Positions 1 to 43,011 of a DNA stretch of 43,011 bases are shown here, piece by piece. The stretch is from Actinomycetota bacterium. GTDB taxonomy: Bacteria; Actinomycetota; Actinomycetes; Mycobacteriales; Pseudonocardiaceae. The stretch is taken from contig JAJPIR010000129.1 of the NCBI GenBank assembly GCA_021324675.1, forward strand, positions 1-43,011, written 5' to 3'. Within the stretch, counting starts at the first letter, position 1. Every line of letters starts with the position of its first letter. A program made the position numbers and the translations under genes. The notes under the pieces were generated by a model. It was not told the DNA's origin. It saw nothing but the letters and a program-made list of their open reading frames with translations, and did not search any database.

Positions 1-558
1 ATGGGTTAACTCATCGGACCCCATCTCGACTACCTGGTCCAGGTGGGTCTTCATCATGTTCTGCGTTGCGTCCAGCTGCCAGTTGCTGGGGTTGGCGTTG
101 TGGAGGAGCTCGGCGATCTGGTTGCCGTTGGCGTAGAACGCGGCTTTGGCCTGGTCAATCTCCGCTGCGTTGCCCGTCTTGGCGGCCTTGAGCACCCCGG
201 CTGCAGCCTGGATGTGTTGCTGGAGCAGCGCGGTCAGCTTGTTGCCCGCATCGTCGCCGTAGTACGGCTTGATGGCATTGCCGATGTCTGTTTGGTTGGC
301 GAGCAGGCGATCCTGCGTTACCGGCAGGTTCGGCGAGTTGTCAGCGACGCTGACGATGGTCAGGCGAGTCCAGGTGCCATGGTCTTCCCATAGCGTGCGC
401 ATGTTGTCATGCAATGCGCTCGCCTTGGTGTTTGGCGGTTGCGTGGTCGCGGCATGAGATCCGGATTGTCCGGAGCTGCAGGCGGCGGCTGCGGTGAGAG
501 CTACCGCGGCGATGCCGACTGCCAGCCGCGAGCCGGGAGAACGGAAGACGGTACTCAT
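1..558 (-). CDS. Putative secreted lipoprotein, partial (C-terminus beyond window)
   Basis: This minus-strand frame is open for 186 codons from an ATG at 558 to the window edge, so the C-terminus is missing. A GAGGGG ribosome-binding site lies about 7 nt upstream. The N-terminus is a lipoprotein signal: basic start, hydrophobic stretch around residues 12-26, and a lipobox ending AAAAC with the lipidated Cys at 27. The mature part is helical and starts with a Thr/Pro-rich linker. It carries the segment NMRTLWEDHGTWTRL and then IGNAIKPYYGDDAG, which I recognise from a widespread small secreted family of unknown function, sometimes mislabelled as acetylglutamate kinase. No catalytic motif is visible. 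The frame was missed by a simple ORF listing because its stop lies outside the window. Existence is well supported; function is unknown. Confidence 0.75.
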   Translation of the reverse strand, partial: MSTVFRSPGSRLAVGIAAVALTAAAACSSGQSGSHAATTQPPNTKASALHDNMRTLWEDHGTWTRLTIVSVADNSPNLPVTQDRLLANQTDIGNAIKPYYGDDAGNKLTALLQQHIQAAAGVLKAAKTGNAAEIDQAKAAFYANGNQIAELLHNANPSNWQLDATQNMMKTHLDQVVEMGSDELTH

Positions 559-570
559 ATCGGGCCCCTC

Positions 571-605
571 TATAACTCTATAATGTGTGATATATGTTAA
601 TATGG
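571..605 (-). promoter_or_regulatory. AT-rich probable promoter of the lipoprotein gene
   Basis: A strikingly AT-rich stretch, unlike its GC-rich surroundings, sits 13-47 bp upstream of the lipoprotein start. It contains several TATA-like hexamers (TATAAT on the plus strand at 579-584; TATATC and ATTATA read on the minus strand), so the exact -10 cannot be chosen by eye. It probably holds the minus-strand promoter and possibly a repressor site. Confidence 0.35.
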
Positions 606-1100
606 TGCGAGTTCCAGGCCAACCGGAGAGGCAACGCACGGCCGGGGCATTGACTGGCTCAGTCGCGGCGATTGGACGGGCTGCCCGCCGCTGCGGTGGC
701 GTGCGCTAGTGGCCAGCACGGGCCCGTGCGGCTGGCCGGGAGCCGCCGGGAGCCGCCGAGGCCGGATCACTACCCCTGTTCACCCATGGCACTCCGGTGT
801 GGAGAGCGGCGGCACAGCTGGATGCGGTGCGAGATCGGCGACGTTGCCTCCGCTGCAGTCGATCGGCCTGGCTCTAAAATTAGTGGCTATTGACGGAATC
901 TCCGTCCAGGCCTAGGGTTTCCTGGGTAAGAGATTTGTCCCTATGAAGAGATTTCCCATGGCTGCTGTGCATTTGCTATCCGCGCTGCACTCCGACGCCG
1001 AGCAAGGGCCGCTGACCCGTCCGTAGGTAGCTGACCACCGCCAGGATCGATGGCCCATCCAAACACCATGACACCTTCCCGCATGCATGGAGGCGGCGGC
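606..1100. other. Intergenic region with no convincing gene
   Basis: About 500 bp between two divergently transcribed genes. Short frames exist on the plus strand (672-893, 709-915) but show no family resemblance and lack good ribosome-binding sites. I see nothing else definite; promoters for both flanking genes should lie here. Confidence 0.4.
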
Positions 1101-1391
1101 ATGGATTATCGGGACTGCTTTCCCCGTTTTCCGCTACTGCCGGGTCAGCCCGACCGGCTCCTCGCCGAACTGCACGAGGTGCAAACCACGCTGGCGATAG
1201 TGGAGTATTACATCAACTGCTGGAACGTGTCCTCTCCCGCAGAAAGTGCTCCAGCTTGCCGGCGGCATTATTATGCGGCTCATGAAACATTACGCGAGGC
1301 GCGCGACATCGTTGATGACATAGTGGAGGAGTTACGAGTTCAGGTCGCCGAAATAGTGTTGGACGCCGACGAAAAAAAGCTGGGCGAGTGA
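1101..1391 (+). CDS. Small hypothetical protein
   Basis: A 96-residue protein starting at an ATG preceded by GGAGG at 1089-1093, a 7-nt spacing. That is why this start was preferred to the upstream in-frame ATG at 1050. The protein is acidic toward its C-terminus and predicted largely helical. It has a Leu-rich amphipathic stretch early on and a long charged helix at about residues 58-95 (repeated Val/Ile-Glu/Asp pattern), which suggests a dimerising helical hairpin. It has three Cys residues without a clear metal pattern and no signal peptide or membrane segment. I do not recognise the family. It is separated from both neighbours and is probably transcribed alone. Confidence 0.5.
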   Translation: MDYRDCFPRFPLLPGQPDRLLAELHEVQTTLAIVEYYINCWNVSSPAESAPACRRHYYAAHETLREARDIVDDIVEELRVQVAEIVLDADEKKLGE

Positions 1392-1613
1392 TTTTCCACT
1401 GCTGACCCTTTGAGATCGGCGACAGGTGGTTCGCACGAATGCACTCCACGGTCTGCCGCACGGACATCGAGCTCAGGGGCTCCGCGGCTGGCCAGCAGGC
1501 CGAGGGGCTGCCCAAGCCTGCTGTCTCCTCATGCACCTTGCTGCCCGCTCCAGCCCGGTCAGGGAACACGATCTCGGATACGGACACCAAAACAGCTATC
1601 ACCGTCCACGGTC

Positions 1614-1802
1614 GCCAGAGCGACCTTCTACCGCGCGGCACGATCCCGCTGCAGCGACCGCGCCTTTTGTGCGTTTCTCGCCGAGCAAGGCATCCTGGCG
1701 GCCACCCACGAGATGGTGAACTATTCGGATATTTTCTGGGGGATGGGGTTGGTGTGCACAAAGGCGTGCGGCGTACGAGTAGGCACCGAAGCGCTCCATT
1801 AG
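1614..1802 (+). pseudogene. Possible remnant of a NADAR-like domain
   Basis: The last 60 or so codons of the plus frame ending at 1802 contain the segments ILAATHEMVNYSD and IFWGMGL. These recall the 'aTgd..LvE.s..D.fWG.G' core of NADAR (YbiA-like) N-glycosidases. The upstream part of the frame has no resemblance to that family and no start with a ribosome-binding site, so if the resemblance is real this is a decayed C-terminal piece. The match is short and made by eye, and chance similarity is quite possible. The surrounding stretch 1392-1807 has no other convincing gene. Confidence 0.2.
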
Positions 1803-1807
1803 CTAGC

Positions 1808-2461
1808 GTGACGAGAGTGCTGATCCTCGTTCGCCATGGTCAGACGGCGGCTAACGCTCACGGGCTGCTGCTTGGCCGATCTGACCCGTCGCTGAACGAG
1901 ACCGGGCGCCGGCAAGCGTGCGCTCTCGCCGCGGTTCTGCCGCGCCCGGTCCGGCTGGTGTCGAGCCCACTGTTGCGGGCTCGGCAAACCGCTCTCGAAC
2001 TGGCCAATGCGGGCTTGGGCAGCCAGGCCGTCGAGATCGACCCGCGCTGGATCGAGATGGACTACGGCGATATCGAGGGGCACCCGCCAGCCGTGCTGCC
2101 TGAAGACACCTGGCGAACGTGGTGGCGGGACCCGCACTTCGTGCCCGCCGGCGGTGAATCGGTGGCCGCAGTCGGGGCGCGCGTGCGGGAAGCCTGCGCG
2201 GAATTGGCCAGGGAGGCCGCCCATGCCGATGTGATCGTCGTCAGCCATGTCTCACCGATCAAGGCCGCGCTGGCCTGGGCGCTGGGAGTGGGTGATGAGG
2301 TGGCCTGGCGCATGTACCTGCTCGACGCCGCGGTCTGCCGGGTCGACACCAGCGGCCCGCACCCGCTGCTGCTCGCGTTCAACGAGGTGCACGCCGCCGC
2401 TGAAGTGGTGCCGGACAGCGAGCCAAGTCGGCGACAGCTCAGAGGCCGTTCTCGAACGTGA
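1808..2461 (+). CDS. Histidine phosphatase family protein (phosphoglycerate mutase-like)
   Basis: A 217-residue protein of the branch-2 histidine phosphatase superfamily, which removes phosphate through a phospho-histidine intermediate. The catalytic RHG motif is at residues 9-11 (LVRHGQT), followed by the conserved DPSLNETGR and the SSPLLRARQTA segment with its phosphate-binding Arg. The second catalytic His lies in VVSHVSPIKAAL, and a PAGGES loop is present. The GTG at 1808 was chosen because the conserved fold begins immediately afterwards; the open frame runs further upstream to 1439 without family similarity. The substrate cannot be predicted: relatives act on sugar phosphates, alpha-ribazole phosphate or mannosyl-3-phosphoglycerate. 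Because the region downstream handles heptose phosphates, a sugar-phosphate phosphatase role such as the GmhB step is possible but untested. Confidence 0.85.
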   Translation: MTRVLILVRHGQTAANAHGLLLGRSDPSLNETGRRQACALAAVLPRPVRLVSSPLLRARQTALELANAGLGSQAVEIDPRWIEMDYGDIEGHPPAVLPEDTWRTWWRDPHFVPAGGESVAAVGARVREACAELAREAAHADVIVVSHVSPIKAALAWALGVGDEVAWRMYLLDAAVCRVDTSGPHPLLLAFNEVHAAAEVVPDSEPSRRQLRGRSRT

Positions 2462-2477
2462 CTGAACCCGATCAGGG

Positions 2478-2645
2478 TCACGATCCGGCCCCACCCGGAG
2501 GATGAGAAGTGGGACCGGATACCTCGGGGCAGTCGGGGCGCAACCAGTCTAGTAGCTGCCGCGCGATTGTGTCTTCATCAAGCAGCACTCGCTCAATGTT
2601 GGCCTTCTTGGCTGTGAGGCGCCCTAGCTCTTCAATGCCGAGGTG
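2478..2645 (-). pseudogene. Possible gene remnant (C-terminal fragment)
   Basis: On the minus strand an open stretch of about 54 codons, bounded upstream by a stop, encodes a helix-rich segment including GIEELGRLTAKKANIERVLL followed by an acidic helix and LLDWLRP. It has good amphipathic character and codon use but no start codon, so it looks like the 3' end of a lost gene. No family was recognised. The rest of 2462-2749 shows nothing definite. Confidence 0.25.
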
Positions 2646-2749
2646 GTGCCATGGCCGGTGTCAACGTGACTGGTCGACGGCGCCCGAAATCAAATAACGC
2701 AGCCGTTCGCTGCGGCGCATGTTAGCCGCCATTCTTCCGATCTTTCCAG

Positions 2750-3520
2750 TCAGGCCAGTTCGGCGATAATCAGGTAATATCCGAGGTCCAGCTCTTGCTG
2801 TTCAACCAGCTCTGCGTACCTGTCCTGCCAGACCCCTGAATCGAGGTCTTGACGCAGCTTGTCCAACGCGTCGACGACATCCTGCTGAGGTAACCGGGCG
2901 AACAGTGAAATACCGGCACGCACCTCCGGGCGCAGATACGAGGTGGGACGCCGCCAAAATGCGCCATAGAAGCCGTCGTGGCAGTCGTGAGGAATTGGCA
3001 CCGGAACCAAGCGGACTGGACCCAGCTCCCGGGTCAAGTAGTCCCTGACCCAGATCCCAGGCTTATGAAAGGACCGCGGGATCAAGCGCAACACGCCGGG
3101 AAGATAGTCCCGAGTCAGCCAGAACCGCCCGGCCGCAGTGGGATCGGCGTTGAACAGCACCACTCGACGCCGGGCAACCCGGCGCAGCTCACGCAGACCC
3201 TGGCGGCGATCCTCCCAAAGGTGATCACTGAGTATGGCCATCGCCGCATCAACACGGTCAGTGCCTACTGGCAGCGCCTCCGCAACCGCACGCACGACCG
3301 GCGCTGCGTTCGCCGGACGATGGGCGATCATTACAGATGACGGCTCCACCGCGAGTACGTTGCGATCCGGCGGCTCATACGCCCCCGCCCCGGCCCCCAC
3401 ATTGAGTACCGAACGGGCATCTCCCAACCCCGCCCAAATCATCTGGGCGATCTGTGGATCGGTGCCACGCGTGACGGTATAGCTCCTACCAAGGACGTCG
3501 TACAGCCCAGCGTGAGCCAC
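2750..3520 (-). CDS. Class I SAM-dependent methyltransferase
   Basis: A 256-residue protein with a Rossmann-type SAM-binding fold. Motif I is VLNVGAGAGAYEP at residues 38-50, the acidic residue that binds the SAM ribose is in AVEPS at 58-61, and the post-I segment AEALPVGTDRVDAAMA corresponds to motif II. The C-terminal part (LPGVLRLIPRSFHKPGIW onward) is variable and probably binds substrate. The start is a GTG at 3520 without a strong ribosome-binding site, so the exact N-terminus is uncertain. It lies downstream of a GT4 gene on the same strand, 136 bp away, and is probably co-transcribed with it. A role in methylating the glycan or aglycone of the neighbouring cluster is inferred from position only. 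Confidence 0.8.
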   Translation of the reverse strand: MAHAGLYDVLGRSYTVTRGTDPQIAQMIWAGLGDARSVLNVGAGAGAYEPPDRNVLAVEPSSVMIAHRPANAAPVVRAVAEALPVGTDRVDAAMAILSDHLWEDRRQGLRELRRVARRRVVLFNADPTAAGRFWLTRDYLPGVLRLIPRSFHKPGIWVRDYLTRELGPVRLVPVPIPHDCHDGFYGAFWRRPTSYLRPEVRAGISLFARLPQQDVVDALDKLRQDLDSGVWQDRYAELVEQQELDLGYYLIIAELA

Positions 3521-3656
3521 GCACGCCAGTCAAGCGCAGGCAGACCCACTGCCGCACTGCGCGAGGCGGTAGAGGCTTCGCCCAGCGCCGATCTCAACGA
3601 CTTGGCGCAGCTGTGAAACCTGCTGGAGGGTTTCTCGCCGCCTGCGCTGACCGTGG

Positions 3657-4730
3657 TCACCGCAAGCGGCCACCGTTGGCCACTGCACGCAGCATGGTGA
3701 ACAGCTGGCCGGCCGATTCCTCCCAGGTCGGCAGGGCCGCCGCGCGCTGCCGGGCCGCCTGGCCCAGAGACCGACGGTAGGGCGCGTCGTTGATCAGCCT
3801 CCGCAGCGCGGCGGTGAGCCCGTTGATGTCCCCCGGTGGCAGGATCAGGCCCTCGCGCTCGTGGGTCGCCAGGTGCGGCAGGTTCCCGGCCCGCCAGCCG
3901 ACGACCGGCAAGCCCGCCGCCATCGCCTCGCCGTACGCCGTGCCGTAGGGCTCCCGGATGCTCGGCAGCACGAACACGTCGGCGCCGTGGTAGAGCGCGG
4001 AGACCTGCGCCCGGTTCAGCGGTCCGTGTACGACGACTCGCCCGGCCAGTTCGGGCGCAGCAAGCCGGGCATGGACCCGGGCGGCATAGCGCCGGTCGAT
4101 GTCATGGCGGCCGGCGAGGTGCAAGGTTGCCGCGTCCGGTGGGAGAGCTGCAACAGCGGCGAGCAACTCGAGCAGCCCTTTGCGGGGCACCCAGTTGCCC
4201 ACGTACAGCAATGCGGCCCGCCGCCCGCAGCGTAGATCATCGGCCACCGCCGCCGGCGGCCCCGCGTCCCGACCAGGCGGCACCACCACCGCACGAGCGC
4301 GCAGGTCGGCCGGCAACTCGGGAGCGAGCGCGGCACTGGCCAGCACCAGCGCCGCGGCCTGGCGGTAGACCAGCCGGTCGAGAGCGGCCTGCAGCCAGGT
4401 CCGTAGCGCGTTGTGGTCGATCCCGCCAGGAGGTTGGTGCAGGATCGCGACCAGGGGTATCGCCGATCGGCGCAGCACCAGGAGGGGGGCGAGAAAGGCC
4501 GCCGCGATGCTGTCCAGGACCACGACGTCGGCGGGTGAGCAAGCTCGCTGGAGCACCACGCCGGCGCGGGCGGCCGGTAACGGGAACGGCAGCGCGGGGA
4601 AGGATACGAACCGCAGCCGGGCGTCGTGCGCGGATGCCGCCTCCGCCATCCGCCGGTGATAGAGGTAGCCGCCGGTCAGCTGGCCGGGGTCACCCAGTGT
4701 GATCAGGGAGACGGACAGCATGCGGATCAT
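3657..4730 (-). CDS. Glycosyltransferase family 4
   Basis: A 357-residue GT-B fold glycosyltransferase. The N-terminal acceptor domain begins with a hydrophobic strand and LTGGYLYHRRMAEAA. The C-terminal donor domain has LYVGNWVPRKGLLELL, then VFVLPSIREPYGTAYGEAMA, whose EX7E-type Glu pair contacts the nucleotide sugar, then GLPVVGWRAGNLPHL. It ends with a helical tail. A GGAG sequence lies 8-11 nt upstream of the ATG at 4730; a second ATG at 4721 is also possible. Its 5' end overlaps that of the divergent GT4 gene. The N-terminal LTGGYLY-x-RR signature is shared with the GT4 at 18161-19279, which suggests a paralogous pair using similar substrates. Donor and acceptor are unknown. Confidence 0.88.
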   Translation of the reverse strand: MIRMLSVSLITLGDPGQLTGGYLYHRRMAEAASAHDARLRFVSFPALPFPLPAARAGVVLQRACSPADVVVLDSIAAAFLAPLLVLRRSAIPLVAILHQPPGGIDHNALRTWLQAALDRLVYRQAAALVLASAALAPELPADLRARAVVVPPGRDAGPPAAVADDLRCGRRAALLYVGNWVPRKGLLELLAAVAALPPDAATLHLAGRHDIDRRYAARVHARLAAPELAGRVVVHGPLNRAQVSALYHGADVFVLPSIREPYGTAYGEAMAAGLPVVGWRAGNLPHLATHEREGLILPPGDINGLTAALRRLINDAPYRRSLGQAARQRAAALPTWEESAGQLFTMLRAVANGGRLR

Positions 4731-5811
4731 TCAAGTGGCTCCCACACCATTCGGCAGGGAGGGGCTGTTCGGGGGCGGGGAACGGTACCCACTCGAGCTG
4801 GCCCGGGCACTCGCGCGCGAGGTCAGCTGCGAGCTGGTGACCTTCGGAGCATCTCCCCAGCTGGTGGTGGAACCGAGCGGGCTGCGGGTGCGTGTCCTGC
4901 CCACGCTGCTCCACCTGCGGCGCCATCCCGCGCATCCAGTCGCGTGGGGCCTGCCGGCTGCGCTGCATGGGGCCAGCCTCGTGCATACGCATCATTTACG
5001 CAGCGCACCGAGCCGCATGGCCGCGGTCACTGCCCGGATCACCGGGCAGCGGCTCGCGGTAACCGATCACGGGTTGGGTGGTGGTGGCTGGGCAGGGCTG
5101 TTGCCCCGGCTGTTCGACCATTTTCTTACCGTGTCGCGGCATTCGGCGCTGACGCTGCGCGCGCCACCCGCCAGAACGACCGTGATCTACGGGGGTGCCG
5201 ACCCCGTTCGCTTCTATCCCGACCCCACCGAGCAGCGCAGGGGGGTGCTCTTCGTCGGCCGGCTGACCCCGCACAAGGGCGTGGACCGGCTGATCCGGGC
5301 ACTACCGGCTGGCGCTGGACTGACGTGCGTGGGCACCGGCGGTCATGATCCGCATCCCCCGGAGAGTGGCTACGGGCAGCTGTTGCGCCGGCTGGCATCC
5401 GGACGGATGGTGACATTCGCCGGTGAGGTTGCCGATCATGAGCTACCGGTGCTGTACCGCCGTGCCCAAGTGGTCGTCCTGCCCTCGGTGCACCGGACGT
5501 GCTACGGCCGCGAAGTGGCAATCTCCGAGTTGCTTGGCCTCACGGTGCTCGAGGCCATGGCCAGCGGCACGCCGGTGGTGTGCAGCCGGCTTGGCGGGCT
5601 GCCCGAGGTGGTCGAGGATGGGACGACCGGGTTTCTGGTCACCCCCGGAGACGTCGATGAGCTGCACGACCGGATCGCGACGCTGCTCACCGATGCGGGG
5701 CTGGCGGCCCGGATGGGCGGCCGTGCTCGCGAACTGGTGCTCGACCGGTTCACCTGGCAGGCGTGCGCAGCCCGCTGCCTGGCGGTATACGACGATCTCC
5801 TGCGCGCCTGA
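4720..5811 (+). CDS. Glycosyltransferase family 4
   Basis: A 363-residue GT4 enzyme. The N-terminal domain starts MRIIQVAPTPFG and has the glycine-rich FGGGERYPLELARAL loop typical of retaining GT-B enzymes. The donor domain shows LFVGRLTPHKGVDRLIRALP, then VVVLPSVHR, and ELLGLTVLEAMASGTPVV with the two Glu residues of the EX7E motif. It finishes with GLPEVVEDGTTGFLVTPGD. The ATG at 4720 has GGGAG 9 nt upstream and was preferred to the in-frame ATG at 4699. The gene is divergent from the previous GT4 and overlaps its start by 11 bp. It ends 16 bp from the convergent dehydrogenase gene. The pairing with that type of dehydrogenase recalls actinobacterial clusters of unknown product. Confidence 0.9.
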   Translation: MRIIQVAPTPFGREGLFGGGERYPLELARALAREVSCELVTFGASPQLVVEPSGLRVRVLPTLLHLRRHPAHPVAWGLPAALHGASLVHTHHLRSAPSRMAAVTARITGQRLAVTDHGLGGGGWAGLLPRLFDHFLTVSRHSALTLRAPPARTTVIYGGADPVRFYPDPTEQRRGVLFVGRLTPHKGVDRLIRALPAGAGLTCVGTGGHDPHPPESGYGQLLRRLASGRMVTFAGEVADHELPVLYRRAQVVVLPSVHRTCYGREVAISELLGLTVLEAMASGTPVVCSRLGGLPEVVEDGTTGFLVTPGDVDELHDRIATLLTDAGLAARMGGRARELVLDRFTWQACAARCLAVYDDLLRA

Positions 5812-5827
5812 TCGGCCCCTCCCCGCG

Positions 5828-6895
5828 TCAAGGCCCGCAGTCTGGATGCAGACTGCTGTTTTCTGGGCGCCTTTTCCCGCAGTCCGCATCCAGACTGCGG
5901 GATGCGGGGTAGTCGAAGGCAGCGTGCAGCAGGCCGGGCTCACCATGGGCTAGGGCGTCGTAGGCTGTTGCGGGGTCATCGAACGGGAACACGTGGGTGG
6001 CGAGGACTTGTAGCGGCAGCTCCTTGAGCAGGCGTGCCACCGTGGCCCGGCGCCGATCACGGGTCCAGGCCGCGGCGAGCCGGGCGGGAATCGTGCTCAC
6101 CTGAGTGCTGCGGATGGTCAGGCGGCGCCGGTGGAACTCAGCGCCCAATGGCAGCGTGACCGGTCGCACCCCGTACCACGACGCGACGAGTGCGGTGCCC
6201 TCATGGGCCAGCAGCGGCAGGGCGGGACCGAGCGCGGCCGGGTCTCCGCTGACCTCGATGACCAGCGGTACTCCGGCACCGCCGGTCTCCGCCATCACGC
6301 TGCGCTCAAGGTCGTCGGGAAGCACCGTGTTGATCCCGAACTTCGCTGCCGCTTCCCGCCGCCACGGCTTGGGCTCGGCGGCAAGGACCCGGGCCCCGGC
6401 TCGCTGCAGCAGAGCCGCGGTGAGGATGCCGACCGCACCGAGCCCGATGACGACGACCGGCTGCCCCAGCACCCCGCCGGCATCAAGCGTGATCTGCAGG
6501 GAGGTCTCGACCAGCGGGAACAACGTGCCCAACCGCGGCTCCACAGACCCCAGCGCAACGGCGTCCGCAGCATCGACCACGAACAAGTCCTGGTGGGGGT
6601 GGAACGCGAAGACGACGTCTCCTGCCTCGAACGGATCCCGGGAGCGTTCTACCCGGCCGACGCAGCTGTAGCCGTAATGGAACGGGAAGGTGAACCGGTC
6701 CGCCAGCGCGGAGATCGACGAGTCGAGCGGAAGCTGCGGGTCGATGTCGCCGCGGTAGGCGAGCAGTTCGGTCCCCGCGCTGATGCCGGAGTACAGCGTG
6801 CGCACCAGCAGCTGCCCCCCGCGTGGTTCGGGCACCTCCCGCTCGCGCAGCTCCACTGCATGGGGAGCAATGAACGTCACAGCCCGTGCCTGCAC
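5828..6895 (-). CDS. Medium-chain dehydrogenase/reductase (zinc-type alcohol dehydrogenase-like)
   Basis: A 355-residue member of the MDR superfamily, of the subgroup often annotated as bacteriochlorophyllide dehydrogenase-like. The GroES-like N-terminal domain contains TLYSGISAGTELLAYRG and FHYGYSCVGRV. The Rossmann domain has VVVIGLGAVGILTAALL with the GxGxxG fingerprint. The usual catalytic-zinc Cys (CGTD-type) is replaced by SAGTE, as in this subgroup, so it may not be zinc dependent. The GTG at 6895 has GGAGG 5 nt upstream and is preferred to the TTG at 6907. The last 25 residues or so are encoded by an inverted-repeat element at 5834-5901, so the original stop was probably further upstream. 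It is probably an NAD(P)-linked oxidoreductase acting on a cluster intermediate. Confidence 0.82.
   Translation of the reverse strand: MQARAVTFIAPHAVELREREVPEPRGGQLLVRTLYSGISAGTELLAYRGDIDPQLPLDSSISALADRFTFPFHYGYSCVGRVERSRDPFEAGDVVFAFHPHQDLFVVDAADAVALGSVEPRLGTLFPLVETSLQITLDAGGVLGQPVVVIGLGAVGILTAALLQRAGARVLAAEPKPWRREAAAKFGINTVLPDDLERSVMAETGGAGVPLVIEVSGDPAALGPALPLLAHEGTALVASWYGVRPVTLPLGAEFHRRRLTIRSTQVSTIPARLAAAWTRDRRRATVARLLKELPLQVLATHVFPFDDPATAYDALAHGEPGLLHAAFDYPASRSLDADCGKRRPENSSLHPDCGP
5834..5901. repeat. 68-bp inverted-repeat element, copy 1
   Basis: Two 23-nt arms (5834-5856 and 5879-5901) are inverted copies with a single mismatch, separated by 22 nt. Each arm holds a smaller imperfect or perfect palindrome, GCAGTCTG-4 nt-CAGACTGC. 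The element lies at the junction of the convergent genes ending at 5811 and 5828, inside the 3' end of the dehydrogenase frame. The same architecture recurs at 24684-24751. It could act as a bidirectional terminator, or be a REP/MITE-like mobile repeat. Confidence 0.85.
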
Positions 6896-6925
6896 GCCCG
6901 CCTCCAATCACCTGCCACGTCCGTA

Positions 6926-7909
6926 TTACCCGGTCAGGCCAAGTTCGGCGACGTTCAGCGGCAGACCCGGGTCGGCACACAGGATCAGGTCCTGGACGCC
7001 GTACTCGTCGAGCAGCGCCACCGCGCCGAGGCGACTGGGCTCCAGCCGCACCAACCGGCCTGGCTGCGGGACATAGCAGCGGTAGCCGACCTCCTGGCAC
7101 AGCCGGGCGAGGAGCCTGCGCAACTGCGCCGTACCCGGGAGAACCTCGATCACCACAGTCGGCCGGTGCGCCCGCAGGTGGTCCTCGGCGGCGGCGAGCA
7201 GCGCGTGTTCCTGACCCTCGACGTCGATCTTGAGCAGGTCCACCCCGCCGAGCAGCGTTCGCACGTCGACCGTAGGAACCTCGATCGCCGCGCGCACGGG
7301 ACCGGCCATCGGTGCCGGTAACTCACTGTCACCGTCAAGGAAGGCCACGGTTGGCGCAACCAGCTGGTCCCGCGGGATCAGCAGCCGCGCTGTAGCTGCC
7401 GCCGGGCCGGCAACCGCGGCACCCGCGACAAGGTGCGCCGAGGTGACGGCGTTGAGGCCGAGGTTGGCCCGGCACAGCGACACCGAGGCCGGGTGCGGCT
7501 CAACCGCGGTGTAAGGGACGCCTGGCGCGGACCGCGCCCCTTGCACCACGAAGTACCCGACGTTGGCGCCCAATTCCAGGATCGCAGAGGAACGCAGGCA
7601 GAAATACCGCCACCATGGCAGCAGCTCGGGCTCCCAGCCTTGCTCGCCGAACCAGTACAGCTGGGCGAGGACCAGCGAATCGGCTGCGGCGAACGAGCGG
7701 GCCGGATTGTCTACCAGCCGGAATGTCCGGACGGCCGGAGGTATGCCGCCATGGCGCAGGGCGGTCAGCAGCGCGCGGCGGAAACGGCCGAGCGCGGTGG
7801 TCGCGGGCGCTGGCAGCGCGGTCCGCAACAAGTCGGCCACCGGCCTGGGCAGCCGGCGTACCACGGCACGCATCATTCCCTGCCCGATCTGCGCCAGCCG
7901 CCACGGCAT
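6926..7909 (-). CDS. FkbM family SAM-dependent methyltransferase
   Basis: About 327 residues. The methyltransferase core begins with ILELGANVGYFVV (motif I), then TAVEPHPASVSLCRANL, and continues to VDLLKIDVEGQEHALL, the hallmark DVEG segment of FkbM enzymes, then VVIEVLPG. These enzymes methylate hydroxyls of sugars, polyketides and other small molecules. The preceding 110 residues or so are basic and hydrophobic and are not part of the core. The start is uncertain: an ATG at 7909 has GGTGGG upstream, while in-frame GTG and TTG codons lie up to 7924. It is 30 bp upstream of the dehydrogenase gene on the same strand, so the two probably form an operon. It probably O-methylates a sugar or aglycone of the cluster. 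Confidence 0.85.
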   Translation of the reverse strand: MPWRLAQIGQGMMRAVVRRLPRPVADLLRTALPAPATTALGRFRRALLTALRHGGIPPAVRTFRLVDNPARSFAAADSLVLAQLYWFGEQGWEPELLPWWRYFCLRSSAILELGANVGYFVVQGARSAPGVPYTAVEPHPASVSLCRANLGLNAVTSAHLVAGAAVAGPAAATARLLIPRDQLVAPTVAFLDGDSELPAPMAGPVRAAIEVPTVDVRTLLGGVDLLKIDVEGQEHALLAAAEDHLRAHRPTVVIEVLPGTAQLRRLLARLCQEVGYRCYVPQPGRLVRLEPSRLGAVALLDEYGVQDLILCADPGLPLNVAELGLTG

Positions 7910-8001
7910 CACGATGCCCACCAACCACCCAGGTCTGTCGCCGTCCTCCGCGGCCCGTTAATGCATCGAAGCAGGCGGATTTGCGTCAGTACCTGTCTTC
8001 C

Positions 8002-8028
8002 TCTAATGACATGATACGCTAACGTTAG
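8002..8028 (+). promoter_or_regulatory. Probable promoter and palindromic operator of the HTH regulator gene
   Basis: A TCTAAT hexamer (8002-8007) is a plausible -10. A perfect palindrome CTAACGTTAG lies at 8019-8028, 38 bp before the regulator start. The half-site CTAACG recurs in the promoter region of the DoxX gene at 20468-20493. This fits an autoregulated repressor that also controls doxX. Confidence 0.5.
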
Positions 8029-8066
8029 AGTGTGGAGGTCTTTCTCCGGCGGGAGTGGATGCCTGA

Positions 8067-8759
8067 ATGGACTCACGAGAAGCCCAGATTTCGGCTGTCG
8101 CTGCGCTTGAGGAGCCGACCCGTCACCGGTTGTACAACTACGTGCTGAGCCAGCCTGGACCGGTGAGCCGCGACGAAGCCGCCGCAGCTTTGGAGTTGCC
8201 CCGCTCCACCGCCGGGTTTCACCTTGACCGCCTGGTAGATCAGGGCCTCCTCGATAGCGGCTACCAGCGTTTGACCGGCCGTAGCGGCCCCGGTGCCGGC
8301 CGGCCGGCCAAGCTGTACCGGCGCTCGTCTCGTCAAGTGACTGTGTCCCTACCCCAACGCTGCTACGAACTGGCTGGGCGGCTGCTTTCCACTGCGCTCA
8401 GACACGCCGAACATTCCGGGAAATCCCCACGGGCAATCCTGAACCAGCACGCCTACGAGATGGGTAAGGAACTCGGCGAAACGGCACGCAGGGCTACCGG
8501 TACCCGTAACAGCCTCAACGCTGCATTACGGGTACTCGATGACAATGGATTCGAACCGCGTATGGAAGACAACGAGGTCGTCCTCGGTAACTGCCCTTTC
8601 CATAGCCTGGCGCAGGATCATCAAGAGCTCATCTGCGGGATGAACCTTCGCCTGCTCAATGGTGTCCTCGACGGCCTGGCCCCCACCAAGTTGACAGCCC
8701 AGCCGCGCCGCGCTCCAGCCCAGTGCTGTGTCCGCATCACCCGCTCTGCGCAGGGATGA
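8067..8759 (+). CDS. ArsR/SufR-like helix-turn-helix regulator with conserved cysteines
   Basis: A 230-residue transcriptional regulator. A winged helix-turn-helix occupies about residues 8-85 (LEEPTRHRLYNYVLS, then VSRDEAAAALELPRSTAGF and GRPAKLYR). The C-terminal sensor domain contains GNCPFHSLAQDHQELICGMN and ends with QCCVRI. Cys176, Cys190 and Cys220/221 are arranged much like the iron-sulfur ligands of SufR-type repressors, so a redox or Fe-S sensing role is plausible. The ATG at 8067 opens the conserved domain. The upstream palindrome at 8019-8028 suggests autoregulation, and a related site precedes the DoxX gene. The regulator may also affect the GTP cyclohydrolase fusion gene that follows on the same strand, 110 bp downstream. 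Family is confident; the ligand is inferred. Confidence 0.85.
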   Translation: MDSREAQISAVAALEEPTRHRLYNYVLSQPGPVSRDEAAAALELPRSTAGFHLDRLVDQGLLDSGYQRLTGRSGPGAGRPAKLYRRSSRQVTVSLPQRCYELAGRLLSTALRHAEHSGKSPRAILNQHAYEMGKELGETARRATGTRNSLNAALRVLDDNGFEPRMEDNEVVLGNCPFHSLAQDHQELICGMNLRLLNGVLDGLAPTKLTAQPRRAPAQCCVRITRSAQG

Positions 8760-8869
8760 ATCGCACGCCGAAGCAAGCGTCATCATGGATTCAAAAGTGC
8801 CCGGTGCGGGCATGGGTCTACCCGGGGATGCGGCGGTGCGGCGCGGGAGGTCTAGGAGAGGAGACCTGG

Positions 8870-10180
8870 GTGGAAGGCGTGCGTGAGTTGGCCCGGCTGG
8901 TCCTGCCGACACAGTTCGGTGAGTTCCAGGCCAGAGCCTTTGAGGTGTCCTCCGGCCTGGTCTACCTGGTGCTCATCAAGGGTGACGTGGGGTGCGGGGG
9001 CACCGTGCTGACCCGGTTGCATTCTGAATGCCTGACCGGTGATGCCCTCGGTTCCCTGCGGTGTGACTGCGGGGTCCAACTGCGCCTTGCGTTGCGCCGG
9101 ATCGCGACCGAAGGGCGCGGGCTGCTGCTGTACGCCACCGGGCATGAGGGACGTGGCGTGGGGTTGGTCAACAAGCTTTTGGCCTACGTGGAGCAAGACC
9201 GCGGCGCTGACACGTTGGATGCCAACCGGCGGCTGGGGTTACCCGTCGACGCGCGCAGCTATGACGACGCTGCCGCCGTGCTGCACGCTGTCCGTGTCGG
9301 TTCGGTGCGGCTGCTCACGAACAACCCGGCAAAGGTCAGGGGCCTGTGCGCGGCAGGGATCTCCGTTGAGCGGATGGAACCTCTGCAGACCGCGGCGCAT
9401 CACCGCAACCTCAGTTACCTGCGCGCCAAGCAACGACGGTTAGGCCACGTTGCGCCCCTCGGCCACCTGCCAGACACTGCACCGTCGGCGCCGCCGGATG
9501 TCACTGGCCTGCTCGGCAAGGTAGACCCGCCGTCCGACCGACCCTACGTGGTGGTGACCTACACGCAGACCCTGGACGGGCGGATTGCGACTGCCGTTGG
9601 CGACTCGACACGGTTCAGCGGCGAGGAACAACGCTGTGTCTGTCATGCGCTGAGGGCGGCCTGCGATGCGGTGATGGTCGGTGTGGGCACCGTGTTGCGG
9701 GATGACCCGCAGCTGATCGTGCGCCTGGTACCCGGTACTTCGCCGCTGCGCATCGTGCTCGACTCCACCTTGCGCATGCCGTCGACAGCGCGAATGCTCG
9801 ACGGGGGCCCGGTGACCGTTGTGCTGACCACCGGCCGGGCCGCCGAGAGCGATCGCGAGCGGTTGCAGGCGCTGGGCGCCGGGATCCGGATGGTACCGGC
9901 GGCCCCCGCCGGAGTAGACCTTCCCGCAGCTCTGGGGGTGCTGCGGGAGATCGGTGTGCGGACCCTGCTGGTGGAGGGCGGCGCGCGAGTGATCACTTCA
10001 TTGCTCGGCGCCCGGCTGGTCGACCGCCTCATCGTCGGCACGTCCGCGAAAATCATCGGTGCTGGGATCGAGGCGGTGGGTGACCTGGGGATTACCCGGA
10101 TGACGCAGGGCATCTCGCTGCGCAACAGGTGTATGCACGTCACCGCGGACGACGTCATCACCGCCTGGGACGTCGCTTGA
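8870..10180 (+). CDS. GTP cyclohydrolase II fused to RibD-type reductase
   Basis: A 436-residue two-domain enzyme. Residues 1-195 or so are GTP cyclohydrolase II, which opens GTP to a diaminopyrimidinone ribotide. RLHSECLTGDALGSLRCDCG carries the zinc ligands Cys54, Cys65 and Cys67. The catalytic region is YATGHEGRGVGL instead of the usual RQEGRGIGL. Tyr106 aligns with the Tyr that directs formation of the normal product. Residues 225-436 form a RibD C-terminal/dihydrofolate-reductase-like domain (YTQTLDGRIATAVGD, DAVMVGVGTVLRDDPQL, TLLVEGGARV), expected to reduce the ribosyl group to ribityl with NADPH. No RibD deaminase domain is present. The GTG at 8870 has AGGAGAGGAG upstream. No ribB, ribH or ribE lies nearby, so this is probably a specialised paralogue rather than the housekeeping riboflavin enzyme. 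Confidence 0.9.
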   Translation: MEGVRELARLVLPTQFGEFQARAFEVSSGLVYLVLIKGDVGCGGTVLTRLHSECLTGDALGSLRCDCGVQLRLALRRIATEGRGLLLYATGHEGRGVGLVNKLLAYVEQDRGADTLDANRRLGLPVDARSYDDAAAVLHAVRVGSVRLLTNNPAKVRGLCAAGISVERMEPLQTAAHHRNLSYLRAKQRRLGHVAPLGHLPDTAPSAPPDVTGLLGKVDPPSDRPYVVVTYTQTLDGRIATAVGDSTRFSGEEQRCVCHALRAACDAVMVGVGTVLRDDPQLIVRLVPGTSPLRIVLDSTLRMPSTARMLDGGPVTVVLTTGRAAESDRERLQALGAGIRMVPAAPAGVDLPAALGVLREIGVRTLLVEGGARVITSLLGARLVDRLIVGTSAKIIGAGIEAVGDLGITRMTQGISLRNRCMHVTADDVITAWDVA

Positions 10181-10196
10181 CATCTCGGCAGGAACC

Positions 10197-11048
10197 TTAG
10201 TTCCAGTCGATCTCGCGTCCTAGATACTCCTGCAGCCGGGCATTGTGCGGACGGTAGAAGTCCGCCAGCGCCGAACGCGTGGCCGGATCGATGCTGGCCG
10301 GCTTTGCGTGGTTGAAACGCCGCGTCAGGACATCGGCGTAGTCATGAGCGGGTAATCCTAGGTACTCCTCAAGCTCGAGCATGATCTCCTGGGCAGTTCG
10401 GGGACGACCGAGATCTTCGGTGAACAGCACTTTCACCCGGTGCGTGCCATACGTGGCAATCCATCTCGGTAATAGCTCGACATATATTCCCGGGCCCAGG
10501 TACTCGGTGCGCCGGCCCCGCTCGTGGGCTGCTATTTCGGCTCGTATGTCCGTTGCGAAATCGCCGATCTCCATACCGAGGTCGTGCCCGGCAGCTCGGA
10601 AACGTTGATACATGCGATGGTGCGAGTAGGCCCGGTCTACCGGATTGCGCAGTAACACGATAAGCCTGGTGTCGGGTAGGTACCGGTGCAGCATCGACGG
10701 TGCGACGTCATGAAACGTGTTGGCGCTCGCCTCACCTGTGATGTAGTGGGTATCTGGCCGGCGCTCGACGACGATTGTCGTCGGCTTGGACGTGCCGGCC
10801 TCGTCCGAGGCTTCCCACATGAACGTCAGCGGGCCGCGGTATTCACACGTCGGGAACAGTGAAAAGTAATCGTCGATATGGTTGGCGACGTAATCGGCGG
10901 GATGCTGCCCGAAGAAGTTCGGTTCTTTCTTGGCGCACGGCAGTACGTGCGGGTTGGCGAGAAGGTACCGGTACAGCGACGACGTGCCACACTTGTTGGC
11001 GCCGATGATGAAGAAGCCGGGCCGCATATGTCGGGTCCGCACCGCCAT
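10197..11048 (-). CDS. PAPS-dependent sulfotransferase
   Basis: A 283-residue sulfotransferase that would move sulfate from PAPS to a hydroxyl or amine of a small molecule or glycan. The 5'-phosphosulfate loop is FFIIGANKCGTSSLYRYL at about residues 12-29, and the 3'-phosphate site is RLIVLLRNPVDRAYSHHRM. The GEASANTFHD segment and the C-terminal LEEYLGLPAHDY are typical of bacterial family members related to heparan N-sulfotransferases. It has no signal peptide, so it is cytoplasmic. It ends 17 bp from the convergent cyclohydrolase gene and is downstream of the GT9 gene on the same strand. This suggests sulfation of the glycan made by the cluster. PAPS synthesis genes are not in the window. 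Confidence 0.88.
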   Translation of the reverse strand: MAVRTRHMRPGFFIIGANKCGTSSLYRYLLANPHVLPCAKKEPNFFGQHPADYVANHIDDYFSLFPTCEYRGPLTFMWEASDEAGTSKPTTIVVERRPDTHYITGEASANTFHDVAPSMLHRYLPDTRLIVLLRNPVDRAYSHHRMYQRFRAAGHDLGMEIGDFATDIRAEIAAHERGRRTEYLGPGIYVELLPRWIATYGTHRVKVLFTEDLGRPRTAQEIMLELEEYLGLPAHDYADVLTRRFNHAKPASIDPATRSALADFYRPHNARLQEYLGREIDWN

Positions 11049-11086
11049 CGAACCATCGTGGCACGACCGCGACGTTCCCGCTGGGA

Positions 11087-12166
11087 TCAGAGCAACTCCG
11101 AAGCGGCAGCTAGCACCGCATCGACGGTAATGCCCTGCATACAGGGGGGATGCAGGGCAATCCCGCAGGGCGGATCGAAGATGCAGTCGCAGGGGCTACA
11201 GGGAAGGGCTACCCGGACCAGCCGGTACCGCTCGGGCGTTGACCACGGGCGCCACTGTTCAACAGGAAGGGGGCCGTAGAGCCCGACGACCCGGGCGCCG
11301 ACCATGGCGGCCAGGTGCAGTGGCCCACTGTCGATGCCGATCACCAGCGATGACCGCTGGTACAACGCGGCTAACGCCCCCACAGAAAGCCGCCCGGCCA
11401 GGCCGCGACACGAGGATTCGCTGGCGTCCACGATCTCGTGCACCAGTGGGTCCTCCCCGGGGCCCCCTGGCACCAGGGGCGTCACTGCGTAGCGGCGTCG
11501 GATCTCGATTCCTAGCCGTCCCCACCGGCGCGGTGACCAGTTTTTCAGCGGCCATCCCGAGCCCGGCTGGAACACGATTGGCCTTGGCCCGGCGGAGGGT
11601 GTTGCCGCCAGGACGCGGCGGACGAGAGCCTCTTCGTCCTCGGTGGGCACGAACGGGACCGATGCTCGGCTGAGGACGGCTGCGTTCAAAGCATGCTGTC
11701 CGGCGGTGTTGAGGCCAAGGCATCGGGCTGCTTCCCCCATGAGCCGCAGTGTCTGGATAACAGCGTGGTGTTCTTCGTGAAGTTGGATGCTATGGGTCAG
11801 GAAACGATCCATCCCAGCAACCGCGTAACCGACCCGGATAGGAATCTCTGCCAGGTCCACCAAGCTGCCCGACCAGGGGTCGTCCGGGCGGGCTAAGACG
11901 GCGATATCGAAACGATCCCGTACGGCGCGTGCGTGGGTGCGAGCTACCTCATCCCAGCCTTGCGTCGGAAACGCCGTGCCGAGGGCAGGGAAGGGCACGG
12001 TCAAGGTTTCGTCGACATCGGGGCAACGGCGAGCCGCATCCGCGGTTGAGCTGGACACCAGGAAAGCTAGCGAGGTTCCTGGATGGGCGGCGCGCAATGC
12101 TGTCGCTGCCGGTAGCGTCAGCAGGACATCGCCAAGGTGATCGGGACGTGCGATCAGGACACGCAC
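11087..12166 (-). CDS. Glycosyltransferase family 9 (heptosyltransferase-like)
   Basis: About 359 residues, GT-B fold of family 9, the family of ADP-heptose:LPS heptosyltransferases. The N-terminal domain opens VRVLIARPDHLGDVLLTLPA with the conserved Asp-x-Leu-Gly-Asp pattern. The donor domain has VFQPGSGWPLKNWSPRRW and LVIGIDSGPLHLAAMVGARV, the ADP-sugar pocket, then GLYGPLPVEQWRPW. A Cys-rich C-terminal run (CSPCDCIFDPPC) may bind metal. The GTG at 12166 is chosen because the fold begins there; an in-frame ATG at 12193 overlapping the upstream stop is an alternative. It follows the sulfotransferase-like gene on the same strand. With both HldE halves encoded nearby, transfer of a heptose from ADP- or GDP-heptose is the simplest reading. 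Confidence 0.88.
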   Translation of the reverse strand: MRVLIARPDHLGDVLLTLPAATALRAAHPGTSLAFLVSSSTADAARRCPDVDETLTVPFPALGTAFPTQGWDEVARTHARAVRDRFDIAVLARPDDPWSGSLVDLAEIPIRVGYAVAGMDRFLTHSIQLHEEHHAVIQTLRLMGEAARCLGLNTAGQHALNAAVLSRASVPFVPTEDEEALVRRVLAATPSAGPRPIVFQPGSGWPLKNWSPRRWGRLGIEIRRRYAVTPLVPGGPGEDPLVHEIVDASESSCRGLAGRLSVGALAALYQRSSLVIGIDSGPLHLAAMVGARVVGLYGPLPVEQWRPWSTPERYRLVRVALPCSPCDCIFDPPCGIALHPPCMQGITVDAVLAAASELL

Positions 12167-12173
12167 CGTCGTG

Positions 12174-12992
12174 TCATCTGACCTTGTATCCATATGCTCG
12201 CAGAACATCCTCATCCACGGTTTTACGGACCAGATCGAGCACTGATCCAGATAGTTGGCCCAGGCGCGCATCGGCGTGCTGGCTCTTCTGGTCAAACGGT
12301 GACGACTCCAGCAACTGGGCGCGGCTCTGCCCGTCAATCCCGGCGCGCAAGTACCTTTCCGGGCTGATGTATCTGCGGTGACGCTGCTGCAGGCCCCATT
12401 GCTGGCGGCTGCGTTCGAGGGTCGCCTCGAACGCCGTATGCAGGTCCTCGAGCCGGAACAGCATGGACCAGTACCCGTTCGACAGCAGCTCGAGGTAGCT
12501 GCGGTAGAGCAGGTTCCACTGCTGTACCGCTGTGGTGATTTCCTCGTCGTCGAGGCCGGACAGTTCGCCCAGCGGTGGATCGTCGTACCAGTGAGCGAAG
12601 CGCAGGTAGCTGACGAGCCAGGTATACACATTCCTTACGCTGATCGCGTATCTCATCGTGCCGGCATCGACGGCTGCCCGGACCGTTGCCAGCTCTGCCG
12701 GCGTGATTCTCGTCGAAACGTCTACAGCGCGGCCGGGAACTTCCCAATCCTCGCCATGCCAGGTAAAAGGCGTGTCGGCGCTGGCATGCTTCCACCGTCC
12801 GATGTTGACGAGGACCCGGACGTTGGTGAAGTTCTCCTCGAGGGCGAACTTGACGAGATTGGTACCGGTGCGCATCGCCCCTTGCTGCTTGACGAGCACG
12901 ATGCTGTTCTCGCCAGTGGCCTGGACCGGTGGCAGTTCAGCGGCAACCCTCGATCTCACCTCAATTGCAGGCGGCCGCGTAGGCTTCGGCAT
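12174..12992 (-). CDS. Sulfotransferase-like P-loop protein
   Basis: About 272 residues. The N-terminal core has IVLVKQQGAMRTGTNLVKFA, resembling the 5'-phosphosulfate loop of sulfotransferases. AISVRNVYTWLVSYLRFA resembles the 3'-phosphate-binding site (R-N/D-P-x-x-x-x-x-S). The remainder is helical and divergent. The start is unclear. The ATG at 12992 directly abuts the GTG start of the divergent kinase gene at 12993; in-frame starts at 13031, 13067 and 13100 would overlap that gene, and none has a strong ribosome-binding site. The GT9 gene follows within about 10 bp, so the two are co-transcribed. Membership of the sulfotransferase superfamily is likely; substrate unknown. A nucleotide-binding protein of another class remains possible. 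Confidence 0.65.
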   Translation of the reverse strand: MPKPTRPPAIEVRSRVAAELPPVQATGENSIVLVKQQGAMRTGTNLVKFALEENFTNVRVLVNIGRWKHASADTPFTWHGEDWEVPGRAVDVSTRITPAELATVRAAVDAGTMRYAISVRNVYTWLVSYLRFAHWYDDPPLGELSGLDDEEITTAVQQWNLLYRSYLELLSNGYWSMLFRLEDLHTAFEATLERSRQQWGLQQRHRRYISPERYLRAGIDGQSRAQLLESSPFDQKSQHADARLGQLSGSVLDLVRKTVDEDVLRAYGYKVR

Positions 12993-14060
12993 GTGCCCGT
13001 TGCCGGAGACGGTGCTCCCGGAACCATCCATGAGACATCTTGTCTTGCTGACTTTTCGGACGTCCATGTCGCCGTGGTGGGCGACCTCATCGCTGATCAC
13101 TATATCTATGCCGAGCCTCGGCGCCTGTCTCGTGAAGCTCCGGTCATCGTGTTACGCCACAAAGGTGAGCGGATCGGTGCGGGCGGCGCGGCCAATGTGG
13201 CGCGCAACCTGCGCGCGCTGCGCAGTTGCGTGCGCATCCTCGGGATCGTCGGGAGGGACGAGCAGGGCGGCGAGCTGCTTCGACTTCTCGGCGAGGAGTC
13301 AGTCGACACACATGGTGTCCACATCGTTGATGGCTACCAAACGCCTACCAAAACTCGAATGCTCGCGGCCGAGCCGCGGCGCAATCCCCAGCAGGTATTG
13401 CGGATCGATCGCGAACCAGATCTGCCGATCGAACCACCAGTCCGAGAAGCCATCGCCGATCAGCTGGCTTCGATGGCTAACGTGGTGGACGCCGTGATCA
13501 TCTCGGACTACGAGTACGGTCTTTGCGATGTCGAGATCGGTATTGCAGCCAGTGAGCTTTCCCGCGCCGGCAAGGTGGTCGTGCTCGATCCCCGGTGCGA
13601 GGTGAAACACTTCACGGGTCTCACCGCGTTGACGCCCAACGTCGACGAGCTGGCGCGCTTCACCAACACCTCGCCTGACCGCCTTGGCGATCGGCGTGCG
13701 CTGGCAAACGCGGCGAAAGCGCTCCGGGATAGTACCGGCTGCCAATTCCTCCTGGTCACCCGCGGAAATCTCGGAATGGCCCTGTTCGGCGAGGGACTAC
13801 CGGGCGACGGGACCGTTGTCGACGCCTGGGGGACGAACGAGATCACCGACGTGTGCGGTGCCGGCGATACTGCAGCAGCGGTGTTCGCCCTCGCCCTTGC
13901 GGCCAAGTACCCGGCTACGGAGGCGATGATATTAGCCAATATCGCATCAGGAATCGTCGTCCTTGAGCACGGAGCCGCCGTGTGCCCCGCCGGCGCACTC
14001 GCTGAGGCGCTCACCGGCGCGCCGTTGCCGGTACCCCCGTCCCACGCGATGCGGCGCTGA
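12993..14060 (+). CDS. hldE1: D-glycero-heptose-7-phosphate kinase (HldE N-terminal domain homologue)
   Basis: A 355-residue PfkB/ribokinase-family sugar kinase most like the kinase half of HldE (RfaE). That enzyme phosphorylates D-glycero-manno-heptose 7-phosphate at C1. VAVVGDLIADHYIYAEPRRL and SREAPVIVLRHKGERIGAGG match the family N-terminus and the substrate-binding GAGGAANVARNL. DAVIISDYEYGL lies mid-protein. The PfkB signature DVCGAGDTAAAVFAL, with the catalytic Asp, is at about residues 285-296. The GTG at 12993 leaves about 27 residues before the first strand; a later GTG at 13074 would cut into it. The nucleotidyltransferase half is a separate gene 3 bp downstream, so the bifunctional enzyme of Gram-negatives is split here, as in other actinobacteria making heptose-containing natural products. 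Confidence 0.88.
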   Translation: MPVAGDGAPGTIHETSCLADFSDVHVAVVGDLIADHYIYAEPRRLSREAPVIVLRHKGERIGAGGAANVARNLRALRSCVRILGIVGRDEQGGELLRLLGEESVDTHGVHIVDGYQTPTKTRMLAAEPRRNPQQVLRIDREPDLPIEPPVREAIADQLASMANVVDAVIISDYEYGLCDVEIGIAASELSRAGKVVVLDPRCEVKHFTGLTALTPNVDELARFTNTSPDRLGDRRALANAAKALRDSTGCQFLLVTRGNLGMALFGEGLPGDGTVVDAWGTNEITDVCGAGDTAAAVFALALAAKYPATEAMILANIASGIVVLEHGAAVCPAGALAEALTGAPLPVPPSHAMRR

Positions 14061-14063
14061 GCC

Positions 14064-14609
14064 ATGGCCGGGCTGTCGCGCCACACCACCGCCAGTAGCA
14101 TCGCCGTCGACGCCTTTGGCGTGAGGATGACCCCACGCCAGCAGCTTGCCCGGCGGATTCACACGCTGCGGGCCGGGGGTGACGTCGGGACCATCGTCCT
14201 TGCCAACGGCTGCTTCGATCTCCTGCACGCCGGCCACATCCGGTACCTGCAAGACGCCCGCTCGCGTGGCGACTTTCTCATCGTGGCGCTGAATTCGGAC
14301 CGCTCGGTGCAGGAGATCAAAGGTCCGGGCCGGCCGGTGATGGCCCTGGACGAACGAGCCGAAATCATCGGAGCGCTGCGCTGTGTCGACGCAGTGACGT
14401 CATTCGACGAGGCCGACCTGGAGACCACGCTACGAGCGTTGCGGCCTGACGTGCACGCCAAAGGATCCGACTACACCGCGGCGAGCGTGCCCGAGGCTGC
14501 CGTCGACCGCGAGCTGGGCATCATGATCGCGATCTGCGGGGATCCGAAGGACCACTCGACTTCCGAGCTGCTGCGGCGGATTGCCCACGAAACATCGGAC
14601 GACCGGTGA
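14064..14609 (+). CDS. hldE2: D-glycero-heptose-1-phosphate nucleotidyltransferase (HldE C-terminal domain homologue)
   Basis: A 181-residue cytidylyltransferase-fold enzyme matching the C-terminal half of HldE, which attaches a nucleotide (ADP in Gram-negatives) to heptose 1-phosphate. IVLANGCFDLLHAGHIRYLQ contains the HxGH motif at residues 55-58. VALNSDRSVQEIKGPGRPVM and LDERAEIIGALRCVDAV follow, then the KGSDY and the STSE signature near the C-terminus. The ATG at 14064 follows the kinase stop by 3 bp; an in-frame ATG at 14127 would also leave the domain intact. The downstream methyltransferase start overlaps its stop as GTGA. The isomerase GmhA, phosphatase GmhB and epimerase HldD are not in this window, so early precursors must come from elsewhere or from the phosphatase-like gene at 1808. 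Confidence 0.92.
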   Translation: MAGLSRHTTASSIAVDAFGVRMTPRQQLARRIHTLRAGGDVGTIVLANGCFDLLHAGHIRYLQDARSRGDFLIVALNSDRSVQEIKGPGRPVMALDERAEIIGALRCVDAVTSFDEADLETTLRALRPDVHAKGSDYTAASVPEAAVDRELGIMIAICGDPKDHSTSELLRRIAHETSDDR

Positions 14610-15379
14610 AGTTGCCACGCAGGACCCGGCTCACCACACGCAACGTACGTACACCCGACGATGTGGCACGGCATTTCGACGGTGTTGCCCTGCACTACCA
14701 CGAGGCACACGGCTGCGCGGCAAAACTACTTTCTTACCGGCTGGACATCATCCGCCGGTTGCTGGGAAGTGCCCCGCGCGGCACTCTCCTGGAGGTCGGC
14801 TGTGGCCCGGCCACGCACCTCATCGCCCTCGCCGCGGAGTTCAGCCATGCCATTGGTACCGATCTTTCCCCTGAAATGGTCAAGGTCGCCCGCGGTTACG
14901 CCGAGCGTTCACCGTGGCGCGACCGCATCTCGATACGGGTCGACCCTGCTGAGGACCTGGCGACGATCGACAACGGCTCAATCGACGTCGTGCTGTGTGT
15001 CGGGGCACTGGAGCACATGCCGGCAAAGGATCGGGTCCTTCGCCAAGTACACCGGGTGCTCAACCCCGCGGGGTTGTTCATCGGCCTTACTCCTCATGGT
15101 GGCTACTGCTGGTACCGGCACATCGCACCGGTCTTGGGCGTCGACAGCCGCCACCTGTCCACCGATCACTTTCTCACTGCTGGTGAATTGGAAAGGCTCG
15201 TCAGCAGCGCTGGACTGACGATCTTGGCTCTCCGGTACTGGCGGTTCGTACCTCGGGGTGACCTGCCGGGCGGCTGGGGGCCACTGCTCGAGGCCCTGGA
15301 TTGGTGCGGTGCGCGAGCCGGGATCGGATACCTCAGAGGCGGCATCGCCGTGGCGGCCACCAGGCCCGACGGTGGTTAA
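14606..15379 (+). CDS. Class I SAM-dependent methyltransferase
   Basis: A 257-residue methyltransferase of the UbiE/COQ5-like type. Motif I is LLEVGCGPATHLIAL at residues 61-75. The acidic ribose-binding residue is in GTDLSPEMVKVARG, and IDVVLCVGALEHMP is motif II. The helical C-terminal cap (TPHGGYCWYRHIAPVLG) likely shapes the substrate site. The GTG at 14606 overlaps the nucleotidyltransferase stop by 4 nt, so it is translationally coupled to heptose activation. This suggests it acts on a heptose-bearing intermediate. It ends 10 bp from the convergent pterin-synthase homologue. The substrate is inferred from coupling, not from residues. Confidence 0.85.
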   Translation: MKLPRRTRLTTRNVRTPDDVARHFDGVALHYHEAHGCAAKLLSYRLDIIRRLLGSAPRGTLLEVGCGPATHLIALAAEFSHAIGTDLSPEMVKVARGYAERSPWRDRISIRVDPAEDLATIDNGSIDVVLCVGALEHMPAKDRVLRQVHRVLNPAGLFIGLTPHGGYCWYRHIAPVLGVDSRHLSTDHFLTAGELERLVSSAGLTILALRYWRFVPRGDLPGGWGPLLEALDWCGARAGIGYLRGGIAVAATRPDGG

Positions 15380-15389
15380 CCTGCGACCT

Positions 15390-15797
15390 CTAATCTGGGA
15401 CGCCGTTGCCCAGCGGGCGCCGGTAGGCGGCGCTGGCCTCGGCGTCCTCCCAGACTGTCACCTCCAGAGCATCGATGTTGGGCATGCTCACCAGCAGCTG
15501 ATCGCTCAGGATCCGGCAGAAATGCTCCACACTGGGATTGAGGCCTTCGAATTCGGGCAGCTCGTTGAGCGTGTTGTCCCGGTAACGCTCCACCACGCCA
15601 TCTAATTTGCGGTTGATCTCATCGATGTCGAGCAGAAAGCCGTGACGGTCCAAGCTCGTACCCTCGTAGCGCGCCTCGATCCGGTAATGGTGAGAATTGA
15701 TCATGTTTTCGCGGCCCCAGTCACCGCCGACCAGGAAATGCTGCGCGATGAGCTCTCGCCGCACGGTCACGCTGTACCGCGGCTGCTCTGACGTCAC
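15390..15797 (-). CDS. 6-pyruvoyl/6-carboxytetrahydropterin synthase homologue (QueD-like)
   Basis: A 135-residue T-fold protein of the PTPS/QueD family, whose characterised members remodel 7,8-dihydroneopterin triphosphate using zinc and a catalytic Cys. His20 lies in LIAQHFLVGG, followed by INSHHYRIEARYEG (His36, His37), then GFLLDIDEINRKLDGVV, TLNELPEFEGLNPSVEHFC and the Glu of VWEDAEASAAYRR that anchors the pterin. In canonical members the metal site reads HxH with a Cys four residues earlier; here those positions appear to be Asn34 and Glu30, so metal binding or chemistry may differ. It is the last gene of a six-gene minus-strand operon, overlapping the deacetylase gene by 4 nt. Another GTP-using enzyme is encoded at 8870. 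Its true substrate is unknown. Confidence 0.82.
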   Translation of the reverse strand: MTSEQPRYSVTVRRELIAQHFLVGGDWGRENMINSHHYRIEARYEGTSLDRHGFLLDIDEINRKLDGVVERYRDNTLNELPEFEGLNPSVEHFCRILSDQLLVSMPNIDALEVTVWEDAEASAAYRRPLGNGVPD

Positions 15798-16684
15798 ATC
15801 TGCCTCCCTCTCCAGCGGTTGCGCCTGGCGCGCATCAACTCCCGCAACGGGCGCCAGCCGATGACCTGGATACCAGCCCTGCGCAGGTACTGGGCAAGCC
15901 CACCGCTGTGGAAGGTGTCGAAGTCGGCGACCCTATGGCGCCAGTCGGGAGTGATGGCCCGCAACTCGGGAGTGTCCGTGGCGGGATGGGTGATCAGGTA
16001 GGCCAGCCCGGGTGGTAGCTGGTCGAACAGTTCTTTGGCCACATCCAGCCGGTCTGCTGCCGGCCCGATGAGGGGCATCTCCCTGAGATGGTCGAACACC
16101 GGGAGTCCCTGCTGTTCCCATCCGGCGATGGCTGCCTCAGACACTGCTGCCACCCACTGCGGCTGGCGGGTCATCAGCACCGGGAGCTGCCGCTCGAAAC
16201 CGGCGCTGACGTACTCATCGACCAGTCCGCTGCGCACCAGCGAGAACATATGGCAGTCAAGATGGGTCACGTCCAACCCGGCCGCCACCGCACGGTCGAC
16301 TTGGGTCTCCACTTCGACGCGGACTGCCTGGGGATCGACGCTTCGCCACCGGTCTTGATTGCGGTAGAAGTAGCCCTCCTCGTCCAGCAGGCCGGATGCA
16401 GCATCCCGGGTGGACAGCGGACCCCAGCGGTAGCCATCCCATTCGCTGGTCAGCGTCAGGTGCACACCGACGTCAAGCTCAGCGTGCTGGCGGCAGCCAG
16501 CTGCCACCGCGGGGAACCAGGGACAGGGGACCATCACCGATCCGGCGGAGACAAGCCCACAGGCTGCCAGCTCGAAAAAAGCGTCGATCGTCGCAGCGCA
16601 CATTCCTACGTCATCGGCGTGGATGACGACAACCCGATCTTCTGCCGAGAAACCGAGATCCAGGAGCGCGGGGTTGGCGGTCAT
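15794..16684 (-). CDS. ChbG/HpnK (YdjC-like) family carbohydrate deacetylase
   Basis: A 296-residue TIM-barrel-like deacetylase. The family removes N-acetyl groups from sugars, for example diacetylchitobiose or lipid-linked GlcNAc. The metal site is visible: VVVIHADDVGM near residues 18-28 (catalytic Asp and metal Asp), VGVHLTLTSEW, THLDCHMFSL with the two metal-binding His, and YLITHPATD. The C-terminal GWRPLRELMRARR ends the fold. It lacks a signal peptide and is cytoplasmic. Its start overlaps the preceding gene's stop, and its own stop overlaps the next start, each by 4 nt, so expression is tightly coupled to the methyltransferases, the glycosyltransferases and the pterin-synthase homologue. 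It likely yields a free amino sugar in the product. Confidence 0.88.
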   Translation of the reverse strand: MTANPALLDLGFSAEDRVVVIHADDVGMCAATIDAFFELAACGLVSAGSVMVPCPWFPAVAAGCRQHAELDVGVHLTLTSEWDGYRWGPLSTRDAASGLLDEEGYFYRNQDRWRSVDPQAVRVEVETQVDRAVAAGLDVTHLDCHMFSLVRSGLVDEYVSAGFERQLPVLMTRQPQWVAAVSEAAIAGWEQQGLPVFDHLREMPLIGPAADRLDVAKELFDQLPPGLAYLITHPATDTPELRAITPDWRHRVADFDTFHSGGLAQYLRRAGIQVIGWRPLRELMRARRNRWRGRQM

Positions 16685-17295
16685 GGAATGGCGCCGATCG
16701 CGTAGACGGTGTCGGTGACCTTCGCCACCGTGACCGGCAACCGTCGTTCCAGCGCCAGGAGATCGTCGAAGGTCAGCTGCCAGCGAGGATCATTGTTCAC
16801 CGTCCAGTCCATGCCGCGCTGGTCGGTCAGGATCCGCCCGCGCGGCCGGAGGCACCAGAGATAGTTGTCCAACATCCGGAAAAAATGGTATTTGCAGCAG
16901 GCGAAGCTGGCCAGGTTGTTGTCGATAATTAGATCGTACCGATTTTTGATGGTCGTGAGGAATTCCCGGCTGTACTTGCTCAGGAAATAAACGGTGTAGT
17001 TGGCGATCTGCAGGGAGTCGGCGAGCTCCTTTTCTGCATGGCTCACGGTGAGGCCGTCCACCAGCCGGACCCGGCCGGCGAATCTCTGGGCGAACCGGGA
17101 ATTGCCCACGCCGACATGCAGGATGCACTGCTCTCGCAGATCCATTCCTTCGAGCACGTCCTCGATACACGCCTGGTCGACTGTCGTGTCCTCCCGGGTG
17201 TGATCGATCCAGATCGGCATATCGGTGGCCAGGCCCGGATGCTGCAGCCGGCCGCATATCTCGAGGCACGAGTCGTAACGGCTGGGAGCACTCAT
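16681..17295 (-). CDS. SAM-dependent methyltransferase-like protein
   Basis: A 204-residue protein with a Rossmann-like core. CILHVGVGNSRFAQRF at residues 57-72 is an atypical motif I, the acidic residue after strand 2 is in RLVDGLTVS, and YDLIIDNNLASF occupies the motif II position. LRPRGRILTDQRGMDW is typical of the later strand and loop. The lack of the usual GxGxG (here GVGNS) makes it a divergent family member, and it might bind another nucleotide-containing ligand. It overlaps both flanking genes by 4 nt in the six-gene operon. Substrate not predictable. Confidence 0.68.
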   Translation of the reverse strand: MSAPSRYDSCLEICGRLQHPGLATDMPIWIDHTREDTTVDQACIEDVLEGMDLREQCILHVGVGNSRFAQRFAGRVRLVDGLTVSHAEKELADSLQIANYTVYFLSKYSREFLTTIKNRYDLIIDNNLASFACCKYHFFRMLDNYLWCLRPRGRILTDQRGMDWTVNNDPRWQLTFDDLLALERRLPVTVAKVTDTVYAIGAIP

Positions 17296-18164
17296 GACCT
17301 TTCCCCCCTGGCGGCGACGAGGAGCCGGTAGCGCACGTCCCCCGAGGCGTGGAGTCGCTCCAGGGCGATCCCACCGAGATAGGCGGAGACGACGGTGCGT
17401 GCCGGGTGCAGCGGGATCCTGCGGTGAAGCAACGAGTACACCCGCTCCAGGCGATCCAGGATCTCTTCGGGGCGCGGGCGCATCAGAGCGCTGAGATCTT
17501 CCTCATGGCGCAGGGACAACCCGGCGCGGCCCAGCGCGGTGCGGTAGTCGTCGTAGGTCCAGTAACGGGCGCAGCCCCAGTGCCTGCGCAAAAGGCGAGC
17601 CTCAGCTGGTCTGTGGCGGTTGAGGTCACACGCCGCCATGTCGTCGAGGAGCAGGAGCACGCCACCGGGTTGCAGTGCACCGGACAGGTTGGACAGCGTG
17701 TGGCGCAGATCGGGGGAATGGATGAGCGACTCGATCGCGACGACCGCATCGAATCCAGTCCCGAGTGGCTCGTCGTAGCTTTGCAGCCGGAATCGGCAGA
17801 CGTCTGCGATCCCGCGCCGGCGGGCCTCCCGCTGCGCGACAGCCAGCTGGACCCGGCTCAGCGTGATGCCCTCATAGCGACCACCGATCCGCGGCTGCCA
17901 GTGGAAGATCGTCCCGCCGAAGCCGCAGCCTGCATCGAGCACCCGGGGAGTAGGGGGGAGATCGGCGACGGCCAGTACCCGCTCGTTGACGTACTCGACA
18001 CCTGCTGTGCGACGGTGCCCGCCGGCGTGCTCCGCTGGCTCGATTCCCAACCTCTTGTGCATGGTGAAGGACGCGAAGCGGTCCCGGTAGGCGAGCCAGT
18101 TGGTGAGCTGGACATAGCGAGAAAGCCAGTCGTAGTACTCCGGGAGCTGCTGGTGAGTGATCAC
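17292..18164 (-). CDS. Class I SAM-dependent methyltransferase (cyclopropane-synthase/sterol type)
   Basis: A 290-residue methyltransferase. Motif I is VLDAGCGFGGTIFHW at residues 75-89. EGITLSRVQLAVAQREA is the post-I segment characteristic of the cyclopropane-synthase and sterol/tocopherol methyltransferase group. VVAIESLIHSPDL follows, then GGVLLLLDDMA. The N-terminal 60 residues (YYDWLSRYVQLTNWLAYRD) form a helical cap over the active site. The GTG at 18164 overlaps the upstream GT4 stop as GTGA and was preferred over the in-frame start at 18251, which would overlap by 90 bp. It is probably O- or N-directed in this context rather than lipid-directed, because all operon partners handle sugars. 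The target is inferred. Confidence 0.85.
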   Translation of the reverse strand: MITHQQLPEYYDWLSRYVQLTNWLAYRDRFASFTMHKRLGIEPAEHAGGHRRTAGVEYVNERVLAVADLPPTPRVLDAGCGFGGTIFHWQPRIGGRYEGITLSRVQLAVAQREARRRGIADVCRFRLQSYDEPLGTGFDAVVAIESLIHSPDLRHTLSNLSGALQPGGVLLLLDDMAACDLNRHRPAEARLLRRHWGCARYWTYDDYRTALGRAGLSLRHEEDLSALMRPRPEEILDRLERVYSLLHRRIPLHPARTVVSAYLGGIALERLHASGDVRYRLLVAARGERS

Positions 18165-19279
18165 AGCGAGGTCTCTTTGCGCGTACGACCCTGATGCGAG
18201 GCTACCAGGCAGCAAAGCAGCTCCCGGGCGCACTGGAAGGATTGATCCCACGTCGGGTGGCAGGCGGCCCGCTGCCGTGCGGCAAGCCCCATCCGTAGCA
18301 ACAACTCGCGGTCGGTCATGAGCAGGCGGAGGTAGTTGGTCAGGGCCTCGACATCGCCCGGCGCGACGAAGAATCCCTCGTGGCCGTCGTCAACGACCTC
18401 GCACGCCCCTCCTGCGGACGTGGCGATCACCGGAAGCCCGCAGCGCATCGCTTCGAGGTAGGCGATCCCCAGGGCCTCGTATGACGAGGGCAGCGCCAGC
18501 ACATGGCCGCTACACAGGTGCTCAGCGACCCGTTGATTGGGCACAGCGCCGATGAGGTAGACGTTCGTCTCCAGGCCGAGGCGGCCGATCAGGCACCGGA
18601 GGCGTTTGACGTAACCGCGGTCTGCGGTCAGGCTGCCCGCCACCGTCAGCCGCCAGCTCCTGGCCGGGAGCCTGGCCAGCGCGGTGATCAGGTCGTGCAG
18701 TCCCTTACCGGGAACTACGTTGGCGATGCTGACCACCTGGAGGGGACCCGGCGCTCGGGCTCGCGCGGCCACCTCGGTTTCGGTTGTCTGCACGTTCAGG
18801 TGATCACCGCCGGGATAGGCGACGACGCCAGGAATGGAGTGACCGAGCAGGCCCTCCGCTGCGTGCCGAGTGGTATGGCAATTGAAGATCGCGGCATCGG
18901 CGGTGTCGAGGTAGCGACGTTCGACCGCCGCGTAGGCGTGACGCAGCAGCGACGCCCGCCGCTCGCTGGAACGCAACAGGTGAACGAGGGTGACGATGGG
19001 ATAACCGAACTGAGCCTTGAGCCAGCGGTTGAGCATGACCAGCGACGGGTGGTTGAGCTCGTCTTGGAGCAGGACATCGAAGCGCTCGCTTGCCAGCCGG
19101 CGGGCCAGTGACGGCGAGAAGTTGTCCGCGAGGTGGCGGGGGTAGGTCCGCAAGGGAAGGGAGATCACCCGCGTCTGGTCGCCCTGCGACCTCAGATAGT
19201 CGAGCAACCGGCGATCGTAGAGATATCCACCGGTGAGAATGTCGAGGCTGCCGAAGATGACAAGGCCGACCCGCATCAT
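18161..19279 (-). CDS. Glycosyltransferase family 4
   Basis: A 372-residue GT-B glycosyltransferase. It begins MMRVGLVIFGSLDILTGGYL with YDRRLLDYL directly after, the same N-terminal signature as the GT4 at 3657-4730. The donor domain shows VVSIANVVPGKGLHDLITAL, then HVLALPSSYEALGIAYLEAM with the paired Glu residues, GLPVIATSAGGACEVV and GHEGFFVAPGD. The ATG at 19279 is 8 bp after the previous gene's stop; a second ATG immediately follows. It is second in the six-gene operon. The two related GT4 proteins on either side of the cluster may add similar sugars, or the same sugar to successive positions. Confidence 0.9.
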   Translation of the reverse strand: MMRVGLVIFGSLDILTGGYLYDRRLLDYLRSQGDQTRVISLPLRTYPRHLADNFSPSLARRLASERFDVLLQDELNHPSLVMLNRWLKAQFGYPIVTLVHLLRSSERRASLLRHAYAAVERRYLDTADAAIFNCHTTRHAAEGLLGHSIPGVVAYPGGDHLNVQTTETEVAARARAPGPLQVVSIANVVPGKGLHDLITALARLPARSWRLTVAGSLTADRGYVKRLRCLIGRLGLETNVYLIGAVPNQRVAEHLCSGHVLALPSSYEALGIAYLEAMRCGLPVIATSAGGACEVVDDGHEGFFVAPGDVEALTNYLRLLMTDRELLLRMGLAARQRAACHPTWDQSFQCARELLCCLVASHQGRTRKETSL

Positions 19280-19287
19280 GCGCCCGC

Positions 19288-20346
19288 CTACATCCGCTCA
19301 GCGATAAAGCGTGTCAGGGCTTGACGCATCTCACTCACCGAGTATTTCTTCGCCCATCTGGAGCCGTCGATCCGGACGTCGTCGCGAAGGGCCTGGTCGA
19401 CGAGCTCGACGACGCAACCCTGCGGCGCGGTGATGTGCCCGTGAACGTGGGGACGCAAATCCGATGCGACGAAACCACGGTAGTCGCCGTTCACGACACA
19501 GGTCGTGCCGCACGCTATCGCCTCGATCAGCGCCATGCCGAAGCTTTCCTTCGGAGACGCAGACACGAACAGGCGGGCCCGGTTGCACAGCCGCGCGATC
19601 TCCTGTGCCGAGCGCCAGCTATCCATGGCTAGTGGATCTACGGGATCGATGCTCGACGCGACGGCCACGCCGTCGATGTATCGCTTCATCTCGCCGAAGT
19701 ACTCCGGATCGTCGACGCCCCCGGCCAAGTAAAGGGGCAGGCCGTACTTCTCGAAGATTTCCTGCCGGTAGCTGCTGACCAGCTCTAGCTGGTTCTTGTC
19801 AGGATGGATCCGGCCGACGGCGAGTATGAACTCTTCGTTTTTCCGGTCAGGATAGAAAACGTTGTCGTCGTACGAGCCGCCCATCAAAAGAAGATGGGGG
19901 TGCTGCTTGGTGGCGTGATGCGACAGGATGCCGCGGAACAGCCCCTCAGGCAGATCAGGATGTGGATAGGTATCGGTGAGACAGAAAGATGGGTGAAGCT
20001 CGGCCAGCCGTCTGGTGAATTTGTTGTCCTTGAAGCCGATGAAGACAACGAAGGCGAAGTCAAGGGCCTGCAGGTCGTCGATGTGCAGTCCTGTGTCGAG
20101 GGCTTTGCCTTGGTGGAACAATTGCATGGGCGCCCAGTCGCCTGTGCGGGTAAGGACGAAGTACATATCGTACTGGGGAAACATCGTTACTTGGTAATCG
20201 TGAACCAACCGCGCGCAGCCATTGGTGACGATCGGGTATGGGTTTGCGGTCGAGACCAGCAAGCCTCGCTTTTTCGCCTGCGGGATCTGGTCCGCGCCAG
20301 GCGCGCTGGCAGCGTTCGCGCTACCCGGAAGGATGATTGACCACAC
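19288..20346 (-). CDS. Glycosyltransferase family 4
   Basis: A 352-residue glycosyltransferase and the first gene of the minus-strand operon. The N-terminal domain (GLLVSTANPYPIVTNGCARL onward) is less typical. The donor domain is clear: FILAVGRIHPDKNQLELVSS, LPLYLAGGVDDPEYFGEM, then LFVSASPKESFGMALIEAIA with the EX7E Glu pair, and GTTCVVNGDYRGFVA. The listed start is a GTG at 20346; the first 20 residues are poorly conserved in appearance, so a later start is possible. It lies divergently to the DoxX gene with about 155 bp between, which must hold its promoter. It probably initiates or extends the sugar chain of the cluster product. Confidence 0.85.
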   Translation of the reverse strand: MWSIILPGSANAASAPGADQIPQAKKRGLLVSTANPYPIVTNGCARLVHDYQVTMFPQYDMYFVLTRTGDWAPMQLFHQGKALDTGLHIDDLQALDFAFVVFIGFKDNKFTRRLAELHPSFCLTDTYPHPDLPEGLFRGILSHHATKQHPHLLLMGGSYDDNVFYPDRKNEEFILAVGRIHPDKNQLELVSSYRQEIFEKYGLPLYLAGGVDDPEYFGEMKRYIDGVAVASSIDPVDPLAMDSWRSAQEIARLCNRARLFVSASPKESFGMALIEAIACGTTCVVNGDYRGFVASDLRPHVHGHITAPQGCVVELVDQALRDDVRIDGSRWAKKYSVSEMRQALTRFIAERM

Positions 20347-20437
20347 GGGTGAAGATCGTCAGCCGCTTGGGGCTACGGTAGTCCGGAATGTGGGAAACAC
20401 CTGCTGGTATGCACCATCCTTCTAGAATCAACTTGTA

Positions 20438-20497
20438 TTGACCAAATAGATGCTTGCTGGCCTAATTCTAACGCTAGTACTTTCTGGCGTTAGGAGG
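20438..20497 (+). promoter_or_regulatory. Promoter, operator and ribosome-binding site of the DoxX gene
   Basis: TTGACC (20438-20443) and CCTAAT (20461-20466) are spaced exactly 17 bp. Directly downstream is an inverted repeat, CTAACGC (20468-20474) and GCGTTAG (20487-20493). The segment CTAACGCTAG differs by one base from the palindrome upstream of the regulator at 8067. The TAGGAGG ribosome-binding site (20491-20497) overlaps the second half-site. A bound repressor here would block initiation. Confidence 0.6.
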
Positions 20498-20502
20498 TTC
20501 TC

Positions 20503-20940
20503 ATGACGACGGTGCCCACGTCGAGCACCACCAGATCGGCGACCCTGCCCGACCCGGCGTGCCAGGCGTTCCTGCTGCTACGTGTGCTGTTCTCGGTGGC
20601 TCCCATCCTGTTCGGGCTGGACAAGTTCGCCAACGTTCTGGTGCCCTGGCCGGGCTACCTGGCCCAGTGGATCGATGACCTCGTGCCCGGTACCGCGCAG
20701 CAGGCGATGTACGTCATCGGCATGACCGAGATCGTGGCCGGCATCGTCGTTGCGGTGTCGCCCCGGCTAGGGGGCTGGCTGGTGGCGGCCTGGCTGGCCG
20801 GCATCATCGCCAACCTGCTGACCTTCCCGGGTTTCTTTGACGTCGCGCTGCGTGATGCCGGGTTGCTCGTCGCCGCGGTAGCACTGACCCGCCTGGCTGC
20901 CCGCTACCCGTCCGGGCCCCGGCTGACTGACGCACCGTGA
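20503..20940 (+). CDS. DoxX family membrane protein
   Basis: A 145-residue integral membrane protein with four predicted transmembrane helices: LLLRVLFSVAPILFGLDKFA, the segment after the loop at YVIGMTEIVAGIVVAV, GGWLVAAWLAGIIANLL, and ALRDAGLLVAAVALTRLA. DoxX proteins are named after a thiosulfate:quinone oxidoreductase subunit, and many are linked to redox or thiol stress. The AGGAGG site is 5-10 nt before the ATG. The upstream promoter has an operator shared with the Cys-containing regulator at 8067, which supports redox-responsive control. An MFS gene follows after 23 bp and may share the transcript. Confidence 0.85.
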   Translation: MTTVPTSSTTRSATLPDPACQAFLLLRVLFSVAPILFGLDKFANVLVPWPGYLAQWIDDLVPGTAQQAMYVIGMTEIVAGIVVAVSPRLGGWLVAAWLAGIIANLLTFPGFFDVALRDAGLLVAAVALTRLAARYPSGPRLTDAP

Positions 20941-20963
20941 CCGGTACGTGAGTCCATGATCAG

Positions 20964-22286
20964 ATGCTAGCCACGGGAAGTCGCGTAAGAATGGGTGGGT
21001 TGCTGCGCCACCACGATTTCCGCCGCCTGTGCGCCGCGAACGCGATCAGTAAGGTCGGGACGGGAATCAGTAACCTGGCGCTGCCATTATTCGCCGTGAT
21101 CACCCTGCATGCGTCGACATTCGAGGTGTCGATGTTGAACACCTTGCAGACCGTGGCGTATCTGTTGATTGGCCTGCAGGCCGGCGCCTGGTGTGACCGG
21201 ATGCGCTGCCGGCCCGTCCTTGTCTTCGCGGACCTCGGCCGCGCGATCGCGCTCGGATCAATTCCCATCGCGGCTGCTTTCGGGGCCGTCACGATGTGGC
21301 ATCTGTACCTGGCCGTCTTCGTCGCCGGCACGCTGACCGTGTTCTTCGATGTGGCGCACCAGTCGTATCTGCCACGTCTCGTCGAGCGTCACGATCTCAT
21401 CCAGGGCAACGCCACATTACGGGCCAGCATGTCTGTTTCGGCTCTCATTGCGCCAAGTCTCGCCGGGTACCTCGTGCAGCGGTTCACCGCTCCGGTTGCG
21501 ATATTGGTCGATGCCCTGAGCTACGTATGGTCGGCGATCTGGTTGAAGACCATCCGCAGGGGCGAACCGGATACGTACAGACACGTCCAGCAAAATCTCC
21601 GCGAAGAGATCCTGGAGGGTGCTCGGCTGGTATTCGGGAATCCGGTTCTGCGTGCCATCGGCCTCAACAACGCGATGACGTCGTTGTGCCAGTCCGCGTA
21701 CATGGCCATCGCCGTGGTATTCCTCGTTCGCGAGGTGCACCTTTCACCCAGCTCGATTGGTCTTCTCGGCAGTTTAAGCGTGATAGGAGCGCTTGCCGGC
21801 GCCGTGCTGGCCACGCGCCTGGCCAGCACGGTCGGCGCGGGCCGGATCTTATGGATCACCGCTTTGATCAACGGTTTAGCATTCCTGTGTTACCCGCTCA
21901 CCGACTCCGGCTGGCGCCTGGCGTTCACCATGGTGGCTGGTTTCGTGACCAGCGCCTGCCTCATGGTGGTCGTCGTCGTGCAGGTCAGCTTCCAGCAGAT
22001 GTTATGCCCTGACCACCTGCTGGGCCGGATGAACGCGACCATCAACTTCCTGTACTGGGGCGCGGCTCCGCTGGGCAGCTTGCTCGCTGGTGGCGTGGCA
22101 CAAGCGATCGGGCTGCGTCCAACCCTGTGGCTGGCCGCGGTGGGGATGCTGCTCGCAGCTGGCTGGTTGATCGCTTCTCCCTTGCCCACCATGCGCGATC
22201 TGCCAACGGGTGATGATGGTTTGCCCGACGCCAGCACCGCCGTCAGCTCAGGGCACGACGCGGCGGGCAGAAGTAGCCGCACATGA
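20964..22286 (+). CDS. MFS family transporter (probable exporter)
   Basis: A 440-residue major facilitator with about 12 transmembrane helices and the conserved loop 2-3 segment AGAWCDRMRCRPVLVFADLG. The overall pattern (LRHHDFRRLCAANAISKVG at the N-terminus, DVAHQSYLPRLVERHDLIQG mid-protein, a long cytoplasmic loop around residues 200-215) fits the enterobactin-exporter/tetracycline-resistance-like group common in natural product clusters. The start is at the ATG of 20964 or an in-frame ATG at 20991. Its stop overlaps the next start by 4 nt (ATGA), coupling it to a GT2 enzyme. Export of the cluster product, or self-protection, is the likely role. Direction and substrate are inferred. Confidence 0.87.
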   Translation: MLATGSRVRMGGLLRHHDFRRLCAANAISKVGTGISNLALPLFAVITLHASTFEVSMLNTLQTVAYLLIGLQAGAWCDRMRCRPVLVFADLGRAIALGSIPIAAAFGAVTMWHLYLAVFVAGTLTVFFDVAHQSYLPRLVERHDLIQGNATLRASMSVSALIAPSLAGYLVQRFTAPVAILVDALSYVWSAIWLKTIRRGEPDTYRHVQQNLREEILEGARLVFGNPVLRAIGLNNAMTSLCQSAYMAIAVVFLVREVHLSPSSIGLLGSLSVIGALAGAVLATRLASTVGAGRILWITALINGLAFLCYPLTDSGWRLAFTMVAGFVTSACLMVVVVVQVSFQQMLCPDHLLGRMNATINFLYWGAAPLGSLLAGGVAQAIGLRPTLWLAAVGMLLAAGWLIASPLPTMRDLPTGDDGLPDASTAVSSGHDAAGRSSRT

Positions 22287-23026
22287 GCCGCGTTATTTCC
22301 ATAATCACGGCTGCCCACCAGCGCAGCGTGCCCTATCTCCTTGACGCGTATGAGTCGCTGATTGCTCAGGAGTTGCCCGCTGGCTGGTGCTGGGAATGGT
22401 TGCTTCAGGAAGATGGCCGGAGCGGGGCGGTGGCCGCAGCCGTCCCCGACGATCCACGGATCAGCATCGGATCAGCCCGTCCCGGCGGCCCGGCCGTGAC
22501 TCGCACGATGGCAATGGCCCGGGCCAAAGGCGCGCTCGTCCGCAATCTCGATGCGGACGACAAGCTGCTGCCCGGGGCCATCGCCCGAGACATCACGGTT
22601 TTGACTCAGCGACCCACGGTTGGTTGGACAACTTCCCGCCTACTCAACTGGCTGCCCGACGGCACGATTGCGAGGTGGAGGCACCCGAATCCCGACGAGG
22701 GAGTGCTGGCGCGGGGCGCCATCCTGGAGTCCTGGCGATCGAATGGCTGGTTCCTGCCAATCCATCCGGTCACTCTGTGTATTCGGCGGAGTTTGCTCTT
22801 CGCGCTTGGTGGCTGGATGGCCCTGCCTTGCGCCGAGGACACGGGTCTGCTCATTGCGGCCAGCGTGGCTGCCGACGGTTATTTCATCAACGAACCGAGC
22901 CTGCTCTACCGCCATCACCCTCTCCAGATGACTGCACAGGTGGACCACGGTGACGGGCTCGACGGACACCGGCGACACCTCATCGCGGCGCGGGCTGACG
23001 CGCTGCGATCCCTGCTCCGGGACTGA
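22283..23026 (+). CDS. Glycosyltransferase family 2-like protein
   Basis: A 247-residue GT-A fold protein. VISIITAAHQRSVPYLLDAY opens the nucleotide-binding domain, followed by RTMAMARAKGALVRNLDADD, where DADD occupies the DXD metal-binding position. HPVTLCIRRSLLFALGGWM and CAEDTGLLIAASVAADG fit the acceptor/catalytic part (ED-type motif). It ends in a short Arg/His-rich tail without membrane helices, so it is cytosolic or peripheral. It overlaps the transporter gene by 4 nt. It probably adds a sugar to the exported compound, or inactivates it for storage before export; both are inference. Confidence 0.82.
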   Translation: MSRVISIITAAHQRSVPYLLDAYESLIAQELPAGWCWEWLLQEDGRSGAVAAAVPDDPRISIGSARPGGPAVTRTMAMARAKGALVRNLDADDKLLPGAIARDITVLTQRPTVGWTTSRLLNWLPDGTIARWRHPNPDEGVLARGAILESWRSNGWFLPIHPVTLCIRRSLLFALGGWMALPCAEDTGLLIAASVAADGYFINEPSLLYRHHPLQMTAQVDHGDGLDGHRRHLIAARADALRSLLRD

Positions 23027-23231
23027 CTCGGCGCCGGTGCCGCCGCCACCGGTTGCCGCTGATCCGCCGTGCACACCGACAGTTCAGCTGGCGGTTCGTC
23101 GGAGCGGATCGGATGTTTGCGCCGTACAATTCAACGCTCGACAGTGTGATACACGCCACGCCGACCTGCGCCCCGCAGTGCTCCGGTGGCTCTGATCGTG
23201 CGCCGGGCGCGCCCCGGCGAGGAGGTGGGTT

Positions 23232-24680
23232 GTGAACCTCGGGCGTACGAAGACCATCGAGCAGTCCATCGCAGACACCGAGGAGCCGGTCCACCAACTC
23301 CGCAAGCGGCTCGGCCCCGTTGAGCTCACCTTATTCGGGATCGGTGTGATCATCGGTACCGGTATCTTCGTCCTCACCGGCAAGGCCGCCGGGGTGCAAG
23401 CGGGTCCGGCAGTTGCCCTGTCGTTCGTGTTCGCCGGTATCGTCTGCGCGCTTGCCGCCCTGTGCTACGCGGAGTTCGCGAGCACGGTGCCGGTGGCCGG
23501 GTCTGCCTACACCTTCTCCTACGCCAGTCTCGGCGAGTTCGTGGCGTGGATCATCGGTTGGGATCTGATCCTTGAGCTTGCTCTTGGTGCGAGCACAGTG
23601 GCGGTCGGGTGGTCATCATACTTTGCCGATGTCATGAAATCGGCCGGTATCACCATTCCGGATTGGGCATATGGTGGTTCGCACAACATCGTCGCGGCCG
23701 CGATCGTTATCATCCTCACCGTGGTGATCTGCCTGGGCATCAAGGTGTCGTCGCAAGTGAACGTAGCAATCGTCGCTGTCAAGATCGGCATCGTGCTTTT
23801 CGTCATTATCGCTGGCTGCTTCTACATCAAGGCCAGTAACTATTCGCCGTTCATTCCGCCGGCCGGCTCCCCCGGTGCTGGGGGTGCGCAGAGCACGCCG
23901 TCACTCCTGCAGGATCTCGGGGTGGCGCCCGGATCATTCGGGATCACGGGTATCTTCACCGCCGCCGCGCTGGTCTTCTTCGCATTCATCGGCTTCGACA
24001 TCGTCGCGACCGCCGCGGAGGAGACCAAGAATCCGCAACGCGATATGCCCATCGGAATCCTGGGCTCCTTGGGTATCTGCACCGCGCTGTACGTCGCCGT
24101 CTCGCTCGTGATCACCGGGATGGTGAAATACACTGATGTCAAGGTCGATGCGCCGCTGGCTGAAGCGTTCCGCTCGGTGGACAAACCGGGCTTCGCAACG
24201 GTCATTTCAGTAGGCGCATTGCTGGGACTGACCACTGTGATGCTGATCCTGTTGCTCGGGCAAAGCCGGGTTTTCTTTGCGATGAGCCGGGACCGGTTAC
24301 TGCCGCCTGCTTTCGCTGCGGTCAGCCCGCGGTTCGGCACGCCAGTCCGGACGTCGATCGCCACGGGTGTTGTCGTCGCCCTCCTTGCGGCCTTCGTGCC
24401 GCTCACCGAGCTTGCCGAGCTGGTCAACATCGGCACCCTGTTCGCGTTCCTACTCGTTGCGATCGGTGTCGTGGTGCTGCGCCGTACCCGTCCGGACTTG
24501 CCGCGGGCGTTTCGCTGCCCCGGCGTACCCGTGATCCCCATCCTTGCCGCGCTCGCGTCGTTCTACCTGATGCTCAATCTGCCTGGCGCAACGTGGCTGC
24601 GATTCGTCATCTGGATGGCCATCGGATTCGTCGTGTACTTCGCCTACAGCGTGCGCCACAGCCGGCTGGTCACCACCTAA
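23232..24680 (+). CDS. APC superfamily amino acid permease
   Basis: A 482-residue permease with about 12-13 transmembrane helices, most like the cationic amino acid transporter/YfnA branch. The N-terminus has RKRLGPVELTLFGIGVIIGT, then IFVLTGKAAG, the conserved unwound helix 1 that binds the substrate backbone. Further marks are CYAEFASTVPVAGSAYTFSY and IGFDIVATAAEETKNPQRDM. The GTG at 23232 follows a clear GGAGG ribosome-binding site. Preceding it is a 205-bp gap with no gene. The gene ends just before the second 68-bp inverted repeat. No link to the glycan cluster is evident. Confidence 0.9.
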   Translation: MNLGRTKTIEQSIADTEEPVHQLRKRLGPVELTLFGIGVIIGTGIFVLTGKAAGVQAGPAVALSFVFAGIVCALAALCYAEFASTVPVAGSAYTFSYASLGEFVAWIIGWDLILELALGASTVAVGWSSYFADVMKSAGITIPDWAYGGSHNIVAAAIVIILTVVICLGIKVSSQVNVAIVAVKIGIVLFVIIAGCFYIKASNYSPFIPPAGSPGAGGAQSTPSLLQDLGVAPGSFGITGIFTAAALVFFAFIGFDIVATAAEETKNPQRDMPIGILGSLGICTALYVAVSLVITGMVKYTDVKVDAPLAEAFRSVDKPGFATVISVGALLGLTTVMLILLLGQSRVFFAMSRDRLLPPAFAAVSPRFGTPVRTSIATGVVVALLAAFVPLTELAELVNIGTLFAFLLVAIGVVVLRRTRPDLPRAFRCPGVPVIPILAALASFYLMLNLPGATWLRFVIWMAIGFVVYFAYSVRHSRLVTT

Positions 24681-24683
24681 CCA

Positions 24684-24751
24684 CCCGCAGTCTGGATGCA
24701 GACTGCGGTTTCGGAGGCCTCAAAAACAGCAGTCTGCATCCAGACTGCGGG
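24684..24751. repeat. 68-bp inverted-repeat element, copy 2
   Basis: Two perfect 23-nt inverted arms (24684-24706 and 24729-24751) flank a 22-nt centre, the same dimensions as copy 1 at 5834-5901. Arm sequences are nearly identical between copies while the centres differ. It lies between the convergent permease (ends 24680) and kdpE (ends 24780) genes. It is a candidate bidirectional terminator or dispersed repeat. Confidence 0.88.
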
Positions 24752-24779
24752 TTCGGTGAGGGGTCGGAGGGAGCCGGAA

Positions 24780-25460
24780 TCAGGGTTTGAAGCGGTAGCC
24801 CATGCCGGGTTCGGTGATCAGGTGACGGGGATGCGAGGCGTCGGGTTCCAGCTTGCGGCGGAGCTGGGCCAGGTATACCCGCAGGTAATGGGTCTCGGTC
24901 TGGTAACGCGGGCCCCACACCTCGGTGAGCAGCTGCCGCTGGCTGACCAGTCTGCCTTGGTGGCGGACCAGAAGTTCAAGGATGCCCCACTCGGTGGGGG
25001 TCAGGTGGACCACCTCGCCGTCACGGGCGACCTGCTTGGCTGCCAGGTCGATATCCAGCGCCCCGGCGTGCACGACGGGTTCGTTGCCCGTGGGATCCGT
25101 GCTCGCCCGGCGGACCGCGGCACGCAGCCGGGCCAGTAGCTCATCCATGCCGAATGGTTTGGTGACGTAGTCGTCGGCGCCGGCGTCGAGCGCTTCGACC
25201 TTGTCACCGGAGTCGGTGCGGGCGGACAGTACGATGATCGGGATGGTGCTCCAGCCGCGCAGACCGGTGATCACGTCGGTTCCGTCGAGGTCGGGCAGTC
25301 CGAGGTCGAGCACTATGACGTCCGGATGCTGGTGCGCGGCCACGTGCAGGGCCCTGGTGCCATCGAGTGCGGTCAGCACCGTGTAGCCGCGTGCCGCCAG
25401 GTTGATCTTCAGGGCGCGCAGCAGCTGCGGATCGTCGTCGACGACGAGCACGCGGGTCAT
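24780..25460 (-). CDS. kdpE: KdpE-type response regulator
   Basis: A 226-residue OmpR-family response regulator. The receiver domain has the acidic pair DDD at 8-10, phospho-acceptor Asp52 in VLDLGLPDLDG, Ser/Thr at 79 (VLSA) and Lys101 in YVTKPFGMDELLARL. The winged-helix DNA-binding domain occupies about residues 130-226 (LTPTEWGILELLVRHQGRLV, RVYLAQLRRKLE, GMGYRF). The ATG overlaps the stop of the kinase gene by 4 nt (ATGA). In classical systems KdpE activates kdpFABC under potassium limitation. Here those genes are absent from the window and the upstream neighbour is a KimA-like transporter, its probable target. Confidence 0.93.
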   Translation of the reverse strand: MTRVLVVDDDPQLLRALKINLAARGYTVLTALDGTRALHVAAHQHPDVIVLDLGLPDLDGTDVITGLRGWSTIPIIVLSARTDSGDKVEALDAGADDYVTKPFGMDELLARLRAAVRRASTDPTGNEPVVHAGALDIDLAAKQVARDGEVVHLTPTEWGILELLVRHQGRLVSQRQLLTEVWGPRYQTETHYLRVYLAQLRRKLEPDASHPRHLITEPGMGYRFKP

Positions 25461-28006
25461 AGCGTGGCCTGATTTCCGCGTTGCGGCGCCTTCGGCAGGG
25501 AGATCGCCAGGGTCAAGCCCCCGCCGGGAGTGTCCTCGACGGTGAGGGTGCCGCCCATGGCGTCGGTGAAACCTTGAGCCACGCTGAGCCCCAGCCCGAT
25601 GCCACTGCTGGCGTCGCGGTCACCCAGCCGCTGGAATGGAGTGCAGATCGTGGTAGCCGCTCCCGCCGGGACACCGGGCCCGTGGTCGACCACCCGCAGC
25701 TCCACGCGGTCGGCGTGAGTGCTGGCCCGGACTGTCACCGGGGATCCCCCGCCGTGGCGCAGCGCGTTGTCGACGATGTTGGCGACGACGCGCTCCAGCA
25801 GCCCGGCATCGGCGAGCACGTGCGGTAGTGACTCGTCGATGTCCACCTCAACGGCACGGGCGCCGTCGAGCCCGGACAGGGCGCGGAGCACCACTTCGTC
25901 GTAGCCCACCGGCTGCAGTGCCGGGGTGATCGCACCGGTGGCCAACCGTGAGGAGTCCAGCAGGTTGTCCACCAGCGCGTGTAGCCGGTCAGTGGACCCG
26001 CCGACGGTGGCCAGCAGCTCCTCGCAGTCGGCTGCGGACAGCTTCAGTTCGGGATCACGCAAGCTGGCCACCGCAGCTTTGATCGAGGTCAACGGGGTGC
26101 GCAGATCGTGGCCCACGGCCGAGAGCAGCGCGGTGCGCAGTGCCGCGGCATGCGCCTGGCGCTGAGCCTCGGCGGCTTCGGCGGCCATCCGCTGCTGGCG
26201 CAGCGCCAGCAGCGCCTGCCCGGCGGCGGCTTCCAGGATCAGCTGGTCGGCCGCGGTCACCGCGCGCCCGCGCAAAGCGAGCCTGATCCCGATGTCACCG
26301 TCGGTCACGGGAATGTCGGTGTCGGCCTGGTCCGGGCGCAGGCACGGGTCCGGACCGCTGGCGGCGGCCAGCCGCCACTGGCCGTCATGGTGTTCTAGCA
26401 GCGCTACCGACGTGGCCGCGAAGTTCTCCCGGATCTTGTCCAGCAGCCTCGGCAGCGGATCGGGATCAAGCAGCACGGTGCGGGCGTAGGACACCAGCAG
26501 GGACGCTTCGGTGCGGGCCCTGGCGGCTTGTTCGGCGCGCCGGGCGGCGCGGTCGACCACCATCGCCACCAGCACCGCGACCACCAGCATCAATGCCAAG
26601 GTGATCGTGTTAGACCGGTCGGCGATGGTCAGGGTGTACAGCGGCGGGGTCAGGAAGAAGTTCAACAGCAGCCCGCCGAGCACTGCGGCCAGCAGCGCCG
26701 GTCCCAAGCCTCCGACCATCGCCACGGTCACCACCGCGAGCAGGACCAGCCCGACGTCGGTGGACAGGCCGAACAGGTGCCGTGCGCTCACCCCGATCGC
26801 CGTGGCGACCGCCGGTAGCACGACCCCGGCGATCCAGCCCAGCCGTTTGCGCGAGCGCGGCAACGCGCCTCGTGGTGCGGTCAGCTGCACTCCGCCGCCA
26901 GCGTGCTCGTGGGTGATCAGGTGCACGTCGATGGACCCGGACCGCTGCACCACCGTGGCGCCGATCCCCTGCCTGAACAGCCGGGCCAACCGGGAGCGCC
27001 GGGACGTGCCCAGCACGAGCTGGGTGGCGTTGACGCCGCGGGCGAAGTCCAGCAGCGCGGTCGGGATGTCGTCACCGACCACGGTGTGGAAACTCGCGCC
27101 CATCCCCTCGGCCAGCGCGCGGCAGCGGGCCAGCGTGGCTGGGTCAGCACTGGTTAGCCCGTCTTTGCGCAGGATGTGCAGCACCAGCAACTCCGCACCG
27201 ACCCGGGCGGCGATTCGCCGGGCGCGCCGCACCAGGGTCTCACTCTCCGGGCCACCGGTGATCGCCACCACCAGCCGTTCCCTGATCTCCCAAACGTTGG
27301 TGACCTGTTGTTCGCTGCGGTAGCGGCGCAGCGCCACGTCGACCTGGTCGGCCACCCACAGCAGGGCAAGCTCGCGCAGTGCGGTGAGGTTGGCAGGACG
27401 GAAGTAGTTGGCCAGCGCGGCGTCGATTTTCTCCGGACGGTAGATGTTGCCGTGCGCCATCCGGCGCCGCAACGCCTCCGCGGCGATGTCGACCAGCTCG
27501 ATCTGCGCGGCGCGGCGCACCACCTCATCAGGCACCGTCTCCCGCTGAGCGATCCCCGTGATTTCTGAGATCACCTCATGCAGCGACTCCAGGTGCTGGA
27601 TGTTCACCGTTGACAGCACGGTGATCCCGGCGGCGAGCAGCTCTTCGACGTCTTCCCACCGCTTGATGTGGCGGCAGCCGGGCACGTTGGTGTGCGCCAG
27701 CTCGTCGACGACTGCCACCGCCGGGCGGCGCGCCAGCACCGCATCGACGTCCATCTCGGTGAATTGCGCACCCCGGTAGGTCATCTGCCGGCGTGGGATG
27801 ATTTCCAGACCATCGAGCAGCGCTTCGGTCTTCGGCCGGCCGTAGGTTTCCACGAACGCCACGACTACGTCGGTACCCCGCTCGGCGCGGCGCCGGGCTT
27901 CACTGAGTGCGGCGTAGGTCTTGCCCACCCCGGGTGCGGCACCCAGGTAAAGGCGCAGGGCACCCCGCGCCGGGCGTTGACTGTCATGACACGGCTTGCC
28001 GTTCAC
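25457..28006 (-). CDS. kdpD: KdpD-type osmosensitive potassium sensor histidine kinase
   Basis: An 849-residue full-length KdpD. The N-terminal KdpD domain has a Walker A, LYLGAAPGVGKTYAAL at about 19-34, and AVVDELAHTNVPGCRHIKRW. A universal-stress-protein domain follows around residues 245-370. Four transmembrane helices lie near 400-490, then a GAF-like region. The kinase core has SAVGHDLRTPLTSIKAAV with phospho-His633, DNALRHGG (N box), VVDHGPGVPAG and GIGLGLSVAQGF. The GTG start at 28006 overlaps the transporter's 3' end by 23 bp. In other actinobacteria and firmicutes the KdpD N-terminal/USP region binds c-di-AMP; whether this one does is unknown. It signals to the adjacent KdpE. Confidence 0.94.
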   Translation of the reverse strand: MNGKPCHDSQRPARGALRLYLGAAPGVGKTYAALSEARRRAERGTDVVVAFVETYGRPKTEALLDGLEIIPRRQMTYRGAQFTEMDVDAVLARRPAVAVVDELAHTNVPGCRHIKRWEDVEELLAAGITVLSTVNIQHLESLHEVISEITGIAQRETVPDEVVRRAAQIELVDIAAEALRRRMAHGNIYRPEKIDAALANYFRPANLTALRELALLWVADQVDVALRRYRSEQQVTNVWEIRERLVVAITGGPESETLVRRARRIAARVGAELLVLHILRKDGLTSADPATLARCRALAEGMGASFHTVVGDDIPTALLDFARGVNATQLVLGTSRRSRLARLFRQGIGATVVQRSGSIDVHLITHEHAGGGVQLTAPRGALPRSRKRLGWIAGVVLPAVATAIGVSARHLFGLSTDVGLVLLAVVTVAMVGGLGPALLAAVLGGLLLNFFLTPPLYTLTIADRSNTITLALMLVVAVLVAMVVDRAARRAEQAARARTEASLLVSYARTVLLDPDPLPRLLDKIRENFAATSVALLEHHDGQWRLAAASGPDPCLRPDQADTDIPVTDGDIGIRLALRGRAVTAADQLILEAAAGQALLALRQQRMAAEAAEAQRQAHAAALRTALLSAVGHDLRTPLTSIKAAVASLRDPELKLSAADCEELLATVGGSTDRLHALVDNLLDSSRLATGAITPALQPVGYDEVVLRALSGLDGARAVEVDIDESLPHVLADAGLLERVVANIVDNALRHGGGSPVTVRASTHADRVELRVVDHGPGVPAGAATTICTPFQRLGDRDASSGIGLGLSVAQGFTDAMGGTLTVEDTPGGGLTLAISLPKAPQRGNQATL

Positions 28007-29906
28007 GATTCAACTCGCTCCCCAGCCAGCCCTGGCTGGCTACTCCGAGGAGGTAGGGAACGTTGACCACGACCACGCCCGGCGTGAACAGCAACCGGGC
28101 TTTGATCCGCAGCGCGCTCTGGTTGTGCAACAGGTTCTGCCACCATCGCTTCGTGACGTACTCCGGGATATACACCGCGATCACCGCGCGGGGTTTGTCG
28201 CGCCGCAACCGCTGGATGTAGTCAGTCAACGGCCGCAGCAGATCACGGTAGGGGGCTTCCAGAACTTTGAGCGGCACCGAGATGCCGCACTGCTGCCAGG
28301 CCTCGGTCAGCTCGCGGGTCTCCTGCTCATCGGTGGCCATCGTGACCGCCTCCAAGACATCCGAGCGGTTGGCCCGCGCGAAGGCCAGCGCCCGCAGCGC
28401 GGGCTTGTGCAGCCGGGAGACCAGCACCACGGCGTGGACGCTGGCCGGCAGCGTCGGTGGTGTCTGGTCCGGGGCGACCTCGGCGGTGACCCGAGCGTAA
28501 TACCGATTGATGGCGCGCATCAGGAAGAACAGCACGATCATCGCAGCCACCGCGAGCCAGGCACCGTGCTCGATCTTGGTGGCGAATACCACCACCAGCA
28601 CGACTGCCGTGCAGATGGCGCCGACAAGGTTGATCAGCTGTGCCCGGCGGATCGCCCGCCTGCGGGCCGGTTCGGTGCCGTGAGTGAGCTCCCGCTTCCA
28701 GTGCCGCACCATGCCGAACTGGCTGAGGGTGAAGCTGGTGAACACCCCGATGATGTAGAGCTGGATCAGTTTGTCGATGTTGGCGTCGAACCCGATGATC
28801 AAGATGGCGGCGAACGTGGCCAGCAGCAGGATGCCGTTGGAAAACACCAGCCGGTCACCCCGGTTGTGCAGCTGCCGCGGCAGGTAGCGGTGCTGGCCCA
28901 GGATGGAAGCCAGCACCGGGAAGCCATTGAACGCGGTGTTCGCGGCCAAGATGAGGATGCCCGCGGTGGCCGCCTGGAACAGGTAGAACAGCACCGACCC
29001 ACCGCCGAACACCGACGCGGCGATCTGGGAGATCACTGACGGGTTGCCGTCGGGGTTCGCCCGAGCGTGCAGGGCGACGGCGAGCACCGTGATCCCGCCG
29101 AACATGGTGATCGCGAGAGCTCCCATCATGGTCAGGGTCATCGCGCCGTTGCGGCTTTTGGGATTGCGGAACGCCGGAACTCCATTGCTGATCGCTTCCA
29201 CCCCGGTCAGTGCAGTGCATCCGGAGGCGAATGCCCGCAGGAGCAGCAACGCGGTCAATAGCCCGCCCACCGCGGCCGTGTGCGTCACCGGTGCCGTCGC
29301 GGTCTCGGCTGGCGGCAGGCCGCTGGTGACGCTGCGCACGGCGGCGGTGGCGAACATCAGGAAGGTCAACCCGATGAACGAGTAGGTGGGTATGGCGAAC
29401 GCCCGGCCTGACTCCTTCGTCCCGCGCAAGTTGGCTAGTACCAGGACCAGAACGAATCCCACCGACAGCGCCACCGCGTGCGGCTGCAAGGACCGCAACG
29501 CCGAGGTGATGGCCACCACCCCGGACACGATCGACACCGCAACGGTCATCACGTAATCGACCAGCAGCGCGCTGGCCGCCACCAGCGATGCGGACTCCCC
29601 GAGATTGTCCCTGCTGACCACGTACGCCCCGCCACCGTTGGGGTAGGCGTAGCAGGTCTGCCGGTAGGAGGCGACCACGACCACCAGCAGCACCACCACG
29701 GCCAGCCCTACCCACGGGGTCAGCGTCAACGCAGCCAGCCCACCGGCGCCGAGCACGAGCACAATCTGCTCGGTGGCGTAGGCGACGGAGGAGATCGGGT
29801 CGCTGCAGAAAACCGGCAGCGCCAGCCACTTCGGTAGCAGCGTTTCACCCAACCGCGCGCTGTGCCGTGGCCGCCCGACTAGCAGTCGCTTGAGCATGTC
29901 GAACAC
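27984..29906 (-). CDS. KimA-like APC-family potassium transporter
   Basis: A 640-residue membrane protein with about 12 transmembrane helices and a long cytoplasmic C-terminal domain of about 150 residues. The N-terminal part (LPVFCSDPISSVAYATEQIV, SYRQTCYAYPNGGGAYVVS, NLGESASLVAASALLVDYVM) matches, from memory, Bacillus subtilis KimA/YdaO, a high-affinity K+/H+ symporter of the APC superfamily. Similar proteins in mycobacteria are annotated only as integral membrane proteins. KimA proteins are inhibited by c-di-AMP bound at the C-terminal domain. The start is taken as GTG 29906, with AGG nearby; an ATG at 29897 is also good and a GTG at 29936 less so. Being first in an operon with kdpD and kdpE strongly supports a potassium role over amino acid uptake. 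Confidence 0.85.
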   Translation of the reverse strand: MFDMLKRLLVGRPRHSARLGETLLPKWLALPVFCSDPISSVAYATEQIVLVLGAGGLAALTLTPWVGLAVVVLLVVVVASYRQTCYAYPNGGGAYVVSRDNLGESASLVAASALLVDYVMTVAVSIVSGVVAITSALRSLQPHAVALSVGFVLVLVLANLRGTKESGRAFAIPTYSFIGLTFLMFATAAVRSVTSGLPPAETATAPVTHTAAVGGLLTALLLLRAFASGCTALTGVEAISNGVPAFRNPKSRNGAMTLTMMGALAITMFGGITVLAVALHARANPDGNPSVISQIAASVFGGGSVLFYLFQAATAGILILAANTAFNGFPVLASILGQHRYLPRQLHNRGDRLVFSNGILLLATFAAILIIGFDANIDKLIQLYIIGVFTSFTLSQFGMVRHWKRELTHGTEPARRRAIRRAQLINLVGAICTAVVLVVVFATKIEHGAWLAVAAMIVLFFLMRAINRYYARVTAEVAPDQTPPTLPASVHAVVLVSRLHKPALRALAFARANRSDVLEAVTMATDEQETRELTEAWQQCGISVPLKVLEAPYRDLLRPLTDYIQRLRRDKPRAVIAVYIPEYVTKRWWQNLLHNQSALRIKARLLFTPGVVVVNVPYLLGVASQGWLGSELNRERQAVS

Positions 29907-30176
29907 GATTCGAGCCTGACAGCCCGGCGCTGCCACGGCACTGGTCTTGACGCTTTCTTAACGGCCCTGAGCGGTCCGCTGCGGTACTGGCGCGGCGCAG
30001 CTCGCGGGCCAGGGAGCTGTCAAGATCGGCAGGGAGCGCGGCCCGGCGATGAATCCCGGCGGTTAGCCGGAAACTCAGCAGCCCAGACCCGCAACGAGGC
30101 CGCTAGGGTCACGGATGAGGCGCAGTGCGATCCACCTGCTGGACGCGCAGCGCGGCGTGGTGAGTGGAGGTCAGCA
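29907..30176. other. Divergent intergenic region (kimA-like operon / small membrane protein)
   Basis: This 270-bp region must contain the minus-strand promoter of the transporter-kdpDE operon and the plus-strand promoter of the small membrane protein. It is rich in short inverted repeats, such as CCGGCGGTTAGCCGG near 30056-30070, but I could not fold a convincing riboswitch by eye. GGAGG at 30166-30170 is the ribosome-binding site of the plus-strand gene. Confidence 0.35.
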
Positions 30177-30551
30177 ATGGTCGTCGGGTTGCTCTGGATG
30201 GGGGGCATACTCATTGCGATGGGCTGGTTTGCCATCGGCTGGATCGCTCGTGGTCAGGAAAACCGCAAGTACGCCGAAAGTCGCCTGCGGCGCCTGGCCG
30301 ACCGGGCAATCGAGGACCAGTGGGATCTCATCGAAGCTCGTGCCCGGTGGGAGGCCGAGCGGGTTCCCCGCGACCCTCCGACAGTGGTCAACGTGTACCT
30401 GTCCCCACCGGCTGTCCCTACCCCGCGAACGCCGGTGATCGACGGCGAGATCGTCCCCTCGGTACCGAGGCAGCCACGTAAGGCAGTCGCGCCCCGCCCG
30501 CGGCATGCAGAACTGGCTGACATCCGCGCGCGCCGGTCCCCAGAGGTGTGA
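30177..30551 (+). CDS. Small single-pass membrane protein of unknown function
   Basis: A 124-residue protein with one N-terminal transmembrane helix (VVGLLWMGGILIAMGWFAIG), a basic/acidic helical stretch at about 25-65, and a Pro-rich, disordered C-terminal half. The ATG is preceded by GGAGG 7 nt upstream, so the gene is credible. The topology suggests a membrane anchor with a cytoplasmic tail. I do not recognise the family. It ends inside the left arm of the inverted repeat at 30548-30607. Confidence 0.65.
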   Translation: MVVGLLWMGGILIAMGWFAIGWIARGQENRKYAESRLRRLADRAIEDQWDLIEARARWEAERVPRDPPTVVNVYLSPPAVPTPRTPVIDGEIVPSVPRQPRKAVAPRPRHAELADIRARRSPEV

Positions 30552-30607
30552 ACTCGACGCCAGCGGGCATCCCGGCAGCTGGAAACCGTCGCTGGCGTCG
30601 AGTTCAC
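30548..30607. terminator. Probable bidirectional terminator (18-bp perfect stem)
   Basis: Arms 30548-30565 and 30590-30607 are perfectly complementary over 18 bp with a 24-nt loop. It sits between convergent genes ending at 30551 and 30628, the position expected of a shared terminator. There is no T-run, as is usual in high-GC actinobacteria. The left arm includes the stop codon of the plus-strand gene. Confidence 0.7.
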
Positions 30608-30627
30608 GAGACGCGTGACCCGGTGGG

Positions 30628-30903
30628 CTACCTGATCCCGCGCCGGGCGTAGGCGCCCGCGGCGATGGACACCCCGATGGCGGCGACGGCGACCTGGAGG
30701 ATGATCAGTATCCAGGGGATGCCGCCGCCTGCGTTGGCGTAACCGAAAGCCGCGGCGATAAACCCGCCGACGAACGCGGCGATGATGCCGATGACAATGG
30801 TGAGCCAGATCGGTATCGCCTGCTTGCCGGGCACCACCAGCCGCCCTAATGCGCCGATGATGAGCCCGACGATGATGGCCGAGATGATCCCCCCGATAGT
30901 CAT
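30628..30903 (-). CDS. GlsB/YeaQ/YmgE family stress-response membrane protein
   Basis: A 91-residue, very hydrophobic and Gly-rich protein with three transmembrane helices: GGIISAIIVGLIIGALGRLV, then IPIWLTIVIGIIAAFVGGFI, and a third after GGGIPWILII. The VVPGK motif after helix 1 is typical of the transglycosylase-associated family, which is induced by envelope or general stress, with unclear biochemical role. GGGAGG lies about 8 nt upstream of the ATG. It stands alone, convergent with the previous gene. Confidence 0.9.
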   Translation of the reverse strand: MTIGGIISAIIVGLIIGALGRLVVPGKQAIPIWLTIVIGIIAAFVGGFIAAAFGYANAGGGIPWILIILQVAVAAIGVSIAAGAYARRGIR

Positions 30904-31203
30904 GTCCCTACCTCCCTGCTGGTGGCGTCGTGCTTCGAGATACCCCGACGACTCGGAATTAGTCTCGCGGTCGTTGAGGTTGCCGGGATAGCTCGTTGTG
31001 GTTATCGATGTCGGTGAATTTGCGGTTCACGGTTTACCGTGGGTCACCAGGTCGGGGAGCAACTGGGTGATCGCCGGTCTCGGGCGATCCGGGTCAGGCG
31101 CCGGATGGCTCGCGGTCGACCGCCGTCGCGTTGGGCGGGTGACCAGTTGCTCCACACTTACGCCAAATTGACACCCGCTAGCCTTCAGGCTACCTTCGCG
31201 CGT
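30904..31203. other. Intergenic region without a convincing gene
   Basis: About 300 bp between the GlsB gene start and the DUF397 fragment. It should contain the GlsB promoter (minus strand). Short frames here lack family resemblance and ribosome-binding sites. Confidence 0.35.
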
Positions 31204-31317
31204 ATGCACGTGCAGGTGCATTCAATCGAGGGCCTCAGGTTGATCTTGAGTCCGGATCGGATGGTTGCCTTCCTGGCGGCCGCTAAGGATGGCGAGTTCG
31301 ACGACTACTCCAGCTGA
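31204..31317 (+). pseudogene. Truncated DUF397 protein (C-terminal half)
   Basis: A 37-codon frame from an ATG at 31204 encodes the C-terminal half of DUF397: LILSPDRMVAFLAAAKDGEF, which matches the family's 'f.p..w.aFl..vk.GeF' ending. The W-R-K-S-S-x-S and V-x-V-R-D-S segments that should precede it are missing from the frame. Intact members are about 60-70 residues. It looks like a decayed copy, though a short functional version cannot be excluded. Confidence 0.5.
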
Positions 31318-31372
31318 AAGCGGCTCGCAGCAGACGGACCGGCGGGGGAGACCAGGTGCCGGTGCGGCGTTG

Positions 31373-32032
31373 GTGGCAAGCCAGTCACTGTTACTGGCCC
31401 GCCCCCGGTCTGGCGGTCTCGGCCAGGCCAGTCGCGCCGTGCACCTGGTTCCGGTAGTCCGGTGTTGCGAATCGGGTGTCGTCGCCGCCCTCTGTGGTGG
31501 CTTGCTGTGCCTCGACGAGATCGACACTGTGGGACCCGGCGAAGGGGTGCCATGCCAGGTATGCCTCATGAACCAGGCCACCGCCATGACCGCTGATCCC
31601 CCATCATCGGTAGCGGAGTCCGAGGACGCGGTGGGCTTGCCGGGTGTGCCCTCCTACCTGGCGTGGGGGTGGCCGGTGCGGCACGACCGCGGCCTGGTCC
31701 AGTTGCGGCTCGACGGCGACGCCTCGGCCATTGCGATCCCTGCACCGCTGAGTGCCCCGGTGACGGAGGTCCTCATCGATCGGCTGTGCGCACCGGCCGT
31801 GCTGGCGCAGCCGGACGCCCCTGACCACCACATCGTGCTCGCAGGGGAGCGATTTGGTGCCACGCTGCCCTGGCCATCCGGGGTGTACCAGGTCACTGGC
31901 GCGGTGATGTTGCCGCCGACCATGTCGATCTACGGGCCGATCAGCTGGGTACAACCGCCCAGCAAAGAGTCATTGCAGCTGTCCCGGGAGATCGACATCT
32001 TCGGTGCGCTGCGCACCGTGCTCAACGGCTAG
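31373..32032 (+). CDS. Hypothetical two-part protein with N-terminal Cys motif
   Basis: About 219 residues from a GTG at 31373; the true start is uncertain because the frame is open from 31265 and no strong ribosome-binding site was found. The first part (HLVPVVRCCESGVVAALCGG followed by GVPCQVCL) recalls small actinobacterial proteins with a possible metal-binding Cys set. The second part, from about residue 65, includes WPVRHDRGLVQLRLDGDASA, VLAGERFGATLPWPSGVYQV and SLQLSREIDIFGALRTVL, which I recall from Pseudonocardiales proteins of unknown function. An ATG at 31568 separates the two, so they may be two proteins. The C-terminal half is very likely coding. No function is assigned. Confidence 0.6.
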   Translation: MASQSLLLARPRSGGLGQASRAVHLVPVVRCCESGVVAALCGGLLCLDEIDTVGPGEGVPCQVCLMNQATAMTADPPSSVAESEDAVGLPGVPSYLAWGWPVRHDRGLVQLRLDGDASAIAIPAPLSAPVTEVLIDRLCAPAVLAQPDAPDHHIVLAGERFGATLPWPSGVYQVTGAVMLPPTMSIYGPISWVQPPSKESLQLSREIDIFGALRTVLNG

Positions 32033-32126
32033 TCGCTCTGTCGCCGGGTTCGACACTACGGCTGCCGGTCTGCCCGGGCTAACGTCAAGCAGCCATCATC
32101 ATCGAACCCGACGACGAGCGGATTGC

Positions 32127-32333
32127 TCACAAACTCAAGACCATGGCCTGCCACGCGGCAGCGGGGACGGCGAGCACCGGGCTGGCGGGGCCGAGTTTGC
32201 TATCCCGCACACCGATCCACCCAACCACCTCAGTGGTCATTTCGACGCATTCTTGGCCGTCTGGAAATGAGTAGCTGGACTTTCGCCACCGGGTGCAGTT
32301 ACGAAGGGCGGTCTGCGCGTTTTTGTGGTCCAC
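32127..32333 (-). CDS. DUF397 domain-containing protein
   Basis: A 68-residue protein matching DUF397 end to end: WRKSSYSFPDGQECVEM near the N-terminus, VGVRDSK-type segment (IGVRDSKLG) in the middle, and VLAVPAAAWQAMVLSL at the C-terminus. The GTG at 32333 has GGAGGA 6 nt upstream. DUF397 proteins are usually encoded beside an XRE-DUF5753 regulator and behave as its partner or target. Here the adjacent upstream gene is missing, and the only such regulator in the window lies at 35154 on the other strand. Confidence 0.85.
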   Translation of the reverse strand: MDHKNAQTALRNCTRWRKSSYSFPDGQECVEMTTEVVGWIGVRDSKLGPASPVLAVPAAAWQAMVLSL

Positions 32334-32968
32334 GTGATCTCCTCCATATCGCGGATCAAGGCGCCCCGCGATCTTCCAGGGCGCGCGGATCCGCAGGTCG
32401 ACATAGGGTGAAACGAAGATACGGGATCATCGTCGGATCTGGAAATTATTCCACCTAAATCGCCCAATAGGGGTGCAAACGACAGTGCAAAATAACGAAC
32501 AGTCCTCTTAATTACATTGTGTCATTGTTTGTGTACGCTACGTGAGGAAGATGATGCTCGAGGCGCCGTGAAAGTGCATCAGTACGCGACGTTTGTTCTT
32601 TGCATCAGTACGGGCCGCCCAGAAGTACACATTCGTGCATTTGCTCTTGCACCGCTGTGCAAACGTCTGGAACGGTTGGCCCCACGATATGCCGGTGAAC
32701 CGCCCAGCCGTCAGGGGGGTTGCATCGAGAGTTTCCCACACTAAGGCGATAAGGCCACTCATGGTGATGCGTGACACGGTGGATGCGAGCTGGGCTCTCC
32801 AGGCGTGGGTAAGTGCCACGGTGGTCAGTGGGTGTGGGCGCTTTCGGAACCTGCTGCGCGCGGCGGCTGTGCCCGGCAATGCCGCCGCGGGAACCTGTCC
32901 AGTTGGACATCGGCGGCATGCGGGGTGGCCGGTTCCGGCCAGGTCGAAGGAGTGCATGAGGTGATCCG
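32334..32968. other. Long intergenic region without a convincing gene
   Basis: A 635-bp gap between the DUF397 and DivIVA genes. Frames of 120-140 codons exist on both strands (32538-32957 minus, 32593-32964 plus) but overlap each other and show no family features. The segment 32440-32540 is AT-rich compared with its surroundings and probably holds promoters. The DivIVA promoter should lie in the right half. Confidence 0.4.
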
Positions 32969-33835
32969 ATGGCGTTGACCCCTACCGACGTTCGTAATGT
33001 CGGGTTCAGTAAGCCGCCGCTCGGCAAGCGTGGTTACAGCGAGGACGAGGTAGACGCCTTCCTCGATCTCGTATGCGCCGAGTTGACCCGGTTGATCGAC
33101 GAAAACAATGATCTACGCCGACAGCTGGAGCAGCGCGATCGGCAGCTCCGCGCGGCGGCAGCGGAGCAGGCCCGGCCGCCGGCCAAGGCGCAGACCCCGC
33201 CGTCCCGCGACTGCGACACCCAAGCCGCCAAGGTGTTGGGGATGGCGCAGCAGATCGCCGATCGGCTCACCACCGATGCCAAGATCGAGGCGAACGGGAT
33301 ATTGAGCGAAGCCCGGACCAAGTCCGAGCGACTGCTTTCCGAGGCGCGGGTCAAAGCTGATGACATGATCAACGAGGCGAGGACCCGCGCCCAAGCCATG
33401 ATCAACAACGCGCACGGCAAGGCTGAGACCCTGGAACGGCAGTCGCAGGAGAAGGCTGCGGCCCTGGAGCACGATGCGGCGCGCAAGCACGCTGAGATCA
33501 TCGGATCCATCAGCCACGAGAAGGTCGTGCTGGAGAGGAAAGTCGAAGAACTGCGCACCTTCGAAAGCGAGTACCGCACCCGCCTGGCAACCTACCTGCA
33601 AGCCCAGCTGCGCGAGCTCGATCTTCGTGGATACACCCCAAGCGCAACGCCGGCTCAGCACGACGTTCCGAGTGCCGGGTTCAGGGCACCCGCCGCCACT
33701 ACCAGCGCTCACAATGTCGATCCGCAGATAGGTCCCGGTGCGACCGACATGACCAGGATTCCCGCGCCGCGCAACGGATCGTTCAACGGCAGCCACGCCG
33801 ACGACCCGGTAATGCGCTGGGAACCCGCAGTGTAA
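32969..33835 (+). CDS. DivIVA/Wag31 domain protein
   Basis: A 288-residue coiled-coil protein. The N-terminal DivIVA domain is clear ([40 protein letters not shown], residues 1-55), including the conserved membrane-binding F/K region and the following coiled coil. Residues 85-200 form a long second coiled coil rich in EAR repeats, and the last 85 residues are Pro/Ala-rich and disordered. In Actinomycetota, DivIVA/Wag31 recruits the elongation machinery to cell poles. The housekeeping copy usually lies next to the ftsZ-sepF-yggT group, which is absent here, so this may be an additional paralogue. A weak GAGG precedes the ATG. Confidence 0.92.
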
Positions 33836-34274
33836 GTGCTTTTTCCCGCTGGTACTGGTCGTCCCGCAACTGCCGACACCGACGGCCGCACTCTGCGGCG
33901 CCGTAGCTCGCTGAGGCCTGGTCGGTAACTTGGCGTTGCGGGATGCCGGTGGCGTGCTCAAGGTCAACTATCGGTCAAACGGGTGATATGGCCTGTTATA
34001 CCGGTGGAGTAAGCTGATCAACTACCAGCGAGGGGGAGGTCGGCTTATAACCACGCGGATCCGAAGTATTGCGCTGCATCAGACTCGACCGTGGTGGTCG
34101 GCGGTGTAAATCACACCACTTCCGTGGAGCGGATTCGCGCCGGTTAATTTCCTGCGCGATAAGCGTGGCGACAGCTTCGAGGCGATGGCTTCGCCATCGC
34201 GCCAGATCTTCTTTATTGCAATGGCTTGCGCGCTTGGATGTTTCATCGTATCGCGATACGGGGGGCGGGATACA
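33836..34274. other. Intergenic region with hairpin
   Basis: About 440 bp without a convincing gene. It contains a hairpin at 34182-34200 (GCGATGGC, 3-nt loop, GCCATCGC), and GGGGGGCGGG ahead of the GTG at 34275. The promoter of the methyltransferase gene probably lies around 33960-34180. Confidence 0.35.
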
Positions 34275-35129
34275 GTGAACCTGGAAGCGGTGCGAAACAA
34301 AAGCGTACTCGCGGCGAGCGACGTCCATGCGACAGCCGTGAGAGAATTGAAAATAAACACCACTGTGGTGCATTCCGCTCGATTCTGGAACTACTTGCTC
34401 GGTGGTCGGGACAACTATGCGGTAGATCGGGCGGCTGCGGAAGCGATCCTGCGAGTCATCCCTAGCCTGCGCGATACTGTCCGCGCCGAGCGAAGTTTCC
34501 TCGTCCGCGCCGTCCAGTACCTGGCCAGCAAGGCGGGGATCCGCCAGTTCCTTGACATCGGCACTGGACTGCCCACGGCGAGTAATACGCACGAAGTGGC
34601 CCAACTGGTCGCGCCAGAGTCTCGCATCGTCTACGTCGACAACGATCCGCTGATCATGGCTCACGCCCGTGCCCTGCTTACCAGCACTCCTGAAGGTGCT
34701 ACCGACTACGTGCACGCAGACATCCGGGAACCAGATGTCATCTTGGCCGAAGCTGCCCGGACGCTGGACTTCACCCAACCAGTTGGGCTCATGCTGCTGG
34801 GCATCTTGAATTTTATCCCGGATACCGCCCAAGCTCGCGCTATCGTGCACCAGCTCCTTGCTGCCCTGCCTTCCGGTAGCTACCTGGTGATATCGCACCC
34901 CACTCCGGAGATCGACGGCGCGGCGATGACTGAAGCCATGCGGTTGTGGAATGAAAGTGGTGCTGCTCCTATCGTATCCCGCCGTCGGCAGGAGCTAATC
35001 AGTTTCTTTGACGGCCTCGAGCTGCTTGAGCCTGGCGTAGTGTCATGTTCGCTATGGCGGCCCGGCTCATCCGAAATCGGGGTGCCGGCCCCGGTGTTTC
35101 ATTTCAGTGGTGTCGGACAGAAGCCGTAG
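34275..35129 (+). CDS. DUF574-type SAM-dependent methyltransferase
   Basis: A 284-residue protein of the actinobacterial family formerly DUF574. The diagnostic SARFWNYLLGGRDNYAVDR is at residues 34-52, RAERSFLVRAVQYLA follows, and QFLDIGTGLPTASNTHEVA is SAM motif I at about 91-109. RIVYVDNDPLIMAHARALL is the post-I strand. The GTG at 34275 has a GGGGGG run about 10 nt upstream. The in-frame ATG at 34185 lies in a hairpin and adds no conserved residues. Members of this family are numerous in each actinobacterial genome and often sit by XRE regulators, as here (24 bp before the next gene). Their substrates are not established. Confidence 0.9.
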   Translation: MNLEAVRNKSVLAASDVHATAVRELKINTTVVHSARFWNYLLGGRDNYAVDRAAAEAILRVIPSLRDTVRAERSFLVRAVQYLASKAGIRQFLDIGTGLPTASNTHEVAQLVAPESRIVYVDNDPLIMAHARALLTSTPEGATDYVHADIREPDVILAEAARTLDFTQPVGLMLLGILNFIPDTAQARAIVHQLLAALPSGSYLVISHPTPEIDGAAMTEAMRLWNESGAAPIVSRRRQELISFFDGLELLEPGVVSCSLWRPGSSEIGVPAPVFHFSGVGQKP

Positions 35130-35153
35130 TATCTCATCGGCAGGAGGACTGGT

Positions 35154-36053
35154 GTGGGCGCCACTCGGCCCCGGCGGAATGCGGCTAGCGGTCAGGCTCC
35201 AATACGTGTGCAGGGTCCCACTGCGCTGCGCATTGCGTTGGGCACCCAGCTACGACGGCTCCGCGAGGCCAAGGGAATCAGCGCCGAGGCCGCTGGCTAC
35301 GCGATCCGCGCATCTCATGCCAAGATCAGCCGCATGGAGCTGGGACGGGTCGGCTTCAAGGAGCGCGACGTGGCCGATCTGCTCACCCTCTACGGAATTA
35401 CCGATGAGCAGGAGAGGAAAGCATTCCTGTCGTTGGCTCGGCGGGCCAACGTTCCTAGTTGGTGGCATGAATACAGCAATATCCTGCCGAGCTGGTTCGA
35501 GATGTACCTTGGTTTGGAACAGGCCAGTTCAGTCATCCGCGGCTACCAGCCTCAATTCATCCCTGACCTGCTGCAGACCCGTCAAGTTGCGTATCAGGTA
35601 ATCCAGCTCGGCCACCCAGAAGAATCCCCCGGCGATATTGAACGCCGACTGGCACTGCGGATGGCGCGCCAGCAGATCCTCGTCCAACCTGAAGCGCCCA
35701 ACTTGTGGCTCGTGGTCGACGAGGCGGCGCTATGGCGGCTTGGCCAAGGCCCGTCGATGCGGGCACAGCTCCAACATCTGATCACGATGTCGGCGCTGCC
35801 CAACGTCAGGATCCAGGTGCTACCGATCTCTTTCGGCCCGCACGTGGCGGTGGGTGGTCCGTTCACGATCCTGCGGTTTTCCGAACCCGACCTGCCCGAC
35901 ATCGTGTACCTCGAACAGCTCACCAGCGCGCTCTACCTGGACAAGACTCAGGATGTCGAGCACTACCTCAAGGTCATGGACCGATTGTGTGTCGAAGCCA
36001 GACCTCCCGCCGAGACCATCAGGTTCCTGGCCGATACGCTGCGGAACCTCTGA
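35154..36053 (+). CDS. XRE family regulator with DUF5753 domain
   Basis: A 299-residue protein. The N-terminal Cro/C1-type helix-turn-helix is at about residues 25-85 (LGTQLRRLREAKGISAEAAG, SHAKISRMELGR). The DUF5753 ligand-binding-like domain fills the rest (WFEMYLGLEQASSVIRGYQP, QFIPDLLQTRQVAYQVI, LWLVVDEAALWRL, VRIQVLPISFGPHVAVGGPF). AGGAGG sits 6-11 nt upstream of the GTG. These regulators generally pair with DUF397 proteins and influence development or antibiotic production in Streptomyces. Here the full DUF397 gene lies 2.8 kb away on the opposite strand. It is probably co-transcribed with the upstream methyltransferase. Confidence 0.92.
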   Translation: MGATRPRRNAASGQAPIRVQGPTALRIALGTQLRRLREAKGISAEAAGYAIRASHAKISRMELGRVGFKERDVADLLTLYGITDEQERKAFLSLARRANVPSWWHEYSNILPSWFEMYLGLEQASSVIRGYQPQFIPDLLQTRQVAYQVIQLGHPEESPGDIERRLALRMARQQILVQPEAPNLWLVVDEAALWRLGQGPSMRAQLQHLITMSALPNVRIQVLPISFGPHVAVGGPFTILRFSEPDLPDIVYLEQLTSALYLDKTQDVEHYLKVMDRLCVEARPPAETIRFLADTLRNL

Positions 36054-36117
36054 CACCACCGGGTGTGTCTCCACGTCGGGACGCGGGGCGGGGCTCTTCA
36101 GGGCAAGCTGTGTGGTG

Positions 36118-37098
36118 ATGACGGGCACGTCCTTCGAGCTACCCGAGCCGGTGGCACCGATGCTCGCCTGCGCTGGCAGGCCCCCGTCCGGCGCGGGCTG
36201 GGCGTTTGAGTTCAAGTGGGACGGCGTGCGCGCCATCGCCACGGTCGCCGGCGACCGGTGGCGGTTGTACAGCCGCAACGGTAACGAGGTCACCGGCGGG
36301 TATCCCGAGCTGGCCGCCTTGACCGGCGTAGTCGGAGCCCGGCGGGTGCTGCTCGACGGGGAGATCGTGACGTTGGGCGCGGCTGGGCGTCCGGACTTCG
36401 GGCTACTCCAGCAGCGCATGCACGTCCGTGTCCCCAGTCCGGCGCTGCTGGCCCGGGTACCCATCTGCTACTACGTGTTCGACCTGCTCGACCTCGACGG
36501 CCGCTCGCTGCTGGCGGACAGCTACCAGCAGCGCAGGGATGCGCTCGGCGACCTCGATCTTGACCGCGGCTCGGCGCTGATCCGGGTACCGCCCCACTAT
36601 CCCCATGCAGACGGTGGCCAGATGCTCGACGTCGCTCGCGAGCACGGGCTGGAAGGCGTGGTAGCCAAACGGTTGCGCTCCCGGTACGAACCCGGACGCC
36701 GATCACTCTCGTGGATCAAGACCGCGCTGTTTCACACCCAAGAGGTCCTGGTTGGTGGCTGGACAGCCGGGCAAGGTCACCGGGCTGGCACGCTCGGCGC
36801 GTTGCTGCTCGGCGCCTACGACGAGCAGGGCCAGTTGCGCTACCTCGGCGACGTGGGGACCGGGTTCACCGAGGCCATGCTCAGCGACCTGATGGTCCGG
36901 CTCACCGCGCTGGAACAGCCCGGTAGCCCGTTCGACGAGCCGGTGCCCCGTGACCACGCTCGCCGAGCGCGCTGGGTGCGTCCCGAACTCGTCGGAGAGG
37001 TCGAGTACCGGGCCGTGACTCCGGACCGCCGGCTGCGCCACACCGCCTGGCGGGGATTGCGTGCCGACAAGGATCCAGCGCAGGTGATGTTCCAGTGA
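36118..37098 (+). CDS. ATP-dependent DNA ligase (LigD ligase domain)
   Basis: A 326-residue ATP-dependent ligase corresponding to the LIG domain of LigD or to LigC. Motif I, AFEFKWDGVRA, holds the adenylated Lys33. RRVLLDGEIVTL is motif III, YYVFDLLDLDGRSLL and GLEGVVAKRLRSRYEPGRRS are motifs IIIa/IV, and WIKTALFHTQEVLVGGW is motif V leading into the OB fold. The ATG at 36118 is in frame with an upstream GTG at 36112; the ribosome-binding site is weak. In bacterial non-homologous end joining, this activity seals breaks held by Ku. The phosphoesterase and polymerase domains are in a separate gene at 38030. No ku gene is visible in the window. Confidence 0.92.
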   Translation: MTGTSFELPEPVAPMLACAGRPPSGAGWAFEFKWDGVRAIATVAGDRWRLYSRNGNEVTGGYPELAALTGVVGARRVLLDGEIVTLGAAGRPDFGLLQQRMHVRVPSPALLARVPICYYVFDLLDLDGRSLLADSYQQRRDALGDLDLDRGSALIRVPPHYPHADGGQMLDVAREHGLEGVVAKRLRSRYEPGRRSLSWIKTALFHTQEVLVGGWTAGQGHRAGTLGALLLGAYDEQGQLRYLGDVGTGFTEAMLSDLMVRLTALEQPGSPFDEPVPRDHARRARWVRPELVGEVEYRAVTPDRRLRHTAWRGLRADKDPAQVMFQ

Positions 37099-37176
37099 AG
37101 ATGCTGGATCCGTCGTGGTGGCCGATGATGGCCATGGTTGGGCTGTGCTGCTTTGAGCTTGGCCGATTGGAGCGGT

Positions 37177-37226
37177 CGATTCAGCTGGGTCGATTTCAGC
37201 TGGGTCGATTTCAGCTGGGCGATGTG
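37177..37226. repeat. Short tandem repeat, 15-bp unit
   Basis: The unit CAGCTGGGTCGATTT occurs at 37182-37196 and 37197-37211, and a degenerate third copy follows at 37212-37226. It lies in the 158-bp gap ahead of the methyltransferase gene. It could be simple slippage repeat or a set of protein-binding sites. Confidence 0.7.
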
Positions 37227-37256
37227 CGCTGGGTGATGTGAGCTAGGGAAGGAGCC

Positions 37257-38033
37257 ATGCCGAACACCTCGTTCGCGGCCGGTACCGAGCAGTGGATCGG
37301 TGAGCTCGGACGGCTGCGGGGTGTGGTGCGCCAGCATGTCGTCGCCGCGCAGCTCGCCGAGATGGTCGACAATTCGGGACCGATGCGGGTGCTGGACGTC
37401 GGGTGCGGCCAGGGCACCCAGTCGTTGCTGCTGGCGCGCAGCGGTCATCATGTGACCGGCCTGGACGTCTCCGCAGAGCTACTGGGCCAGTTCGCGGATG
37501 CCCTGGCCGGTGAACCGGCCGAGGTGCAGTCCCGGGTGCGGCTGCTCCAGGGCCCTGGTGAGGCAGCGACGGAGCTGGTAGACGGGCCATTCGACCTGGT
37601 GATGTGTCACGGCGTGCTGATGTACCTCGATGACATCAACCCGATGCTGGCCGCGCTGTCCGCCGTGGCGGGCGAACGGGCCAGGCTGTCGCTGCTCATC
37701 CGCAACGGGCTCGCGATGGCGATGCGCGATGGGCTGCGCGGCGACTACCCGGCGGCGCTGCGCGCCTTCGACACCCGCCAGTACACCAACCGGCTCGGCT
37801 TGCACGCGCAGGCACACACTCCCGACGTCCTCGATCGTGCTCTGCGGCCGTTCGGCTGGCAGCGCCGGCGGTGGTACGGGGTGCGGGTCTTCACCGACCA
37901 CAGTGACGAACCGTCCCCGGCGGCCGCCGAGCTGACCGACCTGCTGGCTGCCGAACTGCAAGCTGGTGCCCGGGACCCGTACCGGCAGGTTGCCGCGCTG
38001 CTGCACCTCTGTTATGCCCGCGGTGCCCGATGA
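37257..38033 (+). CDS. SAM-dependent methyltransferase (SmtA/CmoA-like)
   Basis: A 258-residue methyltransferase. Motif I is RVLDVGCGQGTQSLLL at residues 44-59, GHHVTGLDVSAELLGQF is the post-I strand, and FDLVMCHGVLMYLDD is motif II. The rest resembles the CmoM/SmtA tRNA-methyltransferase group (LSLLIRNGLAMAMRDGLRGD). AAGGAG lies 5 nt before the ATG, an excellent site. Its stop overlaps the start of the LigD phosphoesterase-polymerase gene (ATGA). The translational coupling to DNA repair is unusual; a nucleic-acid target such as tRNA uridine is suggested by family resemblance but not proved. Confidence 0.87.
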   Translation: MPNTSFAAGTEQWIGELGRLRGVVRQHVVAAQLAEMVDNSGPMRVLDVGCGQGTQSLLLARSGHHVTGLDVSAELLGQFADALAGEPAEVQSRVRLLQGPGEAATELVDGPFDLVMCHGVLMYLDDINPMLAALSAVAGERARLSLLIRNGLAMAMRDGLRGDYPAALRAFDTRQYTNRLGLHAQAHTPDVLDRALRPFGWQRRRWYGVRVFTDHSDEPSPAAAELTDLLAAELQAGARDPYRQVAALLHLCYARGAR

Positions 38034-39667
38034 GTGACTCCCAGCAGCGGCTGCGCACCTACCGCGCCAAGCGGGACTTCGCGGTAACCGCGGAACCGGC
38101 CGGTGCTGCGGACGCAGGAGCTTCCACGCAGGCGGCGACCGGCGCCAACCGGTTCGTGGTGCAACGCCACCGTGCCCGCCGGCTGCACTACGACCTGCGG
38201 CTGGAGATGGACGGGGTGCTGGTCAGCTGGGCTGTGCCGCGCGGGCCGACGCGCGATCCCAAGGCCAGGCAGCTGGCGGTGCACGTCGAGGACCATCCCA
38301 TCGAATACTTCGACTTCGAAGGCGTCATTCCCCAAGGCGAGTACGGCGGCGGCGACGTCATCGTGTGGGACTGGGGGACCTGGCAGCCGTCGGGAACCGA
38401 CGATCCCGCCGGAGCCGTCGAGCGCGGGGAACTGCACTTCGACCTCTACGGCGAGAAGCTGGCCGGTCGCTTCGTGCTGGTGCGCACCGGCGAGCCTCGG
38501 CCGAGCGGCGAGCAGTGGCTGCTGATCCACAAGAACGACGACGACGCCGAGCGTGGGTGGAACCCCGAGGACCATCCCCGATCGGTCAAAAGCGGGCGCA
38601 CCAACGACGAGGTGGCCGCAGCGCCCGAGTTGATGTGGCGCGGCGACCTACCTCCGGACCAGGCTGCCGTCTCGCTGGTCGGAGCACCCCGGCGAGCGTG
38701 GGATCCACCGACCGATGGGGAGCTGGCCGCGCTGGACGCGCTGGGGACCAAGGGCCGGTGGACCATCCAGGGCCGCGAGGTCACCTTGACCAACCTCAAC
38801 AAGGTGCTGTTCCCGCCGCGGGACGGCCCACCTGGTGACAAACCGGGGTCCCCGATTACCAAACGCGACCTCATCCGCTACCACGCCATGATCGCCCCGT
38901 TCATGCTGCCCTACCTCGCCGACCGCCCGGTCAACGCCCACCGATACCCCGACGGTGTGCAGCGCCCGGGCTTCTGGCACAAGGAGGTGCCCGACTACGC
39001 GCCCGACTGGCTGACCCGCTGGCACAACACCGAAGCCGAGGCGGACAAGACGCAGTGTTACGCCGTGATCGACAGTGTGCCCGCGCTGGTCTGGATGGCC
39101 AACCACGCGGCGGTGGAGTTGCACCCCTGGACCTCCGGGTTGCCCGACGTGCACCAGCCGACCTGGGCGTTGATCGACATCGACCCCGGCCCGGCCACGA
39201 GTTTCGACGACGTTCTGGTGCTGGCCCGGCTCTACCGGGTGGCGCTCGACCACCTCAAGGTCGCGGCGATGCCCAAGGTCACGGGCAAGCGCGGCGTGCA
39301 GATCTGGGTGCCGGTCCGCTGCGGCTACACCTTCGAGGACACCAGAGTGTGGGTCGAAAAAGTCTCCCGCGCTGTCGGCAGGACCCTTCCCGAGCTGGTC
39401 AGCTGGGAATGGCACAAAGACCGCCGGGAAGGGCTGGCCCGCCTGGACTACACCCAGAATGCGATCAACAAGACGCTGGTGGCGCCGTTCAGCGCGCGTC
39501 CCGCCGCTGGCGCTCCGGTGTCGGTCCCTGTCTCCTGGGACGAACTGGAGGATCCCGACCTCACCCCGGACCGCTGGACGATCCGCACCGTCCTGGACCG
39601 GGTGCACCAGGTTGGCGACCCTCTTGCCCCGCTGATCGGCCAGCAGCAGGGCCTTCCCCCGCTCTAG
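38030..39667 (+). CDS. LigD phosphoesterase and polymerase domains (split NHEJ enzyme)
   Basis: A 545-residue protein with two LigD modules. The 3'-phosphoesterase domain spans about residues 35-195. It has FVVQRHRARRLHYDLRLEMD with His47, His53, Asp55 and Arg57, and VHVEDHPIEY with His89 and Tyr93, the full metal and catalytic set known from Pseudomonas LigD. The primase-like polymerase domain spans about 245-535: YLADRPVNAHRYPDGVQRPG, catalytic ALIDIDPG with Asp383 and Asp385, and LARLDYTQNAINKT with Asp473. The ligase domain is a separate gene at 36118. These activities trim 3' ends and add ribonucleotides before sealing in non-homologous end joining. It overlaps the upstream methyltransferase gene by 4 nt. 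Confidence 0.94.
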   Translation: MSDSQQRLRTYRAKRDFAVTAEPAGAADAGASTQAATGANRFVVQRHRARRLHYDLRLEMDGVLVSWAVPRGPTRDPKARQLAVHVEDHPIEYFDFEGVIPQGEYGGGDVIVWDWGTWQPSGTDDPAGAVERGELHFDLYGEKLAGRFVLVRTGEPRPSGEQWLLIHKNDDDAERGWNPEDHPRSVKSGRTNDEVAAAPELMWRGDLPPDQAAVSLVGAPRRAWDPPTDGELAALDALGTKGRWTIQGREVTLTNLNKVLFPPRDGPPGDKPGSPITKRDLIRYHAMIAPFMLPYLADRPVNAHRYPDGVQRPGFWHKEVPDYAPDWLTRWHNTEAEADKTQCYAVIDSVPALVWMANHAAVELHPWTSGLPDVHQPTWALIDIDPGPATSFDDVLVLARLYRVALDHLKVAAMPKVTGKRGVQIWVPVRCGYTFEDTRVWVEKVSRAVGRTLPELVSWEWHKDRREGLARLDYTQNAINKTLVAPFSARPAAGAPVSVPVSWDELEDPDLTPDRWTIRTVLDRVHQVGDPLAPLIGQQQGLPPL

Positions 39668-39677
39668 CCGGACACCT

Positions 39678-39707
39678 TCAGCCCGTGATGGACGCATACC
39701 GGGCTGA
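39678..39707. terminator. Candidate bidirectional terminator
   Basis: TCAGCCCG (39678-39685) pairs with CGGGCTGA (39700-39707), an 8-bp stem with a 14-nt loop. It lies between the convergent LigD gene (ends 39667) and the GTPase-like gene (ends 39739). Confidence 0.4.
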
Positions 39708-39738
39708 TCGGGCCCATGAACACGATCATGCCGGGGGT

Positions 39739-40314
39739 TCATGGTGCCGGGTTGGAGGGATTGCGGTTGAGGGTGTGGGCGACGAGCTGCTGGAGTACTG
39801 CGGTCGCCGAGCGGGGGTCGCGGGCGTCGCAGGTCGTCAGCGGCACCTGCAGGTCCAGCGCGAGAGCTTCCCGGACCTCGTCGAGGTCGTGGGCAAGCCC
39901 GCTGTCGACCATGGTGACGGCCACGATGAACGGGAGGTCGGAGCTGTTTTCGAAGTAGTTGATCATCGCGAATGCGTCTTCGAGGCGCCGGGGGTTCACG
40001 AGCACTACAGCGCCCAGGGCGCCGGCGAACCCGGGGTGCCCGGGTTGCGACGTGCCAAACAGGTACACCACCAGGTCGGCATGCAGGGTGATCCGGCCGA
40101 AGTCCGTGGCGCCCTCGACGGCGATCGGGTGGGTATCCGACACCGACCCCACGAAGGTGGTCTTCCCTGCCCCGGGACCTCCAGTGACGATGATCTTCGT
40201 GGGTGGCCTGGCTGCCCTGGGCGAAGCCGATTGCGCCCGGGGCTGAGATCCAAACCGGTCCGGAGAGGTAGCGAACAGGTCGCGTAGCTCGTCGAAGATC
40301 GGCGTTCCGACCAC
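39739..40314 (-). CDS. Degenerate conservon-type GTPase (CvnD-like)
   Basis: About 191 residues. It is clearly related to the CvnD protein encoded at 41635-42255: TKIIVTGGPGAGKTTFVGSV (Walker A at about 45-52), DLVVYLFGT, GALGAVVLVN, INYFENSSDLPFIVAV and DEVREALALDLQVPLTTCDA are shared. Three parts are altered. The switch I/II segment of about 28 residues is reduced to a short link before DFGRI, the G3 GTPGQPRFWFLWDDL is replaced by GTSQPGHPGF, and the G4 NKFD reads TMVD. GTP specificity and hydrolysis may therefore be lost. GTG 40314, with GGGGGG upstream, is preferred to ATG 40326. It follows the monooxygenase gene on the same strand. Confidence 0.85.
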   Translation of the reverse strand: MVGTPIFDELRDLFATSPDRFGSQPRAQSASPRAARPPTKIIVTGGPGAGKTTFVGSVSDTHPIAVEGATDFGRITLHADLVVYLFGTSQPGHPGFAGALGAVVLVNPRRLEDAFAMINYFENSSDLPFIVAVTMVDSGLAHDLDEVREALALDLQVPLTTCDARDPRSATAVLQQLVAHTLNRNPSNPAP

Positions 40315-40384
40315 GCTGCCCCCCATAACCCCCGGCTGGCTTGATCGACTTCCCCGACGGCTTGATTTCAGGGGACCGCGGAAT

Positions 40385-41629
40385 TCAGCTGCTGTGCGCC
40401 GCGATCACCGAGGCGAGGTACTGCGCAGCCTTGTCCGGGTCAAGGAACCAGTGCTGGTAATCAGTGGGATCGGCAAAGCCATTGACAAAACGGTGCGCGA
40501 TCTCCGGGTAGGTAGCCGCGGCGCCGAGCAGGTTCATCACGTGCTCCGGAGGCGGTGCGAGCAGCGCGTTGGTCCATATGGTGGTGTGCTGGGCATCGGC
40601 CCAGTACCGGTCGAATGTCTGTTGCATCCACTCCCGGTCAAATGGCTGGTCCCCTCGCTCCAGGATGCTGGCCAGGTATGAGGCCGCGCACTTGCTTGCG
40701 CTGTTCGAGCCCTGCCCGGTGATGGGGTCATTGGCCACCACGACATCCGCCATGCCCAGTACCTGGCCGCCAGACGGAAGCTCGCCGACCGGTCGCCGCA
40801 CCACGGGTGGGTAACCGCCGGTCAAGGTGGCTCTACCGTCGGTCAGTTCGACGTGGTGGCACCGCTCGTATTCCCACGGCACGAACTGGCGCATGAGATC
40901 GAGGGTGCGCGCCAGGTGTTCAGCCGGCGGCGGGCGATCATCCCAGCAATCCAGCGGGCCCCCGGGGATTCCCTCGAAAAACAGAATGTCGCACGGGCCG
41001 CTGACGGTGAAGCATGGCATGATAAATAGTTCCCCAACGCCGGGAACGGCATTGAACCGCACTGCGCGCACAGTGGGATGTTCCGGTCGCGGCGTCATGC
41101 CATGCACATAAACTACGGCAAGGATACGCTGCGTGGTGGAATAGGGGGAACGGCTCGGATCACGGTCGAACAATTGAACCAGTTCGCCCTTGCCTGCGGC
41201 GATGACGACAAGATCATAAAAATTGGTCAACCCATCGAGATCGTACGTCGTGACCCCGTGGTAGACGACCTTGCCGCCGCGATTCTCGAAGAGCTCGAGC
41301 CAGCCGGACATCTTCACACGCTGATCCACTGACTGGGCGTAGTCGTCAAGCTGGCCGAGCCAGTCCAAGGCGCGCTCGTGGTGGGGACCCGCGATGGAAA
41401 GCCCCAATCCTTCGATGTCCGGCGTTTGTCGCTCCCAGAGGTTCAAACCATAGTCGCGTTCGTACTGCAGGGCAGGACCGAACATGCATTGTGTGGACAT
41501 GACACGGCCACTGCGGATTTCCTCCGGTGTGCGGGCCGACATCACGGTGACGTCGTAGTTGTGGCTTTGTAAGCTCAGCGCCAACTGCAAGCCGGACTGA
41601 CCGGCCCCCACAATCAACACTTTCCGCAT
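40385..41629 (-). CDS. Styrene/indole monooxygenase-like flavoprotein (StyA family)
   Basis: A 414-residue FAD-dependent protein. The N-terminal Rossmann motif is VLIVGAGQSGLQLALSLQSH (GxGxxG at 8-13). Further family marks are SGRVMSTQCMFGPALQYERD, YDLVVIAAGKGELVQLFDRD and, for the FAD phosphate region, VLGMADVVVANDPITGQGSN. Two-component StyA enzymes epoxidise styrene or indole using FADH2 supplied by a StyB reductase, which I do not see here. The gene starts 5 bp after the conservon GTPase, so it belongs to that operon. In Streptomyces several conservons end with cytochrome P450 genes; this flavoprotein may be the equivalent output enzyme. The substrate is unknown. Confidence 0.88.
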   Translation of the reverse strand: MRKVLIVGAGQSGLQLALSLQSHNYDVTVMSARTPEEIRSGRVMSTQCMFGPALQYERDYGLNLWERQTPDIEGLGLSIAGPHHERALDWLGQLDDYAQSVDQRVKMSGWLELFENRGGKVVYHGVTTYDLDGLTNFYDLVVIAAGKGELVQLFDRDPSRSPYSTTQRILAVVYVHGMTPRPEHPTVRAVRFNAVPGVGELFIMPCFTVSGPCDILFFEGIPGGPLDCWDDRPPPAEHLARTLDLMRQFVPWEYERCHHVELTDGRATLTGGYPPVVRRPVGELPSGGQVLGMADVVVANDPITGQGSNSASKCAASYLASILERGDQPFDREWMQQTFDRYWADAQHTTIWTNALLAPPPEHVMNLLGAAATYPEIAHRFVNGFADPTDYQHWFLDPDKAAQYLASVIAAHSS

Positions 41630-41634
41630 CGGCG

Positions 41635-42255
41635 TTAACCCTCCTGCTGCTGTTCCCAGGTCACACCGGGGCCGTAGGAGACGGTGCAGTTCATGGTGTA
41701 GGACACCAATTCTTGTAATGCTTCCGAGGTGGATCCGGGGTCCCGGGCGTCACAAGTCGTCAGCGGCACATCTGGGCTCAGAGCCAACGCCTCGCGCACC
41801 TCGTCAAGTTCATAGCCCAGCTCGCCGTCGAACTTGTTCACGGCCACGATGAAGGGAATATCGGAGTCGTTTTCGAAATAGTTGATGGCCGGGAAGGAGT
41901 CCTGGATCTGCCGGGTGTTCACCAGAACGACGGCACCGAGCGCACCCCGGCATAAATCATCCCAGAGAAACCAGAACCGAGGTTGACCCGGAGTACCGAA
42001 CAGGTAGAGGACGAGGTCAGGCTGGAGTCTGATGCGTCCGAAGTCCATGGCCACCGTGGTGGTCGTCTTCCCGCTGTCCGGCAGTGGATCGACGCCCTCG
42101 CCGGCCACGGTCATCCAGGCCTCGGTATTGATCGGCTTCACCTCGGATACCGACCCCACGAAGGTGGTCTTACCCACCCCGAAACCACCAGCGATCACGA
42201 TCTTCGCTGAAATGGTCAACGAAGAAGTATCAAGCGGGTAGCTTCTTGAGTCCAT
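41635..42255 (-). CDS. Conservon GTP-binding protein (CvnD-type)
   Basis: A 206-residue small GTPase-like protein. The Walker A is GGFGVGKT at 23-30, the switch region includes EAWMTVAGEGVD and VAMDFGRI, G3 is GTPGQPRFW at 87-95, and G4 is NKFD at 140-143. SDIPFIVAVNKFDGELGYEL and VPLTTCDARDPGS are typical of CvnD. The ATG at 42255 has AGAGGA about 6 nt upstream and overlaps the DUF742 gene by 26 bp; a start at 42324 would overlap much further. CvnD works with the roadblock and DUF742 proteins at the membrane under a sensor kinase (CvnA) as a G-protein-like module affecting development and secondary metabolism. Confidence 0.93.
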   Translation of the reverse strand: MDSRSYPLDTSSLTISAKIVIAGGFGVGKTTFVGSVSEVKPINTEAWMTVAGEGVDPLPDSGKTTTTVAMDFGRIRLQPDLVLYLFGTPGQPRFWFLWDDLCRGALGAVVLVNTRQIQDSFPAINYFENDSDIPFIVAVNKFDGELGYELDEVREALALSPDVPLTTCDARDPGSTSEALQELVSYTMNCTVSYGPGVTWEQQQEG

Positions 42256-42586
42256 CGAGGATCCTCTCCAGGATGATCCGGTCATACTGGTACGTGAAGC
42301 CAGTGGGATGGATGAACACGGCATCTTGCGCGGCCAGGTCGCTGATCAGTACGCGGATCACACCCAGTGGGATAGTCAAATGGGCGGACATCTCCGCAAT
42401 GGAGGTCGTTTCCCGGGCGAGCTCGTAAAGTGCCCGGGACTCCGGCATGAGGGTTTCGGCCAGCTGCGGATCGTACTTTGGAACTGATATGAGAGTCTCT
42501 ACCATTAAATGGTGCCGCGGTCTGGTTCGACCTCCGGTGAGCGCATAGAGTCGGATCCTTTTGCTGCGCATCGCAATGTGTTCCAC
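42230..42586 (-). CDS. DUF742 conservon protein (CvnC-type)
   Basis: A 118-residue DUF742 protein, the CvnC component. RLYALTGGRTRPRHHLMVET is the conserved N-terminal TGGRT segment. The remainder is a winged-helix-like fold (SRALYELARETTSIAEMSAH, LGVIRVLISDLAAQDAVFIH). The GTG at 42586 follows GGAGGAGGGG at a good distance. It lies between the roadblock gene (20 bp upstream) and the GTPase gene (26-bp overlap), in the canonical B-C-D order. Confidence 0.93.
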   Translation of the reverse strand: MEHIAMRSKRIRLYALTGGRTRPRHHLMVETLISVPKYDPQLAETLMPESRALYELARETTSIAEMSAHLTIPLGVIRVLISDLAAQDAVFIHPTGFTYQYDRIILERILDGLKKLPA

Positions 42587-42606
42587 CGTTGCCCCTCCTC
42601 CGGTGG

Positions 42607-43011
42607 TCAGTCGGCTCGCCGTGCGGTGATGACGCGCCGCAGATCGGCACGAGCCTGGGGAGTTAATGCACCTGCGGCCGTGTCGACGAACTGTGTCATC
42701 TCATAGGCGATGGCTTTCATATTGCAGCGCGCCGACGTCAGCACCGCCAGGCCAGCGCATTCGCCGATCCCCATGAACAGGAAGTATCCGCGCGATAGTC
42801 GAATCATGATCAGTTCGCAACTGCCTTTGCCGAACAGTGCAGCACCGTTGCGAGCCAGGCCCAACAGGCCACTGGAGATCGCCGCGAGTTGCTCGGCGCC
42901 ATCGCTGCTCACTGATTTCGACGCAGTCAGGGGGAATCCGTCGGAGGACAGCACCAGAGCGTGAGTTACGCCGGCCACGCGCTCGACGAACCCGTTGATC
43001 AGCGTGGCGAA
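42607..43011 (-). CDS. Roadblock/LC7 domain protein (CvnB-type), partial
   Basis: The frame stays open to the window end, so the N-terminus is cut; 134 codons are visible. The visible protein begins FATLINGFVERVAGVTHALV and matches the roadblock/LC7 domain (VLSSDGFPLTASKSV, then EQLAAISSGLLGLARNGAAL, LIMIRLSRGYFLFMGIGECA). It is the CvnB component, probably a GTPase-activating partner of CvnD. The GTG at 42978 is internal and not the true start. A CvnA sensor kinase gene is expected just beyond the window. Confidence 0.92.
   Translation of the reverse strand, partial: FATLINGFVERVAGVTHALVLSSDGFPLTASKSVSSDGAEQLAAISSGLLGLARNGAALFGKGSCELIMIRLSRGYFLFMGIGECAGLAVLTSARCNMKAIAYEMTQFVDTAAGALTPQARADLRRVITARRAD

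What the first reader, a model, noticed from the sequence alone, without database searches (positions are those of the whole stretch)
2750..23026. Candidate biosynthetic cluster joining heptose activation, GTP-derived ring chemistry and glycan tailoring
Within 20 kb there are HldE kinase and nucleotidyltransferase genes, a heptosyltransferase-like GT9, four GT4 enzymes and a GT2, five methyltransferases, two sulfotransferase-like proteins, a ChbG deacetylase, an MDR dehydrogenase, a GTP cyclohydrolase II-reductase fusion, a PTPS/QueD homologue and an MFS exporter. Actinobacteria are known to use activated heptoses in natural products such as septacidin and hygromycin. A pterin- or diaminopyrimidine-linked, methylated and sulfated heptose glycoside would fit these enzymes, but the product is inferred. 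I recall other actinobacterial loci combining a GTP cyclohydrolase II paralogue, a PTPS homologue and glycosyltransferases (for example near SCO6650-SCO6655 in S. coelicolor) whose products I do not know.
Basis: partly seen in the sequence, partly recalled or inferred. Interest (0 to 1): 0.75.

Follow-up and report, generated by a model that had tools for sequence, protein, structure and literature searches.

The report
GTP-derived glycoside gene cluster, product unknown
This stretch of an actinobacterial genome holds a gene cassette, found in several bacterial phyla and related to an uncharacterised Streptomyces locus, that probably turns GTP into a sugar-decorated pterin-like compound; the heptose and sulfate genes beside it are local additions.

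Summary
Comparison splits the locus in two. (1) A conserved core: two GT4 glycosyltransferases, an MDR dehydrogenase and a GCHII-RibD_C fusion, normally with a PTPS homologue between GT4 and MDR. It recurs in Actinomycetota, Chloroflexota/Thermomicrobiota and a few other MAGs. (2) A lineage-specific extension (HldE pair, GT9, sulfotransferase, YdjC, methyltransferases, GTs, MFS), shared with one close Pseudonocardiales MAG; HldE kinase occurs in only 2 of 51 comparison loci. The window lacks the cassette PTPS at its usual place and carries a divergent one 9 kb away with a zinc-ligand His changed to Asn. Best reading: GTP to diaminopyrimidine, reduction, oxidation and ring closure to a pterin-like scaffold, glycosylation, local decoration. 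The chemistry is inferred and the product unknown. Part of the neighbourhood (PTPS-IV with GCHII and RibD_C) is in print. New variant of a known kind.

The parts
3657..4730 (-). GT4 glycosyltransferase 'B', core cassette
   Evidence: Pfam PF00534 101.6 bits; 46-65% identical in cassette loci other than the close relative, fragments apart
4699..5811 (+). GT4 glycosyltransferase 'C', core cassette
   Evidence: PF00534 111.6 bits; 24 of 39 loci
5828..6907 (-). MDR dehydrogenase, core cassette (BchC-like, not BchC)
   Evidence: PF00107; TIGR01202 75 bits against cut-off 291; 31 of 39 loci
6926..7924 (-). FkbM-type methyltransferase, recurrent accessory
   Evidence: PF05050, TIGR01444; 4 of 51 loci and L023
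8067..8759 (+). HTH_20 regulator upstream of the fusion gene
   Evidence: PF12840 38 bits; 1 of 51 loci, the close relative
8870..10180 (+). GTP cyclohydrolase II - RibD_C reductase fusion, core cassette (start codon chosen here; the longest ORF starts at 8723)
   Evidence: PF00925 174 bits, PF01872 151 bits; start codons listed; Cys motif and Tyr switch residue
10197..11048 (-). sulfotransferase, local accessory
   Evidence: PF13469 37.5 bits; 2 of 51 loci
11087..12166 (-). GT9 (heptosyltransferase-family) enzyme, recurrent accessory; approximate start
   Evidence: PF01075 81.7 bits; 5 of 51 loci, 45-52% outside the close relative, two of the five from one genome
12174..12992 (-). protein of unknown family, sulfotransferase-like only by eye; approximate start
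   Evidence: no Pfam family at E<=1; conserved 83% in the close relative
12993..14060 (+). HldE kinase-like (PfkB), local accessory; approximate start
   Evidence: TIGR02198 245 bits, below cut-off 345
14064..14609 (+). HldE nucleotidyltransferase-like, local accessory
   Evidence: TIGR02199 149.8 bits, below cut-off 181.5
14606..15379 (+). methyltransferase, local accessory
   Evidence: PF08241 72.2 bits
15390..15797 (-). divergent PTPS homologue, away from the usual cassette position
   Evidence: PF01242 72.6 bits; outside the 23-row cassette PTPS clade; NxH in place of HxH
15794..16684 (-). YdjC/ChbG-type deacetylase
   Evidence: PF04794 151 bits
16681..17295 (-). unknown 204-aa protein, methyltransferase-like only by eye
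   Evidence: no Pfam or NCBIfam family; 89% in the close relative
17292..18251 (-). methyltransferase
   Evidence: PF08242 51.7 bits
18161..19279 (-). GT4 glycosyltransferase, distant paralogue of 'B'
   Evidence: PF00534 130.7 bits; about 26-32% to the 'B' family
19288..20346 (-). GT4 glycosyltransferase
   Evidence: PF00534 46.1 bits
20964..22286 (+). MFS transporter, presumed exporter
   Evidence: PF07690 112 bits
22283..23026 (+). GT2-like protein, borderline
   Evidence: PF00535 23.1 bits against 23.3
   Evidence: PF00300 158 bits; relatives near the cassette in L053, L054, L067, L090

Best explanation
A biosynthetic cluster built on a conserved GTP-consuming core. Step 1 (well supported by family and residues): the GCHII half of the fusion opens GTP to 2,5-diamino-6-ribosylamino-pyrimidinone 5'-phosphate. 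Step 2 (likely): the RibD_C half reduces the ribosyl group to ribityl without prior deamination, so the 2-amino-4-oxo edge is kept. Step 3 (inferred): a phosphatase removes the phosphate, the MDR enzyme oxidises a side-chain hydroxyl, and the resulting ketone can close on the 5-amino group to give a dihydropterin-like scaffold, held or tuned by the PTPS homologue. Step 4 (inferred): the two GT4 enzymes glycosylate it. In the window's lineage it is further decorated (GT9 with an HldE-type activated sugar, methylation, sulfation, deacetylation) and exported by the MFS carrier. Shown here: the genes, their conservation and order, and residue patterns. Not shown: any reaction or the product.
For: Core co-occurrence: nine non-own genomes matched the fusion protein; in 9 of 9 MDR, a PTPS homologue and GT4 'B' lie beside it, GT4 'C' in 5 of 9 (in one, L025, only the RibD_C half matched, and in L024 the gene is cut by the contig end). 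Around 27 SCO6650-like PTPS genes, 26 have an MDR-profile match and 26 a GT4 B-profile match within 1.5 kb. Chemistry: GCHII Cys motif intact and switch Tyr present; the best solved match of RibD_C is 6p8c, named a reductase of the non-deaminated substrate (109.3 bits; 2azn 108.5; bacterial RibD about 86); no deaminase domain among Pfam hits of the 43 window ORFs scanned. The PTPS homologues keep the Glu that in PTPS/QueD contacts the pterin (role recalled; column). FolB lies beside the core in 4 of 4 f19 loci fetched at 13-20 kb and in L055. HAD phosphatase genes recur in 5 loci and histidine phosphatases in 4 besides the window. The close relative is syntenic over the cluster.
Against: No product, no expression, no assay. 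NCBIfam puts the RibD_C half over the general ribD_Cterm cut-off but below that of the archaeal reductase (135.8 against 186.45), and PDB names 2azn after the deaminated substrate, so 'no deamination' is not settled. In six f19 genomes the FolB near the core is the genome's only FolB and may simply be the folate gene; in G397 it is one of three. The window's PTPS is not the cassette orthologue and has lost a zinc ligand, so step 3 may not run as drawn. Four Chloroflexota loci (L066, L068, L069, L070) have no PTPS by profile and three of these no RibD_C; three f19 loci (L098-L100) and L097 show no GCHII in 20 kb, so parts are missing or lie elsewhere. PHP-phosphatase genes near f19 cores also occur near unrelated PTPS genes. 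HldE and GT9 rarely accompany the core.
Confidence: 0.55

Rival explanations
1. A mosaic: a GTP-derived cassette and an unrelated envelope-glycan (heptose, GT, sulfotransferase) locus happen to lie side by side.
For: HldE, sulfotransferases, YdjC, GT4 S and the methyltransferases other than FkbM are rare or absent in the 51 comparison loci, within flanks of at most 10 kb; core and extension are separable.
Against: GT9 also sits with the core in L055, L059, L061, L063 at 45-52% identity, and FkbM in three Geodermatophilaceae loci. A PTPS gene ends the minus-strand gene run 20346-15390 while the core lacks its own. Both halves are kept in a relative at 81-87% DNA identity, though the housekeeping genes beyond are syntenic too.
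Confidence: 0.3
2. The core makes a flavin or lumazine derivative (riboflavin paralogue pathway, roseoflavin-like).
For: GCHII and RibD_C are riboflavin-pathway enzymes.
Against: No deaminase, lumazine synthase or riboflavin synthase domain among Pfam hits of the 43 window ORFs scanned. The genome has another GCHII and other RibD_C-like genes.
Confidence: 0.08
3. The core makes a 7-deazaguanine (preQ0-type) glycoside, as in huimycin.
For: PTPS/QueD homologue plus glycosyltransferases.
Against: The QueD motif CxxxHGH is absent from all PTPS rows; no radical SAM QueE or QueC domain among Pfam hits of the 43 window ORFs scanned; GCHII rather than GCHI.
Confidence: 0.04
4. The core product is a lipid-anchored head group rather than a secreted glycoside.
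For: Streptomyces-type and Micromonosporaceae loci carry CDP-alcohol phosphatidyltransferase and LPG-synthase-TM genes, f19 loci an acyltransferase.
Against: No such genes among Pfam hits inside the window cluster; the window has an MFS carrier.
Confidence: 0.12

Closest known systems
SCO6650-SCO6655 type locus of Streptomyces (SCO6650 = PDB 3d7j)
   Same: MDR - PTPS - B-like GT4 (about 30% identity) in the same order, with a GCHII 4-5 kb away; SCO6650 is the best solved match to the cassette PTPS profile (59.6 bits)
   Different: In 4 of 4 Streptomyces-type loci viewed GCHII has Met at the switch position, a creatininase-family gene is adjacent and no RibD_C is seen. That SCO6655 makes FAPy through Met120 is recalled, not read here; the Met is residue 123 of the L092 ORF. 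The window has Tyr and a fused RibD_C, and no creatininase among its Pfam hits.
PTPS-IV neighbourhood (AGeNNT, PMC5445326, section 19 read)
   Same: PTPS homologues with PF00925 and PF01872 neighbours, function open
   Different: That section does not mention MDR or GT4 partners and calls PF00925 GTP cyclohydrolase I/FolE2. The FGPAQ signature is in the SCO6650 type but not in the window PTPS.
Septacidin or hygromycin heptose pathways (recalled)
   Same: HldE-type kinase and nucleotidyltransferase in an actinobacterium
   Different: No HldD over cut-off and only sub-cut-off GmhA-like genes in the genome, none of them in the window; MIBiG was not available
Archaeal/fungal DARP reductase route of riboflavin synthesis (route recalled)
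   Same: Closest solved sequences to the RibD_C half
   Different: Here fused to GCHII and placed with MDR, PTPS and GT4 genes; below the NCBIfam archaeal-reductase cut-off

Membership tests
GTP cyclohydrolase II | Zinc Cys motif C-x10-C-x-C and curated score | tested here: met
   HSECLTGDALGSLRCDCG; NF001591 200.4 over cut-off 148; TIGR00505 201.8 just under 205.85
GTP cyclohydrolase II (APy-forming) | Tyr at the switch position (role recalled) | tested here: met
   Tyr in 37 of 42 rows, the window and the genome's second GCHII included; Met in 4 (L092-L095); one row unreadable
RibD C-terminal reductase | Score over TIGR00227 cut-off | tested here: met
   159.3 against 150.15
Archaeal-type reductase of the non-deaminated substrate | Score over TIGR01508 cut-off | tested here: not met
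   135.8 against 186.45, although 6p8c is the closest solved sequence
PTPS-I / QueD | CxxxHGH (PMC5041015) | tested here: not met
   Window reads ENMINSH at that place
PTPS-III | ExxHGH (PMC5041015) | tested here: not met
   In the window the Glu is four, not three, residues before the first motif His position, and that His is Asn
PTPS-IV | FGPAQ signature (PMC5445326) | tested here: not met
   Window VGGDWGREN; the SCO6650 type has FGPAQ
Conserved core cassette described here | GT4 B, GT4 C, MDR, GCHII and RibD_C close together, PTPS between GT4 and MDR | tested here: inconclusive
   All but the PTPS position met; 16 bp between GT4 C and MDR; PTPS at 15390-15797 is outside the cassette clade
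HldE (ADP-heptose synthesis) | Equivalog cut-offs and partner genes GmhA, GmhB, HldD | tested here: not met
   TIGR02198 and TIGR02199 below cut-off; GmhA-like 156.7 against 209.45; HldD best 103.9 against 274.6; GmhB not searched
BchC | TIGR01202 cut-off | tested here: not met
   75 against 291 bits
Known MIBiG cluster | Gene-content match to a characterised cluster | not testable with these tools
   No MIBiG library; paper searches were

The most novel reading that the evidence does not exclude
The core is a GTP-cyclohydrolase-I-independent route to a dihydropterin: GCHII opens GTP, RibD_C reduces C1' of the ribose and the MDR enzyme re-oxidises C2', which together mimic the Amadori rearrangement done by GCHI, so that the ketone closes on the 5-amino group; GT4 enzymes then cap the pterin. 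It would be a cross-phylum family of glycosylated pterins.
Probability: 0.15. Interest if true: 0.85.

Novelty: new variant of a known kind. Interest (0 to 1): 0.55.

Why it matters
SCO6650 has a solved structure but, as far as these searches show, no known role. Placing it in a cassette with recurring partners (MDR, GT4, GCHII, often RibD_C) in several phyla turns an orphan into a testable pathway with named cultured hosts of cassette loci (Geodermatophilus ruber, Actinoallomurus purpureus, Catenuloplanes japonicus, Virgisporangium) besides Streptomyces. The Tyr/Met switch with its creatininase partner gives a specific prediction about where FAPy is handled.

Tried and rejected
Plasmid collection: 116 records matched the fusion protein, none over 80% of it, and none matched the MDR at E<=1e-40. 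Fold models of the two unlabelled proteins: mean pLDDT 30 and 34, discarded, no fold search made. Idea that the window PTPS is simply the cassette gene moved: not borne out, it falls outside the 23-row actinobacterial cassette clade (99/100 support), though its own position is unresolved and its branch is long. Idea that the window PTPS marks a second widespread cluster: 28 non-own genomes of 396 matched at 25-38% identity; of 14 loci fetched, 13 lack the MDR and GT4 B, one of these (L158) having GCHII and RibD_C 5-7 kb off, and one, L162, is a full core. Idea that GT4 R is the Streptomyces-type GT4: unresolved, long branches. Phage and E. coli collections and viral contigs were not searched.

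Dropped before counts: L020 and L021 MDR were left out of the MDR profile because their translated ranges held a stop, and L025 MDR was not used. In the 39 loci, L089 and L091 pass no threshold, L090 only GCHII, and L073, L074, L086, L087 only GT4 B; L073, L086, L089 and L090 are short contigs, and the rest of L073's cassette was found in L114. All are kept in the 39.
Full report
What is in the window. The GT2 is just under its cut-off, and the second sulfotransferase and fifth methyltransferase have no profile support. Models of these last two were of no use. The window lies in a 5.63-Mb, 364-contig genome that holds another PTPS and another GCHII elsewhere.

A conserved core. The GCHII-RibD_C fusion is rare: 10 of 396 phylum genomes at E<=1e-60, the window's own included. 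In the nine others the neighbourhood was fetched. All nine have the MDR dehydrogenase (51-58% to the window), a PTPS homologue and GT4 'B'; five have GT4 'C'. In one of the nine (L025) only the RibD_C half matched, and in L024 the gene runs off the contig. The usual layout is GT4 B / GT4 C / PTPS / MDR / divergent fusion. A scan of genome contigs with the GT4 B alignment gave 39 named loci. By profile, 36 have GT4 B (by design), 32 GCHII, 31 MDR, 27 RibD_C, 27 PTPS and 24 GT4 C; 17 have all six and 7 lack only C. By record title the hosts range over Actinomycetota, Chloroflexota, Thermomicrobiales, one Proteobacteria MAG and one Thermoanaerobacterales MAG (L073 with L114). In L055, L057 and L081 GCHII and RibD_C are separate genes, so the fusion is one form of a wider pair. 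Exceptions: L066, L068 and L070 lack PTPS and RibD_C, L069 lacks PTPS, L063 lacks MDR and RibD_C, L078 lacks GCHII and GT4 C, L071 lacks RibD_C at a contig end, two 21-kb Actinomadura loci (L074, L087) have GT4 B alone, and five further loci are short contigs or a non-member (L073, L086, L089, L090, L091).

Kinship with the SCO6650 locus. The best solved match to the cassette PTPS profile is 3d7j, SCO6650 (59.6 bits). A 96-residue piece of it found 27 of 396 genomes. Within 1.5 kb of these 27 PTPS genes, 26 have an MDR-profile match and 26 a GT4 B-profile match (two of the GT4 scores are weak, 64 and 76 bits); 18 also have RibD_C. In the four Streptomyces-type loci fetched a GCHII lies 4-5 kb away; in L097 (57% identity) none was seen in 20 kb. 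Catenuloplanes and Virgisporangium loci carry the fusion together with accessory genes shared with the Streptomyces type (CDP-alcohol transferase, and in Virgisporangium LPG-synthase-TM), and so bridge the two.

Residues. GCHII switch position: Tyr in 37 of 42 rows (one of them the genome's own second GCHII), Met in four, all Streptomyces-type, one row unreadable. Those four loci also have a creatininase-family gene (PF02633), found in no other of the 51 loci, and no RibD_C within the 20 kb viewed. I recall, without having read it here, that SCO6655 forms FAPy because of Met120 and that an archaeal FAPy deformylase is of the creatininase family; the Met is residue 123 of the L092 ORF, which fits if the start codons differ by three. 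If so, the pattern is coherent: Met with creatininase, or Tyr without. The window is of the Tyr type. None of the PTPS rows has CxxxHGH. Actinobacterial cassettes keep HxH, the SCO6650 type has HxA and the window NxH. The pterin-contacting Glu (role recalled) is kept in the window and in every row that could be read. The RibD_C half is closest to 6p8c, a reductase named for the non-deaminated substrate, and to 2azn, which PDB names for the deaminated one; it is over the general ribD_Cterm cut-off and below the archaeal one.

The window's own twist. There is no PTPS between GT4 C and MDR (16 bp gap). A divergent PTPS (26-33% to cassette ones, which are 45-87% to each other) ends another gene run 9 kb away. 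It falls outside the 23-row actinobacterial cassette clade. A close relative, Pseudonocardiales MAG CP_BM_RX_74, has the same arrangement: window 3658-13879 matches L053 (86.8% DNA), 14519-20551 matches L111 (84.7%) and 20997-22971 matches L111 (80.8%), the break falling at contig ends. The methyltransferase at 2750-3520 is absent there, and an insertion of about 7.5 kb lies between the GT4 S and MFS genes. Synteny runs on into the amino-acid permease and kdpDE, so this pair does not set the borders.

Heptose part. In 51 comparison loci (members or not, flanks of at most 10 kb), HldE kinase-like genes occur in L053 and L081 (36%), the nucleotidyltransferase in none (a 29-residue contig-end piece is in L111, which was not among the 51), GT9 in five (two from one genome), FkbM in four and sulfotransferase H in two. 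HldE kinase relatives at E<=1e-35 are in 7 of 296 phylum genomes, own included, the others at 35-39%. GmhA-like genes exist elsewhere in the genome below the cut-off, and HldD over its cut-off was not found. ADP-heptose is therefore possible but unproven; the HldE pair may activate another sugar.

Pterin hint and its limit. FolB lies beside the core in L098, L099, L100, L162 and L055. But in the six f19 genomes searched that FolB is the only one, so it may be the folate gene; in the Thermomicrobiales genome G397 it is one of three. Three of those f19 loci show no GCHII in 20 kb.

Prior art. PMC5445326 (section 19 read) describes PTPS-IV (561 sequences, FGPAQ) with PF00925 and PF01872 as neighbours and gives no function. 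PMC5041015 (passages seen) ties PTPS-IV to F420 as an unpublished statement. Searches for the SCO locus tags found two papers with single mentions, seen only as listings (PMC2853524, PMC3610822). I saw no paper that names the MDR or GT4 partners, within an open-access library and the ten searches made.

Verdict. A real and conserved GTP-to-glycoside cassette with lineage-specific decoration. The proposed route (GCHII, reductase, dehydrogenase, ring closure, glycosylation) is inference from families and residues.

Noticed in passing
L092, L093, L094, L095 (Streptomyces-type loci): GCHII Met switch residue, adjacent creatininase-family gene and missing RibD_C go together; suggests a FAPy-to-APy deformylase partner.
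   Followed up: partly
L111:2370-8826: The close relative carries about 7.5 kb extra between the GT4 S and MFS genes. By eye the ORFs look like a FAD monooxygenase, an aminotransferase and a P450, with a partial MFS copy at the edge.
   Followed up: partly
window:2750-3520: Methyltransferase missing at this place in the close relative and in the 51 comparison loci; a recent insertion, or a loss there.
   Followed up: partly
L098, L099, L100, L162: In six f19 genomes the only FolB gene lies about 2-3 kb from the SCO6650-like PTPS, a hint of folate-cassette linkage.
   Followed up: partly
L074, L087: Two Actinomadura genomes have a cassette-type GT4 B alone at this locus, and a SCO6650-type PTPS-MDR pair elsewhere (L112, L113).
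   Followed up: partly
window:35854-39667: ATP-dependent ligase and LigD primase/phosphoesterase genes (end-joining set) near a DUF5753 regulator and a Methyltransf_19 gene.
   Followed up: no
window:40385-42324: Styrene-monooxygenase-like protein (Smoa_sbd) beside an ATP_bind_1 protein.
   Followed up: no
PMC5445326, section 19: The paper calls PF00925 a GTP cyclohydrolase I / FolE2; Pfam names it GTP cyclohydrolase II, which changes how its PTPS-IV neighbourhood should be read.
   Followed up: yes
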